NCBI RefSeq assembly: GCF_001625015.1
Contig: NZ_LVWJ02000019.1
Coordinates: 248,001 to 312,000, forward strand
DNA from: Lewinella sp. 4G2
Lineage (GTDB): Bacteria > Bacteroidota > Bacteroidia > Chitinophagales > Saprospiraceae
Direction of reading: 5' to 3'
Length of the DNA stretch: 64,000 nucleotides
Shown here: one piece after another, positions 1 through 64,000 of the stretch
Position numbering within the stretch: the first letter of the stretch is position 1
How the letters are laid out: the number at the start of each line of letters is the position of its first letter
Program-made: the position numbers and the translations under genes
The notes under the pieces: generated by a model
Databases searched by the model: none
What the model saw: the letters and a program-made list of their open reading frames with translations, nothing else
What the model was told of the DNA's origin: nothing

Positions 1-280
1 TTCTTTCCTGTGGGAAATATTGCATTTGTTGAATGTACCGTAATTCCGCCTGTGACTCCCGAAGTTCCTTTAGGAGTACCTTGATCTTGTGAATAAAATC
101 TCTATCGGATTCCGCGGCTCTGGCTTCCGGGTAATGAAAGCCGGCGTGCGTTCCTGCTCTAAGCAACTGACCCGCTACGTGCCTTGAATCGAAATGCCCC
201 AGCTTGTGTAACTCGCGACAGAGATACGTGCAACGAACCGCGAAATCGATCAGTCTCGTCTCCAATTCATTGGCCGTCAT
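1..280 (-). CDS. four-helix-bundle protein (23S rRNA intervening-sequence family), C-terminus cut by window edge
   Basis: Reading the minus strand from the ATG at 278-280 gives 93 residues with no stop before the window edge. The pattern of the S23/IVP four-helix-bundle family is clear: an N-terminal amphipathic helix, a QLLRAGTHAGFHYPEA segment equivalent to the family's QLxRSxTSxxxNxxEA, then a DFIHKIKVLLKELRE helix. Members are found as ORFs inserted in 23S rRNA genes and, in Bacteroidota, as many free-standing genes of unknown function. No rRNA is seen next to it, so it is probably a free-standing copy. The natural C-terminus probably lies a short way outside the window, since the family averages about 115-130 residues. 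Confidence 0.8.
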   Translation of the reverse strand, partial: MTANELETRLIDFAVRCTYLCRELHKLGHFDSRHVAGQLLRAGTHAGFHYPEARAAESDRDFIHKIKVLLKELRESQAELRYIQQMQYFPQER

Positions 281-320
281 AAAGCATTATCGTTTAAATT
301 GATCGCAAGTCTACAAGTCA

Positions 321-347
321 CGCCTGTGACGCCTGTGACGCCTGTGA
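321..347. repeat. three tandem copies of a 9-bp unit (CGCCTGTGA)
   Basis: CGCCTGTGA is repeated three times without change between the two flanking minus-strand genes. It is a simple microsatellite-like array with no evident hairpin. Confidence 0.8.
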
Positions 348-395
348 CGTAAGCAAATTCTCAATTCTCAATCTCCAATTTAAAATTCTCAATTC

Positions 396-1109
396 TTAAA
401 TTTCAAAGTCCAATGCCCTTCTGAGCACTGCCCCATCCCGTTGGTCCGCCAGTTGTTTGTAGGCGGCTTCGTTGAAGCGGTAGAGGACGGCCGGGCGGTG
501 CGCCACGTTTTTCTGGCGGCCAACTTCTTCCAGGATGCCAGTGCGGAGGATGCGGGTGCGGAAATTGCGCTTGTTGAAGGCCTCCACGTTGAGGACGGTT
601 TCGTAGAGTTGCTGCAACTGGCCGAGCGTAAACTCTTCGGGAAGCAGCTCAAAACCAATGGGTTGGTAGCGCACTTTGGCAGCTAAACGGTTGACGGCCA
701 TCTTGATGATCTCGTCGTGGTCGAACGCCATATCCGGGATCTTATTGACGGGGAACCATTCGGCGCGGGTGGCATCAGAGGAAGCTACGGCAGGGTGGTC
801 CTGCAAGTTGACGAGGGAGAAATAAGCGACGGAAATTACGCGGCCGCGGGGGTCACGATCGGGTGTCCCGTAGGTATAGAGTTGCTCTACGTATAGGTCC
901 TTTACGCCAGTCTCTTCCTCCAGTTCGCGGAGGGCGGCGGTCTCGAGGGTTTCGTCCATATCCACGAAGCCGCCGGGGAGGGCCCAGTGGCCTTTATACG
1001 GTTCGCCCCCCCGCTCGATGAGCAGGATCTTTAGTTCGGAACCGCCATCGTAACCGAAAACGACAATGTCGACGGTCACCGAAGGGCGGGGGTATTCGTA
1101 GGTGTACAT
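396..1109 (-). CDS. NrtR-like Nudix regulator (Nudix domain plus winged helix)
   Basis: The protein has 237 residues. An N-terminal Nudix domain (about residues 8-145) carries an intact Nudix box, [20 protein letters not shown] followed by TGV, which matches GX5EX7REUXEEXGU. The C-terminal part (about 155-237) looks like the winged-helix DNA-binding domain of NrtR/AraR-type regulators, with [15 protein letters not shown] and the basic [15 protein letters not shown] segment. NrtR proteins repress NAD-synthesis genes and respond to ADP-ribose or related ligands; a Bacteroides relative, AraR, instead controls arabinose genes. Here the gene follows nicotinate phosphoribosyltransferase on the same strand, which favours the NAD role. 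The intact Nudix box means hydrolytic activity cannot be excluded. Family assignment is firm; the regulatory target is inferred from context. Confidence 0.82.
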
Positions 1110-1295
1110 AGGGGACTTAGTTTAGATATGGCGCTAAGATAAGGGGGCGGGGCTTAGGGGAGGGGTTGTGAAGTGCGGCTCTAGTCACTACTCAATGGGG
1201 TAGCGTTTAGAATTTTGACTTGGGTTGAAGTGCTTGTGGATTGATTTGGGTGGGGTTCGATCAAAGCATAGCTAAGATGATTCTGGAGTATATCA

Positions 1296-1343
1296 GGACG
1301 GCTAAAGCCGTCCTTACTGGCGCCTTCGGCGGGTACGGCTGAA
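1296..1343. terminator. short palindromes downstream of the nicotinate phosphoribosyltransferase gene
   Basis: GGACGGCTAAAGCCGTCC (1296-1313) is a perfect 8-bp stem with a 2-base loop. A second, weaker GGCTGAAGCC-type palindrome follows. Both lie just 3' of the minus-strand gene that stops at 1352. They lack a good T-run, so termination is only a guess; they may be dispersed palindromic repeats. Confidence 0.4.
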
Positions 1344-1351
1344 GCCGGACT

Positions 1352-2809
1352 CTACGGGTTTAGTAGGTCTACTTTCTGGTGGTATAGACTGGGATCAAGG
1401 CCATGGGGGAAGTTGGCGGGGTCATCCATGGAGGACCAGAGGCGCCAATTTTGGGTAGCCTTATCCCGGGTTTCTTGCAGGGTAGGTTGGGGGGCGATCA
1501 ATTTCCCCTCCTCAAAGATGGGTTGAAGGAGGTCCACCCCCCGCAGCGGGCCGGGGTAACCAACGGTGCGCACCGCATCCGTGCCATCAACAAATTGGAC
1601 GGCATCATCTGCCGGTACTCCCTGCAACTCATCGTACAGAACGCTGGCCTGAGGAAGTCCGTCCGGATCGAGGAAGCGGCGGATATTGAGTTTACCGGGG
1701 TTGCTCGTTTTGATGGCCGTCTCGGAGCGTTTGATTTTGGGTACCCAATTGCCCGCTTCATCCTGAAGGGCCGCCAATTTATAGACGCCACCGAGGGCGG
1801 GTTGGTCTTTGGCCGTAACGAGGTTGGTCCCGATGCCCCAAACGTCGATTCGCGCGCCACGGCTTTTGAGTTCCCGGACGGCGTATTCATCCAGGCTATC
1901 GGAGGCGACGATCTTAGCATCCGGGAATCCCCCTTCGTCGAGGAGGGCACGGGCTTTGATGGAAAGATCTGCCAGGTCACCACTATCGAGGCGGATACCG
2001 AGCATCTCGTGGCCCCGCCCCCGGAGTTCCAGACCGACCTGGATGGCTTTTTTCACCCCCTCCACGGTATCGTAGGTGTCCACTAAAAAGGTACAGTTGT
2101 TGGGCATCGCGGCGGCGTAGGCTTCGAAGGCCTCCCGTTCTTCGGGGAAGGCCATCACCCAAGCGTGTGCGTGGGTACCCTTCACGGGAATATTGTAGTA
2201 GCGGCCGGCCCAGACGTTGCTCGTCGCATCGCACCCACCTACGTAGGCAGCGCGGCTGGCCGTTAGCCCACCGTCGATACCCTGGGCGCGGCGGAGGCCG
2301 AATTCCAGTACGGTATCGTCGCCGGCAGCCTCCTTGATCCGAGCGGCTTTGGTAGCGATGAGGGTGGAGAAGTTCATGACTGTCAGCAGGGCAGTCTCCA
2401 GTAGTTGGGCCTGGATGAGTGGGGCTTCGATCCGCAGCAAAGGTTCGTGCGGTAGCGCGATCTCCCCTTCCGGGATGGCGTGGATCGTGCCCGTGAATTT
2501 CATCCGCTGTAAGTAGTTGAGGAAAGGTTCCTTGAATAAAGGTTCCCCGTTCGCTCCCTTCAGCCGGCCGAGGTACTGTACGTCATCCGCCGAAAAATGC
2601 AGACCTTTGATGAGGTCGATGGCCAGGGGCAGTCCTGCAGCGAGGGCGAAGTCCCCTCCAAAGGGTGCCTTGCGGAAGAACAGGTGAAAGATGGCCTTGC
2701 GCTCGTGCATCCGTTGCTGGTAGTAACCGGCGGCCATCGTGAGTTGGTAGAGGTCCGTCAACAACCCGAAGTCAGGGCGGTAAACCGTAGCGAGGTGGGA
2801 GTGGGACAT
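1352..2809 (-). CDS. pncB: nicotinate phosphoribosyltransferase
   Basis: The protein has 485 residues and makes nicotinate mononucleotide from nicotinate and PRPP, the entry step of NAD salvage (Preiss-Handler pathway). Family signatures are visible throughout: the N-terminal LLTDLYQLTMAAGYY, the RRAQGIDGGLTASRAAYVGG block, the GTHAHAWVM segment with the catalytic histidine, the LDSGDL phosphate-binding motif and the late GVYKL segment. Length matches the family. The start at 2809 lies only 30 bp from the divergent modA-like gene, so control signals for both must be compressed into that gap or lie within the genes. It is followed on the same strand by the NrtR-like regulator, which suggests local control of NAD salvage. 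Confidence 0.95.
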   Translation of the reverse strand: MSHSHLATVYRPDFGLLTDLYQLTMAAGYYQQRMHERKAIFHLFFRKAPFGGDFALAAGLPLAIDLIKGLHFSADDVQYLGRLKGANGEPLFKEPFLNYLQRMKFTGTIHAIPEGEIALPHEPLLRIEAPLIQAQLLETALLTVMNFSTLIATKAARIKEAAGDDTVLEFGLRRAQGIDGGLTASRAAYVGGCDATSNVWAGRYYNIPVKGTHAHAWVMAFPEEREAFEAYAAAMPNNCTFLVDTYDTVEGVKKAIQVGLELRGRGHEMLGIRLDSGDLADLSIKARALLDEGGFPDAKIVASDSLDEYAVRELKSRGARIDVWGIGTNLVTAKDQPALGGVYKLAALQDEAGNWVPKIKRSETAIKTSNPGKLNIRRFLDPDGLPQASVLYDELQGVPADDAVQFVDGTDAVRTVGYPGPLRGVDLLQPIFEEGKLIAPQPTLQETRDKATQNWRLWSSMDDPANFPHGLDPSLYHQKVDLLNP

Positions 2810-2839
2810 GGTAGTTAGTTTAAATTTTAAGTAAAGTTA

Positions 2840-3679
2840 ATGACTGCTAGCTTCCCGGACAAGTTTTTCGGCATCCTATTCCAAAGTCAGCCCGTTAGTA
2901 ACCGCCACGGATGGGTGCTAATCTCCGCACTCCTGGTATTCGTTACTTCCTGCGGACCAGCCCCCGATTCCCCCACCCTGACCATCGCCGCCGCCTCCAG
3001 CCTCCGCCCCGCCCTCGAAAATATTGTGGATGAATACGAACGGGAAACGGGCACGACCTGCGAGATCGTTTACGGCTCCTCCGGAAAACTCACGGCTCAA
3101 ATCTTAGCCGGCGCGCCCTACGACGTTTTCCTCTCCGCAAGCGACCTCTACACCGAGCAACTACAACAAAAAAACCGGACCGGCGGCCCCGCCCAGTTCA
3201 TCGCCAGCGGCCAGCTTGCCATTTGGTCCTACAGTGAACGTTACGACTCGACCTGGCTCCAGTATCACTCCCCCGCTCCCGGCCGCATCGCCATCCCCAA
3301 CCCCACCACGGCCCCCTACGGCATCGCCGCCATCGACTACCTGAAGGGCGCCGGCCTCTATCAGGATCTATCAGACCAACTCGTCTACGGCGAAAGCGTA
3401 GGGCAAACGGCCCAATTCATCCAATCCGGCGCCGCGGAAGTTGGCCTGGTTGCCCTTTCCATCCCCCTCAGCCTTCCGCCAGCGGAAAGGGGAAATGTCA
3501 GGAAGATCGAGCCGGAAACTCACCTACCCATTAAACACTGGGCGGTGACAATCAAGCGAAATGATACCCCTGCTGAGCAATCGGCTAAGCGGTTCGTTAC
3601 TTTTTTACAGGAGGAGCGGGTGAAGGGGACTTGGGGGGAGTTTGGATTCCTCTTAGAGACCTTAGATCCTAGATTTTAG
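2840..3679 (+). CDS. modA: molybdate-type ABC transporter substrate-binding lipoprotein, orphan
   Basis: The protein has 279 residues. LISALLVFVTSCGPAP is a lipoprotein signal with its cysteine after an SPII-like box, so the mature protein is probably membrane-tethered in the periplasm. The mature part begins LTIAAASSLRPALENIV and contains YGSSGKLTAQILAGAPYDVF, both hallmarks of ModA, which binds molybdate or tungstate. The ATG at 2840 leaves a rather long pre-signal segment; an in-frame GTG at 2915 would give a standard signal peptide, so the start is uncertain. No modB or modC permease/ATPase gene is adjacent; the next sequence is a repeat array. The transporter partners must be elsewhere or the protein acts alone. 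Confidence 0.85.
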   Translation: MTASFPDKFFGILFQSQPVSNRHGWVLISALLVFVTSCGPAPDSPTLTIAAASSLRPALENIVDEYERETGTTCEIVYGSSGKLTAQILAGAPYDVFLSASDLYTEQLQQKNRTGGPAQFIASGQLAIWSYSERYDSTWLQYHSPAPGRIAIPNPTTAPYGIAAIDYLKGAGLYQDLSDQLVYGESVGQTAQFIQSGAAEVGLVALSIPLSLPPAERGNVRKIEPETHLPIKHWAVTIKRNDTPAEQSAKRFVTFLQEERVKGTWGEFGFLLETLDPRF

Positions 3680-3710
3680 AAGTTAGACGGGATACATGAA
3701 GGCTCGATAG

Positions 3711-4207
3711 TTATCCGTCCCTTGCAGGTGGTAGTGAAATTTCTTCGGATTGGCGTTAAGAACGCTGCACTGTTCGAGCTGATACTGTTCTTGCCTGACA
3801 CCAAAATCTTATGCAAACGCAGATCAGTGCTTGAAAAACAGATCGTTGAGCGAGTTTGCAGCGTTTAGCCAATCCGAAGAAATTTCACTACCACCTGCAA
3901 AGGACAAAGCTTTTGCTTCTTTTGGCTACAAAAGAAGTGGTGGAAAAGAAGTGGCTACAAAAGAAGTGACATTAAGCATCGACCTAAAGGTCGACGTACC
4001 GGAAGAGAACCCGGCCTGGAGGCCGGGAGCCGGAGGGCAAATTCGCGAGAAGCCACCTGCACAGGACAAAGCTTTTACTTCTTTTAGCTTCGCTGCTACT
4101 ACGTGGTGACTACAAAAGAAGTGGCTACAAAAGAAGTTACGTTAAGCATCGACCTAAAGGTCGACGTACCGGAAAAAACCCGGCCGGAGGCCGGGAACCC
4201 CAACCCC
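3711..4207. repeat. composite palindromic repeat array, copy 1
   Basis: The first part (3711-3905) has a perfect 33-bp inverted repeat at its ends (3722-3754 and 3868-3900, starting TTGCAGGTGGTAGTG) around about 110 bp of less symmetric sequence. It is followed by two related units (about 3901-4035 and 4061-4207). Each has an AAAGAAGTGG-rich segment, a TCGACCTAAAGGTCGA palindrome and a CCGG-rich hairpin (for example 4010-4027). The same array lies in reverse orientation at 59330-59840. Open frames across it are repeat-derived and not convincing genes. It sits between convergent genes, modA and the hexosaminidase. Confidence 0.85.
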
Positions 4208-4208
4208 A

Positions 4209-5699
4209 CTACCGAAAAACCCGCGAATCATACGTCCCAATCCCCTGCTCCTTCAACCACCCCTGGTGCACCTTCAACCGCTCCACGAATGGTGCGTACT
4301 GCCGCTTCATTTGGTAACTCCAACCCACCTCCGCGAGGGCGGGCAAACGGGGGAAGACGAGGTAATCAATATCCTCCAACGAGCGGACGGTCTCACTCCA
4401 GAGAGGCGCTTCGATACCGAGGATATCCTTTTCCGTTAAGCCGTCCACCAGCGTACCGGGGTCCCAGTTGTAGGCATCGTCCACTTCGATGTAGGCGGCC
4501 CAGTGGAGGCCGATCCGGCTGAGGGAATCGTACTGCATATCGAGGTAAGTGCGCTTGGCGAGACTGAACAATACTTTGTTCCCCGCTTCCTTCGCTTTGA
4601 GGGCGTACTCGGTATGGTTCCAGAGTTGCACGACGGAGCCTTCGGCCAATCCGGCTACGGCTACCTCGTCCCAACCAATGGATTTTTTCCCGTGCTTCAG
4701 TACGATATCCTGCGCGCGGCGAATCAGCTTTACGTAATCGTCGTGCGGCGTTACGCTACTCTCGTCGCCGCCAATGTGAAAGTACGGGCCGGGCGTGATG
4801 GCACTGATCTCCCGGACCACGTCGTCGATGAATTCGTAGGTCACTTCTTTATTGGCATCCAGCGTGGAGAAACCCACCTTTGTGCCGAAGTAGGGGTCCC
4901 GCGCTTTACCGTCGCCGTTCAGTTCGGCGTAGGCGTTGAGGGCGGCATTGGTGTGGCCGGGCATGTCAATCTCCGGCACGACGGTGATACCGCGGGCGGC
5001 GGCGTAGTTCACGATCTCCGTGTAGTCCTCCTGAGTGTAGTAACCACCGGGCGTACCATCCACCTCAAACCGGCCACCGATCTCGGCGAGGCCGGGCCAG
5101 GATTTGATTTCAATCCGCCACCCCTGGTCGTCCGATAAGTGGAGGTGCAGGTGGTTAATCTTGTAGGGAGCGATCCGGTCAATCACCTGCTTCACTGTAT
5201 CCACGCCGAAAAAGTGGCGGGCCACGTCCAGCATGAAGCCCCGGTAAGCGTAGCGGGGTTGGTCCGTAATCGTCCCAGCGGGGAGGAAGATCCCCCGTTC
5301 GGTATTCGGGCTGAACTCAACGACTTGCACCAGCGTGATGGCCCCGTTCAGCAGCCCCGCGGCGGCTTTGGCCGTGATGGTAATTCCTTCCGCGGAGATG
5401 TCCAGCAGGTAGGCTTCGTTTGGCAGCGTCAGGCTGGGGTCGAGGCTGGTGGCCAGCGGCAGCATCCCCAGATCACGGCTCCTCAGGTAATCCATCGCAC
5501 CCGCGTCAGCGCCCGAATTACCTGCCGCTGCGTCGCCGTCGGTATCCACCCATAGGTAACCGTCGCGGCTGCTCATCTCGAAGGGCAGGGGTATGATCGG
5601 CAGGTCCGCCAACGGTGCCATGGCCGGGGCGGGCGGGATGGCATCGCCCCCACAGGAGAACAACAAAAAGGCGAGGCAACAGAGGGAAAGCAGGCGCAT
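4209..5699 (-). CDS. beta-N-acetylhexosaminidase, GH20, lipoprotein
   Basis: The protein has 496 residues from the ATG at 5699, chosen over an upstream ATG because it starts directly at the signal MRLLSLCCLAFLLFSCGG. The lipobox cysteine predicts a membrane-anchored enzyme. A GH20b-like alpha/beta domain (about 35-145) precedes the catalytic TIM barrel (about 150-450). Barrel motifs include YRGFMLDVARHFF, HLHLSDDQGWRIEIK, VPEIDMPGH and HIGGDES, the last holding the Asp-Glu catalytic pair of substrate-assisted hexosaminidases. It should remove terminal N-acetylhexosamine from chitin, peptidoglycan fragments or glycans. It is divergent from a VanX-like dipeptidase, a pairing that would fit wall-fragment processing. 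A 17-bp dispersed word lies in the N-terminal linker (5497-5513). Confidence 0.92.
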   Translation of the reverse strand: MRLLSLCCLAFLLFSCGGDAIPPAPAMAPLADLPIIPLPFEMSSRDGYLWVDTDGDAAAGNSGADAGAMDYLRSRDLGMLPLATSLDPSLTLPNEAYLLDISAEGITITAKAAAGLLNGAITLVQVVEFSPNTERGIFLPAGTITDQPRYAYRGFMLDVARHFFGVDTVKQVIDRIAPYKINHLHLHLSDDQGWRIEIKSWPGLAEIGGRFEVDGTPGGYYTQEDYTEIVNYAAARGITVVPEIDMPGHTNAALNAYAELNGDGKARDPYFGTKVGFSTLDANKEVTYEFIDDVVREISAITPGPYFHIGGDESSVTPHDDYVKLIRRAQDIVLKHGKKSIGWDEVAVAGLAEGSVVQLWNHTEYALKAKEAGNKVLFSLAKRTYLDMQYDSLSRIGLHWAAYIEVDDAYNWDPGTLVDGLTEKDILGIEAPLWSETVRSLEDIDYLVFPRLPALAEVGWSYQMKRQYAPFVERLKVHQGWLKEQGIGTYDSRVFR

Positions 5700-5743
5700 G
5701 GGTCGAGATTTGAAGGGCAAGATAAGGTACCTTCGCGGCTACC

Positions 5744-6430
5744 ATGATGAAGTTTTTGCCCCTGCTTTTTGTCCTCGCCGCCTGCACCAATGGCGAGCCC
5801 ACTCCCCCACCGGTCCTGCAAGCCGGGTTCCCCATCGAGGTACCGCCGCCACCACCGCCACCCGCGCCAGTCTACGATTACGATACGACGCAGTGGCTGG
5901 AAATGACGGACCTCGAGCCCACCATCCGCCTCGATCTCCGCTACGCCACGGCCAATAATTTCATGAAGACCAAGATCTACGATTGCGCCCGTTGCTTCTA
6001 CCGGCCCAAAGTTGCCAGGGCGCTGGCGCAGGTGCACAGGAAGTTGGGGGAACAAGGACTGGGCCTAAAAATGTACGACTGCTACCGGCCAGGACCGTAC
6101 CAACAACGGCTCTGGGACGTCCTCCCCGACGCCCGCTACGTCGCCAACCCCAAACGCGGTAGCCTCCACAGCCGCGGCGCCGCCGCCGACCTAACGGTAG
6201 TGGACCTCACCACCGGCGAAGAACTCGACATGGGTACCGGCTACGATTTCTTCGGCGTGAAAGCCTACACCACCACGACCAACCTACCGGCCAACGTACT
6301 CGCCAATCGGAAACTTTTCCAGGAAGCCATGCGCGCCGAAGGTTTCGGAACGATTCGGACGGAATGGTGGCACTTTAACTTTCTCGGCCCGCGGTATGAG
6401 TTATCGGATTGGGTTTGGGGGTGTGAGTGA
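5744..6430 (+). CDS. D-alanyl-D-alanine dipeptidase, VanX/DdpX-like lipoprotein (peptidase family M15D)
   Basis: The protein has 228 residues. FLPLLFVLAACTNG is a lipoprotein signal, followed by a proline-rich linker (about 36-42) and the M15D zinc peptidase domain. Zinc-site motifs are present: SLHSRGAAADLTV matches SxHxxGxAxD and EWWHF holds the catalytic Glu and last zinc His. The family cleaves D-Ala-D-Ala. With an export signal it is more likely to serve wall recycling or scavenging than vancomycin resistance, and no vanHA-like genes are nearby. It starts 45 bp from the divergent hexosaminidase start. A second Met directly after the first could also be used. Confidence 0.9.
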   Translation: MMKFLPLLFVLAACTNGEPTPPPVLQAGFPIEVPPPPPPPAPVYDYDTTQWLEMTDLEPTIRLDLRYATANNFMKTKIYDCARCFYRPKVARALAQVHRKLGEQGLGLKMYDCYRPGPYQQRLWDVLPDARYVANPKRGSLHSRGAAADLTVVDLTTGEELDMGTGYDFFGVKAYTTTTNLPANVLANRKLFQEAMRAEGFGTIRTEWWHFNFLGPRYELSDWVWGCE

Positions 6431-6517
6431 ATTGGTATTTTGGTGCTTTAGCTTCGCTGCTACTTCGTGGTGGTATTTTGGTGCTTTGGCTTGCGGGAGA
6501 CTACGCCAGATTTACCA

Positions 6518-8530
6518 TCACTGTCCGCGTTCCTTTACAATCTCCGGACGGATCCGTTGAGCCGCAGCGAACCGCTCCTGGGCCTCCGCCTCGCGGCCGG
6601 CGTTGAAGAGGGCCATCCCGTAGTTCCATTGAGCATCCGCATCGTTGGGGCGGACGGCCGCGGCGCGCTCAAAGAAGCCTACAGCCTCCTCCGTCTTGCC
6701 CGACACCCCAGAGGTGACGCCGAGTAAGCGCAAGGTTTCGTAATCCATCGGCCGCAGTTGTTCGGCTTCGCGGAGGTAGCGGTAGGCGCCTTCGATGTCG
6801 CCACGCTGCTCCCCGGCGGTTCGGCCACCGGCGCGCAGGGCAAGTATGAGATTGTCCTCGGCGGGTTGGTAGCTTGGGTCGAGCTCGAGTACCTTTTTGT
6901 AGGTGGTGATGGCGGCATCGTAGTCCTCCAGCAACAATTCGGCGTTACCGCGCAGCAGGTAGGCATTCCGGTAGGTGGGGTGGATTTCGATGGCTCGGTT
7001 CAGGTCGGTGATGGAGGTCGTCAGGAGTTCCTTTTGTCCGGGCTTCGCGGCGTCTGTCAGGCTTTGGTAGTAGTCCACCCGGGCCCCGCCGGCGGCGTTC
7101 AGTAGCTTGGCGGAGTTGGGTTGCTTTTTCACGTCGGTGGTAAAGAGGGTGTAGTTATCCTTCCAGTCCGGATTACGCAGTAGCGTCAGGACCGAGAAGA
7201 CGGCCACCACGGCGACGCCGGCCCACGCCAACTTACCACCGTACTTCCGGGCTAGCAACTGTAGTCCGTAGCCCACCGCAAAGGCCCAGCCCAAGCTCGG
7301 GAAGAAGAGAAAACGTTCCGAAAGCAGCGTCCCGACGGAGAAAGGAATATTACTCGCCACGCTGATTCCGGAGAGGTATAGCAGGATCCCAAAAGCTAAC
7401 GGCCGGTGGGTTTTCCACTTCAGGAGGGCAAAGGCCGCTAGCCCGAGGTGAACCAGTAAACCAATCCACGGGCCGATGTTGCCCCAGGTCTGCAGGGGGA
7501 TGGAAACCGGGTAGTAATCGTGCACCAGGTTGACGGGCAGGAAAATCAGTTTCAGGTAGAGTAAAAGGGTGTAGCAACCGGTGGCGACCCTTTCGGCCAA
7601 GGGGATTTCCCGCCAGATGCCGTTCCACCACTCCACGAAGGGATTGTTCATGAGTTCGAGGATGGGGGCTCCCGAAGCGTCCGGGAGGATAGCGCTGCGC
7701 ACGGCCAAGTACCCAAAGGCAGCGACGGCGGCGGGAGCAACGTATTTTAGTCCGGACCAATTCACGCCGTTTTTCGCCGGTCCACCGTCCCTTTTTACCG
7801 GTGGAAAGAGAAGTACTGCAGCCGGCAGCACGGCCAGGTAGGTGAAGGCGGTTTCTTTGCTCAGGCACCCCAGACCCATCGCCACGGCACCCGCGGCAGC
7901 GCCCAGCCAGCTTTTATCACGCGCCGCGCGCCAGACCAGCCAGGTGGCCAGCGCGGAAAAGAGCAACGCCGCAATCTCGTCGCGACCCTTAATGTTGGCC
8001 ACGGCCTCGGTGTGGATGGGGTGAGCTGCAAACAGCCCCACGATCAGCAGCGGCAACCACCAGGCGTAGCCCCTGTTTTTGAGTAGGCCGGTCACGAAAT
8101 ACAGCAGGAGCGCCAAGAGAGCTCCGTACCAGACGACGTTGAAGAAGTGGCCGATGAATGGGCCCGGACTCACCTGCTGCTCCACGGCAAACAGCGCCAG
8201 CGTCAACGGCCGGTAACGCCCGCCGGTGACGAGGTTGGCCTTGGACTCATCCTCGAAAAAGCCGTAAAAAGTATCGTAGGCAAAGATGTCGCCAATGCCC
8301 GCCGTCCCCTTTTGTACGAGGGCATTGTCGGTGATGACGATGGCGTCGTCCACCGTAAAATCGTGGCCCAAGGTGTTGCCGTAGAGCACGAAGGCGAAGA
8401 GGAACAAGGCCGCGGCCTGCACGACCGGGCGTTGGAACCAAGCGGGCGCCGCCGTAGACACAACGATGGGTGCTGACTCAATCTTGGAAAGAGGGGAAAC
8501 GGGAGCTTTCCGTTTTGACTTTTTCGCCAT
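6518..8530 (-). CDS. TMTC-like GT-C membrane protein with C-terminal TPR repeats
   Basis: The protein has 670 residues from the ATG at 8530 (MAKKSKRK). About ten hydrophobic segments (from residue 35 to about 430) carry GT-C hallmarks: an early acidic loop motif TVDDAIVITDN and the block AAHPIHTEAVANIKGRDEI, which closely resembles eukaryotic TMTC O-mannosyltransferases (GT105). The C-terminal third holds TPR repeats, such as LRGNAELLLEDYDAAITTYK and NYGMALFNAGREAEA. The likely role is lipid-linked sugar transfer to exported protein with TPRs for binding, but substrate and donor are unknown. An upstream ATG at 8548 adds six residues. A 17-bp dispersed word lies inside a membrane segment (7887-7903). 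Confidence 0.8.
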   Translation of the reverse strand: MAKKSKRKAPVSPLSKIESAPIVVSTAAPAWFQRPVVQAAALFLFAFVLYGNTLGHDFTVDDAIVITDNALVQKGTAGIGDIFAYDTFYGFFEDESKANLVTGGRYRPLTLALFAVEQQVSPGPFIGHFFNVVWYGALLALLLYFVTGLLKNRGYAWWLPLLIVGLFAAHPIHTEAVANIKGRDEIAALLFSALATWLVWRAARDKSWLGAAAGAVAMGLGCLSKETAFTYLAVLPAAVLLFPPVKRDGGPAKNGVNWSGLKYVAPAAVAAFGYLAVRSAILPDASGAPILELMNNPFVEWWNGIWREIPLAERVATGCYTLLLYLKLIFLPVNLVHDYYPVSIPLQTWGNIGPWIGLLVHLGLAAFALLKWKTHRPLAFGILLYLSGISVASNIPFSVGTLLSERFLFFPSLGWAFAVGYGLQLLARKYGGKLAWAGVAVVAVFSVLTLLRNPDWKDNYTLFTTDVKKQPNSAKLLNAAGGARVDYYQSLTDAAKPGQKELLTTSITDLNRAIEIHPTYRNAYLLRGNAELLLEDYDAAITTYKKVLELDPSYQPAEDNLILALRAGGRTAGEQRGDIEGAYRYLREAEQLRPMDYETLRLLGVTSGVSGKTEEAVGFFERAAAVRPNDADAQWNYGMALFNAGREAEAQERFAAAQRIRPEIVKERGQ

Positions 8531-8634
8531 GGAACGAAAGTAGCCCATAAATGGGATTCTGCAGATTGCGGGGCGGGCCCCGAACCAATCAGGACTTGGT
8601 TCCTTTGGTTAACTCACGCACTAAAGAAAAATCT

Positions 8635-9411
8635 ATGCCCCTGATCCTGGTAACGAACGATGATGGCATCACCGCCGGCGGTATCCGCGAACTCGTAGCG
8701 ATCGCCCGCACCTTCGGCGAAGTCATCGTTGTGGCGCCGGATAGCCCCCAATCCGCCCAGGGCCACGCCATCACGATCGAGACGCCCATTTTCGTAAGGG
8801 AATCGGACGTGTTCGGCCCCGACGTCAAAGCCTTTGAATGTAGCGGCACGCCGGTGGATTGCGTCAAGATCGCCAAGAGCGTTTTGCTGGAAGGGCGGAC
8901 GCCGGACCTCTGCGTATCGGGCATCAACCACGGGAGCAACGCGGCGGTGAATATCATCTATTCCGGTACGATGTCCGCCGCCATGGAGGCCAGTCTGGAA
9001 GGGGTACCGAGCATCGGCTTTAGCTACCTCGATTACGCCGCGGACGCCGACTTCAGCGTCTGCCGCCCCTACGTGGAAAAGATCATGCGCCAGGTGTTGG
9101 AAAACGGTATGGCCGGGGGCAGTCTCTACAACGTGAACATTCCCAAGCTGCCGGCCAGTGAGATCAAAGGCATCAAAGTATGCCGGCAGGCGGACGCCCG
9201 CTGGGTGGAAAAGTACCGGGCCGGCGAAGACCCCCGCGGCCGCCCCTATTACTGGCTGACGGGCGAATTCGTCAATAACGACCCGCACGAGGATGCTGAC
9301 GCTAATGCACTATTGGCCGGATACGTCAGCCTGGTCCCAAGCCACCACGATCTTACGGATTACCGGACGTTTGAACGCCTGAAGAAGAATTTTAGTCGCG
9401 TAGTCGGGTAG
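8635..9411 (+). CDS. surE: 5'/3'-nucleotidase SurE
   Basis: The protein has 258 residues from the ATG at 8635. The upstream in-frame extension has no similarity to the family. The N-terminus ILVTNDDGITAGGI is the SurE metal-binding signature (Asp-Asp), followed by VVAPDSPQSAQGHAIT, CSGTPVDCVKIA and the SGINHGSNAAVNIIYSGTMS block. SurE removes phosphate from nucleoside monophosphates and is linked to stationary-phase survival. The last codons (VVG, then stop) are contributed by the start of a GTAGTCGG repeat array, so the C-terminus has been shaped by that repeat. Confidence 0.95.
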   Translation: MPLILVTNDDGITAGGIRELVAIARTFGEVIVVAPDSPQSAQGHAITIETPIFVRESDVFGPDVKAFECSGTPVDCVKIAKSVLLEGRTPDLCVSGINHGSNAAVNIIYSGTMSAAMEASLEGVPSIGFSYLDYAADADFSVCRPYVEKIMRQVLENGMAGGSLYNVNIPKLPASEIKGIKVCRQADARWVEKYRAGEDPRGRPYYWLTGEFVNNDPHEDADANALLAGYVSLVPSHHDLTDYRTFERLKKNFSRVVG

Positions 9412-9463
9412 TCGGGTAGTCGGGTAGTACGTTACTACCCGACTACGCTACTACCCGACTACA
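9399..9463. repeat. GTAGTCGG direct and inverted repeat array
   Basis: Copies of GTAGTCGG run from the last codons of surE and are followed by inverted CCGACTAC copies, giving a long hairpin. Related arrays lie at 9878-9925 and 49984-50065. It may act as a terminator, but it looks mainly like an expanding simple repeat. Confidence 0.8.
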
Positions 9464-9501
9464 ATACTAACAAAGTCGTGTAAAAACGTATATTCACAGC
9501 T

Positions 9502-9870
9502 ATGAAGAAGCGTATCTGCCCGGAATGCGGCGAAGAATACACCGGCCGTTCGGACAAGAAATTCTGTTCCAGCCCCTGCCGCGCCGGTCATCACAACCGT
9601 AAGAACGCGGAGGATAATTCCTTTCAGCGGAGCATCAACAATATCCTGAAGCACAACCGTAACGTCCTGGCCGAGCTTAACCCGGACGGAAAGGCCAACG
9701 TGCGGAAGGATCGGCTGATCGACCGGGGCTTCAAGTTCCGCTACTTCACCAATCAGTATCGGACGAAGAACGATACGCTGTACCACTTCTGCTACGATTA
9801 CGGCTACCGCGTGGAGAAGGCGGATAGCGACTGGGTGTTTCTGATTAAGCGGCAGGAGTACGTGGAGTGA
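9502..9870 (+). CDS. zinc-ribbon protein of unknown function
   Basis: The protein has 122 residues. The first 30 carry a four-cysteine zinc ribbon, CPECGEEYTGRSDKKFCSSPC. The remainder is a soluble, basic, helical segment (SFQRSINNILKHNRNVL) followed by a short beta-rich tail with many aromatic residues (YHFCYDYGYRVEKADSDW). Proteins of this build are common in Bacteroidota and carry no assigned function. It is flanked on both sides by GTAGTCGG arrays, which makes it a free-standing unit. The ATG at 9502 follows an AT-rich leader without a purine-rich ribosome site, as is usual in the phylum. Confidence 0.75.
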   Translation: MKKRICPECGEEYTGRSDKKFCSSPCRAGHHNRKNAEDNSFQRSINNILKHNRNVLAELNPDGKANVRKDRLIDRGFKFRYFTNQYRTKNDTLYHFCYDYGYRVEKADSDWVFLIKRQEYVE

Positions 9871-9877
9871 TTTAGTT

Positions 9878-9925
9878 GGGTAGTCGGGTAGTCGGGTAGT
9901 CGGGTAGTCGGGTAGTCGGGTAGTC
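9878..9925. repeat. GTAGTCGG direct repeat array
   Basis: About five to six head-to-tail copies of GTAGTCGG follow the zinc-ribbon gene. Unlike the arrays at 9.4 kb and 50 kb, no inverted arm follows. Confidence 0.8.
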
Positions 9926-10028
9926 CGCAATATTATTCAGCCTTTCAGGTTTTTCAACTAACTACTCTTTTAGCAGTCTTTCGTCTAAAGTCTTTCTTCT
10001 AGCCTCTTTCCTCTCCTCAAAGCAAGTA

Positions 10029-10331
10029 ATGATTTCCAAGTACGATAATCTCCTGGTGGGCATGCTGGTTGCCATTGCCGTCGCCCTCATTGGCTACGCC
10101 CTTTGCGTGCAGGGGGTGGAGTCCGCCAACCAGCTCTTCGATATTTCGATGCAGTGGCGGCAGCGTTCCCTGGCTTTGATCGGTATCTGCCTGAACGTCA
10201 TCCCTATGAACTACTTCCGCAAGAAGTACTGGAACAAGGCGCTGCGGGGGCTCGTGATCGGGACCTTTTTACTCGCCGTAGCCTGGTTTATTTACTTTGG
10301 CAATGACTTGCTGAACGGAGCGGCGACCTAA
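10029..10331 (+). CDS. small membrane protein, function unknown
   Basis: The protein has 100 residues and about three hydrophobic segments (about 10-30, 45-60 and 72-92). A basic loop (YFRKKYWNKALR) lies between the second and third. I do not recognise the family. It is followed after 34 bp by the spermidine-synthase-like gene on the same strand, but a promoter-like TACCTTTG lies between them, so co-transcription is uncertain. Codon use matches its neighbours, and the clean helix layout supports a real gene. Confidence 0.6.
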   Translation: MISKYDNLLVGMLVAIAVALIGYALCVQGVESANQLFDISMQWRQRSLALIGICLNVIPMNYFRKKYWNKALRGLVIGTFLLAVAWFIYFGNDLLNGAAT

Positions 10332-10352
10332 ACACAGTCCTGGCCGCGGGAC

Positions 10353-10360
10353 CTACCTTT
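10353..10360 (+). promoter_or_regulatory. candidate -7 element (TACCTTTG) adjacent to a GTG start
   Basis: TACCTTTG matches the Bacteroidota -7 consensus TAnnTTTG and ends only about 5 bp before the GTG at 10366. The transcript would have almost no leader. No clear -33 TTG was found at the right distance, so confidence is moderate. Confidence 0.45.
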
Positions 10361-10365
10361 GCGCC

Positions 10366-11052
10366 GTGGCGGTTACCATCCCCAAATACAAATACTGGCT
10401 GAGCCACCTTACGGAGCAGGTCCTGGAAACGGCTACCTCTCCGTACAATGACTACCTGCAGGTCAGCCTCGTCAGTGGCCGCCTGCAACTCGTTGCGGAG
10501 GACGCGATCTACAGCTTCGGTGATTACTACCTCAACTTCCGCAAAACATTCGACCGCTTCGTATTCGACGCCCTGCCGGAGGATGCGTCCGTACTCGTCC
10601 TCGGCCTGGGCCTGGGGAGTATTCCGGAGTTACTAGAGCGTCACCATGGTCTGAAGTACGAGTACGTAGCCGTTGAGATTGACCCGGTCATCATTGAACT
10701 GGCGTCCGACTATAGCTTGCCCGCGTTGCAATCCCCCATCGAAGTCGTGCAGGCCGATGCCTTCGCCTTTTTGCAGTTGGACGACCGGACCTACGACCTC
10801 ATTTGCGTCGACGTTTTTCAGGATGCGGACATTCCCGACCACATCCTCACCCACGAGTTCCTGCACCTGCTGCAGGCCCGCCTCGCTAAAGGTGGAGCCC
10901 TCATCTACAACCGCCTGGCGGATACCGCTGAGCACCGGGAGGAAGCCCGGGTGTATTACGATGAGGTGTTCCGCATCACCTTCCCGGATGCCGGCGTCGT
11001 GGATACGGGGGGCAACTATATGTTGATCAACGAGGACGAGTTTATTAAATAG
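10366..11052 (+). CDS. spermidine-synthase-like SAM-dependent enzyme
   Basis: The protein has 228 residues with a GTG start. A Rossmann-type methyltransferase core is visible: VLVLGLGLGSIPELL (SAM-binding glycine loop), YEYVAVEIDPVIIELA (acidic end of strand 2), VVQADAFAFL, and DLICVDVFQDADIPDHI where polyamine synthases have their active-site Asp. Fold and motif order fit the spermidine synthase-like family. The short N-terminus and altered active-site motif mean a true aminopropyltransferase role is not assured. The next gene starts about 155 bp downstream. Confidence 0.75.
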   Translation: MAVTIPKYKYWLSHLTEQVLETATSPYNDYLQVSLVSGRLQLVAEDAIYSFGDYYLNFRKTFDRFVFDALPEDASVLVLGLGLGSIPELLERHHGLKYEYVAVEIDPVIIELASDYSLPALQSPIEVVQADAFAFLQLDDRTYDLICVDVFQDADIPDHILTHEFLHLLQARLAKGGALIYNRLADTAEHREEARVYYDEVFRITFPDAGVVDTGGNYMLINEDEFIK

Positions 11053-11208
11053 CTCGCGTCGTCGGACGATTCACCAGAAATAAGGCACAGCCGTTTCCTG
11101 GCTTCGTCCAACGACTTGAATAACTCAAATCCTAATTTTCTTACACGGCATTACTAAAAATTCTTTGGCCATAACTGAGGAAAATGCGTATGCGCTTCCT
11201 CCAGTGAA

Positions 11209-11943
11209 TTGTCCGACGACAAGATCGTTTCTACATTCCGTCACAACCCCCTCTACCCCAAATTTGTCCTTCACCAGATGGCCTACCCTACTTTCACGCA
11301 ACGCCTTGCCTACGCCAAACGGTGGCGGTCGCGCCGTGGGGAACGGCTGGCAGCGTTATGGGCTAAGCCCCTAAGTTTGCGCGGCGCGCTCGATCTATTT
11401 TTTGCGGGCCTCGACTACGTCGGCTTCAGCGATCTGTACGAGGCGACGACTACCTTATTTGCGCCTCGGTCCCGCCCACTTACGCCGCGGGAACGCGCCC
11501 TGCTCAAACCTTACTTCGGCAACAGCATCCCCTGGGATTTGATCCGCATCGACGAACGGGCCTGGGTCGGGCCGCGCTTCGCCAACCTGTGCTACGTCAG
11601 CTTGCACACCATCAATTCCTGGGGCCCGATGTCGGACCACGTCCTGGTCCACGAGGTCGTTCACGTTTGGCAGTACACCCACCGGGGGGCGGCCTACATC
11701 CCCCGGGCCCTATACGCGCAGACGACCGAAATGGGTTACAATTACGGTGGCCTTATGGAGCTCGACGCCGCTTACGAACTCGAAGATTTCAACTACGAGC
11801 AGCAGGCCGATATCATCGAAGATGCCTTTCGCCTCGCCAACGGGTACCAAGCGCAGTGGGAGCCCGGCCGGGGGGCCGAGATCCTTCCCTACTACCAACC
11901 TTACCTGGCCGAGATTCGCGCCGCCAACTATCAGCCATGGTAA
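11209..11943 (+). CDS. zincin-like putative metallopeptidase (vgr-related/DUF4157-like)
   Basis: The protein has 244 residues. A clear HExxH zinc motif is present in SDHVLVHEVVHVWQYTHRG (about residue 148), followed by a helix with FNYEQQADIIED. This combination resembles the DUF4157/vgr-related proteins in which HExxHxxQ precedes an EQQA segment. No signal peptide is seen. The start used is a TTG at 11209; an ATG at 11278 is possible, but the residues between read like part of the fold. It overlaps the following glycosyltransferase by 7 bp, so the two are probably co-translated. Protease activity is inferred only from the motif. Confidence 0.6.
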   Translation: MSDDKIVSTFRHNPLYPKFVLHQMAYPTFTQRLAYAKRWRSRRGERLAALWAKPLSLRGALDLFFAGLDYVGFSDLYEATTTLFAPRSRPLTPRERALLKPYFGNSIPWDLIRIDERAWVGPRFANLCYVSLHTINSWGPMSDHVLVHEVVHVWQYTHRGAAYIPRALYAQTTEMGYNYGGLMELDAAYELEDFNYEQQADIIEDAFRLANGYQAQWEPGRGAEILPYYQPYLAEIRAANYQPW

Positions 11944-12827
11944 GTATCTGCATCCCTACTTATCAGTACGACGTTACGAAACTCGTTCTTCGTTTGCAGG
12001 AGCAGATGGACGAAGTAGATTTTCCTACCGAACTCCTGGTTTATGATGATGCGAGCCCGCAGGTGCCGGGTTGGTGGGCCAGTAAACAAAAGCTGGAGCG
12101 GCGGGGGACCGTACTCAAACGCCTGGAACACAACCTCGGCCGGGGGAAGATCCGTAACCAATTGGTCCGCGACGCGCGCTTCCCTTTCGTGCTATTGTTG
12201 GACGCCGACGCGGCCGTACCGAACGACTTCCTCGCCACCTACGGGCGCCACCTCAACCTCCACCAACCGATCCTCCCCCTCCTACTGATTGGCGGGCGAA
12301 CCTACGCCGAAGATCCACCCACCGACCGCAGTCTCCACCTCCACTGGTGGTACGGACGGAAACGGGAGAGTACGGACCGGCCGTACCGGGAGAATCCTTT
12401 TCACGGGTTCCAATCCAACAACTTTGTCGCCTCCCGCCAGCTGTTGCTGGACCGCCCCTTCCCGGAAGACGCCATCGGCTACGGCCACGAGGATACGCTG
12501 TGGGGTCAACAGCTGGAGGGGAAGGGCATCACGCTGAAGCGCATCGATAACCCCGTCGTCCACCTGGGTTTAGAACCGGCGCCGACCTTTCTCCGGAAGC
12601 AGCGGGAGGCCATCCTGAATTTAGCCCGCCTCCGGTCCCAACACCCGCACCTGCGTACGCGCCTAACGGATCTGTACGAGAAGGCTCCCCTCATGGGAAA
12701 GCTGGTAAAACTACTGCCAGAAAAGATCCTGATACAATACCTGATGGAAGTGAAAAAGCCGGACCTGCGGGGCCTCGATGCGCTAAAGCTCCGGTGGTAC
12801 GCGGAGGAAATGGGGAAGCGTAATTAG
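11937..12827 (+). CDS. GT2 family glycosyltransferase
   Basis: The protein has 296 residues from the ATG at 11937, inside the last codons of the upstream gene. GT-A features are clear: VSICIPTYQYD at the N-terminus, ELLVYDDAS (nucleotide-binding Asp), NLGRGKIRNQLV, and FVLLLDADAAVP with the DxD-type metal motif (about residue 90). GYGHEDTLWGQQL, like the ED motif of acceptor-side catalysis, comes later. There is no membrane segment apart from weak hydrophobic stretches, so it probably acts at the cytoplasmic face. Donor and acceptor are unknown. The overlap with the zincin-like gene suggests a joint role. Confidence 0.85.
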   Translation: MVSICIPTYQYDVTKLVLRLQEQMDEVDFPTELLVYDDASPQVPGWWASKQKLERRGTVLKRLEHNLGRGKIRNQLVRDARFPFVLLLDADAAVPNDFLATYGRHLNLHQPILPLLLIGGRTYAEDPPTDRSLHLHWWYGRKRESTDRPYRENPFHGFQSNNFVASRQLLLDRPFPEDAIGYGHEDTLWGQQLEGKGITLKRIDNPVVHLGLEPAPTFLRKQREAILNLARLRSQHPHLRTRLTDLYEKAPLMGKLVKLLPEKILIQYLMEVKKPDLRGLDALKLRWYAEEMGKRN

Positions 12828-12879
12828 GACCAAGGATATGCATCGTAGCGTGTCGTGAGATCCGCTAGTTCAAGCAATC

Positions 12880-13839
12880 TCAGGCACCAACCGCCCACAA
12901 ACTATCGGCGAACCAACCTTTGCTATCCTCGAAATTACGGATGAAGCGGAAGTTGGCTTCGGCGGCGAGTTCCTGGATCTCACGGCGGCTGTACTTCTGG
13001 CTCACCTCTACGGAAATGGCCTCGAAGGGCTCGAACTCGATGGTCTCGTCCAGGTCCGCCAAATGAACGGTCTGCTTACCCTGGGTGACGATGAAGCTGC
13101 GGGCGGCACCGGAGACAGGGTCGTAGGTTTCCCAGTGGCGGAAGGCATTGGTTTGGAAGTCCGCCCCCAGTTCCCGGTTGATGCGGTGTAATAGATTGAG
13201 GTTGAAAGCGGCGGTGTGCCCCGCCGGATCGTTGTAGGCCGCCAGGATTTGCGCGGGGTCCTTCTTGAGATCAAAACCCGTCAGCAACAGATCTCCGGGA
13301 CGGAGGTAGGTGCCCAGTTGAAGCATAAAGGTGGCTGCTTCGGCCACGGTAAAGTTGCCCACGTTGGCGCCCGGAAAGAGGACGAGCCGGCGGCGGTCTG
13401 CCCCACCCTGCCCGAGGCGATCGAGCGCCGCGAGGTATTCGCCCTGCACGGGTTGGAAGGTCAGTTGTGGCCAGCGGCGGTCGATCAGGCTCCCCAGCAT
13501 TTCGATGGCGTGCATGCTGATGTCGATCGGCCGGTAAGTGAAGTCCGCCCCCTCCGCAATGAAGTGCTCGATGAGGAATTGGGTCTTGGAGCCATCGCCC
13601 GCGCCTAGTTCCACCAGATCGAAGGCCTGGCCCCGCATCTGCGCCAGCAGGTCCGGCGCCGCGCTTTGGAAGATCTCCCGTTCGCAATTCGTCAGATAAT
13701 ATTCTGGCATGGCCATGATGGCTTGGAAGAGCTTATCCCCACGGTCGTCGTAGAACCACTTGCTCGACAGGCGTTTGGGCTTGGCGCGCAAACCCTCCAG
13801 CGTTTCGGTGGCAAAGGCGGAATGAGCGGAGTGATTCAT
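12880..13839 (-). CDS. egtD: L-histidine N-alpha-methyltransferase EgtD
   Basis: The protein has 319 residues, the usual EgtD length. It trimethylates histidine to hercynine, the first step of ergothioneine synthesis. Signatures are KWFYDDRGDKLFQAIM, PEYYLTNCEREI, the SAM loop ELGAGDGSKT, FPGANVGNF and the late EVSQKYSRREI segment, whose Glu and Ser correspond to the histidine-binding pair. It lies 45 bp downstream of egtB on the same strand, which supports the assignment over other class I methyltransferases. Confidence 0.93.
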   Translation of the reverse strand: MNHSAHSAFATETLEGLRAKPKRLSSKWFYDDRGDKLFQAIMAMPEYYLTNCEREIFQSAAPDLLAQMRGQAFDLVELGAGDGSKTQFLIEHFIAEGADFTYRPIDISMHAIEMLGSLIDRRWPQLTFQPVQGEYLAALDRLGQGGADRRRLVLFPGANVGNFTVAEAATFMLQLGTYLRPGDLLLTGFDLKKDPAQILAAYNDPAGHTAAFNLNLLHRINRELGADFQTNAFRHWETYDPVSGAARSFIVTQGKQTVHLADLDETIEFEPFEAISVEVSQKYSRREIQELAAEANFRFIRNFEDSKGWFADSLWAVGA

Positions 13840-13884
13840 AGTACAAGGTGGGAGGAAACGGTAGCGGACAAACTAAGGCAGTAT

Positions 13885-15153
13885 TTACGAAAGGCCATCC
13901 CAAGCCAGCCGGATGCCGGTGAACTGCCACCGCTTATCCGTCTGAAAGAAGTTGCGGTAACTCACCCGGGCGTGGCTCTGCGGTGTGGCACAACTCCCCC
14001 CACGCAGGACCATCTGGTTAACCATGAACTTGCCGTTATACTCGCCCAGTGCCCCTTCCGGCCGCGGGTAACGGGGGTAAGGCAAGTAGGCGGAATTGGT
14101 CCACTCCCAGGTATCTCCCAAGAGGTCACCCGATGCGAGCGGTTGGAAGTTGGTTCGGTCGGACCAGTTTTGATCGTTGCGGACTCCGCCACCGGCCACT
14201 TTGCAGGCGGCCTCCCACTCGAATTCTGTCGGCAGGCGGGCGCCGGCCCAGCGGGCGTAGGCATCCGCTTCGTACCAACTCACGTGGGTGACGGGGAGGG
14301 AAGGGTCAACCGGTTGCAGGCCACCCCCAAGTTGGTAGTGCAGCCATTTGCCGGACTCATCCTGGACCCAATAGAGCGGCGCCTTGACTTCTAACGAACG
14401 GGCCCATTCGATGCCCTCCATCTGCCAGAGTTCGAAACGTTCGTAGCCGCCGTCGCGCATGAAGCGGAGGTAGTCCCCGTTCGCGACGAGGGAAGTAGCC
14501 AAGCGGAAGTCTTCCAGGTAGACCTGGTGGACGCTCAATTCATTATCCCAACAAAAGCCGCTGCCTTCATGGCCGATGGTGTGAAGACCAGTCTCCACCT
14601 TGAGGTATTCCCCTTGGTAGGCAGCTTGGGTTTCGGTAGTTACGGGTTCGTCCGTGTAGGCGGGGAAGAAGGGGTTTGTCCCCAGGATGTATTTGATGTC
14701 CGTCAGCAAAAGCTCCTGGTGCTGCTGTTCGTGGTGGCAGCCCAATTCGACGAGTTCGCGGATACGGATAATCTCCCGGTGGTCGGAAGCGAGCAATTCG
14801 GCAATACGCTCATCCACGTGCCGCCGGTAGTCCAGGATGGTACTAAGTTCGGGCCGGGTCATGTTCCCCCGGTTGGAGCGGGTGATGCGTGGCCCCTGGC
14901 TCTCGTAGTAACTATTGAAGAACCAGTTTAATGCGGTGTCGTACGGAGTGTAGCCGTCGACGTACTCCGCGAGGATAAAGTTTTCGAAAAACCAGGTGAC
15001 GTGCCCGAGGTGCCACTTCGGTGGGCTTACGTCGGGGTAGGGTTGGACGACGTAATCCTCCGGCCGGAGGGGGGCACACAACGCGACGCTTTGTTGGCGG
15101 ACGACCAGAAAATGATCGGCAAGACTCGTGTTACTGTCGATGCTTTTGGTCAT
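13885..15153 (-). CDS. egtB: ergothioneine sulfoxide synthase EgtB
   Basis: The protein has 422 residues. An N-terminal DinB-like helical domain contributes the iron-binding histidines in HLGHVTWFFE (about 48-51) and HHEQQHQE (HX3HXE, about 139-145). The C-terminal FGE-sulfatase domain ends in LRGGSCATP, YRNFF and RWQFTGIRLA. EgtB joins hercynine to a thiol with oxygen. Since no egtA or egtC is nearby, a cysteine-using enzyme is likely, but the thiol partner cannot be read from sequence alone. Its start overlaps the upstream DUF427 gene by 4 bp (ATGA), showing translational coupling. Confidence 0.92.
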   Translation of the reverse strand: MTKSIDSNTSLADHFLVVRQQSVALCAPLRPEDYVVQPYPDVSPPKWHLGHVTWFFENFILAEYVDGYTPYDTALNWFFNSYYESQGPRITRSNRGNMTRPELSTILDYRRHVDERIAELLASDHREIIRIRELVELGCHHEQQHQELLLTDIKYILGTNPFFPAYTDEPVTTETQAAYQGEYLKVETGLHTIGHEGSGFCWDNELSVHQVYLEDFRLATSLVANGDYLRFMRDGGYERFELWQMEGIEWARSLEVKAPLYWVQDESGKWLHYQLGGGLQPVDPSLPVTHVSWYEADAYARWAGARLPTEFEWEAACKVAGGGVRNDQNWSDRTNFQPLASGDLLGDTWEWTNSAYLPYPRYPRPEGALGEYNGKFMVNQMVLRGGSCATPQSHARVSYRNFFQTDKRWQFTGIRLAWDGLS

Positions 15154-15446
15154 GCGGTGGCCACTTCGGAGACGGCCACTCCCTTCCAGAAAGCGATGTA
15201 CCCGGCAATCTTCTGAGCTTTGGGGTAAGGTTCCCGGTAAACCCAGGCGGCGTCGGCGTTGACGTCATCACCCACCACCACGTCGTAATAGCTGCAGTCT
15301 CCCTTCCACCCGCAAAAACTGGTGGTATCGGAGTGGCGGAGGTAATCCTTATTCACGGCCGTTTCCGGAAAGTAGTGGTTGCCCTCTACGACGACCGTTT
15401 CGTCGCTCTCGGCGAGCACCCGGCCGTTCCACTTAGCTTGCATCAT
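15150..15446 (-). CDS. DUF427 protein
   Basis: The protein has 98 residues from the first of two adjacent ATGs (15446 and 15443); a further upstream start at 15518 adds unlike sequence. The family motif SFCGWKGDCSYYDVV and the PETAV segment mark it as DUF427, a small beta-rich fold of unknown function. It is the first gene of the ergothioneine operon and overlaps egtB by 4 bp. DUF427 proteins recur near thiol and redox genes, but no reaction is established. Confidence 0.82.
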   Translation of the reverse strand: MMQAKWNGRVLAESDETVVVEGNHYFPETAVNKDYLRHSDTTSFCGWKGDCSYYDVVVGDDVNADAAWVYREPYPKAQKIAGYIAFWKGVAVSEVATA

Positions 15447-15589
15447 ATTGCTAATCTTCTTTAATCTGCCACTTAACGCCAAGCTATTGGATAGGTTGAG
15501 ATAAGAACGGCCCAACATCCTGAATGCGAAGGAACACCGACTGCAGACTATAGACTACAGACTGTAGACTACACCTTCCCCCAACGCAG

Positions 15590-15620
15590 AAAGCCCAACC
15601 ACTGTACGTGATTGGGCTAT
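15590..15620 (-). terminator. hairpin terminator downstream of rplS
   Basis: AGCCCAACC and ATTGGGCT pair around a 10-base loop (15592-15618) directly after rplS on the minus strand. The following T-run is short (GGGCTTT). Confidence 0.6.
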
Positions 15621-15646
15621 CCGGATACAAAGAAGCGAAAACGTTC

Positions 15647-15997
15647 TTAGTTAATGCGACGCTCTTTGATACGGGCCTTCTTACCGACGCGGTCACGCAG
15701 GTAGAAAAGACGGCTGCGACGCACCTTACCGTGCTTGACGATCTTGACGGTGTCAATCGCGGGAGAGTTCATGGGGAAGATACGCTCAACGCCAATGCCG
15801 TTGGAGATCTTGCGAACGGTGAAGGTCTTCGTAGCGCCTTCGCCTTTGATCTGGATCACATCGCCGCGGAACTGCTGGATACGGGACTTTTCGCCCTCCG
15901 TAATCCGGTAGTCAACGATGACGGTGTCGCCGGCACGAAAATCGGCAAATTCCGTTTTCTTGGCCAACTGTTCTTGTACAAATGAAATAGCATCCAT
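15647..15997 (-). CDS. rplS: 50S ribosomal protein L19
   Basis: The protein has 116 residues from the ATG at 15997, the usual L19 size. An in-frame ATG at 16066 would add 23 basic residues that lie upstream of the mapped promoter. Family signatures are FRAGDTVIVDYRITEGEKSR, FTVRKISNGIGVERIFPMNS and the C-terminal VRRSRLFYLRDRVGKKARIK. L19 sits at the 30S-50S interface. The usual bacterial partners (rimM, trmD, rpsP) are not adjacent, so it is a single-gene unit with its own promoter and terminator. Confidence 0.97.
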   Translation of the reverse strand: MDAISFVQEQLAKKTEFADFRAGDTVIVDYRITEGEKSRIQQFRGDVIQIKGEGATKTFTVRKISNGIGVERIFPMNSPAIDTVKIVKHGKVRRSRLFYLRDRVGKKARIKERRIN

Positions 15998-16035
15998 GGC
16001 GGAGTAATTTTCTGGTAGTCGCTTTTTGCGGGGTG

Positions 16036-16066
16036 CAAAGGTACGTACTCTCTTTTTGCTGGGCAA
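16036..16066 (-). promoter_or_regulatory. rplS promoter, Bacteroidota type
   Basis: On the minus strand, TTG (16066-16064), a 20-bp spacer and TACCTTTG (16043-16036) match the TTG-N17-23-TAnnTTTG consensus. The leader to the ATG at 15997 is about 35 nt. Confidence 0.75.
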
Positions 16067-16113
16067 TAGGCGCCTGAATTTATTTTCGGCGTTGGCGGCC
16101 CTTCCCGGCTGGA

Positions 16114-18834
16114 CTAAGGCGCGGGAGTCGGTGGGGGCAGCTCACCGATAGAGATGCTTACACTCTTGTCAGCAGTGTTTAAGTCTTCCGCATAGGTGCC
16201 CGGGGCGATGATGATCGTTTCTTGTGGCATACCTAGATCAGCCGCCGCGGCAATCGCATCTTCTATTGATAGATAATACTCCCCTTTAGTTACATTGACG
16301 ACTACCGCGGGTACCAGTGTTACTGCTTGAGTCGAATAACTGGGTAGGTAAACTACATCGTTTACCACAGGTACGGTAATATTGGCAAATTCTCCGACGA
16401 CTGAAGTGGCGCTGATGATCTCGAAGGTTTCTCCCGGGCTGGGGATAAAGGAGCCCCAATCGACTCGCAATGATGTGTTGGTGATCGTCACCGACTTCAT
16501 ACAGTCTAACTGATCGTGTCCTTGCCCTGGCGTGGAGCCTTGAATTTCGCACACGTAAGTCGTTTCATCAAGGTCAAGGACTTCAACGAAGGTGAGGGTC
16601 CCGGGGCTTGCTCCCGGTTCAAAAGTGGAGGTGGAGCTGTTGGTGGAAAAAGTAGTAGCGCTCTGGATATCGTCGATGGTACCCCTCCCGGTAATCTTCC
16701 CGGCATTGGTAAAGAGGCCATTATTGTCTAAGAGGCCATCAACTTTAATCGTACCATTATTGGTAAATTGAGATCCAGTATTGACCCTGAGCGTTCCATT
16801 CGGGATAACCTCGAGTAGTCCATTGATTCCATTGGTAATTGCTGTTTGAGCGTGTATTGCGTCGCCGCTGACGTCCCCAAATTTCATGACGCCGTCATTC
16901 GATATTCCTTGGACCGCCCGTACGGAAACCGCGTGAGTGCCCCCCGTGGTAGCAAACTCTATCGTTCCAGCGTTAGAAAAATTCGAAGTGTTCAAGAATA
17001 TTGCCGTGCCCGGGCTCGCAACTGTACCCGTAACATTTTCGATTTGTATCCGCCCATTAGCCTGATTGGTAAATTCGCTGGACCCCCCATTGATTTCGAT
17101 CGCTGCTTCGCTCACCGCACTCGTATTTCCAATAGTCAATGACCCTGAGTTGGTAACGGTTGCGCTAGTGCTGCTTACGTCGCTAATCCCCGATCCACCC
17201 GTGTTATTGATGGTCATAGCGCCAGCGTTGACAACTTCGGCATTATTCTTTAAAAATACGCCGCCCCCAGCAATGGGGCTGTTTGAGCCGATAGCTACCG
17301 TAGCGTTTGTTTGGTTGGTGAACTTTGTATCCGCCTCCATGTCGATACCGTTGAAGCCGGTCACATTATCAATCGCAATACTTCCTGCGTTATCGAACGA
17401 GCAGTCGTCAGTTAAGCGAAATCCTGAGACTTCGATGGGGGCTACCCCGCCGACCACGATATTGCCATCTGATGTGTTAGTAATGCTGGCATTTCCCGTC
17501 GCAAAGATGCCGTTGAACTGGGTGATGTTATCAACATTTAAGTTACCGCTATTGCTAAAGGTTGAACCATCGAAAAGTGCGATACCACTTAGGTTGATTG
17601 GGCCACTTGCGCCAATATTAATGGTTCCCGAATTGGTTAACCCCGCATCTGAAAGGATATGGATACCATCTTCATTCACGTGATTAATATTTAAACGGCC
17701 AGTGTTGTTGAACCTGGAATTGTTATTTGCTAATACGCCGTGCCTTCTAATCGGCCGCGCGGCGGAGAGGCCGATATTTATCTCATTGGCGTTAGTAAAT
17801 ACCGCCCTCGCAAAGAGGGCAATCCCCTGGAACACAGTGGTGTTCTCGATGTTAATCACTCCTGAATTGCTAAACGTTCCTCCAAGACAAGCAATACCAC
17901 TATTCTGCAAGGGGCCGTTGCTACCCAAGTGAATTCGCCCACTGGAGGTATTTAAGAAGCTAGCTTGGTTGAATGTAATGATGCCATCCTGAGTGACGGA
18001 ATTATCGCACGTCAATTCGCCACGGTTCTCAAAACTTGAGGTGCCTGCAAGTGAAACCCCGCTTGTATTGATTGGATTATTCTCTCCAATTTTGACCGTT
18101 CCCGACGCTTCATTAATAAAGGCGCCCGTGTCAGTCATGCGAAGTCCGTCGCTACCTATCGAGCCGCTGTTTCCAATTAAGACAGTAGCGGAACTACGGT
18201 TGATGACACTTGAATTGCGGCTGACCACCATACCGAACGTTGCACATCTCGATATTCTAACCGACCCAAAGTTCTCAAAGCTTACGTTAGAGGCAAACGC
18301 CATTCCAACGGCGCCAATATTTCCATTTTCGCCAATATTGATCTCACCCCGGTTGACGAAACTGGGCGATATCTCATCGCGAAAGAAACTGCCGTAAGCG
18401 CCCGAAGTCGTCCGGTCAATATTGATTGAACCGCCAACATTATTTTCGATGACTCCAAAGTCTTGGATAATTCCTACCTGTTGTGGCCCGTTCGTTGTAC
18501 CGATACTAATCGTACCACTATTCTCTAACCTGGCGCCAGGAGCCCTTAGATTAATTCCATGTACTTGAGAATCGTTGATCTCCAAGCTTGCACTGCTTCC
18601 GATGGTAAGCTCCCCTCCCCGTAGGACGACGGATTGAGCTACGGCGAAAAAATTTGCCGGAATGGTGACCTCTTCCCCCGCCTCAATGATAACATTATGT
18701 GTTGCGGTGGGCACACCCAGCGACCAACCAGAGGGGTCATTCCAGTTGCCGGCACCGCCAGTCCATTCATTGTCCTGAGCCAAAAGAGATAAGCTGCTTA
18801 CTACGGCTAGCCATAGAGTAAATGTAAGTCTCAT
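16114..18834 (-). CDS. large secreted repeat protein, predicted beta-helix adhesin
   Basis: The protein has 906 residues with a signal peptide (LTFTLWLAVVSSLSLLAQ). Residues 25-55 carry a WTGGAGNWNDPSGWSLG segment typical of autotransporter-like and beta-helix surface proteins. From about 100 to 700 there are many imperfect repeats of about 32 residues, alternating F-x-N-x-G-x-I-x-I and SGI/NGI cores (for example FSNSGVINI, TNSGTINIG). These predict a long right-handed beta-helix. FEPGASPGTLTF follows, then a start-of-helix segment EYYLSIEDAIAAAADLG. The chain stops at ELPPPTPAP with no T9SS sorting domain, so its anchoring is unclear and the C-terminus may be truncated. The gene is visibly more AT-rich than its neighbours. 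Confidence 0.75.
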   Translation of the reverse strand: MRLTFTLWLAVVSSLSLLAQDNEWTGGAGNWNDPSGWSLGVPTATHNVIIEAGEEVTIPANFFAVAQSVVLRGGELTIGSSASLEINDSQVHGINLRAPGARLENSGTISIGTTNGPQQVGIIQDFGVIENNVGGSINIDRTTSGAYGSFFRDEISPSFVNRGEINIGENGNIGAVGMAFASNVSFENFGSVRISRCATFGMVVSRNSSVINRSSATVLIGNSGSIGSDGLRMTDTGAFINEASGTVKIGENNPINTSGVSLAGTSSFENRGELTCDNSVTQDGIITFNQASFLNTSSGRIHLGSNGPLQNSGIACLGGTFSNSGVINIENTTVFQGIALFARAVFTNANEINIGLSAARPIRRHGVLANNNSRFNNTGRLNINHVNEDGIHILSDAGLTNSGTINIGASGPINLSGIALFDGSTFSNSGNLNVDNITQFNGIFATGNASITNTSDGNIVVGGVAPIEVSGFRLTDDCSFDNAGSIAIDNVTGFNGIDMEADTKFTNQTNATVAIGSNSPIAGGGVFLKNNAEVVNAGAMTINNTGGSGISDVSSTSATVTNSGSLTIGNTSAVSEAAIEINGGSSEFTNQANGRIQIENVTGTVASPGTAIFLNTSNFSNAGTIEFATTGGTHAVSVRAVQGISNDGVMKFGDVSGDAIHAQTAITNGINGLLEVIPNGTLRVNTGSQFTNNGTIKVDGLLDNNGLFTNAGKITGRGTIDDIQSATTFSTNSSTSTFEPGASPGTLTFVEVLDLDETTYVCEIQGSTPGQGHDQLDCMKSVTITNTSLRVDWGSFIPSPGETFEIISATSVVGEFANITVPVVNDVVYLPSYSTQAVTLVPAVVVNVTKGEYYLSIEDAIAAAADLGMPQETIIIAPGTYAEDLNTADKSVSISIGELPPPTPAP

Positions 18835-18984
18835 AATAGTTTGTGTTCTGACAGCAATACCACCAGATTAAATTCTTGGTCTTCGATGGCTGGATACATC
18901 GGAGATACTTTCCCAAATAAATTAGGCAGGCTATGCTAAAAGGCGAGTAATCTCTGGTACGTAGTAATTTTAAGTAATCGCTTA

Positions 18985-19159
18985 GAGCTTGTTTGGGATT
19001 TTTGAGAACTGCTAATCAATGATTACCTGCGGTGCTACTGCGTGGTTACGGTTCTTGCTAAATTAAAATTTACGCACCTAGCGGGCTAAGTAAGTAGATT
19101 TTGATGACGCCAGGTTTGTAAATGCTTGATTAGCAGGAAGCAAAAATCCGAACAAGCTC
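18985..19159. mobile_element. 175-bp MITE with IS-like inverted ends
   Basis: The ends GAGCTTGTTTGGGATTTTTG (18985-19004) and the inverted GAGCTTGTTCGGATTTTTG (19141-19159) match except for one mismatch and one indel. The symmetry continues inward with CTGCTAATCA and TGATTAGCAG. TTA flanks both sides (18982-18984 and 19160-19162), consistent with a 3-bp target duplication. No ORF lies inside. The 540-bp gap between the adhesin and lutB holds nothing else recognisable. Confidence 0.75.
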
Positions 19160-19377
19160 TTAAAGGCAGCAAAGGTAGTAAATGGCATCCATCTCAATGG
19201 TGATGAAATGGATATCGACTGGTAGTAGTTGGTCTCTACCTATTCGTCTTAGTTAAGAATATGGTGCACCGGCTCGGGTGTAAGGGGAAGAGACAAAAAA
19301 ATACGTTATGGAACCCAGACAGACCGGTACGGTCAAGTACCACCATCGCCTTACCTTACCGGTACAAGTCACCTCCC

Positions 19378-20742
19378 ATGCAAAACCACGCCTCCCGCAC
19401 CGCTGCCTTCCTGAAGGACGATGCCCGCACCGACTGGCACAACCAATCCATTTGGCACGTGCGCTCCAAAAGAGATAACCTGGTCCACGACATCCCGGAG
19501 TGGGAAAGTATTCGCCAGTTGGGGTCGGACATCAAGGACAACGTCCTGAGTAACCTCGACACCTACCTCGAGCAATTCTCGGCCGCGGCGGAGGCCAACG
19601 GAGTAATCGTCCACTGGGCGGCGGACGCTAAGGAGCACAACGAGATCGTCCACGGCATCCTGGCGAAGCACGACGTGGACCGCATCGTCAAATCCAAATC
19701 CATGCTCACCGAGGAGTGCCACCTGAACCAGTACCTGGAAGCGAAGGGCATCGAAGTGGTGGATACCGACCTCGGCGAACGCATCATCCAGCTCAAGAAC
19801 GAGCCGCCCAGCCACATCGTCATGCCCGCCATCCACCTGAAGAAGGAGGAGATCGGCGAGCTCTTCCACGAGCATCTGGGTACGGACAAAGGCGCCAGCG
19901 ATCCTCAGTACCTCACCGAAGCCGCGCGGGGCCACCTCCGCGAAAAATTCCTCGCCGCCAAGGCCGCCATCACCGGCGTCAACTTCGGGGTGGCCGAGAC
20001 GGGGGGCGTCGTCGTCTGCACCAACGAGGGCAACGCCGACATGGGTGTACACCTTGCGCCGGTACAGATTCACTGCATGGGTATAGAGAAGCTCATCCCG
20101 CGGGCGGAGCACCTCGGCGTATTTACCCGTCTGCTGGGGCGGAGCGCTACGGGCCAACCCATAACCATATATACGTCTCACCACCACCGCCCCAAACCGG
20201 GCGGGGAAATGCACATCGTTATCGTTGACAATGGCCGGACCGAACAGCTCGGCCGGGAGGATTTCCGCAACAGCCTCAAGTGCATCCGTTGCGGAGCCTG
20301 CATGAACACCTGCCCGATCTACCGCCGGAGCGGGGGGCATTCCTATGACCACACGATTCCCGGCCCAATCGGCTCCATCCTCAGCCCGGGGAAGGACCTG
20401 AAGAAGCATAAGGACCTGCCCTTCGCCAGCACCCTCTGTGGTTCCTGTTCGGACGTATGCCCGGTCAAGATTGACATCCACGAGCAACTCTACAAATGGC
20501 GGCAGATCGTGAGCGAGGAAGGCCACCTCGAGAAGGTGAAGAGCATCCCCCTAGCGGGCGCCGGCGCCGTGCTGTCCAAGGGCGGGTTGTACAACTTCAT
20601 GGGTAAGGCTGCCCGCACGGCCCTCAAGATTGCTCCCCGCGCGCTGGTCTACAATCAGTTCAACGCCTGGGGGCAGAGCCGGGAGCTACCGGAAGTCCCC
20701 AAGCAATCCTTTAAGGAGTGGTACGCGGAAAATCGGAAATGA
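19378..20742 (+). CDS. lutB: LutB-type iron-sulfur lactate utilization protein
   Basis: The protein has 454 residues from the ATG at 19378; the upstream in-frame extension has no family similarity. An LUD domain (about 60-290, with GVAETGGVVVCTNEGNADM) precedes two 4Fe-4S clusters, CIRCGACMNTCPIY and CGSCSDVCPVKI (about 335-410). In Bacillus and relatives LutB works with LutA and LutC to oxidise L-lactate to pyruvate, passing electrons to the quinone pool. LutC follows after an 82-bp gap. No lutA is next to it in this window. Confidence 0.92.
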   Translation: MQNHASRTAAFLKDDARTDWHNQSIWHVRSKRDNLVHDIPEWESIRQLGSDIKDNVLSNLDTYLEQFSAAAEANGVIVHWAADAKEHNEIVHGILAKHDVDRIVKSKSMLTEECHLNQYLEAKGIEVVDTDLGERIIQLKNEPPSHIVMPAIHLKKEEIGELFHEHLGTDKGASDPQYLTEAARGHLREKFLAAKAAITGVNFGVAETGGVVVCTNEGNADMGVHLAPVQIHCMGIEKLIPRAEHLGVFTRLLGRSATGQPITIYTSHHHRPKPGGEMHIVIVDNGRTEQLGREDFRNSLKCIRCGACMNTCPIYRRSGGHSYDHTIPGPIGSILSPGKDLKKHKDLPFASTLCGSCSDVCPVKIDIHEQLYKWRQIVSEEGHLEKVKSIPLAGAGAVLSKGGLYNFMGKAARTALKIAPRALVYNQFNAWGQSRELPEVPKQSFKEWYAENRK

Positions 20743-20824
20743 TCCGGACCCGCCAGGTATCCAAATTTTTTCTAGCTCCGTTTGCCCATTTTATCGCACC
20801 TGCGACAGCGCCCAAGTCAACGTC

Positions 20825-21388
20825 ATGTCCAAGCAATCCATTTTAGCCGCCGTCCGCGCCAACAAGCCCGCCGATCGCCCGCTGCCCGAGCTCCCGACCT
20901 ATACGCCCGACCCCGAAAACGATCTTGCCGTTTTCACCGCTTCCCTCGGTAGCAGCAAGGGCAAAGTGATTCCCGCCAGCACCCTGGATGACTATTTGCG
21001 GGAGCAATTTCCGGACGCAAAAGTGATCGCCTCCACGGTGCCCGAGGTGACTGGCAACGTAGATTTGGACGCCATCAAAGAACCCCTCGAACTGGCCCTG
21101 GTCGACGTAGCCATCATCGGCGCCCAGTTTGCCGTAGCCGAAAACGGCGCGATGTGGGTCAGTGAGCGAGAATCCATTATCCGCGTCCTCCCCTTCATCA
21201 CCCAGCACCTGATTTTGATCGTTGAGGGCGACATCGTCCCCACCATGCACGAAGCTTACCGCAAAATCAAGATTGACGACACGGGTTTCGGCGTCTTCAT
21301 CGCCGGTCCCAGCAAGACGGCAGACATCGAGCAAAGCCTCGTAATTGGTGCCCATGGCCCGCGTAGTTTGGCGGTGGTGATTAAGTGA
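20825..21388 (+). CDS. lutC: LutC-type LUD-domain protein
   Basis: The protein has 187 residues from the ATG at 20825 (MSKQSILAAVRANKP). The LUD fold is recognised by VAIIGAQFAVAENGAMWVSE, HLILIVEGDIVPTMHEAY and the final GAHGPRSLAVVI. It is the third partner of the lactate oxidation complex and pairs with LutB upstream. A 17-bp dispersed word (20796-20812) lies just before its start and could affect its leader. Confidence 0.9.
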   Translation: MSKQSILAAVRANKPADRPLPELPTYTPDPENDLAVFTASLGSSKGKVIPASTLDDYLREQFPDAKVIASTVPEVTGNVDLDAIKEPLELALVDVAIIGAQFAVAENGAMWVSERESIIRVLPFITQHLILIVEGDIVPTMHEAYRKIKIDDTGFGVFIAGPSKTADIEQSLVIGAHGPRSLAVVIK

Positions 21389-21424
21389 GTTCCATTTCTA
21401 TTTTGTTCTCTGGCGATAGGGACT

Positions 21425-21479
21425 TTAGAAGATAGATTTTAGACTTTAGAGCGGTGGCTGTCTAAAATCTATCTTCTAA
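21425..21479. terminator. 20-bp perfect stem-loop between lutC and lon
   Basis: TTAGAAGATAGATTTTAGAC (21425-21444) pairs perfectly with 21460-21479 around a 15-base loop. It lies after lutC and before lon and probably ends the lut transcript. Relatives of the arm sequence occur near 59860-59885, so it is also a dispersed repeat. Confidence 0.6.
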
Positions 21480-21606
21480 AATCCAAAGTCTGAAAAGGGG
21501 CGCTGACGCGGGTGCGATGAGAAAGGCAAGAAATTTCCTGGCACGCTTCTTGCAAACCAACCTTTCCCGCAGCGTGAGCTTTAATAGTATAGACCCCAGG
21601 ACAAAC

Positions 21607-24024
21607 ATGAGCAGCAACAAGACCAAGATCAACATACGAGTGGAAAAACCAGGTTTCGATGAAGACCAGGACATGTTTCCCTTTATCGGCACGGACGATG
21701 GCGACGAACTGCTGGATAGTTCCGACCTGCCATCAACGCTGCCCTTTATTGCCCTGCGGAATTCGGTGTTCTTCCCTACGATTGTCACCCCCATCAACAT
21801 TGGCCGGGAGCAGAGCACGAAGGCCATTCAGAAAGCGAACACTACGGCGAAGTACGTAGCCATTTTCGCCCAGCGGGATGCGTCCACCGACGATCCGGAT
21901 GAGGATGACCTGTACGAGATCGGTACTATTGCCAGGATCGTAAAAATGATGCGGATGCCGGATGACAGCCTGACGGCCGTACTCCGGGGCCGCCAGCGTG
22001 TCCGCCGCAAATCCCTGAGCAAAAAAGGGGGGTATCTGAACGGAAAGGTTGAACTATTAAAGTACGACCTGCCGGAAGATGCACTGACCTTCCGTGCCAC
22101 CATCGACAGTGTCCGGGATGCAGCCCGCAAGGCCATTGAACTGAGCCCAAACATCCCCTCCGAGGCTCAGATGATGCTGGACAATATTGACTCTAGCAGC
22201 CACTTATTGAACTTCATCGCCAGCAACCTTAATAACGAGGTCATCAGCAAGCAAAACCTGTTGCGGGAGAACTCACTGGCGAAAAAAGCCACCATGGTTT
22301 TGGAGTTGATCACTAAGGAGCTCCAGGTCCTCGAAATTCGGGACCAGATCGATACCAAGGCCCGCGGCGACATTGAGGAGCAGCAGCGGCAGTACTACCT
22401 CAACCAGCAAATGAAGGCCATCCAGGACGAGTTAGGCGACAACCCCAACAAGGCTGAGATCGAACGTCTCGAGAAACGAGCACTGGAAACGGAATTACCG
22501 GAGGACGTCACTAAAGTATTCGCCCGGGAAATTGCCCGTTTGCGCCGGATGAATCCGCAGGTAGCGGAATACAGCGTACAACTTTCCTACCTCGAAACCT
22601 TACTGGACCTTCCCTGGAACGTCTACACTGAGGACAACTTCGATTTACCCTCCGTGGCCAAGAAACTGGACGATGACCATTACGGTCTTGAAAAGGTAAA
22701 GGACCGGATCCTGGCCCACCTGGCCGTCCTGAAACTGAAGGGCGACATGAAGGCGCCGATTCTACTTCTACTCGGCCCTCCCGGTGTGGGTAAGACCAGT
22801 CTTGGGAAGAGCGTTGCCGAAGCCCTGGGCCGCAAGTACGTACGGATGAGCCTCGGTGGTCTCCACGATGAAAGTGAGATCCGTGGCCACCGCAAGACTT
22901 ACATCGGCGCGATGCCGGGCCGGATCGTCCAGAACCTGAAAAAGGTCGGCTCCAATAACCCGGTCTTCATCCTGGACGAGATCGACAAGGTGGGGCAGAG
23001 CCACCGGGGAGACCCCTCCTCCGCCCTCCTGGAAGTACTGGACCCGGAGCAGAACAGCACCTTCCACGATAATTACCTGGACGTGGACGTAGACCTGTCC
23101 AAGGTCATGTTCATCGCCACGGCGAACAACTTCGGGGCGATCCAACCCGCCCTGCGGGACCGGATGGAGATCATTCGCCTTGACGGTTACTCCGAAGAAG
23201 AGAAATTAGAGATTGCGAAGAGCCACCTCGTCCCCCGGCAGCGGAAGGAACACGGTTTGAAGACCAAGCAGATTAAGATCGGCGCCCCTACCCTACGCGC
23301 CGCCATTGGTGGGTACACGCGTGAGAGTGGCGTCCGCAGCCTCAACCGCCAGATTGCGGGTATGATGCGGTACGCGGCCAAGCAGATCGCGATGGAAGAA
23401 GCCAAATCCGTCACCATAAAGCCGGACATGCTGGAAACGGTACTCGGCCCGGCCACCTTCGAGCGGGAGCCTTACCGCGCGGGGAAACTCCCCGGCGTTG
23501 CGGTTGGGCTGGCCTGGTCTCAGGTGGGTGGTTCCATCCTCTACATTGAGGCTTCCCTCAGCCCCGGAAAGGGTGGCCTGCAGCAAACGGGCAACCTCGG
23601 TACGGTGATGAAGGAGAGTGCCATTACGGCGCGGTCCTACCTGAAGGCACACGCTGATAAACTGGGCATCAAACGGGAAGCCATCAAGGAGCAAGATCTG
23701 CACGTCCACGTCCCGGAAGGTGCGACCCCGAAGGATGGCCCAAGTGCCGGCATTACGATGCTGACGGCGATGGCCAGCGCCTACTCCGGCAAACCGGTGA
23801 AGCCGTACCTGGCAATGTCCGGCGAGATCACCCTGCGAGGTCGGGTCCTTCCGGTCGGCGGTATCAAGGAAAAGTTGCTGGCTGCCCGCCGGGCGGGGAT
23901 GAAGCACATCCTACTGAGTAAGCTGAACGAAAAGAACGTCCGGGAGATCGAAGCCCGTTACCTGAAGGGCCTGACGATCACGTACGTGGAGACGATGCGC
24001 GAGGTGCTGGATTTCGCCCTTTAG
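21607..24024 (+). CDS. lon: ATP-dependent Lon protease
   Basis: The protein has 805 residues from the ATG at 21607 (MSSNKTK); an earlier in-frame ATG at 21517 gives an unlike basic extension. The N-terminal LON substrate domain (about 45-250) is followed by a coiled linker, the AAA+ module with GPPGVGKTSLGKS (Walker A) and VFILDEIDK (Walker B), and the protease domain with the catalytic Ser in KDGPSAGITM and Lys in GGIKEKLLAARRAG. Lon degrades damaged and regulatory proteins in the cytoplasm. No heat-shock operator is recognised upstream. Confidence 0.97.
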   Translation: MSSNKTKINIRVEKPGFDEDQDMFPFIGTDDGDELLDSSDLPSTLPFIALRNSVFFPTIVTPINIGREQSTKAIQKANTTAKYVAIFAQRDASTDDPDEDDLYEIGTIARIVKMMRMPDDSLTAVLRGRQRVRRKSLSKKGGYLNGKVELLKYDLPEDALTFRATIDSVRDAARKAIELSPNIPSEAQMMLDNIDSSSHLLNFIASNLNNEVISKQNLLRENSLAKKATMVLELITKELQVLEIRDQIDTKARGDIEEQQRQYYLNQQMKAIQDELGDNPNKAEIERLEKRALETELPEDVTKVFAREIARLRRMNPQVAEYSVQLSYLETLLDLPWNVYTEDNFDLPSVAKKLDDDHYGLEKVKDRILAHLAVLKLKGDMKAPILLLLGPPGVGKTSLGKSVAEALGRKYVRMSLGGLHDESEIRGHRKTYIGAMPGRIVQNLKKVGSNNPVFILDEIDKVGQSHRGDPSSALLEVLDPEQNSTFHDNYLDVDVDLSKVMFIATANNFGAIQPALRDRMEIIRLDGYSEEEKLEIAKSHLVPRQRKEHGLKTKQIKIGAPTLRAAIGGYTRESGVRSLNRQIAGMMRYAAKQIAMEEAKSVTIKPDMLETVLGPATFEREPYRAGKLPGVAVGLAWSQVGGSILYIEASLSPGKGGLQQTGNLGTVMKESAITARSYLKAHADKLGIKREAIKEQDLHVHVPEGATPKDGPSAGITMLTAMASAYSGKPVKPYLAMSGEITLRGRVLPVGGIKEKLLAARRAGMKHILLSKLNEKNVREIEARYLKGLTITYVETMREVLDFAL

Positions 24025-24096
24025 TATTTGGTAACGCCCACCGGTACAACCGGAGACGGTTGTGGATTGTCCATAGTAACGAGTAACTCAATCAGT

Positions 24097-24747
24097 ATGC
24101 GGATATTTCTTTTCAGTTTGCTTGCCTTTTGCCTGGCATCCAGCGCCAGCGCCCAGGAATACGTGGACCAGAACGGGGAAGAACTGGTACAATTCTCCGG
24201 AATGGTGCTGGACGGAGGGAATGAGCGCCTGCTGCCGATTCCGTACACGACGGTCTTTATCAAAAACGATGGCCGCGGCACCTACGCGAACCTGGAAGGT
24301 TTTTTCAGTATCGTGACGCACAAAGGGGATACGGTGGTCTTCTCCGCCCTCGGCTACGATGACGCGACCTACGTGGTGCCCGACACCCTGACCGAAGAGA
24401 AGTACAGCATTGTCCAGCTGATGACGCAGAACAACATCGACTTGCCGGCGGCGGTCGTCTTCCCCTGGCCGAGCCGGGAGCACTTCAAACTGGAGTTTTT
24501 GGCCATGGACGTCACGCCCGAACTGCAGAGCATTGCTAACGACAACTTGAGCGCGGACAAATTGGAGCAACTGCGGGAAACCATTCCGCGGACGGGTGCG
24601 GAGAACGGAAGTTACTACCTCCGCCAACAGGCTAAGCAGACCTATTACATTGGCCAGCAACCGCCGATGAATATTTTCAGCCCCGTAGCCTGGAAACAGT
24701 TCTTCGACGGATGGAAGCGGGGAGACTTTAAAAAGAAAAAGAATTAG
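24097..24747 (+). CDS. secreted protein with carboxypeptidase-regulatory-like domain
   Basis: The protein has 216 residues from the ATG at 24097, giving a clean signal peptide (FLFSLLAFCLASSASAQ). Residues 30-110 form a CarboxypepD_reg-like beta-sandwich (FSGMVLDG, IPYTTVFIKNDGRGTYANLEGFFSI, DTVVFSALGYDD) like the N-terminal domain of TonB receptors, but no plug or barrel follows. The rest is polar and basic (ending FKKKKN). Such stand-alone proteins are common in Bacteroidota and probably sit in the periplasm or on the outer membrane; function is unknown. Confidence 0.75.
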   Translation: MRIFLFSLLAFCLASSASAQEYVDQNGEELVQFSGMVLDGGNERLLPIPYTTVFIKNDGRGTYANLEGFFSIVTHKGDTVVFSALGYDDATYVVPDTLTEEKYSIVQLMTQNNIDLPAAVVFPWPSREHFKLEFLAMDVTPELQSIANDNLSADKLEQLRETIPRTGAENGSYYLRQQAKQTYYIGQQPPMNIFSPVAWKQFFDGWKRGDFKKKKN

Positions 24748-24807
24748 GGATTCCGACACGGCCGATCCGGCAGGCAACTATCCCACCGGATCGCTCGTTT
24801 AACGGGT

Positions 24808-25542
24808 ATGAACGCCCCTAACGACAAGGAACCTGACTACAACCACTGGCTGATTGGTGGAGGTATTTTGTTTTCTTTCCTCCTGATCGCCATCGCGATC
24901 AACCCAATCGTTGGCATTTCTCTATTCCTATTTTGCGCACTGGTCACGCTATTTGTTTTGGTGTTTCTGCTGATCAGAAATCCGGGCTTCTTCCGTAGAC
25001 AAGCCCAGCCGGCAAAGACGGATCTTTCCAGCCGCCTCCAGCAACGCCTACTGGATTGCGAGATGCGAGAGAATAAGTTTCGGGACGAGGCTAATGCCAT
25101 CCGGGAACGCATCGGTGAACTACGGACAAGCCTCGACAAAAACACCACCGCCCCGGCGGAGGAAGTGACCAAGGCGGAGGAGCTGATCAAGGCGCTGAAA
25201 GCGGAGTTTGACCTGCGCCACACGAAGGCCCTCTTCTTTGCCGACTGCGCGACCCGCCTGCGCCAGCTGCAGGACCGTCACCAACTCAACCAGCGGATGG
25301 CCGCTAGCCGCGCGGAGTTGCGGGCCTTACGGGCAACTAATTTTGATGACGAGGCCACCGTGGAAGAAACGCGGTACCACCTGGAGCAGGATGCCATCCA
25401 GCTGGAAACCATCAGCGAACTCACTAAGGATGTGGGAGATAACTTCAAAGCGGATAAAGCGGAAGAGTTGCGCTTGCGCCTGGAGAAGTTGAGGAAGGAT
25501 ATTCTCAGCAACGGCGCATCGTTGAACGGGAAGAAAAATTAG
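24808..25542 (+). CDS. membrane-anchored coiled-coil protein, function unknown
   Basis: The protein has 244 residues. Two hydrophobic helices (about 14-33 and 37-56) are followed by a long charged, heptad-rich coiled coil (about 70-235) that faces the cytoplasm if the short N-terminus is inside. There is no known domain. It lies 60 bp after the carboxypeptidase-regulatory-like gene on the same strand, and the two may be co-transcribed. I do not recognise a family. Confidence 0.65.
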   Translation: MNAPNDKEPDYNHWLIGGGILFSFLLIAIAINPIVGISLFLFCALVTLFVLVFLLIRNPGFFRRQAQPAKTDLSSRLQQRLLDCEMRENKFRDEANAIRERIGELRTSLDKNTTAPAEEVTKAEELIKALKAEFDLRHTKALFFADCATRLRQLQDRHQLNQRMAASRAELRALRATNFDDEATVEETRYHLEQDAIQLETISELTKDVGDNFKADKAEELRLRLEKLRKDILSNGASLNGKKN

Positions 25543-25551
25543 CCCGGGAGC

Positions 25552-25583
25552 TTGCAGGATTTAGACGGGGCTGCTTATCTTTG
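25552..25583 (+). promoter_or_regulatory. tRNA-Glu promoter, Bacteroidota type
   Basis: TTG (25552-25554), a 21-bp spacer and TATCTTTG (25576-25583) match the consensus. The start point would fall near GCACCCGC, about 75 nt upstream of the first tRNA. Confidence 0.7.
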
Positions 25584-25661
25584 CACCCGCTAACGCAGAA
25601 TGCTGCGTGATGCTAATATTTGATAGTTGATTATTACTGATTGCTATTGCATATCCTACCA

Positions 25662-25733
25662 GGCCCGTTCGTCTATCGGTTAGGACGCCAGGTTTTCATC
25701 CTGGTAAGAGGGGTTCGATTCCCCTACGGGCTA
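25662..25733 (+). tRNA. tRNA-Glu (anticodon TTC), copy 1
   Basis: The 72-nt sequence folds as a full cloverleaf. The acceptor is GGCCCGT with ACGGGCT (one G-U pair), the anticodon arm is CCAGG-TTTTCAT-CCTGG with anticodon TTC, and the T arm is GGGG-TTCGATT-CCCC. The 3' CCA is not encoded. An identical copy lies 181 bp downstream. Confidence 0.95.
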
Positions 25734-25914
25734 CAAAAACGCTACGCGTTTTTGATATGCGATTGGCGATTTGCTTCGCAGTACTTCGTGCTCTCGATAA
25801 GTGATTTTTGATTTCCCGCACGGCACTCGTGGGCTTCGCCCTACTCGGTAGTGCTTTCTATGCGAGATAAGTCAGTCCTCAAAAATCACCTATCTAATAT
25901 CACATATCTTTCCA
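25734..25914. repeat. spacer between tandem tRNA-Glu genes, with palindromic repeat
   Basis: The spacer shares its opening (AAAACGCT...GCGTTTT), a central CGGCACTCGTG...CTACTCGGTA segment and the ending GTCAGTCCTCAAA...ATCACCTATC with the sequence after the second tRNA (25987-26146). The tRNA and its spacer were therefore duplicated as one unit. It also contains GATATGCGAT words of the palindromic family at 51.6 and 52.5 kb. Confidence 0.65.
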
Positions 25915-25986
25915 GGCCCGTTCGTCTATCGGTTAGGACGCCAGGTTTTCATCCTGGTAAGAGGGGTTCGATTCCCCTACGGGCTA
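25915..25986 (+). tRNA. tRNA-Glu (anticodon TTC), copy 2
   Basis: This is identical over 72 nt to the first copy. It is followed by a diverged copy of the same spacer and then a strong terminator, so both are probably made from one precursor. Confidence 0.95.
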
Positions 25987-26146
25987 CAAAACGCTTTGCG
26001 TTTTGATATGTGATTCTCGATATTAGAGTCTCGATTCTTGATTTCTCGGCTGGCACTCGTGCGGCTGCGCCGCTACTCGGTAATGTGTTACTACGTTGCA
26101 CTACGAAGTAGCTGTTTAGAAAATCAGTCCTCAAATATCACCTATC

Positions 26147-26182
26147 AAAAGGCCCTTCATCGTATGGTGGAGGGCCTTTTTT
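26147..26182 (+). terminator. intrinsic terminator of the tRNA-Glu unit
   Basis: AAAAGGCCCT (26147-26156) pairs with AGGGCCTTTT (26171-26180) around a 14-base loop and runs into a T tract. Confidence 0.85.
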
Positions 26183-26202
26183 GTGTCCTCTGGTGATAGT
26201 TA

Positions 26203-26234
26203 TTGTTAAATTAACACTAAGTACCCTATTTTTG
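26203..26234 (+). promoter_or_regulatory. gap promoter, Bacteroidota type
   Basis: TTG (26203-26205), a 21-bp spacer and TATTTTTG (26227-26234) match the consensus. The leader to the ATG at 26377 is about 140 nt and contains a GGATAAT/ATTATCC inverted pair (26246-26252 and 26283-26289). Confidence 0.65.
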
Positions 26235-26376
26235 GGGCCTCAATTGGATAATGGCGGGCTTGGAAGCCAACTTCGCTTCTGAATTATCCGTTATCCTTCT
26301 TTACGGCCGCCGGTGAATTTTGCTGGGTAGATCTCAGTTCGGCAGCCTTTACGCTATTAAATATCCCCACACAACC

Positions 26377-27369
26377 ATGGCAAGAATTGCTATTAACGGC
26401 TTTGGCCGTATCGGACGTATCACCCTTCGTAACCTACTCGAAAAAGGCCTCGACGTTGTTGCCGTCAACGACCTGACGGACAACGCTACCCTGGCTCACC
26501 TTTTCAAGTACGATAGCGTACAGGGCAACTACCCCGGCGAAGTAAAGGCGGATGACGATTACATCTACATCGACGGTAAAAAGATCGATGCCCTAAGCCA
26601 GCCCGACCCGAGCAAACTGCCCTGGGGCGACCTTAACGTTGACGTGGTACTCGAATGTACCGGCCGTTTCCGCGACCAGGACAAGGCGCAACTGCACATC
26701 GATGCTGGTTGTAAGAAAGTACTCATCTCCGCGCCTGCGGGCAAGGGGGACGTTGCTACCGTAGTCCTCGGTGTAAACGAAGAGGTACTCGATGCCGACA
26801 CCAAAATCTACTCCAACGCGAGTTGTACGACCAACTGTCTGGCTCCTCTCGTAAAGGTTCTCGACGACGCCTTTGGCGTTGAGCATGGCCTCATCACCAC
26901 CGTACACGCCTACACGGCCGACCAGAACATACAGGACGGCCCGCACAAGGACCTCCGCCGTGCACGTGCTGCAGCGGTGAACATCATTCCTACCAGCACC
27001 GGTGCCGCTAAGGCGGTAGGTCTGGTACTCCCCCACCTCAACGGTAAGTTGGATGGTGGCGCCATGCGCGTCCCCGTTCCTACCGGCTCACTGACGGACC
27101 TGAGCGTCGTTCTCAAGAAAGAGGCCAGCGTAGAAGAAATCAACGCAGCCTACAAAGCAGCGGCGGAAGGCCCAATGAAGGGCATTCTTGACTACGTAAC
27201 TGACCCTTACGTGTCTTCTGACATCGTAGGTAGCAAGTTTTCCAGCCTTTACGACGAAGGCCAGACCAAGGTGATTGGTAAGCTCGTCAAAGTAGTGAGC
27301 TGGTACGACAACGAAGCTGGCTACTCCGCCCGCCTCGCTGATCTGTGCGAGCGCATCGCTGCTATGTAA
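26377..27369 (+). CDS. gap: type I glyceraldehyde-3-phosphate dehydrogenase
   Basis: The protein has 330 residues from the ATG at 26377 ([14 protein letters not shown]). The NAD-binding GFGRIGR, the catalytic cysteine motif SNASCTTNC (about residue 150), [20 protein letters not shown] and WYDNEAGYS are all intact. It catalyses the phosphorylating step of glycolysis and gluconeogenesis. It is followed by its own terminator and then pgk, the next enzyme in the pathway. Confidence 0.97.
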
Positions 27370-27403
27370 TTTAGCCGGGAACATCCACCCGACTTCATCC
27401 CTT

Positions 27404-27448
27404 ACAATGTACAGTCCGCCCTGGCGTGGGCTGTACATTGTACTTTTA
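27404..27448 (+). terminator. terminator between gap and pgk
   Basis: ACAATGTACAG (27404-27414) pairs with CTGTACATTGT (27431-27441), with a further GC-rich stem inside, and is followed by ACTTTTAA. It separates gap from pgk, perhaps only partly. Confidence 0.7.
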
Positions 27449-27557
27449 ACTCCTCCCAAAATTGCGATCCGTACCGCGTTGGTAATTGGACGCTCGTGCG
27501 TGCGGTCAGCTGACTTGAATTCATAGCTGATGCCTCGTACGCCCCAAAACATAAAAA

Positions 27558-28775
27558 ATGGCTTCCCTTAAAGACCTAGACGTATCCGGCAAGAAAGTAC
27601 TCGTGCGCGTAGATTTTAACGTACCGCTCGACGAAGACAAGAACGTTACGGACGATACCCGAATCGCCCGCGCAGCACCAACGATTAGTTACCTGTTGGA
27701 GCAGGGAGCCGCCGTGATTCTGATGAGCCACCTCGGCCGCCCCCAGAAGGAAAAGCTCGATGATGGAACGATCAACTACGACAAGTTCAGTTTGGCGCCG
27801 GTCGTCACGACCCTGGAGGACCACGTTGGTTGTCAGGTGACTTTCGTCAACGATACCATTGGTGATAAAGCTAAGGAAGCCGTTGCCGCGCTGGAACCCG
27901 GACAGATCCTTCTCCTGGAAAATACTCGCTTCTACAGCGGAGAAGAGAAAGGCGATGAAGACCTCGCTAAGTCCCTATCCGAACTGGCCGACGTGTACGT
28001 GAATGATGCCTTCGGAGCCGCCCACCGGTCCCACGCCTCCACGGCTACGGTGGCGAAATTCTTCGGCCAGGATGCCAAAGCGTTTGGCTTCCTGATGGAG
28101 GCCGAAGTTGAAGGCGCCCAGAAACTGCTCGTAGACCCCGCCCGCCCCGTAACGGCCATCGTCGGCGGTGCCAAGGTGAGTGACAAGATCCTGCTGTTAG
28201 AAAAACTGTTGGACTTCGCCGATAACATCATCATCGGTGGTGCAATGGCTTACACCTTCAGCCTCGCCCAGGGCGGCAAAGTAGGCATGTCTTTAGTTGA
28301 AAAAGACAAAACCGACAACGCGCTGGACCTCCTCAAAAAAGCGGAAGCCAACGGTACCAAAATCTACCTGCCAGTAGATACGAACGTGGGCAAAGAGTTC
28401 TCTAACGAGACGCCCAGCAAGATCGTTAAGGCCGGTGAGATTGGCGATGAGTGGGAAGGCCTGGATATTGGCCCCGAAAGCATGCAAAACTTCAGTGAAG
28501 TGATTGCAGATAGTAAGTCCATTCTCTGGAACGGCCCAATGGGGGTCTTTGAAATGAGCAATTTCGCGAAGGGGACGAATGCAGTTGCTAACGCAGTCGC
28601 AAAGGCTACCCAGGAGAACGACGCTTATTCGCTGATTGGTGGAGGTGATTCCGTTTCCGCCATTAACCAAGCTGGCTTGGCGGACCAAGTAAGCTTCGTT
28701 TCAACCGGTGGTGGAGCCATGCTCGAATTACTGGAAGGCAAGGAATTGCCCGGTATCGCTGCCATCAAAAACTAG
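27558..28775 (+). CDS. pgk: phosphoglycerate kinase
   Basis: The protein has 405 residues. Family motifs are VLVRVDFNVPLD at the N-terminus, SHLGRPQ, LLLENTRFYSGEEK, DVYVNDAFGAAHRSHAST and the C-terminal nucleotide loop GGGDSVSAI with STGGGAMLELLEGK. It makes ATP from 1,3-bisphosphoglycerate. Placement after gap is typical. An A-rich stretch (ACATAAAAA) precedes the ATG, as is common in Bacteroidota. Confidence 0.97.
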   Translation: MASLKDLDVSGKKVLVRVDFNVPLDEDKNVTDDTRIARAAPTISYLLEQGAAVILMSHLGRPQKEKLDDGTINYDKFSLAPVVTTLEDHVGCQVTFVNDTIGDKAKEAVAALEPGQILLLENTRFYSGEEKGDEDLAKSLSELADVYVNDAFGAAHRSHASTATVAKFFGQDAKAFGFLMEAEVEGAQKLLVDPARPVTAIVGGAKVSDKILLLEKLLDFADNIIIGGAMAYTFSLAQGGKVGMSLVEKDKTDNALDLLKKAEANGTKIYLPVDTNVGKEFSNETPSKIVKAGEIGDEWEGLDIGPESMQNFSEVIADSKSILWNGPMGVFEMSNFAKGTNAVANAVAKATQENDAYSLIGGGDSVSAINQAGLADQVSFVSTGGGAMLELLEGKELPGIAAIKN

Positions 28776-28798
28776 CGATCAATTAATAAACGAACTCG

Positions 28799-28836
28799 AA
28801 AGCCGGAGCCGACGCCACTGTCGCTCCGGCTTTTGT
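28799..28836 (+). terminator. intrinsic terminator of pgk
   Basis: AAAGCCGGAGC (28799-28809) pairs with GCTCCGGCTTT (28823-28833) and is followed by TGTATTTT. Confidence 0.8.
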
Positions 28837-28881
28837 ATTTTCAGACAATCATCCTTTTAACTTTCAGCGTGTTTATTAGGC

Positions 28882-31269
28882 ATGGAACTTGAAATCACCG
28901 TCGGCAAAGGAACACAGGAAGACAATAATCTGTCCTTCGATACGGCCGTTGCGCTGGATGAGTCCGCGCAACCCGGCATGTTTGCGAGCCCGTACTCATG
29001 TGTCCTGTGTCTGGACCTCCTCTTCAAAAAGGTGGAGGAACTGGTCGCTACCGGAGATGCCGGAACTCAGTTTCTGGGGAAGGAGGTCCTACGACGGGCT
29101 AAACAGGTGCCTGAGTTACGGGAGCCCATTGTGGATTTAAGCATCTTTGGCGAGCACAAGGAGACGATTGAAATGCTCATGCTCTTCATCATCCCCGCCG
29201 CTGAGAAGGAAACGGCATTGTTCAAGTTTAGCCGCCCCTTCACCTTTAACCCCGTTTACGTAAGCCCCGCCATGCAAAGGTTGCTGGCGGTGCAGGATGC
29301 CTGCTACTCCTTCACCGGAGAGATGAGTGCCGTGATGACGCGCCACCAGATCATGATTGGTGCCACTATATTGAAGACCTTTTATGACGTCGATATCAAC
29401 GTCATGCCTACGGCGATGCTGACCGTACCCGACCATCAGTCAGGCCTCCAGTTGTTCTTTAAGCCGGAGATGGTGGATGATTACGCTACGATCATACCTA
29501 AAGGACCGCTGCCAAAATTAAACCAGGCTGATATCAATCGGCTGCTGACCAACGTCAGTGACACCTCTCTCTGGCTGGAGCTTTTGCCGCCGGAAAAATT
29601 CGAATTTCACGGGGTTCATCTTACGCGGCTCTCCGAAGTAACGGAGGAGGAAGCACTCAGCCGGCTCAAACACCGATTGATCAGCCGCGATGCCATTCTG
29701 GACGTTGAGCGCGTCCGGGAACTGGCCAACCTCATTAGGATTCACTTCAAGAACCCAACCTTAAGTCTGGGGCTCTCCGCTGTCGATTATCCGCTGGACC
29801 GTGCGGTGGACCACGAGTACCGTATCCGCTTTAACATGCTGGCGGACTCCGTCGACCGGCTGACCGGAGACAACTTTAAGGGTAGCATCTACGAGCGTGC
29901 GTTTGAATCTCGGGAAGTGCTCGTCATTGAAGACCTGAGTAATCTGCAGTCCTCCGGAAGGTTGGAGCGTCTTCTCCTGCAGCAGGGTATTCGAAGTCTG
30001 CTGATCGCCCCTTTGCTGGACCAACAGCGCAACGTGATTGGAATGGTAGAGCTGGGCTGCCCGGAACCCTACGGGATCAATGCTTTCATGGAGCTTAAAT
30101 TCCGGGAAATTCGCGGCCTCTTCAGAACGGCCGTTGAGCGTAGTCGAGAGTATATCGACAACCGTATCGAAGCTATTATGCGGGAGCAATACACCAGTTT
30201 GCATTCCAGTGTAGAATGGAAGTTTACCGAAGCAGCCTTCGACGTATTGCAGCAGATCGATCAGGGTAAATCCCCCATTTCTCCTCCCATTGCGTTTAGT
30301 GACGTCTATCCCCTTTACGGGCAGGCGGATATTGTGGGGTCTAGCGCCATCAGAAATGCAGCCATCTACCAAGACCTGTTCGATAATATCCGGGAAGGTA
30401 GATTTTTCCTGGCCCGGGCGCTGGAGTTGATTGAATTCCCGCTTACTCAGCAGGTTATCCGAGCGATTGATCAACACCTACAGTTGCAGGTAGAAGACTT
30501 CAATAATGGCCACGAAATTCAGTTAGGTGAATTGATCCATACGCAGATATCTCCGTTGGTGAATCAACTCGGGCGGCAACACCCGGAGCTTAAGGCACTC
30601 AGCCACGCCTATTTTGAGAAGGTTGATCCGGAACTGGGCCTGTTTGCCCGCATCCGGACGGACTACGAAACCAGCGTTGGAAGAATCAACCGTGAATTAT
30701 CGGACTTCTTCACCGCTCGGGATCTGGCCGCGCAAGCCACCCTACCCCACTACTTTGAAAAGTACCGGACGGACGGCGTGGAATACGAGATCTACGCGGG
30801 GCAGAGTTTGCTCAAGTCCCAAGAATTCAGCGACGTTCACCTCCGCAACTTCCGGTTGTCGCAGTTGATTGATTTATCCGACGCCACCAGGTTAGTTGAC
30901 CGCATTTGCGAAGACCTCCCAATGCCACTGAGCACAGCTCAATTGATCTTCGCGTACACCTCACCCATTGACATCAAGTTCAGGATGGATGAGAAACGAT
31001 TTGACGTGGATGGCGACTACAACGTCCGCTACGAGATTCTGAAGAAGCGCATCGACAAAGCCACCATCCGCAAGGGGAAGGAACGGTTGACGCTGGCCAA
31101 TCACGTTTCTATCGTTTACCTCCACGATAAGGACCGCGAGGAGTACGAAGGCTACCTCAACTTCCTACAGCAAGCTGGATACGTAGATGGCGAGGTGGAG
31201 CATCTAACCCTCGATCCCCTGCAGTCCGTTACGGGTTTGCGGGCTTTACGCTTCAAGGTGAAGGTCTAA
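28882..31269 (+). CDS. large GAF-domain protein of unknown output
   Basis: The protein has 795 residues, cytoplasmic, with no signal or membrane segment. A GAF-like domain lies roughly at 280-420 (FNMLADSVDRLTGDNF, EVLVIEDLSNL, GIRSLLIAPLLDQQRNVIGM), followed by a long helical region. No histidine kinase, GGDEF, phosphatase or DNA-binding domain can be seen in the C-terminal 370 residues. Proteins of this size and build are widespread in Bacteroidota and annotated only as GAF proteins. It sits alone between the pgk terminator and the acyl-CoA dehydrogenase promoter. The ligand is unknown, and no chromophore cysteine was identified. Confidence 0.7.
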   Translation: MELEITVGKGTQEDNNLSFDTAVALDESAQPGMFASPYSCVLCLDLLFKKVEELVATGDAGTQFLGKEVLRRAKQVPELREPIVDLSIFGEHKETIEMLMLFIIPAAEKETALFKFSRPFTFNPVYVSPAMQRLLAVQDACYSFTGEMSAVMTRHQIMIGATILKTFYDVDINVMPTAMLTVPDHQSGLQLFFKPEMVDDYATIIPKGPLPKLNQADINRLLTNVSDTSLWLELLPPEKFEFHGVHLTRLSEVTEEEALSRLKHRLISRDAILDVERVRELANLIRIHFKNPTLSLGLSAVDYPLDRAVDHEYRIRFNMLADSVDRLTGDNFKGSIYERAFESREVLVIEDLSNLQSSGRLERLLLQQGIRSLLIAPLLDQQRNVIGMVELGCPEPYGINAFMELKFREIRGLFRTAVERSREYIDNRIEAIMREQYTSLHSSVEWKFTEAAFDVLQQIDQGKSPISPPIAFSDVYPLYGQADIVGSSAIRNAAIYQDLFDNIREGRFFLARALELIEFPLTQQVIRAIDQHLQLQVEDFNNGHEIQLGELIHTQISPLVNQLGRQHPELKALSHAYFEKVDPELGLFARIRTDYETSVGRINRELSDFFTARDLAAQATLPHYFEKYRTDGVEYEIYAGQSLLKSQEFSDVHLRNFRLSQLIDLSDATRLVDRICEDLPMPLSTAQLIFAYTSPIDIKFRMDEKRFDVDGDYNVRYEILKKRIDKATIRKGKERLTLANHVSIVYLHDKDREEYEGYLNFLQQAGYVDGEVEHLTLDPLQSVTGLRALRFKVKV

Positions 31270-31292
31270 GAGCTTGTCCGGCTAACAAGAAC

Positions 31293-31362
31293 TAGCGAAA
31301 ATTCGCTAAATCATTTGTGCGCGTCACTTGAGCAGCCTATCTTCGCTAGCGAATTTTCGCTA
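31293..31362 (+). promoter_or_regulatory. promoter of the acyl-CoA dehydrogenase gene flanked by a paired operator-like palindrome
   Basis: TTTG (31314-31317), a 20-bp spacer and TATCTTCG (31338-31345) form a near-consensus promoter. TAGCGAAAATTCGCTA (31293-31308) lies just upstream, and its exact reverse complement TAGCGAATTTTCGCTA (31347-31362) just downstream at the probable start point. This layout is typical of two repressor sites. The two words could instead pair as a stem-loop. Confidence 0.6.
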
Positions 31363-31374
31363 AAAGTAAAGATC

Positions 31375-33174
31375 ATGGCAGTAGTTGCAGAAAAAGTAAA
31401 CGTACTCAAGGGTGGCCAATTCCTCGTAGCCGATGCGCTGCCGGAGACCACGTTCACTCCTGAAGACTTCAACGAGGAGCAGTTGATGGTCCGCCAAATG
31501 GTGCGGGACTTCATTGATACCGAGATCATCCCCGTCCTCAATGAGATTGAGGACAAAAAGAATGGCCTTCCTCCCCTACTGCTGGATAAAATGGCAGATC
31601 TTGGCCTCCTGGGTAGCCACATGCCCGAAGAATACGGCGGCATGGAGATGGACACTAACACCAACACCCTGATCTGTGATGTGATGGGTGGTAGCTCTGG
31701 CTCCTTCACCGTGTCTTTCGCCGCTCACACCGGCATCGGTATGCTTCCTATTCTATACTACGGAAGCGAATCGCAAAAAGCCGAATGGCTCCCCCGCCTC
31801 ATTAACGGCGAATTGAAGGCCGCCTACTGCCTAACTGAACCTGGTTCCGGATCCGATGCGACCGCTGCGAAGACGACCGCCATTAAGGATGGTGACGAGT
31901 GGGTCCTGAATGGCCAAAAGATGTGGATCTCCAACGCTGGCTTTGCCGACGTATTCATCGTATTCGCTCAGGCGGATGGTGATAAGTTCACCGGCTTCAT
32001 CGTACCGAAAGGGCTCGAAGGTTTGACGCTTGGCGCCGAAGAAGATAAATTAGGTATCCACGGCAGTTCTACCCGCCAGGTCTTCTTTGAGGATGTCCGC
32101 ATTCCCGCTGATAACTTCCTTGGCGAAATTGGCCGCGGCCACTTGATTGCCTTCAACGTACTGAACGTTGGCCGCTTCAAGCTACACGCACTTAGCGTAG
32201 GCGGTGCCAAGCGCGCGCTGGGCGTTGGCATTAAGTACGCCAACGAAAGAGTACAATTCAAGCAGCCTATCGCAAATTTTGGGGCCATTAAGCACAAGAT
32301 CGCCGAAGCTGCTACCCAAATCTTTGCCAGCGAAAGCGCACTCTACCGCGTCAGCCAGCAGATTCAGGACATGAATAAGTCGCTGCAGGCAGACGGTAAA
32401 TCTTTCGCCGAAGCCAAGCGCCTCAGCGCCGAGGAGTATGCCATCGAGTGTGCGCTGCTGAAGTTTATCGGTTCCGAAATGCTGGACTACACCGTCGACG
32501 AAGTTCTCCAGATCCACGGAGGAATGGGCTACAGCGAAGAAACCCTTGCCCCTCGAATGTACCGGGATAGCCGCATCAACCGGATCTACGAAGGCACCAA
32601 CGAGATCAACCGCCTACTGAGCGTTGACATGCTCATGCGCCGCGCAATGAAGGGTGCTGTGGATATCGCCACCCCGGCGTGGAACGTCCAGAAAGAATTG
32701 GCCAAGCCCGCTGACACCTCAATCCCCGAAGGCCCGTACGGCGCGGAACTAAAAGCCGTCGCAGACTTCAAAAAACTGATCCTCATGGTTATGGGTGCCG
32801 CCGTGAAAGGGCAAATGGACGGCAAACTCAACCTGAAGGAAGAGCAGGAGATCCTGATGAATGTCTCCGATATGCTCGCCGACCTGTTGACGACCGAGTC
32901 CACCCTCTTGCGCATCCAGAAGAACTGCGACAACGGCACGGGCACCCAGCCTCAGGAAGTGTACGATGCGCTATTGCGGGTTCACTTCCACGATGCCAAC
33001 GGCAGAATGGCGAAGAATGCCCTTGACGCCATTGCCAGCTTCGTTGTAGGAGACCTGCTCGATACGTTCGTGAAGGGAATTCACCGCTTCACCCAGTACC
33101 CTCCCCGCAACGTGAAATCCCTCCGCCGTGTGATTGCCAACGACCTGATCAAAAAGAATGAATACGCTATTTAG
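31375..33174 (+). CDS. acyl-CoA dehydrogenase, long/very-long-chain type
   Basis: The protein has 599 residues from the ATG at 31375. The three-part ACAD fold (about 35-420) shows YCLTEPGSGSDA (FAD site), WISNAGFADVF, GIHGSSTRQVFFEDV, LQIHGGMGYSEE and RIYEGTNEINRLL, where the Glu of YEGT is the likely catalytic base. A further helical domain of about 150 residues follows, as in VLCAD/ACAD9-like enzymes. It oxidises fatty acyl-CoA in the first step of beta-oxidation, using FAD. It stands alone here without hydratase or thiolase genes. A paired palindrome at its promoter suggests fatty-acid-responsive repression. Confidence 0.93.
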   Translation: MAVVAEKVNVLKGGQFLVADALPETTFTPEDFNEEQLMVRQMVRDFIDTEIIPVLNEIEDKKNGLPPLLLDKMADLGLLGSHMPEEYGGMEMDTNTNTLICDVMGGSSGSFTVSFAAHTGIGMLPILYYGSESQKAEWLPRLINGELKAAYCLTEPGSGSDATAAKTTAIKDGDEWVLNGQKMWISNAGFADVFIVFAQADGDKFTGFIVPKGLEGLTLGAEEDKLGIHGSSTRQVFFEDVRIPADNFLGEIGRGHLIAFNVLNVGRFKLHALSVGGAKRALGVGIKYANERVQFKQPIANFGAIKHKIAEAATQIFASESALYRVSQQIQDMNKSLQADGKSFAEAKRLSAEEYAIECALLKFIGSEMLDYTVDEVLQIHGGMGYSEETLAPRMYRDSRINRIYEGTNEINRLLSVDMLMRRAMKGAVDIATPAWNVQKELAKPADTSIPEGPYGAELKAVADFKKLILMVMGAAVKGQMDGKLNLKEEQEILMNVSDMLADLLTTESTLLRIQKNCDNGTGTQPQEVYDALLRVHFHDANGRMAKNALDAIASFVVGDLLDTFVKGIHRFTQYPPRNVKSLRRVIANDLIKKNEYAI

Positions 33175-33229
33175 TAATTAACAAGAGAAATCAAGTTTTG
33201 TATTGTTTTAGACTTATTGGTATAAAGCA

Positions 33230-33270
33230 AAATCCCCCACTAGCTCAGGCCAGTGGGGGATTTCTTTATT
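33230..33270. terminator. bidirectional terminator between convergent genes
   Basis: AAATCCCCCACT (33230-33241) pairs with AGTGGGGGATTT (33252-33263), with T-rich sequence to the right and an A-rich run to the left. It serves the acyl-CoA dehydrogenase gene and possibly the minus-strand lipoprotein gene. Confidence 0.8.
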
Positions 33271-33288
33271 AAGTGAATTACCTCACCT

Positions 33289-34317
33289 TTAGTCATTATT
33301 CAACCATACGGAAGAGATACCGGGAAAATCGCCGGTAATGGTTGGAGCAACGTTACCTACGGCGCTTAATGGCCAAGCAAGAATGCGGCCACCACCGTTA
33401 GCTGCCTCCGCTACGAAGATGCGGTCACCATCTTCGTCGTAGGCCACATCAACGGGGTTACCGAGCGTGGTGGCGGAACCCGCGATGCGCGTGTATTCGC
33501 CAGCGGTGACCGTTCCGTCAGCAGAGGCCGTGGACCAGTCGCGGATAATAAATACTGCACCATCCGTATCGCTACCGGCATCACCAACGTCAGTAAGAAT
33601 CATCAGATCATCCTCACTCCAAAATTTGATGCCGTGGGTGCGTACGAGCCCATCAATTTTAGTGTAGGTGGTTGGGACGGCGGTTGAGTCATTCTCGAGA
33701 ATGAACACGTTGCCGAAAGTAGCAATGCTATCGGTATTATCCACCACGGCGAATAGCCGTCCTGAACCGTCAGCCTGTACTCCCCAAACATTGAAGGGTA
33801 CGTTCAGCGCGCGGTCTGAAGTCAGCGTTTCGTCGTCCGTTTTCTCGAAAATGACGAACTTATTCTGGTTGTCGTTTGCGTCGTTGCCGTCCTGAGCTAC
33901 CAGAAAAAGACGATCGCCAGCCTGCGCCAGGCCCCGCCCGTTGGTGAAGAAATTGGCTTCGGAAACGATGTTGATATTAACACCTTCGTCGTCGTTAATG
34001 TCGTCCAACACGTCTTCGTATTGTACTAGCGTATTGTTGGAACGGTCAACCTGGTAGAGAAGGCCTTCGCTTTCGTCGAAGTATATACCGTCAGCATTCA
34101 TACCGGCGGCGGCGAAGGTTTGGATGGTACGATTGTCGGAGTCACGGGTATCAAGAACGCCGACGATGCCTTCACCGTTAGAGGACATGAATAGAGTACC
34201 GTCATCATTAAAGTCGAATCCGAGAATGTCATCGTCATCCTCACAGGAAGAAAAGCTTACGAATGAGACAGCAAGAAGTAGCATCAGCGCACGGCTGAAG
34301 GGGAAAGAATTAATCAT
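33289..34317 (-). CDS. lipoprotein, predicted beta-propeller
   Basis: The protein has 342 residues. The signal LMLLLAVSFVSFSSCEDD contains a lipobox cysteine followed by acidic residues, a possible surface-export signal in Bacteroidota. The body is built of repeated short blocks such as GLLYQVDRSNNTLVQYED, GRLFAVVDNTDSIATFGNV and DRIFVAEAANGGGRILAW, which look like blades of a six- or seven-bladed propeller related to SMP-30/NHL-like proteins. No catalytic residues are recognised. It lies on the same strand after the hydrolase-like protein and TonB receptor genes and may belong to their uptake system, although a terminator separates them. Confidence 0.65.
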   Translation of the reverse strand: MINSFPFSRALMLLLAVSFVSFSSCEDDDDILGFDFNDDGTLFMSSNGEGIVGVLDTRDSDNRTIQTFAAAGMNADGIYFDESEGLLYQVDRSNNTLVQYEDVLDDINDDEGVNINIVSEANFFTNGRGLAQAGDRLFLVAQDGNDANDNQNKFVIFEKTDDETLTSDRALNVPFNVWGVQADGSGRLFAVVDNTDSIATFGNVFILENDSTAVPTTYTKIDGLVRTHGIKFWSEDDLMILTDVGDAGSDTDGAVFIIRDWSTASADGTVTAGEYTRIAGSATTLGNPVDVAYDEDGDRIFVAEAANGGGRILAWPLSAVGNVAPTITGDFPGISSVWLNND

Positions 34318-34482
34318 CTATGTTTTTGGTTTGGTTAGATGGGGAAAACAAATGACGAACACTCGCCATTTGCTCCATCAAGCGCAAAAACAGCTCCCCG
34401 TGTTCGCAAAGAGTGTCCTTTTCCTTTTTGCTAAACTATTTGATGCTACTGCAAAGAATTGGTTTTCAGGTAGTTTCACCTT

Positions 34483-34520
34483 AAAAAAAGCCCCCGCCGG
34501 ATTACATCCGACGGGGGCTT
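34483..34520 (-). terminator. intrinsic terminator of the hydrolase-like gene
   Basis: On the minus strand AAGCCCCCG and CGGGGGCTT pair (34489-34520), with an inner CGGAT/ATCCG stem and a seven-T run (34483-34489). Confidence 0.85.
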
Positions 34521-34553
34521 AGTTCTGATCTATTCAATCAGGTCATTGTGGCA

Positions 34554-36182
34554 CTACTTAAGCACCACTTTTCTGGCGGTCATACCGCGCTCCAACATGA
34601 TCTGTACGATGTACAGTCCGGTGGGTAATCCCTGACGGTCCAGGGTCATTTGGCTGGTGTTCAGGCCACTTTGGGTGCGGAGTACGCGACCTTCCATATC
34701 CAGGATACGGATGGCGTTGATCTTCTCCGTTTCCGCTACGGCAACGGTGAATTCGCTGGCAACTGGGTTCGGGTAGATTTCCAGACCAACAGCAGCGTTA
34801 GACACAACATCCTCAGTGGATACCAATGATTCCAGATCAAGTGCGTACCAGGCGCGGGGGTAGAAGTGCGCCATGATCGTATCGATCTCCGCCTTTGCAG
34901 CGTCCGGATCATTGAAGTTAGGGTTCGTCAGAGGCTCACCGGCAATGATGCGGTCTGCATCAATGTTTGCGTCAGGAACTTGAGAATTAATGAAAGCAAT
35001 CGTACCGCGGAGTACGGGCTCATTGAACCAGTTCCAAGTTGCGCCCGTCACACCGAGGGAGCCAGCGGCATCGCCCTGGCGAAGGATCGTCCACAGATTA
35101 TCAACACCTAGTGGGAAGACATCCGTTGAGGAGCCGGGGACTGGGTTCTGGTATTGCACCTGCTTATAAGCCGCAACGGTAGCGTTCAGCGTAGTAGCGA
35201 GGGAACCAAACATTTCGGGAAGTGGAACGGCGTTGGCGGGGGCCAATACGTCATTCACACCACGCTCGTTGGCGAGGGTAACTACGAGGTTGGAACCAGG
35301 TACGTTAACAACGGCCCGTGGAGGCGTCGTTGGTACGGTAACCAAACCGTAGTAGAAGGGAGCGAAGGGGTCCGTCGCACTGTGGGTAGCGAAGAACGGC
35401 GCTTCATTATCAGCACCATCGATCCAGAGAGAATCTCCCAGGGCACCGCCGAGGTTTACCGTCAGCGCAACATCGGAAGAATAACCTGGGTGATTCACCG
35501 TATTGCGTGGCGTTTCGATAGTACCCTCAACGTTACTGATGTCATCAACCTGGATGAGTACGTTTCCGTCCTGATCGTAGAATTGATCATTTAGCGCGAT
35601 CTGGTCTACGTCATCCAGGAAGTTATGGGCCTGTACGAGGTAACCACCGGAACCGACTCCGTAGAAAACAATCCGGTTGGTGTCAACGCGGAAGGGGTTG
35701 CCATCTTCAGCCACACTTTTACGCAGGTAACGCGCCATGGCGTGCGCATCCTGGCTAGCCCGGTAAACGGCCTGCAGGAGGGACCCCGTTCGGATGGACT
35801 GTATTTCAGCCAGTGGGTTCCAACCAAAGCGGTAGGTAGCGGACATGCCCACGTAACCACGCTCTACGAGGCGGCTGAGGATCTCTACGTTGACGGAATC
35901 CTTCTTACCACCGTAAGCGGAACCGTTGAAGTACTGGGGCAGAAAGTTACCCGTGTGAAAGAGGACCACCACGGGGCGCAGCTCCTCCTCGTCGTTTACT
36001 GGCTGGTATACATCGGCCGTGAGGGGCGTTTGCATGTTCAACTGTACGTTGAAGTTGGTGGCGTACACCACGGTGTCCGTCAGGTCGACGTCGAACATCG
36101 GGTCCAGGTAGCGAACCTGGGCTTGTAGGGCGCTCGCCGTAAACAGCAAGCACATTACCGCGATAAAGTAATTTTTACGCAT
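34554..36182 (-). CDS. T9SS-secreted alpha/beta-hydrolase-like protein, nucleophile site altered
   Basis: The protein has 542 residues with a signal peptide (YFIAVMCLLFTASALQA). A carboxylesterase-like alpha/beta-hydrolase domain (about 40-420) shows RPVVVLFHTGNF (oxyanion region), DAHAMARYLRK and the elbow IVFYGVGSGGYL. In the usual FGESAGG elbow, Ser sits at the fourth position; here that position is Gly and Ser is one place later, so classical activity is doubtful. The last 75 residues (LEIYPNPVASEFTV to TARKVVLK) are a T9SS type A sorting domain, predicting export and surface attachment. It lies 37 bp downstream of the TonB receptor gene and is probably in its operon. Confidence 0.8.
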   Translation of the reverse strand: MRKNYFIAVMCLLFTASALQAQVRYLDPMFDVDLTDTVVYATNFNVQLNMQTPLTADVYQPVNDEEELRPVVVLFHTGNFLPQYFNGSAYGGKKDSVNVEILSRLVERGYVGMSATYRFGWNPLAEIQSIRTGSLLQAVYRASQDAHAMARYLRKSVAEDGNPFRVDTNRIVFYGVGSGGYLVQAHNFLDDVDQIALNDQFYDQDGNVLIQVDDISNVEGTIETPRNTVNHPGYSSDVALTVNLGGALGDSLWIDGADNEAPFFATHSATDPFAPFYYGLVTVPTTPPRAVVNVPGSNLVVTLANERGVNDVLAPANAVPLPEMFGSLATTLNATVAAYKQVQYQNPVPGSSTDVFPLGVDNLWTILRQGDAAGSLGVTGATWNWFNEPVLRGTIAFINSQVPDANIDADRIIAGEPLTNPNFNDPDAAKAEIDTIMAHFYPRAWYALDLESLVSTEDVVSNAAVGLEIYPNPVASEFTVAVAETEKINAIRILDMEGRVLRTQSGLNTSQMTLDRQGLPTGLYIVQIMLERGMTARKVVLK

Positions 36183-36219
36183 AATTTGAGTTTGTTAAAA
36201 ATTTCAGAGTAGGGATTAA

Positions 36220-39027
36220 CTATCGGCGATCGAGCTGATAGGTAGCAGAGATATAAGCCAGGCGCCCAATCCGCGGGCCACCGTAGACTTGGAATACTTC
36301 ATTGTCTAACAAGTTGGAAGCACCCAACTTGATGGTTGTGTTGATACTAGGGACCTCGAAATTCACCTGGGCGTCAAGCATCCCGTAAGCCTCGATGAAG
36401 CCCGTAAACTGGGGCGAGCCCTCGAAGATGAAACCATCCACCCACTTATAGTTCACACTGAAACCAAATTCAGGAATTGAACCACTCAGGAATGGAAGGG
36501 GTACGTTACGCCCACTGATGCCTAAATTGTACTTGTGCTCCGGCGTATTAAAAGCTGGAATGATGGGGTCATCAGAAGCTGTATTCAGTTTGTTCCAACT
36601 GTAGTTTCCGTTGAAGGAATAGTATTTGCCGAAATAGTAATTCGTACCAATACTGAAGCCTTGTGTGGTGACTCGGTCACTAGCGTTAGCCGCAACTCGG
36701 AAAGCTTGAGCCCCCGTAATGAGTCCGCCCACATTGTCCAGATCCACTCCAAGATTGAAGCCAATGAAGTCTTCGTAGAAGCTATAGTAATAGGTAGCAT
36801 CTACGTATAGCTTTTCGAAAAGCGTCGTCCGGTAGCCAGCTTCGAGGGTGCGCACTTGCTCAGGTCTAATGGGCGCTACGTCGAAAGTCTCCAGGTCATC
36901 CGTATTACCCGTATTGGTAAAGGTTGTCAGGCTCTCTACCGTCGTGAGATCGTTTACACCGTCCAGGTTACCGAGGAGGATGGCACGGCCAACATTATAA
37001 AACAGGTACTGATCACTCAGTGTCGGGTTACGAATGGCAGAAGAGAAAGAGATCCGCGCCGTAGTCGTTTGAGTAGGAGTAAAAACGAAGCTCGCCGCCG
37101 GGCTCACCAGTAAGTCAAAGTTCTGGTTCTTATCCAATCGGAGGCTACTACTGATCTTATAGCGGTTATTCAAGTGGAGCGTACCTCCACCGTAAGCCCC
37201 CACTTCGTAAGTGTCAATGTTACGGCCCGCCGTATCGAGTAGGATCGACCCCTGGCTGTTAGGCGTGTACAGACGGCCGTTAGCACCAACCGTCAGTTCC
37301 AGGCGGCTGTCCTCGTTCGGGGCCCATACGTTGTTAAACTTCTTTTCGCCGTGCAGGTGGTAAAGAGCACTCCGGTCGAAAAAGCGCGTGCCACCTTCGC
37401 CGTCGTTCCCGATGCGGCTGGTGATGTCATCAACGGCAGCATTAAACCGATCCGTGCCCGGTTGGAAATAATCCAGGGTATTCAGGCCATTTGGCCCTTG
37501 GGCAAACGTCCGCGCCTCAGCGTGGTATTCAGCGAGCAAGGATTGAATTTCCGGCCGCTGGAAAAACTCATTTCGCAGCTGGTCGCGCTCCGAAATGGTA
37601 CAATTGCGGGGGAAACAGTTCGGGTAACCATCCAATTGGTTGAAGCGGGGGACGATCGTTCCCTGCCAGTAAGAGGTGTAATCCGCCGCCCAGTCACCGT
37701 CCGTCTTGAAGCTATCCTGAAGCTGGATGGCCGTGAAGTAGGGGTCGTAGCTATCACCGGCATCTTCGTGGGTTGCGTAGGCGCGGATGAAGAAGTTATC
37801 CCGGTTCCGCAGTTCGATCCGGTGCTGGTAAAACTGGATGTTCCGCAGGCTAAACCGGTTGTCCCCCTGGTACACCGTCGTTCCCGTGCTGTAATTGGAC
37901 GCCAGTAGGAGTTCCGTACTTTCTAGCGACTTATCCGGTTGCAAACGAATGTGCACCGCCAGACCGGCCTTAAGGTTTTCGCTGTCGTAATCGACGAGAT
38001 CCTCCTCCTTGTAGCCTTCCCGGAAAATCTGACCAATACCCGGCAAAATCCGTAGCCCCCGATAGTCAAATGCACTACTGCCTTCATCGCCGTAACGATT
38101 AACGGCATCGTAACCACCAGGATTTTCGGGGCCAAACTCCGTCTCAAAAACCGGGTCAAAATTATCCGCCACCCAGTCGTTAGCGCGGAAGCCGAAGAGG
38201 TTGGCCTTGTAGGCGATCCACTCTTGTCCTTCCTTATTCTTAAAGGCCTGGGCGTAGCGGAAGCCCCCTTCAAAAAGGCTCCTTTCGGCTACTTTGATCT
38301 GGGCGGAAAGCCCCTGCTGCAGGAAGGGGTCCTTAGTTTCCAGGGCGATCACGCCATTGAAGGCGTTCGGCCCGTAAAAGGCGGAGCTGGCCCCAACGAC
38401 GAGGTTTACCCGGTTCACGTCCAGTTCGGAAGCCCCCAGGAAGTTACCGAGGGAGAAGTTTAGGCCCGGGCTCTGGTTATCCACTCCGTCAATGGTCTGG
38501 AGGGAACGCACCGGGTTGGTCGAGTTGAAGCCACGCGTATTGACGATCTTGAAACCAAGGCTGGCGGCGGTTAGGTCCACGTCCTTGAGGCTACCCAATC
38601 CGTCGTAAAAGTTGGCGGCGGGTGTCTGTTTGATGGCAATGGCGTCCAGCGTTTCCACCGTCAGGGCGGCCTGCCGTTGCTTATCGCTGATGCGCTGGCC
38701 AACTACCTCAACGGTTTCGGTGGTAATGGCGTCGTCGCCCAGTTTGATCTTCAGGTTCTGGTCCACCGAAGTCACTTCCACTTCCGTCGGTGAGTAACCG
38801 ATGTAGCTGAATTGCAGAATGGTCGGCAGGCCCGACACCGTCAATTCCCAATCTCCGTTAAAGTCGGTTACGGTACCGGTTGTCGTGCCTTTAGCCAGTA
38901 CGCTGGCTCCGATGAGGTCTTCGCCACTGGTTCCGTCAACGATCTTGCCTTTCAGAGTGACCTGCGCGGAGAGGCCCACGCTCACAAAAGTGCAGCAGAG
39001 AATAAACAGGAGTTGTTGTAACCGCAT
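36220..39027 (-). CDS. TonB-dependent receptor with carboxypeptidase-regulatory domain
   Basis: The protein has 935 residues from the ATG at 39027 (MRLQQLLFILCC). An earlier ATG at 39096 would place 23 unlike residues before the signal. After the signal come a CarboxypepD_reg domain (about 25-110, LKGKIVDGTSGEDLIGASV), the plug (about 115-250, NTRGFNSTNPVRSLQTIDGVDN) and an outer-membrane barrel ending in YISATYQLDRR. There is no SusD partner, so this is a stand-alone receptor; substrate is unknown. The hydrolase-like protein follows closely. A sequence like the acyl-CoA dehydrogenase operator overlaps its promoter region (39100-39115). Confidence 0.9.
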   Translation of the reverse strand: MRLQQLLFILCCTFVSVGLSAQVTLKGKIVDGTSGEDLIGASVLAKGTTTGTVTDFNGDWELTVSGLPTILQFSYIGYSPTEVEVTSVDQNLKIKLGDDAITTETVEVVGQRISDKQRQAALTVETLDAIAIKQTPAANFYDGLGSLKDVDLTAASLGFKIVNTRGFNSTNPVRSLQTIDGVDNQSPGLNFSLGNFLGASELDVNRVNLVVGASSAFYGPNAFNGVIALETKDPFLQQGLSAQIKVAERSLFEGGFRYAQAFKNKEGQEWIAYKANLFGFRANDWVADNFDPVFETEFGPENPGGYDAVNRYGDEGSSAFDYRGLRILPGIGQIFREGYKEEDLVDYDSENLKAGLAVHIRLQPDKSLESTELLLASNYSTGTTVYQGDNRFSLRNIQFYQHRIELRNRDNFFIRAYATHEDAGDSYDPYFTAIQLQDSFKTDGDWAADYTSYWQGTIVPRFNQLDGYPNCFPRNCTISERDQLRNEFFQRPEIQSLLAEYHAEARTFAQGPNGLNTLDYFQPGTDRFNAAVDDITSRIGNDGEGGTRFFDRSALYHLHGEKKFNNVWAPNEDSRLELTVGANGRLYTPNSQGSILLDTAGRNIDTYEVGAYGGGTLHLNNRYKISSSLRLDKNQNFDLLVSPAASFVFTPTQTTTARISFSSAIRNPTLSDQYLFYNVGRAILLGNLDGVNDLTTVESLTTFTNTGNTDDLETFDVAPIRPEQVRTLEAGYRTTLFEKLYVDATYYYSFYEDFIGFNLGVDLDNVGGLITGAQAFRVAANASDRVTTQGFSIGTNYYFGKYYSFNGNYSWNKLNTASDDPIIPAFNTPEHKYNLGISGRNVPLPFLSGSIPEFGFSVNYKWVDGFIFEGSPQFTGFIEAYGMLDAQVNFEVPSINTTIKLGASNLLDNEVFQVYGGPRIGRLAYISATYQLDRR

Positions 39028-39368
39028 AGGGCAAAGCTTCACATGATCGATAAACAAGACGTAACCAAAGCGCCGCGGTAACGGCCACCGGGCCAAATTT
39101 AGTGAAAATTCGCTGGGCTCAGTGTCGCACGATCATTGTTAGAGAATTTTCGGGCTTTACTTACTTTCCAAGCTTTCACCCGCATTTTCATTGGGCCCGC
39201 AATGATACGCACATTCACCTTTAAACACATTTTTGTCTTCACTCAACCAGCTAGTGACTATGGGGCGCTGCCGCGGGTGCAATGGAATGGGAACGGGGCC
39301 GCTCCGGCGCAAAGCGCAGCCTTTACCAAGATGAACCATTAGAATGATGGGTGACGCTACCACTACAG

Positions 39369-39474
39369 TGCTATACATGAAACGCCTATCACGTCTCCCC
39401 TCTCCTTTGGACCACGCAGTAGCCGCGAAGCGAAAGGGGCCGGGGGAGAGGAATTCGCAACGTCATGTATAGCA
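39369..39474. repeat. palindromic intergenic element
   Basis: TGCTATACATGA (39369-39380) and TCATGTATAGCA (39463-39474) are perfect inverted ends around an inner CTCCCCTCTCC / GGGGGAGAGG stem. The centre holds the dispersed ACCACGCAGTAGCCGCGAAG word. It lies in the 533-bp gap between the divergent TonB receptor and TIGR01777 genes, which otherwise shows only the receptor promoter region and one 17-bp word (39264-39280). Confidence 0.65.
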
Positions 39475-39560
39475 GCCTAACGCTACCCCAATCAATAATC
39501 GTTAACACAAATCCAGCCCGGGGCCGAACAACCTTATCTATCCCTCTGGTTTAGGAAGTC

Positions 39561-40478
39561 ATGGCAATCATCAAGCAAAAAGGCATCGTCCTCATCGGTG
39601 GGGGGACGGGATTCATCGGCTCCCACCTCGCTAACCATTTGGCCGACGAGGGCCACCAGGTTCGCATCCTTACCCGCAGCCCCAAAATGGGTGGCCGCCA
39701 CCTCCAGTTCGAATGGGACACTAAGAAGGACTACCTCGACCCCGCCGCTCTAAAAGACGTCGACTACGTCATCAACCTCGCCGGCGCCGGCATCGCTGAC
39801 AAGCGCTGGACGGCCAAACGCAAAAAGGTCATCATCGAAAGCCGGACCCAGACGACGGCCCTCCTCGCCAAGGGCATCAGCAAAATGGCCGTCAAGCCCA
39901 AACTCTACCTCTCCGCCAGTGCCGTCGGTTACTACGGCGACCGTGGCGAAGAACTACTGACGGAACACGACGGCCCCCGCAGTGGCTTCCTCAGCCGGAG
40001 TTGCATCGCCTGGGAAGAATCCACCAACCTGGTCGCGGAACAGGGCGTGCCGGTCTTCATCAACCGAACGGGCATCGTGCTGCACCCGGACGGAGGTGCC
40101 CTCGAAAAGATGCTCCTCCCCCTCCACGCCTTCACCTCCACTTACTTCGGCGACGGGCAGCAGTACTATTCCTGGATCCACTTGGAAGACATCGTCCGGA
40201 TCTATTCTTTCGCGATCGACAACCAGCTCACGGGCATCTACAATGGCGTGGCTCCCGGCCCCGTCCGCAATAAGCAACTGGCCGCCGCGATCGGTCCGGC
40301 CATGGGGAAGGCCGCCGTCGTCATCCCCGCACCGGCTTTCGCCATGAAATTGGCCATGGGCGAAATGAGCCACACCGTGCTCGACTCCGCAAAGGTGAGT
40401 TCCAAAAAGATCGAGGAGGCCGGTTTCCGCTTTGCCCATCCGGAACTGAGCCAGGCCCTGATTGACCTTCTCAGGTAA
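39561..40478 (+). CDS. TIGR01777 family NAD(P)-binding epimerase-like protein
   Basis: The protein has 305 residues. An extended SDR fold is seen with the cofactor loop VLIGGGTGFIGSHLANHL, NLAGAGIADKRWT, the family block SASAVGYYGDRGEELLTE and RTGIVLHPDGGALEKMLLP. These identify the TIGR01777 (YfcH/SULA-like) family, whose substrate is not established. It is followed after 11 bp by the DUF4130 gene on the same strand, and the two are probably co-transcribed. Confidence 0.9.
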   Translation: MAIIKQKGIVLIGGGTGFIGSHLANHLADEGHQVRILTRSPKMGGRHLQFEWDTKKDYLDPAALKDVDYVINLAGAGIADKRWTAKRKKVIIESRTQTTALLAKGISKMAVKPKLYLSASAVGYYGDRGEELLTEHDGPRSGFLSRSCIAWEESTNLVAEQGVPVFINRTGIVLHPDGGALEKMLLPLHAFTSTYFGDGQQYYSWIHLEDIVRIYSFAIDNQLTGIYNGVAPGPVRNKQLAAAIGPAMGKAAVVIPAPAFAMKLAMGEMSHTVLDSAKVSSKKIEEAGFRFAHPELSQALIDLLR

Positions 40479-40489
40479 GGCGCACCCCC

Positions 40490-41251
40490 ATGCTTACCCT
40501 TACCTACGACGCGACCTTTTCGGGCTTGTTCTCCGCCATTTTCGCGGCCTACGAACGGAAAGACCTGGACGTAGACATCGTCCCCGAAGACCGCTACCAG
40601 GACCAACTCTTCGCCGAACCGCTGGCCATCGCTACCGATGAGGCCAAAGCGAAACGCGTCCTGAAAGGCTTGAACGCCCGTTCCCCCGGCGCCTCGAGTT
40701 GGCTCCATAAAATCTTCCTCACCGAGCAACCGGGGACGGAGCGGCTCATCCTCCACTTCGTCCGCCGCCAGTTTGAGACGGAGATGAACGTCCGCCAGGA
40801 TGCCTCCGACGAAAAGGTGCGCGCGTTGCAGTTGCTGGAAAAACAGATGGGAAGGGAAGTCCACCGGATGCACGCTTTCGTCCGTTTTCAGGAGACGCCC
40901 GACGGTATGTACGTTGGCCTGATCAACCCGGACTTCAACTGCTTGCCCTTACTCGGAAAACACTTCGGGGCGCGGTACCCAGCTATGGAATGGATGATCT
41001 ACGATACCACCCGGCAGTACGGCCTGCACTGGGATAAGGATAAGAAAAAGGCCTCCTTCGTCACCCTGACGAACGACAGCAATAGCCGCCTGAGCCACCT
41101 TTCGGCGGAATTATTAGCGGCAAAAGAAACCGGCTACCAGGACCTCTGGAAGGCCTACTTCAAGGCCGTCGACATCCCCGAACGGCGGAATATGCCCCTC
41201 CATCTCCAACACGTCCCGAAGCGCTACTGGAAATACCTCATCGAGAAATGA
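40490..41251 (+). CDS. DUF4130 / TIGR03915 putative DNA metabolism protein
   Basis: The protein has 253 residues. LTYDATFSGLFSAIFAAYE at the N-terminus, the histidine-rich MGREVHRMHAFVRFQ segment, FNCLPLLGKHFGARYPAMEW and the C-terminal MPLHLQHVPKRYWKYLIEK are typical of TIGR03915. These proteins usually neighbour a radical-SAM TIGR03916 protein and are suspected to act in DNA repair or modification. That partner is not present next to it. Its 3' end overlaps that of the convergent LVIVD gene by 14 bp. Confidence 0.85.
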   Translation: MLTLTYDATFSGLFSAIFAAYERKDLDVDIVPEDRYQDQLFAEPLAIATDEAKAKRVLKGLNARSPGASSWLHKIFLTEQPGTERLILHFVRRQFETEMNVRQDASDEKVRALQLLEKQMGREVHRMHAFVRFQETPDGMYVGLINPDFNCLPLLGKHFGARYPAMEWMIYDTTRQYGLHWDKDKKKASFVTLTNDSNSRLSHLSAELLAAKETGYQDLWKAYFKAVDIPERRNMPLHLQHVPKRYWKYLIEK

Positions 41252-42860
41252 CGACCGTGGTGACCTGGGCGCCGTCTACCCTCACGTGATATATTCCGGG
41301 GGCCACGTTGGCTTCGATCCGGTTCCCCCGCCCACGGGCGACCAATCGGCCGTCCGCTGCCCATAATCCCCACTTGGCACCTGCGTCAGCGCCCCTTAAA
41401 ACGATGGGGTGGTTGATGGGTGCTGGATTCGGGAAGGCGGTGATGTTAGCTGCATCCGACGAGCTACCGAAGGTGACCGAACGCACCTCGCTGTAGTGCT
41501 CGGTGCCATCCAGATCCCGCTGGCGCAGCCGGTAATAGTGGAGGCCGGGGCCGGGGTAATCGTGGTCGAAGGAATAGGTATCTCCGGCGGCGGGCACCCA
41601 GGCCACGTCGGCAAACTGCCCGTCCGCCAGCGCGTGTTCCACCGTGAAGCCGGCGTTATCGCGTTGCTCGCTGACTTCCCAATTCAGATAAGCCGCTTTG
41701 GTGTCAGCCGACACTTCGAAAGCGCTGTAAGTGACCGGCAGTGACCGGTCGATACGGACAACGTGCAGCCCGGTGTACTGGTCGCTGGCCAGGATATTTC
41801 CGGAGGGGAGGTAAGGGTAACAGCCCCAAACGCCGCGGCTGTAGGTATTTGCGTTGGGCGTGGTATCGAAAAAACCTCTGCGGCTGGCGTTGTTGCGGTC
41901 GGTGATGTCCCAGACCTGCACGCCCTCGCCGTAGTAGCTGAGAACGACCAGGCTATCGCCAAGTACGTAGGGGTTGTGAGCGAGGCTCCGCACGCTATTC
42001 GGTGCCAGACTGGCCGAGCGAAACAGGCTCGTCACTTCCATATCGGTAGGGTCCGCGACGCTGACGACCTTGACGCCAGTGTTGCTCGTCTCGTCGCACA
42101 TCACGACGTGCTGTGCGTCGTCCGTACGCCAAACGCTGTGGTTGTAGCCCTGCTCTGCGTAATTGGAAAGGATGCCGAGTTCGCGAGGATTCGTGGGCGT
42201 GGAAACGTCGTAAACGTACATGCCCCGGCCCTCGGAATTGGCGTACAAGGTGTCATTGATGGCGTAAGCGTCGTGGACGTAGCCGCCCGTCAGGTTGACC
42301 GAGGCCATCTCCACGGGGGCGATAGGGTTGGAGATGTCGAGCACGATGTACCCCTGGCGCTGTACCTGCGTGCCCACTGCGTAGAGGCGCACGGGCGAGC
42401 TCGTAGAATCGATGAAGATGTTGTGGCAACGGGTGAAGAATTCCGTACTCTGGTAGGGCACCGAGACGGAGTTGGGCAGGCCCGACAAATCGATGATCTG
42501 CAAGCCCTCATTTCCCTCCGTTACGCAGTAGGCGTAATCGCCGTGCACCTTGATGTCCCGCCACGTGCTCTGAGAATTCAGGACGACATTGAGCCGGCTG
42601 ATCTCGGTGATGTTCGCCGGGTCCGTGACGTCAAGGACGTGAATGAAGAAACGGGAGGCAATCAGGGCGTATTCCCGGCCGTCCCGCGCGTAGCCCCACA
42701 CGTCGCTGTAACGGTTTTGGTTTGGCTGCCCGGCCAACGTCGGGTCGTCCCAGCTTCCCAGGGAGAACATATTATCACTTTCCTGGGCGCTGGCGCGGGT
42801 GCCGGGGAGGAGGGCAAGCAAAAGGGACAGGCAGGTAAGGACCGGGATAAATCGTTTCAC
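41238..42860 (-). CDS. LVIVD-repeat choice-of-anchor-B protein with C-terminal sorting-like domain
   Basis: The protein has 540 residues if the GTG at 42860 is used, which places the signal VLTCLSLLLALLPGTRASA at the N-terminus. No ATG is available without a long unlike extension. Six or more LVIVD blades (FIHVLDVTDPANITEISRL, GLQIIDLSGLP, GYIVLDISNPIAPVEMASV, GMYVYDVSTPTNPRELGIL) form a predicted surface propeller. A fibronectin-like region follows, then an end (ITAFPNPAPINHPIVL to VTTVVISR) like a short T9SS sorting domain. Two 17-bp words lie in this gene, in the signal region (42786-42802) and near the end (41377-41393). Confidence 0.82.
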   Translation of the reverse strand: MKRFIPVLTCLSLLLALLPGTRASAQESDNMFSLGSWDDPTLAGQPNQNRYSDVWGYARDGREYALIASRFFIHVLDVTDPANITEISRLNVVLNSQSTWRDIKVHGDYAYCVTEGNEGLQIIDLSGLPNSVSVPYQSTEFFTRCHNIFIDSTSSPVRLYAVGTQVQRQGYIVLDISNPIAPVEMASVNLTGGYVHDAYAINDTLYANSEGRGMYVYDVSTPTNPRELGILSNYAEQGYNHSVWRTDDAQHVVMCDETSNTGVKVVSVADPTDMEVTSLFRSASLAPNSVRSLAHNPYVLGDSLVVLSYYGEGVQVWDITDRNNASRRGFFDTTPNANTYSRGVWGCYPYLPSGNILASDQYTGLHVVRIDRSLPVTYSAFEVSADTKAAYLNWEVSEQRDNAGFTVEHALADGQFADVAWVPAAGDTYSFDHDYPGPGLHYYRLRQRDLDGTEHYSEVRSVTFGSSSDAANITAFPNPAPINHPIVLRGADAGAKWGLWAADGRLVARGRGNRIEANVAPGIYHVRVDGAQVTTVVISR

Positions 42861-42979
42861 TACAGTAAGTTTTCTCCGGCCAAAAGGATAGGCCAGACTA
42901 AGGGGAAGTTCTATTGGCAAAGATAGAACTGCCGGGTTGGGGGCGAGTCCCCGAGCCGACTTACCGGCGGAACCCGGGT

Positions 42980-43501
42980 CTAAATGGCTTCCCCAAGGAT
43001 CACCCGCAGGTGCCCGAGGTGGTGCTTCCCGTGCCAGGCGTACTGGGCCGCGAGTTGGTCGAGCCGGTAATCCACGCCCGCGCCGCCGTGGTAAGCCGTG
43101 CGCATCCACTGCGCGTCGGTACACGTAGCGAGAAGTACGGACCACCGTAAGTGCAAACCCCGCAGTGCATCGAGGGAGCTCTGGACGGGGACGGCCGTTA
43201 CGTCGGGGAGCTCCGCCCAGCGCTTTTCGTCGTAGGGAACGAGGGTCGGGTGCTCCTCGGTCAGTATCCGCTTGTGGCGTACGTAGGCGTTGACGTGGCT
43301 ATCCAGCACGTGGTGAATCACCTGTCGGGCCGTCCAGCCACCGGGGCGGTAGGTGGCGTCGAGTTTGCCGCGCGCTTTCAGTTCGAGCGCAGCCGCGGCA
43401 AAAGAGGCGGGGAGTTCCCCTATCTCACGGACGTAGGCGAGGCGGTTTTCCGCCGCGATCGACAATTCGGGGAGGATAAATTGGCCAATGGGGTACTGCA
43501 T
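42980..43501 (-). CDS. YfiT/DinB-like metal-dependent transferase
   Basis: The protein has 173 residues. It has the four-helix DinB/YfiT fold with metal-site histidines in RQVIHHVLDSHVNAY and in AWHGKHHLGHL, which match the YfiT (bacillithiol transferase BstA-like) signature. These enzymes attach low-molecular-weight thiols such as bacillithiol to electrophiles. Bacillithiol occurs in some Bacteroidota, so the role is plausible but not shown. It is a soluble cytoplasmic protein. The 119-bp gap to the LVIVD gene suggests separate expression. Confidence 0.82.
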   Translation of the reverse strand: MQYPIGQFILPELSIAAENRLAYVREIGELPASFAAAALELKARGKLDATYRPGGWTARQVIHHVLDSHVNAYVRHKRILTEEHPTLVPYDEKRWAELPDVTAVPVQSSLDALRGLHLRWSVLLATCTDAQWMRTAYHGGAGVDYRLDQLAAQYAWHGKHHLGHLRVILGEAI

Positions 43502-43834
43502 AGCAACTAATTTGCGGCCAAATTACAGCACATTTTGGGGAGCAAATGGAGAAGTTTTGGACGGGAAAAGGCACTCAACAATACTTCCGCAAGGCTTGTT
43601 TTATAGGGCCTTACGTGGGTTAGTGACCCAATTCAACCGGCTTCGGTGATGAGGAATGCTACGTGAACCACCTTCCCACATTTAACATTTCAGCGTAATA
43701 CCGGGGCCGAGCTTTACGTTTATACGCCCACAACCGTGGAGATTTCCGCGGCCATTATTCACGAGCGAGCCGGATGTATAGTGCGTTGCACCGCGTTGCA
43801 CATCCACCAAAAGCCCGCTCACAAACCAACCTGT
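43502..43834. other. gene-free 333-bp gap
   Basis: The gap lies between divergent genes (YfiT-like and coiled-coil protein). I see no convincing ORF, hairpin or consensus promoter. Only a weak TAnnTTTG-like TACGTTTA lies near 43720. Confidence 0.4.
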
Positions 43835-44854
43835 ATGTCTACCATTCAGAATAATCCCACCCCAAAATTCACCTCTAGCCCCGCAGCCAAACCCAACCGG
43901 ACGCCGCTGCTGCTAGGTATCATCGCCGTGTTGCTCATCGGCCTCGTCGGCTTCGGCATTGGCTACATGAACCGGGGCACCGAAAACGCTCAGGTCACCG
44001 CGGACCTCGTAGAGATGGAGCAATTCAAGGCTACGGCCGAGAAGCAGTACTACGAATCTCTCGCCGAGCTGGAAGAGATGCGCGGTAGCAACGAAGAGTT
44101 GAATGCCCTCATCGACCAACAGAAAGCCGAGCTCCGTACCCAAAAGGATAAGATCGAGGGTCTGACCCGCGATAGCCGCAACCTCGCTTCCGCCCGCCGC
44201 GAATTGGCTAACCTTAAAACACAGGTAGAAGGCTACGTCGTCGAGATCGAAGAACTCCGCCTCGCCAACGCCGAACTGGCCGAGAACAACCAGCGCCTCA
44301 CGAGTGAGCGGGACATTCTGTCCAACGATCTTCAGGCCAGCCGCGAGACGAACGAGAGTTTGAATAGCGAACGAGCTGTCCTCGTCAGTGAACGGGAACG
44401 CCTGACCTCCAACAACCAGGAGTTGAGCCGCAAGGTCGGTATCGCCAGCGTCCTTAAGGCGAACAACGTCAGTGTCGTCGGTCAGAAGCAACGTAACAGT
44501 GGCAAGTGGGTCGACCGTAGCTCTGCCCGCAACGTGGAACGCCTTTACGTATGCTTCAACAGCCTTGACAATGCCGTAGCTCAGACGGGTGAGGAGACCT
44601 TCCAGGTTCGTATCGTCAACCCCAACGGCGAGACGATCCAGATTGACGCCATGGGCTCCGGTGTTTTCACCAGCTCCGAAAGCGGTGACCGCATTCCCTA
44701 CACCACCGAAGTTGGTTTTGGCTTCGACGGTTCCGCCGCCAGCCACTGCGCCGAATGGAGCGTGGAGGGTAAGGAATTCATGAAGGGAACCTATCAGGCA
44801 GAGCTCTACAATAAGGGTTACTTCGTCGGGGAAGGCTCCGTGACGCTTAAGTAA
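43835..44854 (+). CDS. membrane-anchored coiled-coil protein with C-terminal beta domain
   Basis: The protein has 339 residues from the ATG at 43835; the in-frame ATG at 43736 gives an unlike cysteine- and histidine-rich extension. One transmembrane helix (about 23-44, LLLGIIAVLLIGLVGFGIGY) is followed by a long heptad coiled coil (about 60-200) and a beta-rich domain (about 215-339: NVERLYVCFNSLDN, FQVRIVNPNGETI, GTYQAELYNKGYFVGEGSV). The soluble part probably faces the periplasm. I do not recognise a named family, though such proteins recur in Bacteroidota. A strong terminator follows. Confidence 0.7.
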   Translation: MSTIQNNPTPKFTSSPAAKPNRTPLLLGIIAVLLIGLVGFGIGYMNRGTENAQVTADLVEMEQFKATAEKQYYESLAELEEMRGSNEELNALIDQQKAELRTQKDKIEGLTRDSRNLASARRELANLKTQVEGYVVEIEELRLANAELAENNQRLTSERDILSNDLQASRETNESLNSERAVLVSERERLTSNNQELSRKVGIASVLKANNVSVVGQKQRNSGKWVDRSSARNVERLYVCFNSLDNAVAQTGEETFQVRIVNPNGETIQIDAMGSGVFTSSESGDRIPYTTEVGFGFDGSAASHCAEWSVEGKEFMKGTYQAELYNKGYFVGEGSVTLK

Positions 44855-44895
44855 ATTCTAGTTTCCGGATATCCCATCCAGATACTCACCAATCG

Positions 44896-44931
44896 AAACG
44901 GCTCCGCACTACGCGGGGCCGTTTTGTTTTT
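44896..44931 (+). terminator. intrinsic terminator overlapping the next promoter
   Basis: AAACGGCTCCGC (44896-44907) pairs with GCGGGGCCGTTTT (44913-44925), and GTTTTT follows. The T tract abuts the -7 element TACCTTTG (44931-44938) of the next gene. Confidence 0.8.
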
Positions 44932-44938
44932 ACCTTTG
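44931..44938 (+). promoter_or_regulatory. -7 element (TACCTTTG) just before an ATG
   Basis: TACCTTTG ends 6 bp before the ATG at 44945, so the transcript would be leaderless or nearly so. It overlaps the end of the preceding terminator. No good -33 TTG is seen because the terminator stem occupies that region. Confidence 0.45.
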
Positions 44939-44944
44939 CCTACC

Positions 44945-45265
44945 ATGGAAAGCGTGAAAGCAAGCCTGGCGGAATCCTTCGGCCTCCCCGCCCTCCGGGA
45001 CGGCCAAACCTATACGGAGGAACGCTTCCTGCAAGCCCTGGCTGACGCCATCGATTACTGGATGCAGTACCGTATGGAAGAGCTAATGAGCCTGTGTTAT
45101 ACCCTCGACGTGGATGAGGCGGCCGTTGCCTTCGCCTTCCACCCCTCCGCGCCGGATCCGGCCAATCACGGCTTGGCCCGCCTGCTGTACGACCGGCAGA
45201 TCAAGCGCCTGGAAACCAAACGAACCATCAAATCTCCCCCCGTTGACGATGAGGATGCCTGGTAG
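44945..45265 (+). CDS. small acidic protein, function unknown
   Basis: The protein has 106 residues from the ATG at 44945; an ATG at 44924 lies inside the terminator and is unlikely. It is mostly helical and acidic (FLQALADAIDYWMQYRMEELMSL), with a lysine/arginine segment before the DDEDAW end. No family was recognised. Its end overlaps the start of the thioredoxin-like gene by 17 bp, so the two are probably translated together. Confidence 0.65.
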   Translation: MESVKASLAESFGLPALRDGQTYTEERFLQALADAIDYWMQYRMEELMSLCYTLDVDEAAVAFAFHPSAPDPANHGLARLLYDRQIKRLETKRTIKSPPVDDEDAW

Positions 45266-45776
45266 AGCACGAAGTACTGCGAAGCAAAAATTCTTTATTC
45301 CGCTGGTGATCCTCGTGCTCTGGTTCGGGGGCCGGGCCTGGTACTTCGCGCCCAACGCAAGTGCCGGTGAACCAGCGGCGACGTTTACGGTGACCCTCGC
45401 CAACGGCAACCCGTTTAGCTTGGAGGGCTTACGGGGCAAAACCGTCCTGCTGGATTTCTGGGGAAGCTGGTGTGGCCCCTGCCGGGCGGAAGTCCCCCAG
45501 CTACAGCAACTTTACCGGGAGCGGGGTGACGAACTGGCCATCGTCAGTATCGCCATTGAACGGGATAGCAGCCGCTGGCTAAACGCCCTGGCCCGCGATG
45601 GGAGAAGTTGGCCCTACCAGATCATGGATGAAACGAGTTCGTTGAAATTCCTCAATGGTGAGCTGGCGGATTTGTACGGTATCAACTCCGTCCCCAGCAA
45701 CGTCGTCGTCAACGGTGCGGGGGAAGTTGTCGCCGTCAATATTGACCTTAATGACCTGAGCACCTACCTCCCCTAA
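45249..45776 (+). CDS. TlpA-like membrane-anchored thioredoxin
   Basis: The protein has 175 residues; a second ATG at 45255 is equally possible. An N-terminal signal anchor (FFIPLVILVLWFGGRAWYF) leads to a TlpA/ResA-like domain with the redox motif DFWGSWCGPCRAEV (about residue 77), and the cis-Pro side reads INSVPSNVVVN. It should act in the periplasm on disulfides, for example in cytochrome maturation or extracytoplasmic thiol repair. It overlaps the upstream small gene and is followed 5 bp later by an O-methyltransferase gene, making a three-gene unit. Confidence 0.88.
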   Translation: MRMPGRARSTAKQKFFIPLVILVLWFGGRAWYFAPNASAGEPAATFTVTLANGNPFSLEGLRGKTVLLDFWGSWCGPCRAEVPQLQQLYRERGDELAIVSIAIERDSSRWLNALARDGRSWPYQIMDETSSLKFLNGELADLYGINSVPSNVVVNGAGEVVAVNIDLNDLSTYLP

Positions 45777-45780
45777 ACCT

Positions 45781-46419
45781 ATGCGTGACACCATCGATCT
45801 CCGTTACGAGTACGCCGAACGGCTCTCCGGCCCGCTGCCAACTTACCTCGAGGAAGTGGAGCGACAGACCTTTCTGAAAACCATGGCTCCCCAAATGCTG
45901 AGTGGTCGGTTACAGGGGCGGATCCTGAGTATGCTGTCGCAACTCGTCCGGCCGTCCTGCATTTTGGAACTGGGCACCTTTACGGGGTATTCCGCCCTCT
46001 GCCTGGCGGAAGGACTAGCGCCGGGCGGGGAACTCCACACCATCGAAGGGAACCGGGAAACGGCGTTTTGGGCGGCTAAAAACTTCGCGGTTTCTCCCTT
46101 CAGCGAAAGCCTCAAATTACACGTGGGGCAGGCGGCGGACCTCCTCCCCACCCTACCCGACCGATTTGATCTCATCTTTTTGGATGGCGACAAACGGGGC
46201 TACCCCGGCTACTTCCACCAGCTCATCGACCGGCTCAATCCGGGCGGCCTGCTACTGGCCGACAACATCCTTTGGGACGGTAAGGTGAGTAAGTCGGGCA
46301 AACCGGATCCAGACGTGGAGGCTCTCCGCGCCTACAACGAATTGGTGGCTGCGGACGAGCGCTTGGTTTCGGTGGTGCTGCCGTTACGGGATGGTTTGAG
46401 TGTGGGGCGGCGGGTTTAG
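45781..46419 (+). CDS. SAM-dependent O-methyltransferase, caffeoyl-CoA/catechol type
   Basis: The protein has 212 residues. The class I methyltransferase core is clear: CILELGTFTGYSALCLAEGL (SAM loop), ELHTIEGN, DLIFLDGDKRGYPGYF (metal-binding Asp) and GGLLLADNILWDGKV. These mark the metal-dependent catechol/caffeoyl-CoA OMT family (COG4122). The natural substrate in Bacteroidota is unknown. It is the last gene of the unit with the TlpA-like gene and is followed by a tandem repeat. Confidence 0.9.
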   Translation: MRDTIDLRYEYAERLSGPLPTYLEEVERQTFLKTMAPQMLSGRLQGRILSMLSQLVRPSCILELGTFTGYSALCLAEGLAPGGELHTIEGNRETAFWAAKNFAVSPFSESLKLHVGQAADLLPTLPDRFDLIFLDGDKRGYPGYFHQLIDRLNPGGLLLADNILWDGKVSKSGKPDPDVEALRAYNELVAADERLVSVVLPLRDGLSVGRRV

Positions 46420-46485
46420 GGTGTCCCAATAGATGCTTGCAGGATTGGGTTCGACCCGGCCGCTCGGAGACCCTCCTACGTCGGG

Positions 46486-46761
46486 CGGTCATACACACGG
46501 CCGGACGCTTGCAGGACCTCCTGCGTCGGACGCTACAAGGACCTACTCATCATCATTACCACTGCTCCTCGTAGCGTCGAATCTATTGTAGCGTAGTGGA
46601 AATAGAATCGTCCTGCGAGCGTGCGGTCATACACACGGCCGGACGCTTGCAGGACCTCCTGCGTCGGACGCTACAAGGACCTACACATCATTTCTGCCAC
46701 AGCTCCTCGTAGCGTCGATGCTATTGTAGCGTAGTGGAAATAGAATCGTCCTGCGAGCGTG
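46486..46761. repeat. 138-bp tandem duplication, two full copies
   Basis: Unit 1 (46486-46623) and unit 2 (46624-46761) are nearly identical, opening with CGGTCATACACACGGCCGGA. A degenerate partial third unit lies at about 46437-46485. Each holds a GCAGGACCTCCTGC hairpin and two TAGCGT words. It lies between convergent genes; I find no ORF in it. Confidence 0.85.
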
Positions 46762-46769
46762 CGGCCCCC

Positions 46770-47366
46770 TTACCGCCGCCACATCGAGAAGCCACCCACC
46801 AGATCTACACCGAGCAGACCTAAGTCTGTGTTGTAGTAGACCTTCTTCAGCTCACCGGGGTTGGGGTTGTTGTAATTCTGTTCTAGTACGTTGAAGTAGA
46901 TCTCGCCTTCGCGTTCGTACTCCGCGATTACGCGGGCGTTGGCGTTACGGCCGGCGGTGATGCGGCCGTCGGGTAGCAACTCTACTATCAGGCGGTGGTC
47001 GCTAGCCGTAGGAATATTAAATACGTAGAAAATATCCGTTGGCCCAAACCCAGATGGATAGGCATCAATTGCGCCGCTTAGCTCCTGACTGGGGCTGCTC
47101 CCCGAAAACTCCATGATGAATTGTTCGTTGCAGCCATTCAATTCCGTGGCTTCGTTGATGCCACCGCGGAAGATCATGCGGAGTTCAGTCCCATCCGAAA
47201 CCGTATAGGTGACTATTTGGGCGTCAGTATGGGGAATAGCGTTAAGGGTTTCCGCTTTAAGCCGACGGTCTTCCGGCAGGTCGCAGCCGTTGTTATCTTC
47301 ACTACAGCCAGTCCCTAGTCCCAGGCAAAAGCAGGTGAGTAAGAGTAAAAGTGAATTCGTTCTCAT
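46770..47366 (-). CDS. lipoprotein of unknown function, paralogue of the next gene
   Basis: The protein has 198 residues with a lipoprotein signal (LLLLLTCFCLGLGTGCSED). The segment LNAIPHTDAQIVTYTVSDGT and the end VYYNTDLGLLGVDLVGG align with the neighbouring protein (NAIPYRDEQTLTFEVSDGT; AYYNLSFGLIGVELPDG). Both are mainly beta and have conserved cysteines in the mature part (CDLPE, GCNEQ here; CEEI, GCLEE there). No known family was recognised. They are 32 bp apart, a tandem duplication that has diverged widely. Confidence 0.7.
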   Translation of the reverse strand: MRTNSLLLLLTCFCLGLGTGCSEDNNGCDLPEDRRLKAETLNAIPHTDAQIVTYTVSDGTELRMIFRGGINEATELNGCNEQFIMEFSGSSPSQELSGAIDAYPSGFGPTDIFYVFNIPTASDHRLIVELLPDGRITAGRNANARVIAEYEREGEIYFNVLEQNYNNPNPGELKKVYYNTDLGLLGVDLVGGFSMWRR

Positions 47367-47398
47367 CGTTGGGGTTTTGACCGTGGTATAAGCAGCGG

Positions 47399-47998
47399 CT
47401 ACTGGTTCGCTAAAAAGATGGACGTACCGTCAGGTAGTTCTACTCCAATCAGTCCGAAGGAGAGGTTATAATATGCCATCTCAGTTTGTGGGTCCGTTGG
47501 CTCACCGTAGGCTACGGCCAGCACGTCGGTGTAGGTACTTCCGTTCAGGGTTGTATCCGGAATGATGCGACCGAATGGGGTGTCGCCAGCGAGCGTCCCT
47601 GCTTCGTCGAGAATGACGGAGATGGACCTTCCCCGCCTACCGTTCGCCGTATAATTTAGGCCGTAGGTCAAGAGTTCCTCTACTTCCCCAAATACCAATA
47701 TGTCCACGTTGAGACTACTATTCACGTTGAGGCCGCTGAAGGTGGTACTAATCTCTTCCAGACAGCCCGTGATCATTTGTGGCGTAAAGGCTTCGCGACG
47801 AACGACGGCCATAAAGTCCGTCCCATCGGACACTTCAAAAGTAAGTGTCTGCTCGTCGCGGTAAGGAATGGCGTTGATGAGGCGGGCATCAACTCGCGTA
47901 ATTTCTTCGCAGGGTGGGTCGTCACCTTCGCTGCCTTCAAAAAAGGAGCAGGAGGTTATGGCGATAGTCAACAGGAAGAAGGAGAATATTTGTTTCAT
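47399..47998 (-). CDS. lipoprotein of unknown function, paralogue of the previous gene
   Basis: The protein has 199 residues from the ATG at 47998 (MKQIFSFFLLTIAITSCSFF), which gives a proper lipobox; an upstream ATG at 48019 adds seven residues. Layout and motifs match the downstream paralogue, with a beta-rich domain and conserved cysteine positions. The protein is probably outer-membrane attached. Function is unknown, and context gives no partner beyond the paralogue. Confidence 0.7.
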   Translation of the reverse strand: MKQIFSFFLLTIAITSCSFFEGSEGDDPPCEEITRVDARLINAIPYRDEQTLTFEVSDGTDFMAVVRREAFTPQMITGCLEEISTTFSGLNVNSSLNVDILVFGEVEELLTYGLNYTANGRRGRSISVILDEAGTLAGDTPFGRIIPDTTLNGSTYTDVLAVAYGEPTDPQTEMAYYNLSFGLIGVELPDGTSIFLANQ

Positions 47999-48138
47999 AG
48001 GGTTCGATGCATATCCCATTAGGGATGGGATGACAGTGACGGTTTGAAGAACGAGGATAGATCGTAAGACGGTAGAAAACTTACCTTCTCCGTACTAAAA
48101 GGTGGCAAAATTAATCAGTAGCGGAGTGGCTGGCAATC

Positions 48139-48172
48139 AAAAAAGGTCGACTTCCTTGCGGAAGCCGACCTC
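48139..48172 (-). terminator. intrinsic terminator of the Uma2 gene
   Basis: On the minus strand AGGTCGGCTTCC pairs with GGAAGTCGACCT around a GCAA loop, followed by a six-T run (48144-48139). Confidence 0.8.
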
Positions 48173-48236
48173 GGTGGTGTTTATTCAAGTCGTGTAATCT
48201 GTAAAGCCATGACGGCCTGATGTTCAATAAACGGCG

Positions 48237-48821
48237 CTAAACCTCTGGCAACATACTATCAACAAGAAGTTCTCCCGCAAGCGGGCTAGTAAATCGACTC
48301 CCCGCTTCGTGAACTGACCGCGATCCATAAATCCCTTTTGCGATGATGGGTTCGGCGTGAAATTCTAACTGGCGCTCACGAATGTTGACAATCCAGTATT
48401 CTTTGATTCCCGCCAGCGCGTAGGCTTCCATCTTGCTAGTCCGATCGTACTCCAAGGTAGAGTCAGCTATCTCAATGAGCAGGTGAATGTTTTCAGCGTT
48501 CGGGTGGCCGGTACTTCTATTGTACTTGCGGCGTTCAACAACCGCAAAGTCCGGCTCCGGCTCAGAATCGTTGGGTAAGGTTACCGGATTTTGGACGCGG
48601 TACTTAAACCTAGTCCCAAACTGTTCGTAGAAAAAGTCAGTGATGTCGGAAAGTACATCGGCGTGAGGTTCACCTACGGGCATCTTGGGTATAATTTTAC
48701 CAAAGAGTAGTTCTACCTTGTCCAGTTCGGTCAGGACGCCTTTCTCAATGGCATCGTGGTACCGTTCGAGACTCCACCGAAATTCTTCGGGCGCTGAATT
48801 TAGGCCCATTACTTTGGTCAT
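48237..48821 (-). CDS. Uma2/DUF820 family protein, PD-(D/E)XK nuclease fold
   Basis: The protein has 194 residues. The DUF820 fold is seen in LDKVELLFGKIIPKMPVGEPHA, the acidic EPEPDFAVVERRKY and IHLLIEIADSTLEYDRTSK, which give the D-ExK-type putative active site, then the EYWIVNIRERQLE strand. The family is abundant in cyanobacteria and Bacteroidota and predicted to be a nuclease, but real activity and target are unknown. It stands alone, with no transposase or antitoxin next to it. Confidence 0.85.
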   Translation of the reverse strand: MTKVMGLNSAPEEFRWSLERYHDAIEKGVLTELDKVELLFGKIIPKMPVGEPHADVLSDITDFFYEQFGTRFKYRVQNPVTLPNDSEPEPDFAVVERRKYNRSTGHPNAENIHLLIEIADSTLEYDRTSKMEAYALAGIKEYWIVNIRERQLEFHAEPIIAKGIYGSRSVHEAGSRFTSPLAGELLVDSMLPEV

Positions 48822-48858
48822 AGCTTAAAGATAAAGCCTTTGCTCCGTAAGATAAAGA

Positions 48859-48893
48859 AGGAGAGGATCAGTTCCAACGTGAAACTGATCCTC
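48859..48893 (-). terminator. hairpin terminator of the FNR gene
   Basis: GAGGATCAGTT and AACTGATCCTC pair across an 8-base loop (48863-48892), directly after the FNR gene on the minus strand. The T-run is weak. Confidence 0.65.
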
Positions 48894-48922
48894 CTTTGCT
48901 GAACTCTTGAAATGCAATTTTT

Positions 48923-49957
48923 CTAAGCGGGCACTGTTTCCGCTTCCTCCTTCGGCAGACCCTGTACCCCGTTCACCGTAGTGTACTTGAAGCTCAGTTT
49001 CTTGTCCGGGTAGATGTAGGAGAAGGCGCTCTGCACGGCAATCGTTCCTTCGTGGAAACCACAGAGGATCAGTTTCAGCTTGCCCTCGTAGTGGTTGATG
49101 TCGCCGATGGCGTAGATGCCGGGGATGCCGGTGCTGTAATCCTTCGTATCCACGATGATGGCATTTTTGTGGATGTTCAGTCCCCACTCCGCGATCGGGC
49201 CGAGTTTGGGGGCAAGGCCGAAGAGGGGGATGAAGCTATCCACGGCGATGTCTTCCATTTCGCCGGACTTGTGCTTCACGGTGATGCCCTCCACCTTCTT
49301 GTCGCCGATGATGCCGACGGCCTGGGCGTTCGTGACCAGGTTGATCTTGCCTTCCTGGGCGAGTTCCATCACCTTTTCGACGCTATCGAGGGCGCCCCGG
49401 AAAGAATCCCGCCGGTGTACGAGGGTCACGCTGTTGGCGACGTCGGCCAGGAAGATGGTCCAGTCCAGGGCGGAGTCACCGCCACCGGCCAGGAGGACAT
49501 CCTTACCGCGGTATACTTCAGGGTCACGGATGACGTAAGCAACGCCGTTATCCTCAAATTTCTCAATGTTGGGGATGGGTGGTTTCCGGGGTGTAAAGAC
49601 CCCGAGGCCTCCGGCGATCATGATGACGGGTGCCTGATGCACAGTGCCTTTATTGGTCGTAACCTGGTACATTTTCTCACCGACCTCTTCAATTTTAGCG
49701 GCGCTTTCTCCGAGGGTAAAACCGGGGTTGAAGGGCTTGATCTGCTCCATTAAATTATCGACGAGCTCACCGGCTAATACACTAGGGTATCCAGGAATAT
49801 CGTAAATCGGCTTTTTCGGGTAGATCTCCGTTAACTGCCCGCCCGGCTGACCGAGGGAATCAATTAAATGGCAACGAAGCTTCAATAAACCCGCTTCAAA
49901 AACGGTAAAGAGACCGACGGGGCCGGCGCCGATGATGAGGATGTCTGTTTGGATCAT
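48923..49957 (-). CDS. ferredoxin-NADP reductase, thioredoxin-reductase-like type
   Basis: The protein has 344 residues. It has the FAD loop ILIIGAGPVGLFTVFEAG, the NADP loop LLAGGGDSALDW and the late FAD motif GIYAIGDINHYEGKLKLI. There is no CxxC pair, which separates it from thioredoxin reductase and points to YumC/FNR type 2. As the last gene of the sulfur operon it probably supplies electrons from NADPH through ferredoxin to the sulfite reductase. An 110-bp gap with a GTAGTCGG array separates it from cysH. Confidence 0.88.
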   Translation of the reverse strand: MIQTDILIIGAGPVGLFTVFEAGLLKLRCHLIDSLGQPGGQLTEIYPKKPIYDIPGYPSVLAGELVDNLMEQIKPFNPGFTLGESAAKIEEVGEKMYQVTTNKGTVHQAPVIMIAGGLGVFTPRKPPIPNIEKFEDNGVAYVIRDPEVYRGKDVLLAGGGDSALDWTIFLADVANSVTLVHRRDSFRGALDSVEKVMELAQEGKINLVTNAQAVGIIGDKKVEGITVKHKSGEMEDIAVDSFIPLFGLAPKLGPIAEWGLNIHKNAIIVDTKDYSTGIPGIYAIGDINHYEGKLKLILCGFHEGTIAVQSAFSYIYPDKKLSFKYTTVNGVQGLPKEEAETVPA

Positions 49958-49983
49958 AATGATTTTAAATTGGGGAGATTTAT

Positions 49984-50065
49984 TAGTCGGGTAGTCGGGT
50001 AGTACGGTAGTACGGTAGTCGGGTAGTAGCGTAGTACTACCCGACTACCCGACTACCGTACTACG
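49984..50065. repeat. GTAGTCGG direct and inverted array inside the sulfur operon
   Basis: Direct GTAGTCGG and GTAGTACG units (49984-50030) are followed by their reverse complements (50031-50065). This gives a hairpin-forming array between cysH and the FNR gene, of the same family as 9399-9463. Confidence 0.8.
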
Positions 50066-50067
50066 TC

Positions 50068-50751
50068 CTATGTATGCAAGCCACACTCATCCTTGTCCTT
50101 CCCCGCCCAGCGTCCGGCGCGGCCCTGGCCCGGTCGGGTACAGTGGTGGCAGCCGATCGAGCCATAGCCCTTTGCTTCGAGGGGGTGGCGCGGTAGTTGG
50201 TCTTTTTCCAGATAGAAGAGAAACTCTCCTTCGGTGATGTCGATCAATGGGTGGAAATGGATCAATCCGTCTACCTCTTCGAAGATGCGCATGGCGGCGC
50301 GGTTCATCGTTTGGTAGGAGTGGACGCCGGACATCCACACGGTATGCTGTGCCTTGATGCCCTTCAGCGGCAGTACCTTATTGTAATGGCAGCAGCGGCT
50401 GGGTTGTTTTTCCCACATCTCCGCGTCCAGGGTTTGCCGGTGGCGGTGCTCATCGGGGTGGATCTCGACGACTTCCAGCCCGGTGACCTCGCTCAGCGTT
50501 TCCTTGTACGCCAGCGTTTCGGGGAAGTGGTAGCCGGTATTCAGCATATGCACTTTCTGCGCGGCATTGGCCTTGCTGACGAAGGTGAGCATGACGACGG
50601 ACTTCGTCCCGAAGCTACTCGTGAAGAGCACTTCTTCCACGGGGAAGTATTCGTACAGGCGCGTGAAGCGGTCCTCAAAACCCAGCTCCGCAAATTCTGC
50701 GTTCAGGGCTTCGATATCAACCTTAAGTAGCGTTTTGGTAGTTGCGGACAT
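50068..50751 (-). CDS. cysH: phosphoadenylyl/adenylyl sulfate reductase, iron-sulfur type
   Basis: The protein has 227 residues. The PP-loop-like TSSFGTKSVVML, LNTGYHFPETLAYKE and EIHPDEHRHRQ are family blocks. The cysteine set CCHYNKVLPLKG and GCHHCTRPGQGRAGRW, ending DECGLHT, matches the 4Fe-4S-bearing CysH group that mainly uses APS. It reduces activated sulfate to sulfite. It lies 3 bp after the siroheme dehydrogenase gene and feeds sulfite to the reductase encoded upstream. No sulfate adenylyltransferase (cysDN) gene is in the window. Confidence 0.92.
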   Translation of the reverse strand: MSATTKTLLKVDIEALNAEFAELGFEDRFTRLYEYFPVEEVLFTSSFGTKSVVMLTFVSKANAAQKVHMLNTGYHFPETLAYKETLSEVTGLEVVEIHPDEHRHRQTLDAEMWEKQPSRCCHYNKVLPLKGIKAQHTVWMSGVHSYQTMNRAAMRIFEEVDGLIHFHPLIDITEGEFLFYLEKDQLPRHPLEAKGYGSIGCHHCTRPGQGRAGRWAGKDKDECGLHT

Positions 50752-50754
50752 AGT

Positions 50755-51633
50755 TCAGTTGGATGGGGTGGCTGGGTCTTCGGTAGGTGCAAATTGCGCT
50801 CCTCCCGATTCTGGCTGTAACGAGTTGGGCGCTGACGCGGGTGCAAAGGTAATGGGTTCGGAACTGGCTTCCTGCGCGGCGGCGGCCACCAAACATCCGC
50901 CGGGCGGGCAGCGGTGGACGGGCCTTTCGCCGGAGGCGGACGCCAGCAAACTACTCGTGACGCTGTTGAGTTCGCGCACTTTGGTTTGGAAGTCGCCCGT
51001 CAGCCGGTCCCGGAAAAGTTTCAGGTTATCTAAGAGGGTAGTCGTTTCAAATTCGGGTAATTCCGCCTCCAGAAACTGGCGGAATCGTTTTGCAAAAGTG
51101 GGGCTCTGGCCGTTCGTGCTGATCGCCACCTTGAGGGGGCCGCGGGTTACGATACTGCCGAGGTAGAAATCACAGAGACTGGGGGTATCGGCGATATTGG
51201 TCAGTCTACGGGCGGCCTTGGCGGCCTTCCAGACGGAGAGGTTGATATCCTTAAAATTGGTGGCGGCTACTACCAGGTCGGCGATCTCTACGTCACTTTC
51301 CTGGAATTTACGGGCGTAGTAGATGACCGTACCTCCGGCTGGCGTTTTCCATTCTCCGTTGGGGACTTCGCCCGTAAACCGGGCGGCTTCCAACGTGTGC
51401 CCACCGAAGCCTGCTTCATCCTCACTTTGCACCTGCGACAGCGCCCGCTGATGGTGGTCGTCGAGTAGGGCCTTGAGCTCTTCACCCATCCACGGGGCGA
51501 CGATGACGACGCGGGCGTTGGGGCTGGATTTGAGGATGAAACTTAACTTTTCCTCACCTACCTCTCCGGCGCCGACAACTAGTAGTTGGAGGCGGTCCAG
51601 GCGGAAGAAGGCGGGGTAGAGGGGGTTGGTCAA
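50755..51633 (-). CDS. precorrin-2 dehydrogenase/ferrochelatase for siroheme, with insertion and extended tail
   Basis: The protein has 292 residues, against about 200 for the usual Met8p/CysG-N type. The NAD-binding core QLLVVGAGEVGEEKL and VVAATNFKDINLSVW, then DFYLGSIVTRGPLKVAISTNGQSP, are typical. Two additions stand out: residues about 61-106, between strands where relatives have only a few residues, and a low-complexity tail (about 235-292) with HRCPPGGC. Both hold a copy of the 17-bp dispersed word (51429-51445 and 50828-50844). It oxidises precorrin-2 and inserts iron, after CobA, to give siroheme for the sulfite reductase. Confidence 0.88.
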   Translation of the reverse strand: MTNPLYPAFFRLDRLQLLVVGAGEVGEEKLSFILKSSPNARVVIVAPWMGEELKALLDDHHQRALSQVQSEDEAGFGGHTLEAARFTGEVPNGEWKTPAGGTVIYYARKFQESDVEIADLVVAATNFKDINLSVWKAAKAARRLTNIADTPSLCDFYLGSIVTRGPLKVAISTNGQSPTFAKRFRQFLEAELPEFETTTLLDNLKLFRDRLTGDFQTKVRELNSVTSSLLASASGERPVHRCPPGGCLVAAAAQEASSEPITFAPASAPNSLQPESGGAQFAPTEDPATPSN

Positions 51634-51639
51634 GGGATA

Positions 51640-51714
51640 TTTGATATTTGATCGGTGATACTTGATATTCGATTTGGCTGCCGCTGTTACGCTCGCTGCG
51701 CTCGGCTGCCGCCG
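51640..51714. repeat. partial palindromic element between cobA and the dehydrogenase gene
   Basis: GATATTTGATATTTGATCGG, TGATATTCGATTTGGCTGCCGC and a second GGCTGCCGC match one arm of the larger palindrome at 52491-52654. It fills the 81-bp gap. Confidence 0.6.
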
Positions 51715-52476
51715 TTATAGCTGGCGGGACAGGCGAGACAATACGGCTGACTTGTATGATGGATGTTGTGAGACGGTTGCTCCTAGGACGATGATGCCGG
51801 GGCCTTTGTCACGCTCCGCTGCGACGCGGGGGGCGATGTCGTTGACGGTGCCGAGCCAGCAACGCTCGTTGGGGCGGCTGCCGTTTTGGATGACCATGGC
51901 GGGGAGGTTTCCCTTGCCTTCGGCGTTCCAGAGGGCGCAGATTTGGTCGAGGCGGCCGAGGCCCATGAGGATGATCACGGTAGCGTTGGATTTGGGGGCG
52001 AGCAATAGATCTTCACTCAAACCGTGGTCGCGGGTGTGGGCGGTGAGTACCCAGAAGCTATCGGCGTACCCGCGGCTGGTGGGGGCGACGCCCTGTAATT
52101 CCGGCAAACTGATGCAGCTGGAGATGCCAGGAACGGTGACCGTTTCGATGCCGTGCTCGCGGGCAAAAGCGATCTCCTCCTGGCCGCGGCCAAATACGAA
52201 CGGATCCCCACCCTTCAGGCGGACGACGTGGCCGTACTCGAAGGCACAATCGACGATGAGTTGATTGATCTCCTCCTGCTTTTTGTAGTGGCACCCGGCG
52301 CGCTTGCCGACGAAGAGCTTTACGCAACCCGCGGGGGCTTCGTCGAGCAACTCATCGCTGCTGAGCGCATCGTAGAGGATGGCATCGGCGGACTGGATGG
52401 CCTTTAAGCCTTTGCGGGTGATTAGGTCGGGGTCTCCGGGGCCTGCGCCTACTAGGGTTAGGAATGGAGTTTTCAT
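51715..52476 (-). CDS. cobA: uroporphyrinogen-III C-methyltransferase
   Basis: The protein has 253 residues. The SUMT signatures are LVGAGPGDPDLITRKGLKAI, VRLKGGDPFVFGRGQEE, VPGISSCISLPELQGVAPT and the late VIQNGSRPNERCWLGTV. It methylates uroporphyrinogen III twice with SAM to form precorrin-2. Product flows to the next gene of the operon for siroheme. A palindromic element sits on each side of the gene. Confidence 0.95.
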   Translation of the reverse strand: MKTPFLTLVGAGPGDPDLITRKGLKAIQSADAILYDALSSDELLDEAPAGCVKLFVGKRAGCHYKKQEEINQLIVDCAFEYGHVVRLKGGDPFVFGRGQEEIAFAREHGIETVTVPGISSCISLPELQGVAPTSRGYADSFWVLTAHTRDHGLSEDLLLAPKSNATVIILMGLGRLDQICALWNAEGKGNLPAMVIQNGSRPNERCWLGTVNDIAPRVAAERDKGPGIIVLGATVSQHPSYKSAVLSRLSRQL

Positions 52477-52490
52477 TTGAGCATTTTAAT

Positions 52491-52654
52491 TGATACGCGA
52501 TATGCGATATGCGAATCTCGATTCTTGATTTAGCTGCCGCACGTCTTTGTCGCACTGCGTGCTCCGTCAAGCAATTGCGGTAGCGGAGCAAAGCGACTGA
52601 AACAGCGGCAGCCAAATCGTATATCAAGAATCGCAAATCGCATATCGCATATCG
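52491..52654. repeat. 164-bp long palindrome inside the sulfur operon
   Basis: The left arm (52491-52540, with GCGATATGCGATATGCGA and TTCTTGATTTAGCTGCCGC) is matched by the right arm (52605-52653) in reverse, with few mismatches, around about 64 bp. It lies between the sir stop and the cobA start, so the operon transcript would carry a strong hairpin there. Related arms lie at 51640-51714 and 25740-26130. Confidence 0.8.
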
Positions 52655-52655
52655 A

Positions 52656-54776
52656 TCAGGCTTTATAATATTCACCAATCACCTTCTTATCAAGTTGGGA
52701 TTCGCGTTCCTTGATGGCTTTAGAGACGAAAATACGCGCATCCGCCAAGTAAGCCGTGACGAAAGCCTCAGTGGGCTGCTGTTTTTTGATGCGTAATACG
52801 AAGGCTTCGAAAGGCATAGCTTCGGAGAAACGATCACCGAAGTGTTCGGAGAAATCGCGGAGGATACCGATGTGGGTATTACATTTTTTGTCTTCGGCCA
52901 GCATGAGGGCTTTGGCGGCCGTGATCATTCCGGAGTAGGCGTGGTAGGCCGCGTCGGGCAGGAGGCCGGCTTTGAGGGCTTCGCCGGAAGCGATGACCTT
53001 GTTGCTGGCATCGTCGAGGATGGCGCCGATGACGTCGATGCTGACGCCGGCGCACTCCCCTACTCCGATCTCCTGGACGTATTCGCGGTCCTGGCCCCAA
53101 TCATAAAATTCTTCCGCCGTGATGGTTTTGGCGTCACCGAGGGGTTTGAGGACGTCGTAGAAGTAACGCTTACCCTGGCGGACGACGTAATCGTTGTAAT
53201 ACTCCCCTTCCGTAGCGTTGGCCTTGTAATCGTTGAAGAGGTCGCGGATGACCTGGGGAATACGGCGCGTCGGCACCTTAATGACCTTTTGGGCGACGAA
53301 GCCGCGGCCATCGTCGGTGATGCCACCACCCACGACTACTTGCATGGCGGGGGCAATCTTCTGGCCAACGCGGATGCTGGAACCGTGGAAGCCGATGTTG
53401 GCTGCCATGTGCTGGCCACAACCGTTCATGCAGCCGGAGATCTTGATGCGGATGTCGTCCTCCGTCACCATTTCGGGGAACTCGGTGCGGACGAGGTCTT
53501 CGAGGATCTCCGCCAGACCCGTAGAGTTAGTTACGCCGAGGGCGCAGGTATCGGTGCCGGGGCAGGCGGTGATGTCGGCCGTCGTGTCGTAGCCGGGGAG
53601 GCCAAGGTTAAGGGCGTAGAGACCGTTGAAGAGGTGGGGTAGCGCAGTCGGTGGCACGTAGCGGAGGATCATCCCCTGCTGTACGCTCAGCCGTACGTCG
53701 TCGCTTGCAAACTCTTTAATGAGGCCGGCCAGCAAACGCGTCTGCTCCGCGCCCAGGTTGCCAAGGGGGATGCGGATGGCGACGGCCCGGTAGCCTCCCT
53801 GCTTTTGTTCGGTGACGTTGGTCTTGAGCCACTCCGCGTACAAATTGGGGTGGAGTGGCTCAGTTGCTTCGAAGTTATCGGACGGGATCGTTCCGAGAGC
53901 CGGGGCCCAGGATTCGTCGATCTCTACCGTCTGATTTTCGAGGCTGGCCATTTCTTCGGTGACGAGCTCCAGGAAGGTTTCGAGGCCCATGTCCTTGAGG
54001 AGGTACTTCATGCGGGCCTTCATCCGCTTTTCGCGTTCCCCGTAACGGTCAAACACCCGGAGGCCGGCCTCCATGAAGGGGATGATCCGGTTGGCGGGGA
54101 GAAATTCGAAAGCGGTGGGGGCGATCATGGAAACGGCGCCCAGCCCTCCGGCTACGACGACCTTAAAGCCCTTCACCCCGTCCTGAATGCGAGGGATGAA
54201 GCCGAAATCGTGGAAATAGGTAAAGGCACTATCCTGCTCGCTGCTGGAGAAAGCCGGCTTGATCTTACGGCCCATTTCCTGACAGATGGGATTGCGCAGG
54301 AAGTATTCGAAACTGGCCTGTACGTAGGGCGTCACATCGAAAGGTTCGTTGGGGTCGACGCCGGCCATGGGGCTGGCGGTGATGTTTCTGACGGTATTAC
54401 CACAGGCTTCGCGGGCGGTCATACCGGCCTCGGCGAGTTCCTTCCAGATCTTCGGGCTGTCGTTCAGCTTGACGTAGTGCATCTGCACGTTCTGCCGGGT
54501 CGTAATGTGAAGGCGACCATTGGTGTGGCGCTCGGACATATCCGCCAGGGCAATCAATTGGTCGGGGGTTACGTGGCCGAAGGGGATCTTCGTCCGGAAC
54601 ATATGGACGCCCAGTTGGCGCTGCCCGTAGACGCCGCGGGTGAGGCGGTAATGCTTAAAGCGGTCCTCATCTTCCTGGCCTCGTTGATAGGCGTAGATGC
54701 GGTCCACGAGTTCCTGGATATCCGCGCGGGCGGGGGCGTCAATGTGTTGTAAGTCGAGATCTTGTGTGGTAGTCAT
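52656..54776 (-). CDS. siroheme sulfite (or nitrite) reductase, ferredoxin type, with C-terminal extension
   Basis: The protein has 706 residues. Two NIR/SIR repeats are visible (HMFRTKIPFGHVTPDQL and RIPLGNLGAEQTRLLAGL), as are RLHITTRQNVQMHYVK, TVRNITASPMAG and the cluster/siroheme cysteines ACPGTDTC and ISGCMNGCGQH. The reductase core normally ends near residue 570; about 120 further, mainly helical residues follow (ITAEEFYDWGQDREY to the end), apparently a HEPN-like tail. Sulfite rather than nitrite is favoured because cysH and siroheme genes follow. It is the first gene of the operon. Confidence 0.9.
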   Translation of the reverse strand: MTTTQDLDLQHIDAPARADIQELVDRIYAYQRGQEDEDRFKHYRLTRGVYGQRQLGVHMFRTKIPFGHVTPDQLIALADMSERHTNGRLHITTRQNVQMHYVKLNDSPKIWKELAEAGMTAREACGNTVRNITASPMAGVDPNEPFDVTPYVQASFEYFLRNPICQEMGRKIKPAFSSSEQDSAFTYFHDFGFIPRIQDGVKGFKVVVAGGLGAVSMIAPTAFEFLPANRIIPFMEAGLRVFDRYGEREKRMKARMKYLLKDMGLETFLELVTEEMASLENQTVEIDESWAPALGTIPSDNFEATEPLHPNLYAEWLKTNVTEQKQGGYRAVAIRIPLGNLGAEQTRLLAGLIKEFASDDVRLSVQQGMILRYVPPTALPHLFNGLYALNLGLPGYDTTADITACPGTDTCALGVTNSTGLAEILEDLVRTEFPEMVTEDDIRIKISGCMNGCGQHMAANIGFHGSSIRVGQKIAPAMQVVVGGGITDDGRGFVAQKVIKVPTRRIPQVIRDLFNDYKANATEGEYYNDYVVRQGKRYFYDVLKPLGDAKTITAEEFYDWGQDREYVQEIGVGECAGVSIDVIGAILDDASNKVIASGEALKAGLLPDAAYHAYSGMITAAKALMLAEDKKCNTHIGILRDFSEHFGDRFSEAMPFEAFVLRIKKQQPTEAFVTAYLADARIFVSKAIKERESQLDKKVIGEYYKA

Positions 54777-55038
54777 ACCCGAAAGTACCCGTTTGCGTGC
54801 CTTTCGGTCGAATTGAAGTATGAAAAGAACAACCTATGAACGTTTAATATTTTAGGCCAACTATCTGTAAAGCAGCATTTTACAAAACTACATTTCCGGC
54901 ATTCGTCCAAACCTTAACATATATTAAAAATCGCCATGCGTTGTTTTCTTTCATTTTAAACTAAGTATTTGATCATACCAATGGTTTTCACCTCCATTTA
55001 CGGTCGTTAACAACTGATGGCAGAATGGGTTAGAACTG

Positions 55039-56091
55039 GTGAGCATTAGCGTAAACACTCGTAACTATCCAAACAACGGAACCGTGGAAAAATTTAGAAA
55101 AGCCATTTACATTTTGCTGTGCGTGGTTACCGTCATCGTGATGCTGGCCTCCGTGCTTTCAGTATTTCGGGATACACCGAACCGGTACCTGAAAATGCTG
55201 GATTTCCCGCGCATTCAATTCTTCATCGCCTCGCTGATCACTTTGCCGTTGTTCATCTGGGATACCCAACGGTGGAAATGGTACGACTATGCCCTCGTAG
55301 TGGGCCTGGTTGGTGGGCTCGTTATCCAGGGGCGGTACCTGATCAATTATACGCCACTCGTCAGCCCTACCGTCCCGCAGGCGGATGCGTCGGTCACCAC
55401 GGCGGACGAAGTGAGTATCCTACTCGCGAACGTGTACCGGGAAAATAAGGAGACGCAACCTTTAATTGATTTAATCGAGGATAAGCAACCCGACTTCGTC
55501 GTGGCCATGGAGGTCAACGCCTACTGGGATAAAGGGCTGGCGCCAATTGAACGGGACTACCCCTACGTTGAAAAACGCGTCAACGAGGTTGGCTACGGGA
55601 TGTCGCTGTACAGCAAATTCCCACTGGAAAATGTCATCGTAAAGGAGCTGAATAATGACAAGGTGCCTTCCTTCGAAGCCCGCGTTCAATTAGATAATGG
55701 CCGCGAGATACAATTGCACACCGTCCACCCCGTCCCGCCGAAGTACTTTGAGAAATTACCCGACAATGAGGGCCAGAAAGAAGTAGCTCTCCGCAAGGTT
55801 GGTGATGATATAGCCGCTAATTCCCTCCCCAGCATCGTAGCCGGAGATCTGAACGACGTCGTTTGGGGGTTCACCGATGAGCTTATGGAAACGGAGGTAG
55901 ACCTGCTGGACGACGTCCGCGTTGGCCGTGGGATCTTATCCTCTTTCGACGCGACGTCCTGGATCATGCGGTGGCCGATTGACCACGTCTTCGTCACCAA
56001 GGAATTCAGCGTAGTGGAGTTGGAGCGGGGATCGGATATTGGTTCGGACCACTTCCCGATCTACGTTAAGTTGGCCATTCCGGCACAATAG
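55039..56091 (+). CDS. membrane-anchored endonuclease/exonuclease/phosphatase-family protein
   Basis: The protein has 350 residues from a GTG at 55039; a GTG at 55084 is also possible. Three membrane segments (about 20-42, 55-73 and 80-97) precede an EEP domain (about 125-345). EEP motifs are ILLANVYRENKE, DFVVAMEVNAYW (metal-binding Glu), VAGDLNDVVWG (Asp-x-Asn) and IGSDHFPIYV (Asp-His). The architecture resembles the EEP proteins of Bacteroidota thought to act on lipids, nucleotides or phosphate esters at the membrane. Substrate is unknown. The 262-bp gap before it is AT-rich with no feature I can name. Confidence 0.85.
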   Translation: MSISVNTRNYPNNGTVEKFRKAIYILLCVVTVIVMLASVLSVFRDTPNRYLKMLDFPRIQFFIASLITLPLFIWDTQRWKWYDYALVVGLVGGLVIQGRYLINYTPLVSPTVPQADASVTTADEVSILLANVYRENKETQPLIDLIEDKQPDFVVAMEVNAYWDKGLAPIERDYPYVEKRVNEVGYGMSLYSKFPLENVIVKELNNDKVPSFEARVQLDNGREIQLHTVHPVPPKYFEKLPDNEGQKEVALRKVGDDIAANSLPSIVAGDLNDVVWGFTDELMETEVDLLDDVRVGRGILSSFDATSWIMRWPIDHVFVTKEFSVVELERGSDIGSDHFPIYVKLAIPAQ

Positions 56092-56226
56092 CTAAAGACA
56101 CATGTTTGGCCATCCGTTCTGATCTAGAAAAGCAACATTACCCGCCCATATATTCAATTGTTAGGATCGACACAGGAATAGGCTTTTATGCTGGGCCATC
56201 CTTGCGAGCGTTTGCGAGTGCACTGC

Positions 56227-56628
56227 TTAACCTTGAGCTGATAGCCTACCATCCGGTTCGGGGTACCACTTCGTAAGGTTGAGGACCGCCCACGCGAAAA
56301 GGATCAGTTCTAAAATTAAGCCAACCAGGAATTGTGGCGAGTTACCGTCAAGAACGATACTGATCGTCCGCCCAACGGCTAGACCGCCCATGAAGAGGGC
56401 GTTTACGAACGTGGCGTTTCGCCAGTGGTCCGGTTTCCAGACGGCGTATACCCAGTAGCCGCCGATGGCCCAGTACAGCCCCATCACCGCGCGGAAGATG
56501 TTTTTCAGATCAATATCCTCTACGGAAAAGCCGAATACTTCCGGCAAGATTCTGGCGGGGGCGGCGCCGTATACCAGACTTACCGACAGTACGATCGCCG
56601 CAGAAATAATGAGTTGGGCATTTTTCAT
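56227..56628 (-). CDS. DUF4345 membrane protein
   Basis: The protein has 133 residues from the ATG at 56628; an in-frame ATG at 56712 adds unlike residues read through a 17-bp dispersed word. Four hydrophobic helices are present (about 3-22, 38-58, 67-88 and 98-121). The ARILPEVFGFSVED, FRAVMGLYWAIGGYWVYA and GGLAVGRTISIVLDG segments identify DUF4345. Function is unknown. Confidence 0.82.
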   Translation of the reverse strand: MKNAQLIISAAIVLSVSLVYGAAPARILPEVFGFSVEDIDLKNIFRAVMGLYWAIGGYWVYAVWKPDHWRNATFVNALFMGGLAVGRTISIVLDGNSPQFLVGLILELILFAWAVLNLTKWYPEPDGRLSAQG

Positions 56629-56760
56629 GATTATTCCTTCTTCCGGTAAAGCTACCATACCCATCTTCCCCGGCACCCGCGGCAGCGCCAAAAAACCATT
56701 ACCCGTACTCAACCATATATTGGCTTCACCCGATTAGTAGTTGAACACCCCCGAAACACT

Positions 56761-57534
56761 ATGTCCCAACCCGCCGTCTATATCCGTAACCTCGTGAAGA
56801 GTTACGGGAAAAAAGAGGTAATTACCGGCCTCGACCTTGAACTGGATAACGGCCAGATTATTGGCTACATCGGCCCGAATGGCGCCGGAAAATCCACGAC
56901 CATGCGGATTTTAGCCGGCCTGGATAACGACTTTACCGGCGACGTGCAGGTACTGGGAATCGACGTCAAAAAGGACCCCGTCGGCGTTAAACGCCGCATC
57001 GGCTACCTGCCCGAAGCGGGGGATATGTACGACGTGCTGCGGCCCGATGAATTCTACGATCTGGTCGGTAGTTTGCACGGGCTGGAGCAGGAAACCATCC
57101 GCCGACGCGCCGCCAAACTGGAGGATTTTCTGCAACTTAAATACACCGATAAACAGCGCATCGATACCTTCAGCAAGGGGATGCGCCAGAAAGTATTGCT
57201 GACGAGTACGCTGCTTCACGACCCGGATCTGATCTTCATGGACGAGCCGCTGAACGGCCTCGACGCCAACTCCGTCATCCGGGTAAAGGACCTGCTTGCG
57301 AGCCTTGCGGCGGACGGCAAAACCATCTTCTACAGTAGCCACATTATGGACGTCGTGGAACGGATCAGTAACCGGATCGTGCTGCTCAACGACGGCAAGA
57401 TCGTAGCCAACGGCACCTTTGCGGAGATCAATGAGCAAGTCCGGGGCGGCAATCTGGAGAACCTCTTTGCCAGCCTCACCGGCGGTACGGCCTCCGGCGA
57501 AGTCGCTACCTTCAAACTCGGCGACGATGAATAA
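56761..57534 (+). CDS. ABC transporter ATP-binding protein
   Basis: The protein has 257 residues. All ABC motifs are present: GYIGPNGAGKSTTMR (Walker A), a Q-loop equivalent at IGYLPEAGDMY, TFSKGMRQKVLL (signature) and DLIFMDEPLNGLD (Walker B), and SSHIMD (H-loop). It is an ABC-2 export type ATPase of the CcmA/Nat family. Its last codons overlap the start of the permease gene by 8 bp, so the two form one transporter. The cargo is unknown. Confidence 0.92.
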   Translation: MSQPAVYIRNLVKSYGKKEVITGLDLELDNGQIIGYIGPNGAGKSTTMRILAGLDNDFTGDVQVLGIDVKKDPVGVKRRIGYLPEAGDMYDVLRPDEFYDLVGSLHGLEQETIRRRAAKLEDFLQLKYTDKQRIDTFSKGMRQKVLLTSTLLHDPDLIFMDEPLNGLDANSVIRVKDLLASLAADGKTIFYSSHIMDVVERISNRIVLLNDGKIVANGTFAEINEQVRGGNLENLFASLTGGTASGEVATFKLGDDE

Positions 57535-59209
57535 ATTATTCGTTTGGCTCATCGGCCTCTTCGGCCCCCTCTGGGAGCGGGCGGGGGCGGACCCACGGGC
57601 CGTAAAACTGATCGTCGCCACCAAACTGAAGGTATCCGACCGGGTACCGAAGGGCATGAATTACGGGGCGCGCAAGAAGAAGCCGAGCAAGTGGATGGAG
57701 TTCTTCAGCTACTTCATGATGGCCTTGATCGGCCTTGTGGTGGTCGTGCTCCTCTTTAAGTTTGACCACCAGCCTACCGCTCTCGGCATCGGGTACTCCG
57801 TGATCGGTATTTACCTGTGCATGATGCTCGTCCTGGAACTCAGCGACAGCATATTTGATACGCGGGACGTGAGCGTGCTGCTCAGCCGGCCCATCAGCGA
57901 CTTCACTTTTGCTTTATCGCGCGGCTTATTCGTGTTCGCCTACGCGGCCAAGATGATGCTTTCGATGGCCCTGCCGCCCTTCATCTGTCTGGCCTTTATT
58001 GCGCCCCTGCAGTTGCCGATTTTCTTTTTGGCGACTACGGCGATCACGGTGATCAGTACGGTTGGCATCCTCAGTTTTTACCAATTTTTGCTGCGAAAAC
58101 TGAGCACGGCCACGCTGAAAAAGGTGCTTTCCACGACGCAAATGTTGTTCAGCGGCTTCTTCATTATGATCTACCTCGGGCCACAACTTGCCAGTGGCAT
58201 TGACGATTCTTACTACGGCATCCGATTGGTCGGGGAGACCGCCGGGTTCATCTTCCCGAGCTTCTGGATCGGGGCCTGGCACGACCTCGGCGCAGGGGCG
58301 ACGACTCTCAGTTACGTACAAGCGGGCTTGGGTTTAGCAACGGTCATCCTTGCCTCGGTGGTGTACCGCAGCCAGGCGCAGGGTTACGCTGCGGGCTTGC
58401 TTAAGCTGGGCAGCTCGGGGTCGGCGGTACAGGAAACCGAACCCGACGGGGATACCCCCGTAAATACGCAGACGGATACGGGCCCACGGAAACCCTCCCT
58501 GGGCGACCGGTTGGCGGTCCTTTTTACCCGTCCCGGTATTGAGCGGGCGAGTTACAAGTTTCACTGGGCCATGATGCTACGGGCGCGGTCGTTCAAGAAT
58601 AAGGTTTACCCTACGCTGCTTTTTGCGCCATTCTTCGTAGTGTTCTTCATGATCCGGGACGGCTTTAGTGGGGGGGACGGTATCTTCGGTAGCAGCCTAC
58701 TTTTCGGGCTGTACTACATGATGATGACGGTCATCACGCCCCTCGGCCAAGCGCGCATTGCCGAGAAACCTTCCGCCGCCTGGGTGTGGCAGGTGCATCC
58801 GTTGCCGAACCGGGGGCCGGTGGCTTACGGGCAGTACATGGCCTCGTTGAGCCAGTTTTACCTGCCCACTTTTTTGATTACCCTTCCGCTCTTTTTGTAC
58901 CAGGGTGGCCTCGGTTTTTTCCCCGACGTTCTGCTGGCGATGGCGCTTTCCATCGTGGCTGGTGCCCTTTTCCAAATGCTGGAGCGCACCCTCCCCTTTT
59001 CCCGCGCGATTGACAATAATCGCATGAGTAATATTGGTGCGGTGATTGCAGTGTTTTTGTTTGCGGGGTTGGCTGGGTTTGGTCATTATTTGTTACGCCA
59101 ACTTCCTTACGGTATTTGGTTTGGCCTTGTTGGTGCCGTGATCGCCGGATTTATCAGTTTGTATTGGTTGCGGCGGATGAAGGGTTCTTTTGAGGAGGTG
59201 GTTGAGTGA
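57527..59209 (+). CDS. ABC-2-like export permease
   Basis: The protein has 560 residues from the ATG at 57527, inside the end of the ATPase gene. Twelve or so hydrophobic segments are spread in two halves separated by a polar loop (about 295-340, rich in Thr and Asp). This is the size and layout of large Bacteroidota ABC exporter permeases. With the ATPase it should form a homo- or pseudo-dimeric exporter in the inner membrane; the substrate cannot be read from sequence. Confidence 0.85.
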   Translation: MNKLFVWLIGLFGPLWERAGADPRAVKLIVATKLKVSDRVPKGMNYGARKKKPSKWMEFFSYFMMALIGLVVVVLLFKFDHQPTALGIGYSVIGIYLCMMLVLELSDSIFDTRDVSVLLSRPISDFTFALSRGLFVFAYAAKMMLSMALPPFICLAFIAPLQLPIFFLATTAITVISTVGILSFYQFLLRKLSTATLKKVLSTTQMLFSGFFIMIYLGPQLASGIDDSYYGIRLVGETAGFIFPSFWIGAWHDLGAGATTLSYVQAGLGLATVILASVVYRSQAQGYAAGLLKLGSSGSAVQETEPDGDTPVNTQTDTGPRKPSLGDRLAVLFTRPGIERASYKFHWAMMLRARSFKNKVYPTLLFAPFFVVFFMIRDGFSGGDGIFGSSLLFGLYYMMMTVITPLGQARIAEKPSAAWVWQVHPLPNRGPVAYGQYMASLSQFYLPTFLITLPLFLYQGGLGFFPDVLLAMALSIVAGALFQMLERTLPFSRAIDNNRMSNIGAVIAVFLFAGLAGFGHYLLRQLPYGIWFGLVGAVIAGFISLYWLRRMKGSFEEVVE

Positions 59210-59329
59210 TTTTTTGCGCTGTCGCAGGTGCAGGGTGTAGGGCAAGTAATATGGGATTTGACGGATTGTGCTGGATTACTCTAATAATTATGATGGATGC
59301 CTCGGTGTCCATAACTGTGGCTTTCTGTG

Positions 59330-59840
59330 TCTTCCCGGCTCCCGACCTCCAGGTCGGGCTGCTATTTATTCGATAAAAACTATTGATATAATTTTTTCCG
59401 TTTCCTTTCTGACACTTCTTTTATGCCATTTCCTTTCTATCACTTCTTTTGTGATCACCACGCAGTAGCAGCGAAGCTAAAAGAAGCAAAAGTCTCGTCC
59501 TATAACCATGGCTTAACGCGTGTACTCGGCTCCCGATCTCCAGGTCGGGCTTTTTATTTTTGGGCAATTCTAATAATATGATTTTGCTGTTTTCTTTCTG
59601 ACACTTCTTTTGTGACCAAAAGAAGCAAAAGTCTTGTCCTTTGCAGGTGGCTTAACGCAAAATTTCTTCGGATTAGCTAAACGCTGCAAACTCGCTTAAC
59701 GACTTATTTTCAAGCACCGATTTGCGATTGCATCAAATTTGGTTCCATACAGAATTTGTATCAACTCGAACAGTGCAGCGTTCTTAACGCTAATCCGAAG
59801 AAATTTTACTACCACCTGCAAGGGACGGATAAAACCTACG
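59330..59840. repeat. composite palindromic repeat array, copy 2 (inverted relative to copy 1)
   Basis: Read in reverse, this is the same order as 3711-4207: a palindromic block (59638-59830), then two units with AAAGAAG-rich segments and CCCGACCT/AGGTCGGG hairpins (59341-59358 and 59532-59549). The second hairpin is followed by TTTTTATTTT and is a likely terminator for the ABC operon. It sits between convergent genes, as does copy 1. Together with a 17-bp word at 59215-59231 it fills the 680-bp gap. Confidence 0.85.
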
Positions 59841-59888
59841 CATCAAAGTATCCCGTCCAAAATCTAAAATCTATCTTCTAAAGTCCTT

Positions 59889-60563
59889 CTACCCTCCCCC
59901 CAAAGTCTTAATCTCCTTCGCACTCAGTACCGAACCTTGCACCTGCGTCCGCGCCGCGTTGATCATAGCTTTGCCTACCTGGGCGCTGGTGGATACGCTT
60001 TTGAATTTATTGAATAAACCGTAAAGGGGTTTGGTGACGGTGAGCAAGGCATTGACCCACTTACTTTTGGATTTGATGCCTTCACCGGGAATGACCATAC
60101 CGATGCGGAAGGCGTAGGCTGCCGCGAAGCCACGGTTGAGGATGTAGTTCTCAGTTTTTCCCTTGACGCGGGCCCACATGAGTCGGCCGGATTCAGTGCC
60201 ATCCGTGCCTGCACCCGAGACGTAGATGAATACCGAGCGGTAGTTGGCGGCGTAGATGGCGTCGGCCAGGCTCTGGGTGACGGTGTAGGTGAGGCGGGTG
60301 TAGTCGGCTTCGTTCATGCCCGCTGAAGAGACGCCCATGCAGTGAAAACAGGCACCGGGCTGGAAGGCAGTGAGTTGGTCGATGGCCGTGGAGAAATCGG
60401 TAAAATCCTCATGGATCAGTTCCCGCAGCTTGGGGTGGGTAATATCACCGGGCCGGCGGGCGATGGAGAGCACCTGGTCGACCGCCTTGTTCTCCAGGCA
60501 TTCGAGCAGAACACCTTTACCGATCATACCGGAGGCACCAGTGAGGACGACGTTGAGGGGCAT
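59889..60563 (-). CDS. atypical SDR, NAD(P)-binding epimerase-like protein
   Basis: The protein has 224 residues. The N-terminal VVLTGASGMIGKGVLLECL is a cofactor-binding loop of the extended/atypical SDR type, followed by FHCMGVSSAGMNEADYTRLT, IYVSGAGTDGTESGRLMWARVKGKTE and a YAFRIGMVIPGEG strand. The YxxxK catalytic pair is replaced by a WARVKGK segment, as in NmrA/HTATIP2-like proteins, so it may act as a redox sensor or weak reductase. No partner gene is obvious. A near-match of the 17-bp word lies close to its 3' end (59939-59955). Confidence 0.8.
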   Translation of the reverse strand: MPLNVVLTGASGMIGKGVLLECLENKAVDQVLSIARRPGDITHPKLRELIHEDFTDFSTAIDQLTAFQPGACFHCMGVSSAGMNEADYTRLTYTVTQSLADAIYAANYRSVFIYVSGAGTDGTESGRLMWARVKGKTENYILNRGFAAAYAFRIGMVIPGEGIKSKSKWVNALLTVTKPLYGLFNKFKSVSTSAQVGKAMINAARTQVQGSVLSAKEIKTLGGG

Positions 60564-60631
60564 ACACTACAGTTGGATGGGCGGCAAAAGTACATTAATT
60601 GAGACTACTTGGTAGGATCCACGCTAAATGT

Positions 60632-60669
60632 AAAAATCCCCGCCAGACTGAAGTCTGGAGGGGATTTTA
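60632..60669 (-). terminator. intrinsic terminator of the PRC-barrel gene
   Basis: On the minus strand AAAATCCCC and GGGGATTTT pair, with an inner CCAGACT/AGTCTGG stem, followed by a short T-run. Confidence 0.8.
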
Positions 60670-60686
60670 ATGTTTGCTTTTTCAGC

Positions 60687-61244
60687 TTACTGGCCTACGA
60701 AGAACTTCGACATGTAGAAGTTATTATCGTGGCGATCGCGGCGGCGGTAGTCGGGGCTGTCAAACATCGACCGGTTATAGGACGATCCAAATTCATGGAA
60801 GTCGGACAGGTAGTTGGTGGTATCAATTTCGAAACTGGTTGTGTAACCGTTGGTACGGTTAAAACGGGGGTAGTCCACGAAGTGATCCAGACCAAGACCA
60901 AGAATAGTCACTGTCTTATCAGCGTTGATCTTCACTAAGCCAATCGGAATGAGGACATTGCGATCTTCATTGGTGTAAGTGCCGAGGGTGTGGCGGTTGA
61001 TGATATCATCTTCCACTTCAATCTCAACGTAGCGCACCTGGCGGGCGGGTACATCCGCTAAGAGACCTTCCACTTCACCGATCTTTTCGCCGGTTGACAG
61101 GCGGACATCGAATCCACGGATATCCGTGTCATCGTGGTGAACCTGGTAGTCGCTCAGGTTATCAACAAACTTGAGATTTACATTCTTTGTGGTGTACTTC
61201 TCAGTTGGGGTGACGGTGGAGGTTGTTTTTACTATGGTACTCAT
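60687..61244 (-). CDS. PRC-barrel domain protein
   Basis: The protein has 185 residues. Residues about 28-110 form a PRC-barrel (DIRGFDVRLSTGEKIGEVEG, RYVEIEVEDDIIN, VLIPIGLVKI), a small beta-barrel known from photosystem assembly and RimM, and from free-standing stress proteins. A polar tail rich in Asp, Arg and aromatic residues follows (SSYNRSMFDSPDYRRRDRHD). It belongs with the DUF2382 proteins downstream in gene space, families that recur together in stress-inducible clusters. Substrate or partner is unknown. Confidence 0.85.
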   Translation of the reverse strand: MSTIVKTTSTVTPTEKYTTKNVNLKFVDNLSDYQVHHDDTDIRGFDVRLSTGEKIGEVEGLLADVPARQVRYVEIEVEDDIINRHTLGTYTNEDRNVLIPIGLVKINADKTVTILGLGLDHFVDYPRFNRTNGYTTSFEIDTTNYLSDFHEFGSSYNRSMFDSPDYRRRDRHDNNFYMSKFFVGQ

Positions 61245-61291
61245 TTTATCTTAATTTACTGGTTATGGAAATGGCATGAAAATGTCGGTCA

Positions 61292-61942
61292 TTACATTTT
61301 CATCATCAATTTGTTGGCTGCCTTGAGGAAACCGCGCACATCTTCTTTCTGGTTGAGCGTGAGTGTCGCACCATCAATCGCCTGAGCTTCCTCGCGGATG
61401 GTCTCAATGTGCGCAGAATTCATGTTGTTGAAAGCAGTTGCGTCAATGCGCTCTAGTGATTCCGTAATATTGATGGCCGCCATGCGGATCTTTTCGGCGT
61501 GGTTGGTGGCGTACGGATCGACGGTGATTTCATCGGCTAGCTGCTTGGCGCGTTCCGTATTGTCGGTCAGATTAACGTCGTAAGCATCGGCGATGGCTTC
61601 AGTTGCTTCCGCCAAATACGTGATGGCGTTATGGCTAAACTCGTGGTCGAGCCCCATTTCACCTTCCATTTCAGTGGTGTAGGTGATGAATTTCGTTACA
61701 GCGGGTTGGTAGAGCGTAGCATCTACGTCATTGTCCAGGTATGTCCCGTCAGGTTGGCCCGTAATTTCGGTCGCCATCTCTGCGAGCGGAGCCTCTACTT
61801 CCTCGGTATCGAGGAGGGCACCGTCATTGTCCTCATCATCTAAAAAGGCAAAACCGGCCCAGGCTACGAGGCCTAGGAGGAGTAACCCGAGAAGGATGGG
61901 AATAAAATTGGTCTTTTTTTCTTCGATTCTAATATTTGCCAT
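61292..61942 (-). CDS. membrane-anchored acidic protein, function unknown
   Basis: The protein has 216 residues. One N-terminal membrane helix (about 13-34, FIPILLGLLLLGLVAWAGFA) is followed by a very acidic linker (DDEDNDGALLDTEEVE) and a helical domain (about 75-215) facing the periplasm. Four longer helices can be guessed. The family was not recognised. Its place between the PRC-barrel and DUF2382 genes, with short gaps, suggests it belongs to the same stress-response set. Confidence 0.65.
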   Translation of the reverse strand: MANIRIEEKKTNFIPILLGLLLLGLVAWAGFAFLDDEDNDGALLDTEEVEAPLAEMATEITGQPDGTYLDNDVDATLYQPAVTKFITYTTEMEGEMGLDHEFSHNAITYLAEATEAIADAYDVNLTDNTERAKQLADEITVDPYATNHAEKIRMAAINITESLERIDATAFNNMNSAHIETIREEAQAIDGATLTLNQKEDVRGFLKAANKLMMKM

Positions 61943-62119
61943 AATTGTGGTCTTTTAATGTTGGTTAATGAATGGAAAGCCAAATACTGGATTCCAATAG
62001 TTATTACTTGCAGTTACGTGCTGGGGTTGGATTCAGCTCGGGGCCCGCCTAATTATATAGCCGGGCCCCAATGCTAAATTCGATGCTGAGTCATAGGATT
62101 AACCTAATCACCTCAGCTT

Positions 62120-62869
62120 TTACTTAGTGGCATTGTACTCTTTGACAATCTCACCTGCCGTTTCAACTACGTCTACCTCCGTTTCGCGGATGGTTTCGTT
62201 AATTGTCTCGGTCCGGGTAGTTACCTCCTTACCTACGGCGATCTCCTCGACGACGCGGGCCTCTTTGGCGACCACGGCTTCCTCTGCCGTTTCGGTCATC
62301 GTAATGGTGCCGGTGGCATCAGCGAAATCTGCTGCTGTTGCGACTCTATTCACAGGAGTGCGGGTTACGTACACATTTTCGGCACGCAGGCGCAGTTCTT
62401 CAACCACTGGCTTCTCGATGATCCGTGAACGGACGGTAGTGGCACCGGTCTGTACTTCACGCTTACCGACGGCGATGTTCTCCTGGATGACCTTAATGGT
62501 ATCATCGTTGAGGTCTTTGCCCTCGTAGCCGGCGTAGGCAGTGCGGCGTTCGTCGAAGTCAATGGCTCCATACTGGTCGAGGATTGCGGCGGCTTTCTTG
62601 GCGTCCTCCATGGTGTCCGTATATACAGTCACTACGGTACCGCGGCGAGCAACTTCTGCGTATCCTTTAGCGGTTTCCTCGTCAGTGTCGAAAAGGTTAC
62701 CGAAGAAAGCGTAGACGCTGTCAGTAGCGCTGGCGTAGCGGTCGTCGTAACGGCCGCTTTCCCCGAAAGTTTGGGTATCAACGTTGGTGAAGGTGGCGGT
62801 TTGAAGGGCGGTTTGCGCTTCTTTGGCTTGGGCGGCGGTGTCAAATACACCAATAACGGTCTGATTCAT
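62120..62869 (-). CDS. general stress protein with YsnF/DUF2382 domain
   Basis: The protein has 249 residues. The N-terminal part (about 1-100) resembles the general stress protein 17M/YflT-type domain (VIGVFDTAAQAKEAQTALQ, RGTVVTVYTDTMEDAKKAAAI). The C-terminal part (about 125-235) is a DUF2382/YsnF domain (IKVIQENIAVGKREVQTG, RIIEKPVVEELRLRAENV). These families are stress-induced in Bacillus and elsewhere; biochemical function is not known. A second DUF2382 gene follows upstream on the same strand. Confidence 0.88.
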   Translation of the reverse strand: MNQTVIGVFDTAAQAKEAQTALQTATFTNVDTQTFGESGRYDDRYASATDSVYAFFGNLFDTDEETAKGYAEVARRGTVVTVYTDTMEDAKKAAAILDQYGAIDFDERRTAYAGYEGKDLNDDTIKVIQENIAVGKREVQTGATTVRSRIIEKPVVEELRLRAENVYVTRTPVNRVATAADFADATGTITMTETAEEAVVAKEARVVEEIAVGKEVTTRTETINETIRETEVDVVETAGEIVKEYNATK

Positions 62870-62992
62870 AATGCTTGAATTATTTGGTTAAAAAAATTGA
62901 TAGTTTACGACTCATTTTACCGAGACCGTAATGAAATATTCTTCGCCTCCAATCGTGAGATTGGGGTATTAATTATAATATCTACTGGTGAG

Positions 62993-63382
62993 TTAGACTG
63001 GCTTTCGTTCTACCGTTACCTGGTCCTCCCGCAGCTCAACGGATACCGATTCAGTAGTTGAAATTTCTTCTTCAATAAGATGAATTTCTTCTACTAAAAC
63101 GAGGCGTTTGACGATCACTTCTTCCTCCCGCACAACGGGAATGATGAGGCGATTACCTTCTCTCCTCGTAGAAGGCGCTTCCTGAATAATTATATTCCTA
63201 GGAATCCGTTCCTCCCGGTACTGAATGGATTTGCTCGTCAAGGGCACTTCGACTTCCCGGTAGTTGATTTTCCGGTCCACCGTCACGGTGCCTGTTTTAA
63301 CAACTACGCTACCGACTTTCAACTCCTCTTTAATTACGGGAACAATTTGTTCACCTAAATTAAATTGTTGTTTGTCAGTCAT
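62993..63382 (-). CDS. DUF2382 (YsnF/AvaK) protein
   Basis: The protein has 129 residues from the ATG at 63382 (MTDKQQFNLGEQIVPVIKEE); an in-frame ATG at 63448 adds unlike residues. It is a single DUF2382 domain with repeated VxVxR-x-V/I strands (VVVKTGTVTVDRKINYREVE, PVVREEEVIVKRLVLVEEI). It is a paralogue of the C-terminal half of the neighbouring general stress protein and should share expression with it. A 124-bp gap separates the two. Confidence 0.88.
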   Translation of the reverse strand: MTDKQQFNLGEQIVPVIKEELKVGSVVVKTGTVTVDRKINYREVEVPLTSKSIQYREERIPRNIIIQEAPSTRREGNRLIIPVVREEEVIVKRLVLVEEIHLIEEEISTTESVSVELREDQVTVERKPV

Positions 63383-63645
63383 TATGCGTTGCTTCGTCCA
63401 ATAGTCTAAGCGCAAGCTGGCTGCGATTTGTTCGCATTTAGGTTGCATTAACTAATAGACTTTCAGCCAACAAGGTAGACACGCATAATGGTGATTGTTA
63501 GCTTATTCGACGTAAGTGAGATTTGAGTAACGGTGAACGCTGGCAAATACCATCCTTTCTATCTCACGCTCCGCGGAGAAAATAATTTAGGTATATCCGC
63601 GCAAACTATCGCGTGCACCAGCGTGCTGCATTTAGAACCGGCACC

Positions 63646-63690
63646 ATAAAAAAACGCAGCGCCCGGGAAGATCTCCCAAACACTGCGTTC
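63646..63690 (-). terminator. intrinsic terminator of the DUF2490 gene
   Basis: On the minus strand AACGCAGTG and the GCTGCGTT side pair, with an inner GGGAGAT/TCCCGGG-like stem, and a seven-T run follows. Confidence 0.75.
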
Positions 63691-63719
63691 ATTCCGTGAA
63701 GAGCGATCGTCAATCCGCC

Positions 63720-64000
63720 CTAAAAACTGTGGTGTAGACTTAATTGCGTCTGCCCTTTCTGCCAGTTGACAGTGGTTTGCTGCATCCAACCCGCCTGCAC
63801 TCTCAGGTTATCCCTCAGGCCGTAACCGAGGCCGAGGTAGGTACGGTTACGGTCGAAGTACTGGACCGTCCGGCCGTCGCCAATATTGGTCTGCCCGTTG
63901 ATAAAGAGTTCATTGTACAGGGCGACGTAGACGGTTTTCCTAGCAAATTCATCCGCGTTCAGTAGGATGTTTACGAACAGGTTGTAACGGTAGCGCGTCC
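63720..64000 (-). CDS. DUF2490 outer-membrane beta-barrel protein, N-terminus beyond window
   Basis: Reading the minus strand from the window edge to the TAG at 63720-63722 gives 92 residues. TVYVALYNELFINGQTN, FDRNRTYLGLGYGLRDNLRV and the final amphipathic strands ending HHSF are the hallmarks of DUF2490, a family of outer-membrane barrels in Bacteroidota. The terminal Phe is the usual barrel-assembly signal. Only the C-terminal third or so is present. Function is unknown. Confidence 0.8.
   Translation of the reverse strand, partial: TRYRYNLFVNILLNADEFARKTVYVALYNELFINGQTNIGDGRTVQYFDRNRTYLGLGYGLRDNLRVQAGWMQQTTVNWQKGQTQLSLHHSF

What the first reader, a model, noticed from the sequence alone, without database searches (positions are those of the whole stretch)
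5497..59955. A 17-bp dispersed word, GCACCYGCGNCAGCGCC, in both orientations within and between genes
Exact matches lie at 5497, 7887, 20796, 41377, 51429 and 56673 (plus) and 21499, 39264, 42786 and 50828 (minus). One-mismatch copies lie at 59215 and 59939, and a weaker one at 12647. With 15 fixed positions, even one chance hit in 64 kb is unlikely. Inside genes it is read in different frames (GADAGA, GAAAGA, APASAP, SQVQ), so selection or spread acts on DNA, not protein. The usual next base is C. It could be a mobile micro-repeat, a DNA-uptake-like word, or a protein-binding or methylation site.
Basis: seen in the sequence. Interest (0 to 1): 0.75.

Follow-up and report, generated by a model that had tools for sequence, protein, structure and literature searches.

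The report
Genus-wide self-DNA word with dialects
A marine bacterium carries about 900 exact copies of a 17-letter DNA word that looks and evolves like the password some bacteria use to recognise and take up DNA of their own kind; its relatives use their own dialects, and copies on the same strand keep about 3,000 letters apart, which suggests the word is read one strand at a time.

Summary
It is confined to one genus (Neolewinella/Lewinella) among 60 genomes. Congeners carry dialects (A to C at position 12; a form two bases longer), and one, G011, has an unrelated word instead (851 copies, at most 1 in each of 20 others). Alignments show sites arise in place, without insertion, and persist, so it is not a mobile repeat.

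New regularity: same-orientation copies exclude one another over about 3 kb (24 pairs seen, 172 expected in the stretches counted); opposite-orientation copies do not (188 seen, 182 expected). G011's word obeys the same rule; E. coli Chi does not.

Best reading: a DNA-uptake-sequence-like self-recognition word, kept by biased recombination and read strand by strand. ComEC and DprA are present, but no convincing type IV pilus ATPase was found, so it is not a Neisseria- or Haemophilus-type system. Uptake itself is untested. The papers searched describe no such word in Bacteroidota.

The parts
5497..5513 (+). exact copy GCACCCGCGTCAGCGCC, antisense inside a GH20 glycosidase gene
   Evidence: Pfam; of 17 congeners aligned, 7 carry it with at most 2 mismatches and 10 have 7-11 mismatches
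   Evidence: of 5 congeners aligned, G019 has it, G002, G005, G006 and G015 have 2-7 mismatches without gap
7887..7903 (+). exact copy GCACCCGCGGCAGCGCC, antisense inside a TPR-protein gene
   Evidence: present with 1-2 mismatches in 5 of 5 congeners aligned
12647..12663 (+). two-mismatch look-alike, possibly chance
20796..20812 (+). exact copy GCACCTGCGACAGCGCC, intergenic by the session's gene finder, after the LUD/LutB gene
21499..21515 (-). exact copy GCACCCGCGTCAGCGCC, just upstream of the Lon protease gene
39264..39280 (-). exact copy GCACCCGCGGCAGCGCC, intergenic between divergent genes
41377..41393 (+). exact copy GCACCTGCGTCAGCGCC, inside an LVIVD-repeat gene (antisense)
42786..42802 (-). 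exact copy GCACCCGCGCCAGCGCC, same LVIVD gene (sense, near its predicted start), opposite orientation to 41377
50828..50844 (-). exact copy GCACCCGCGTCAGCGCC, inside a siroheme-synthesis-like gene (sense)
51429..51445 (+). exact copy GCACCTGCGACAGCGCC, same gene (antisense)
56673..56689 (+). exact copy GCACCCGCGGCAGCGCC, between a DUF4345 gene and an ABC-transporter gene by the gene finder (inside the former if its longest TTG-start frame is taken)
59215..59231 (-). one-mismatch copy GCACCTGCGACAGCGCA, intergenic
59939..59955 (+). one-mismatch copy GCACCTGCGTCCGCGCC, inside an epimerase-family gene

Best explanation
The word is the genome-wide tag of a self-DNA recognition system that works like the DNA uptake sequences (DUS) of Neisseria and uptake signal sequences (USS) of Haemophilus. 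Inferred steps: the cell imports DNA from its surroundings; import or subsequent recombination is strongly favoured when the DNA carries the word; DNA from kin that carries the word therefore replaces word-less alleles; the word accumulates at tolerated positions and is kept near-exact; when the reader protein's specificity drifts, the words across the genome drift with it, giving species dialects. Shown here: copy number, genus restriction among the genomes searched, dialects, an unrelated word in one congener, origin in place without insertion, retention at orthologous sites, strand-specific exclusion, presence of ComEC and DprA. Not shown: DNA uptake, the reader protein, and any effect of the word on transformation.
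For: 888 exact copies balanced between strands, control 0. Weaker partial consensus around the core (about CCCHTTnCHYn upstream, CAAAT downstream; 101 sites), comparable to the flanked core of USS (passages of PMC7811141). Steep fall-off: 147 exact, 45 one-mismatch, 20 two-mismatch in 841 kb, reversed sequence 0, 4, 17. 115 copies in genes and 77 between them, 85% of the DNA being coding. Dialects; the generalised pattern well above its control in 20 of 21 congeners, own included. A different word in G011, 433 + 418 copies, 0-1 in each of the other 20. 8 of 10 own sites alignable to G019 (N. antarctica) still carry the motif, at most one further mismatch allowed. Origin in place. Same-strand pairs under 3 kb: 5 seen/64.5 expected (own), 8/33.0 and 11/74.8 (other species); opposite-strand 68/65.3, 37/37.8, 83/79.0. 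Of four placement rules simulated only the strand-specific one gives the observed pair counts. ComEC in 21 of 21 and DprA in 20 of 21 genomes. [quoted passage not shown]
Against: No convincing type IV pilus/type II secretion ATPase: PF00437 gives partial hits (at most about 84 of 370 positions) in 20 of 21 genomes, 11 of them just over the curated cut-off, the own genome below it; other pilus families were not searched. ComEC and DprA are widespread (10 and 11 of 14 control genomes) and not specific to word-bearing genera. A 17.7 kb word-free stretch in the window holds housekeeping genes, not an island. H. influenzae uptake is reported to be independent of motif orientation (PMC1939737, passages), so strand-specific exclusion is not predicted by the standard model. 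Only 3 of 77 intergenic copies lie between convergent genes, unlike DUS terminator pairs. In G019 the exclusion is weaker (same-strand pairs 0 seen/4.1 expected under 1 kb, 4/8.1 at 1-3 kb). A hard 3 kb limit gives less regularity than observed. No transformation data for the genus in the papers searched.
Confidence: 0.6

Rival explanations
1. A Chi-like signal for chromosomal double-strand-break repair: an end-processing enzyme reads the word on one strand as it travels, so each orientation serves one direction and must be evenly spaced.
For: Strand-independent channels and even same-strand spacing (mean 8.8 kb, CV 0.50) are what such selection would favour; overall density (about one per 4.4 kb) is close to that of Chi in the E. 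coli stretches counted (71 in 300 kb).
Against: About 15 fixed bases plus flanks is far longer than known Chi sites (5-8 bases, recalled). RecC (PF04257) is absent in 21 of 21 genomes; AddAB was not searched. Chi in 300 kb of E. coli K-12 is clustered and strand-biased, not exclusive: same-strand CV 1.42, 20 same-strand pairs under 1 kb against 9.9 expected. No consistent orientation bias along the own pieces.
Confidence: 0.12
2. A binding site for an abundant nucleoid-organising protein; orientation-specific loops or translocation make close same-direction copies useless.
For: Long, specific, conserved site; regular spacing; no link to transcription direction (60 sense, 55 antisense).
Against: Dialect drift of hundreds of sites and an unrelated word in one congener are hard to reach by site-by-site selection (argument, not a test); no preference between convergent and divergent pairs (35 against 33 under 3 kb).
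Confidence: 0.18
3. A dispersed mobile micro-repeat (REP- or MITE-like).
For: Many near-identical copies; some close inverted pairs (42, 55, 57 and 69 bp).
Against: Word-less relatives differ by base replacement in ungapped alignments. By eye the core has no hairpin kept across dialects (not folded). No transposase family was searched.
Confidence: 0.02
4. A methylation or restriction-avoidance site, or a HIP1-like iterated word of unknown use.
For: High copy number, both strands.
Against: Length, flanking consensus, dialects and strand-specific exclusion have no counterpart known to me in methylation sites; HIP1 is a short palindrome (recalled).
Confidence: 0.05

Closest known systems
DNA uptake sequence (DUS) and its dialects, Neisseriaceae (Frye et al. 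2013, PMC3630211: abstract and sections 6 and 11 read; Treangen et al. 2008, PMC2397512: passages)
   Same: Highly iterated non-palindromic word in both orientations; inside and between genes; species dialects including a change of length; conserved
   Different: Unrelated and longer word; lower density (888 exact in 5.2 Mb against about 1,900 to 5,900 in 2.2-2.4 Mb); exact copies outnumber one-mismatch copies, the reverse of the two Neisseria ratios given there (1:1.15, 1:1.45) though not of Kingella oralis (21% more with one mismatch); no convincing type IV pilus ATPase; not enriched at convergent gene ends; strand-specific exclusion not mentioned in what I read
Uptake signal sequence (USS), Pasteurellaceae (passages of PMC1939737 and PMC7811141)
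   Same: Core plus weaker flanks, balanced orientation, many copies inside genes
   Different: Different word; USS uptake is reported to be orientation-independent; USS spacing about 1 kb against 4.4 kb here
Chi recombination hotspot
   Same: Oriented, genome-wide, similar density
   Different: Short; clustered and strand-biased in the E. coli stretches examined
Self-DNA preference of Riemerella columbina (PMC7965970, section 16 read)
   Same: Same phylum, preferential uptake of own DNA
   Different: Only A-rich k-mers of 10 bp or less were listed there as candidates; no comparable word

Membership tests
DUS/USS-type uptake sequence | Over-represented, non-palindromic, dispersed word on both strands | tested here: met
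   443 + 445 copies, control 0 + 0
DUS/USS-type uptake sequence | Near-exact conservation; location in tolerated coding frames and intergenic DNA | tested here: met
   147 exact/45 one-mismatch in 841 kb; 77 of 192 intergenic
DUS/USS-type uptake sequence | Dialects among related species | tested here: met
DUS/USS-type uptake sequence | Arises in place without insertion and is retained at orthologous sites | tested here: met
   8 of 10 and 7 of 8 alignable sites; three window sites across congeners
DUS/USS-type uptake sequence | Type IV pilus-type uptake motor | tested here: not met
   PF00437 only: partial hits in 20 of 21 genomes, 11 just over the cut-off, own genome below it, none in G010
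DUS/USS-type uptake sequence | Inner-membrane channel and transformation mediator (ComEC, DprA) | tested here: met
   21 of 21 and 20 of 21; the DprA miss is a 55% complete genome; both are common elsewhere
DUS/USS-type uptake sequence | Enhances uptake or transformation | not testable with these tools
   needs an experiment
DUS/USS-type uptake sequence | Inverted pairs at transcription ends | tested here: not met
   3 of 77 intergenic copies between convergent genes; close inverted pairs exist but are few
DUS/USS-type uptake sequence | Depleted from islands and recent insertions | not tested
   one 17.7 kb word-free stretch looked at is housekeeping
Chi | RecBCD present; short word; strand bias | tested here: not met
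   RecC 0 of 21; no consistent strand bias; AddAB not searched
REP/MITE mobile repeat | Clean insertion relative to an empty orthologous site | tested here: not met
Methylation site | Modified base at the word | not testable with these tools
   no methylation data

The most novel reading that the evidence does not exclude
A new class of self-DNA code in Bacteroidota that does not use a type IV pilus and is read on single strands: each strand of the chromosome carries its own, independently spaced array of words, about one per recombination tract, and whole genomes can switch to a new word while keeping the same spacing rule.
Probability: 0.3. Interest if true: 0.9.

Novelty: new variant of a known kind. 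Interest (0 to 1): 0.78.

Why it matters
Sequence-coded self-recognition in DNA uptake is established in two proteobacterial families (Neisseriaceae, Pasteurellaceae). An independent case in another phylum, with a genus-wide set of dialects and one unrelated replacement word, would let one watch how such codes originate and change. The strand-specific exclusion of about 3 kb is a quantitative footprint of the mechanism and can be tested at once on the known DUS and USS genomes. It would also hint at how Bacteroidota without pili bring DNA in, and offer a practical handle for transforming these marine bacteria.

Tried and rejected
Mobile micro-repeat: rejected by ungapped orthologues. Protein-level explanation: rejected by several frames and dialect shifts. 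Chi: see rivals; an E. coli K-12 yardstick was counted (300 kb, 71 sites). Orientation alternation of neighbours (140 of 190) first looked like a pattern of its own; a circular-shift control reproduces it (mean 0.73 against 0.74), so it follows from two independent regular arrays. In the small samples of G019 (26 of 49) and G001 (12 of 19) alternation is not significant. Orientation-blind and directional-coverage rules gave the wrong numbers of convergent and divergent pairs in simulation; the strand rule with a hard 3 kb limit gives CV 0.63 and alternation 0.69, less than the observed 0.50 and 0.74.

An apparent all-plus contig (C14) is probably an artefact of the 100-place listing cap. The genome-contig scan also stopped at its limit and served only for names; it lists single chance-like matches in GC-rich organisms of other phyla too. 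Four other genera of the family (G021, G023, G033, G034; 80-126 kb each) showed no comparable word; G022 and G024 gave too little sequence. A Haemophilus yardstick could not be reached.

Rows dropped: the G019 count uses 333 of 373 kb (L098, L099 left out). In one search, G006 uses contigs C11, C12, C16, C19, C20 (87 of 100 listed places) and G002 uses C19, C20, C21, C23 (76 of the 100 places listed); all 100 listed G011 places were used. In G011 two same-strand pairs under 1 kb (C2:139179/139508 and 140508/140564) break the rule. Two of ten own-to-G019 alignments (C11:209897 and C19:171330) were gapped and ambiguous. The base tally of the longer form printed indexed the wrong column and was not used. 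Whether a site arose by stepwise point mutation or by recombination of a diverged allele cannot be told; Treangen et al. (PMC2397512, passages) argue for recombination in Neisseria.
Full report
OBSERVATION. The pattern GCACCYGCGNCAGCGCC occurs 11 times exactly in the window, twice with one mismatch and once with two; 100 shuffles average 0.16 such matches. In the whole genome (5,213,657 bases, 21 contigs) there are 443 forward and 445 reverse exact copies, and none of the pattern read backwards.

WHERE IT OCCURS. Of 60 genomes searched with the exact pattern (own included), 18 have a match, all in the window's genus (18 of 21); 0 of 39 others have one (16 genomes from 16 other genera of the family, 23 from the rest of the order). 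Counts in the 20 congeners run from 0 to 136. The species of the window was not identified.

DIALECTS. Unbiased k-mer counts explain the low numbers. G019 prefers GCACCCGCGACCGCGCC (40 of 62 sites of this spacing have C at position 12). G007 uses about GCWCCYGCGCNCCGGCGCC and G001 about TTWCCTGCGCNCCGCCGCC, two bases longer. A pattern covering these forms is found 153 to 1268 times in each of 20 of 21 genomes of the genus, against 1 to 165 for the reversed control; the largest control is G019's, 165 against 767. The twenty-first, G011, has 3 + 3 (control 3 + 2). It carries instead CTNNCAAAGTAGCA 433 + 418 times, reversed control 1 + 0, and the other 20 carry it 0 or 1 time each. That word too has a longer partial consensus (about TTTTGRCTnnCAAAGTAGCA, by eye) and lies both in and between genes.

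ANATOMY. In 101 sites the core is flanked by a weaker consensus: C-rich at -11 to -8, TT at -7/-6, C at -4, then C and AAAT after the core. In 841 kb of the own genome there are 147 exact, 45 one-mismatch and 20 two-mismatch copies, against 0, 4 and 17 in the reversed sequence. In genes, sense (60) and antisense (55) are about equal; four frames hold 26-29 copies each and the other two hold 6 and 0. Between convergent genes only 3 were found. There is no consistent orientation bias along the pieces examined.

ORIGIN. Ten of the 192 own sites could be aligned to the G019 stretches held; eight carry the motif at the same place (one further mismatch allowed), five of the eight with G019's C at position 12; two alignments were gapped and ambiguous. 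In the other direction seven of eight are shared; the eighth is ungapped and differs by substitutions. At about 75% identity, chance retention of 15 fixed bases would be about 1% (my arithmetic). Codon alignments for three window sites: at 6019 (M15 peptidase) G019 has the motif while G002, G005, G006 and G015 have the same codons with 2-7 mismatches and no gap; at 5497 (GH20) seven relatives have it with at most 2 mismatches and ten have 7-11, two of those flagged with an indel; at 7887 (TPR) all five relatives aligned have it although the proteins are only 54-68% identical. So the word arises by replacement of bases in place and is then held; an inserted mobile repeat is excluded at the sites examined.

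SPACING. Neighbouring copies alternate in orientation in 140 of 190 cases. Shifting the minus set along the plus set reproduces this (0.73 against 0.74), so each strand carries its own regular array. Same-strand spacing averages 8.8 kb, CV 0.50, and in this sample no same-strand pair is closer than 1 kb. Same-strand pairs under 3 kb number 5 where 64.5 are expected; opposite-strand pairs number 68 where 65.3 are expected, 35 convergent and 33 divergent. Stretches from other species give 8 of 33.0 and 37 of 37.8, and position lists of G011, G006 and G002 give 11 of 74.8 and 83 of 79.0. G011, with its unrelated word, follows the rule (7 of 27.8 against 31 of 28.1; 0 of 10.5 against 11 of 10.7), with two exceptions under 1 kb. 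G019 follows it only weakly beyond 1 kb (4 of 8.1 at 1-3 kb). Chi in 300 kb of E. coli K-12 does not follow it: same-strand CV 1.42 and an excess of close pairs. Of four placement rules simulated, only the one that forbids same-orientation neighbours gives the observed numbers of same, convergent and divergent pairs, though with less overall regularity than observed.

MECHANISM. Inference: a second copy on the same strand within about 3 kb brings no advantage, so it is not maintained, whereas a copy on the other strand does bring one. This fits a process that handles one strand or one direction at a time, such as import or integration of single strands in natural transformation. Treangen et al. 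[quoted passage not shown] ComEC is found in 21 of 21 genomes and DprA in 20 of 21. The type IV pilus/type II secretion ATPase family gives partial hits of at most about 84 of 370 positions, 11 of 21 genomes just over the cut-off, the own genome below it; I take these to be other ATPases, which was not tested. If so, the outer-membrane step must differ from Neisseria and Haemophilus. RecC is absent in 21 of 21.

LITERATURE. The library holds no paper with both Saprospiraceae and 'natural competence', Lewinella and 'natural transformation', or Neolewinella and 'transformation'. Searches joining uptake sequences with Bacteroidetes or Bacteroidota found no description of such a word in this phylum among the titles and abstracts listed (5 of 5; 20 of 130; none found). 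Most subscription papers are not in that library. Riemerella columbina prefers its own DNA, without an established word (PMC7965970, section 16 read).

VERDICT. The most likely reading is a DUS/USS-like self-recognition word in a new phylum, with dialects and a strand-specific exclusion rule; by word and apparent machinery it is not a member of either known family. Function is untested.

Noticed in passing
window 9393-9469, 9873-9925, 49984-50055: Tandem arrays of the 8-mer TAGTCGGG, in places with its reverse complement nearby as an inverted repeat; the 10-mers AGTCGGGTAG/CTACCCGACT are also over-represented in own C11 plus window and in G007.
   Followed up: partly
window 3671, 15539-15573, 21434-21470, 59863: Dispersed TAGA/ACTA-type short repeats (AGATTTTAGA, ACTACAGACT, ACTATAGACT), about 40-50 times over expectation in the own stretches; AGATTTTAGA is also enriched in another genus, G034.
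   Followed up: no
window 46485-46764: Two tandem copies of a 138-bp unit, 94% matching.
   Followed up: no
G019 stretches L081-L099: N. antarctica has further iterated words: CTACCGCCTA (58 copies) and the palindrome CGATAGCTATCG (26 when both strands are counted, so 13 places) in 373 kb.
   Followed up: no
G021 C1 (L252-L254): Many copies of GTACCCGTGTACC/GTACCCATGTACC-type words in a neighbouring genus, apparently tandem.
   Followed up: no
own C11:368976-381183 (L049, L050): Very long predicted genes (8.3 and 12.9 kb) in which an inverted pair of the word recurs at identical spacing (439 bp), presumably copied with the gene repeats.
   Followed up: no
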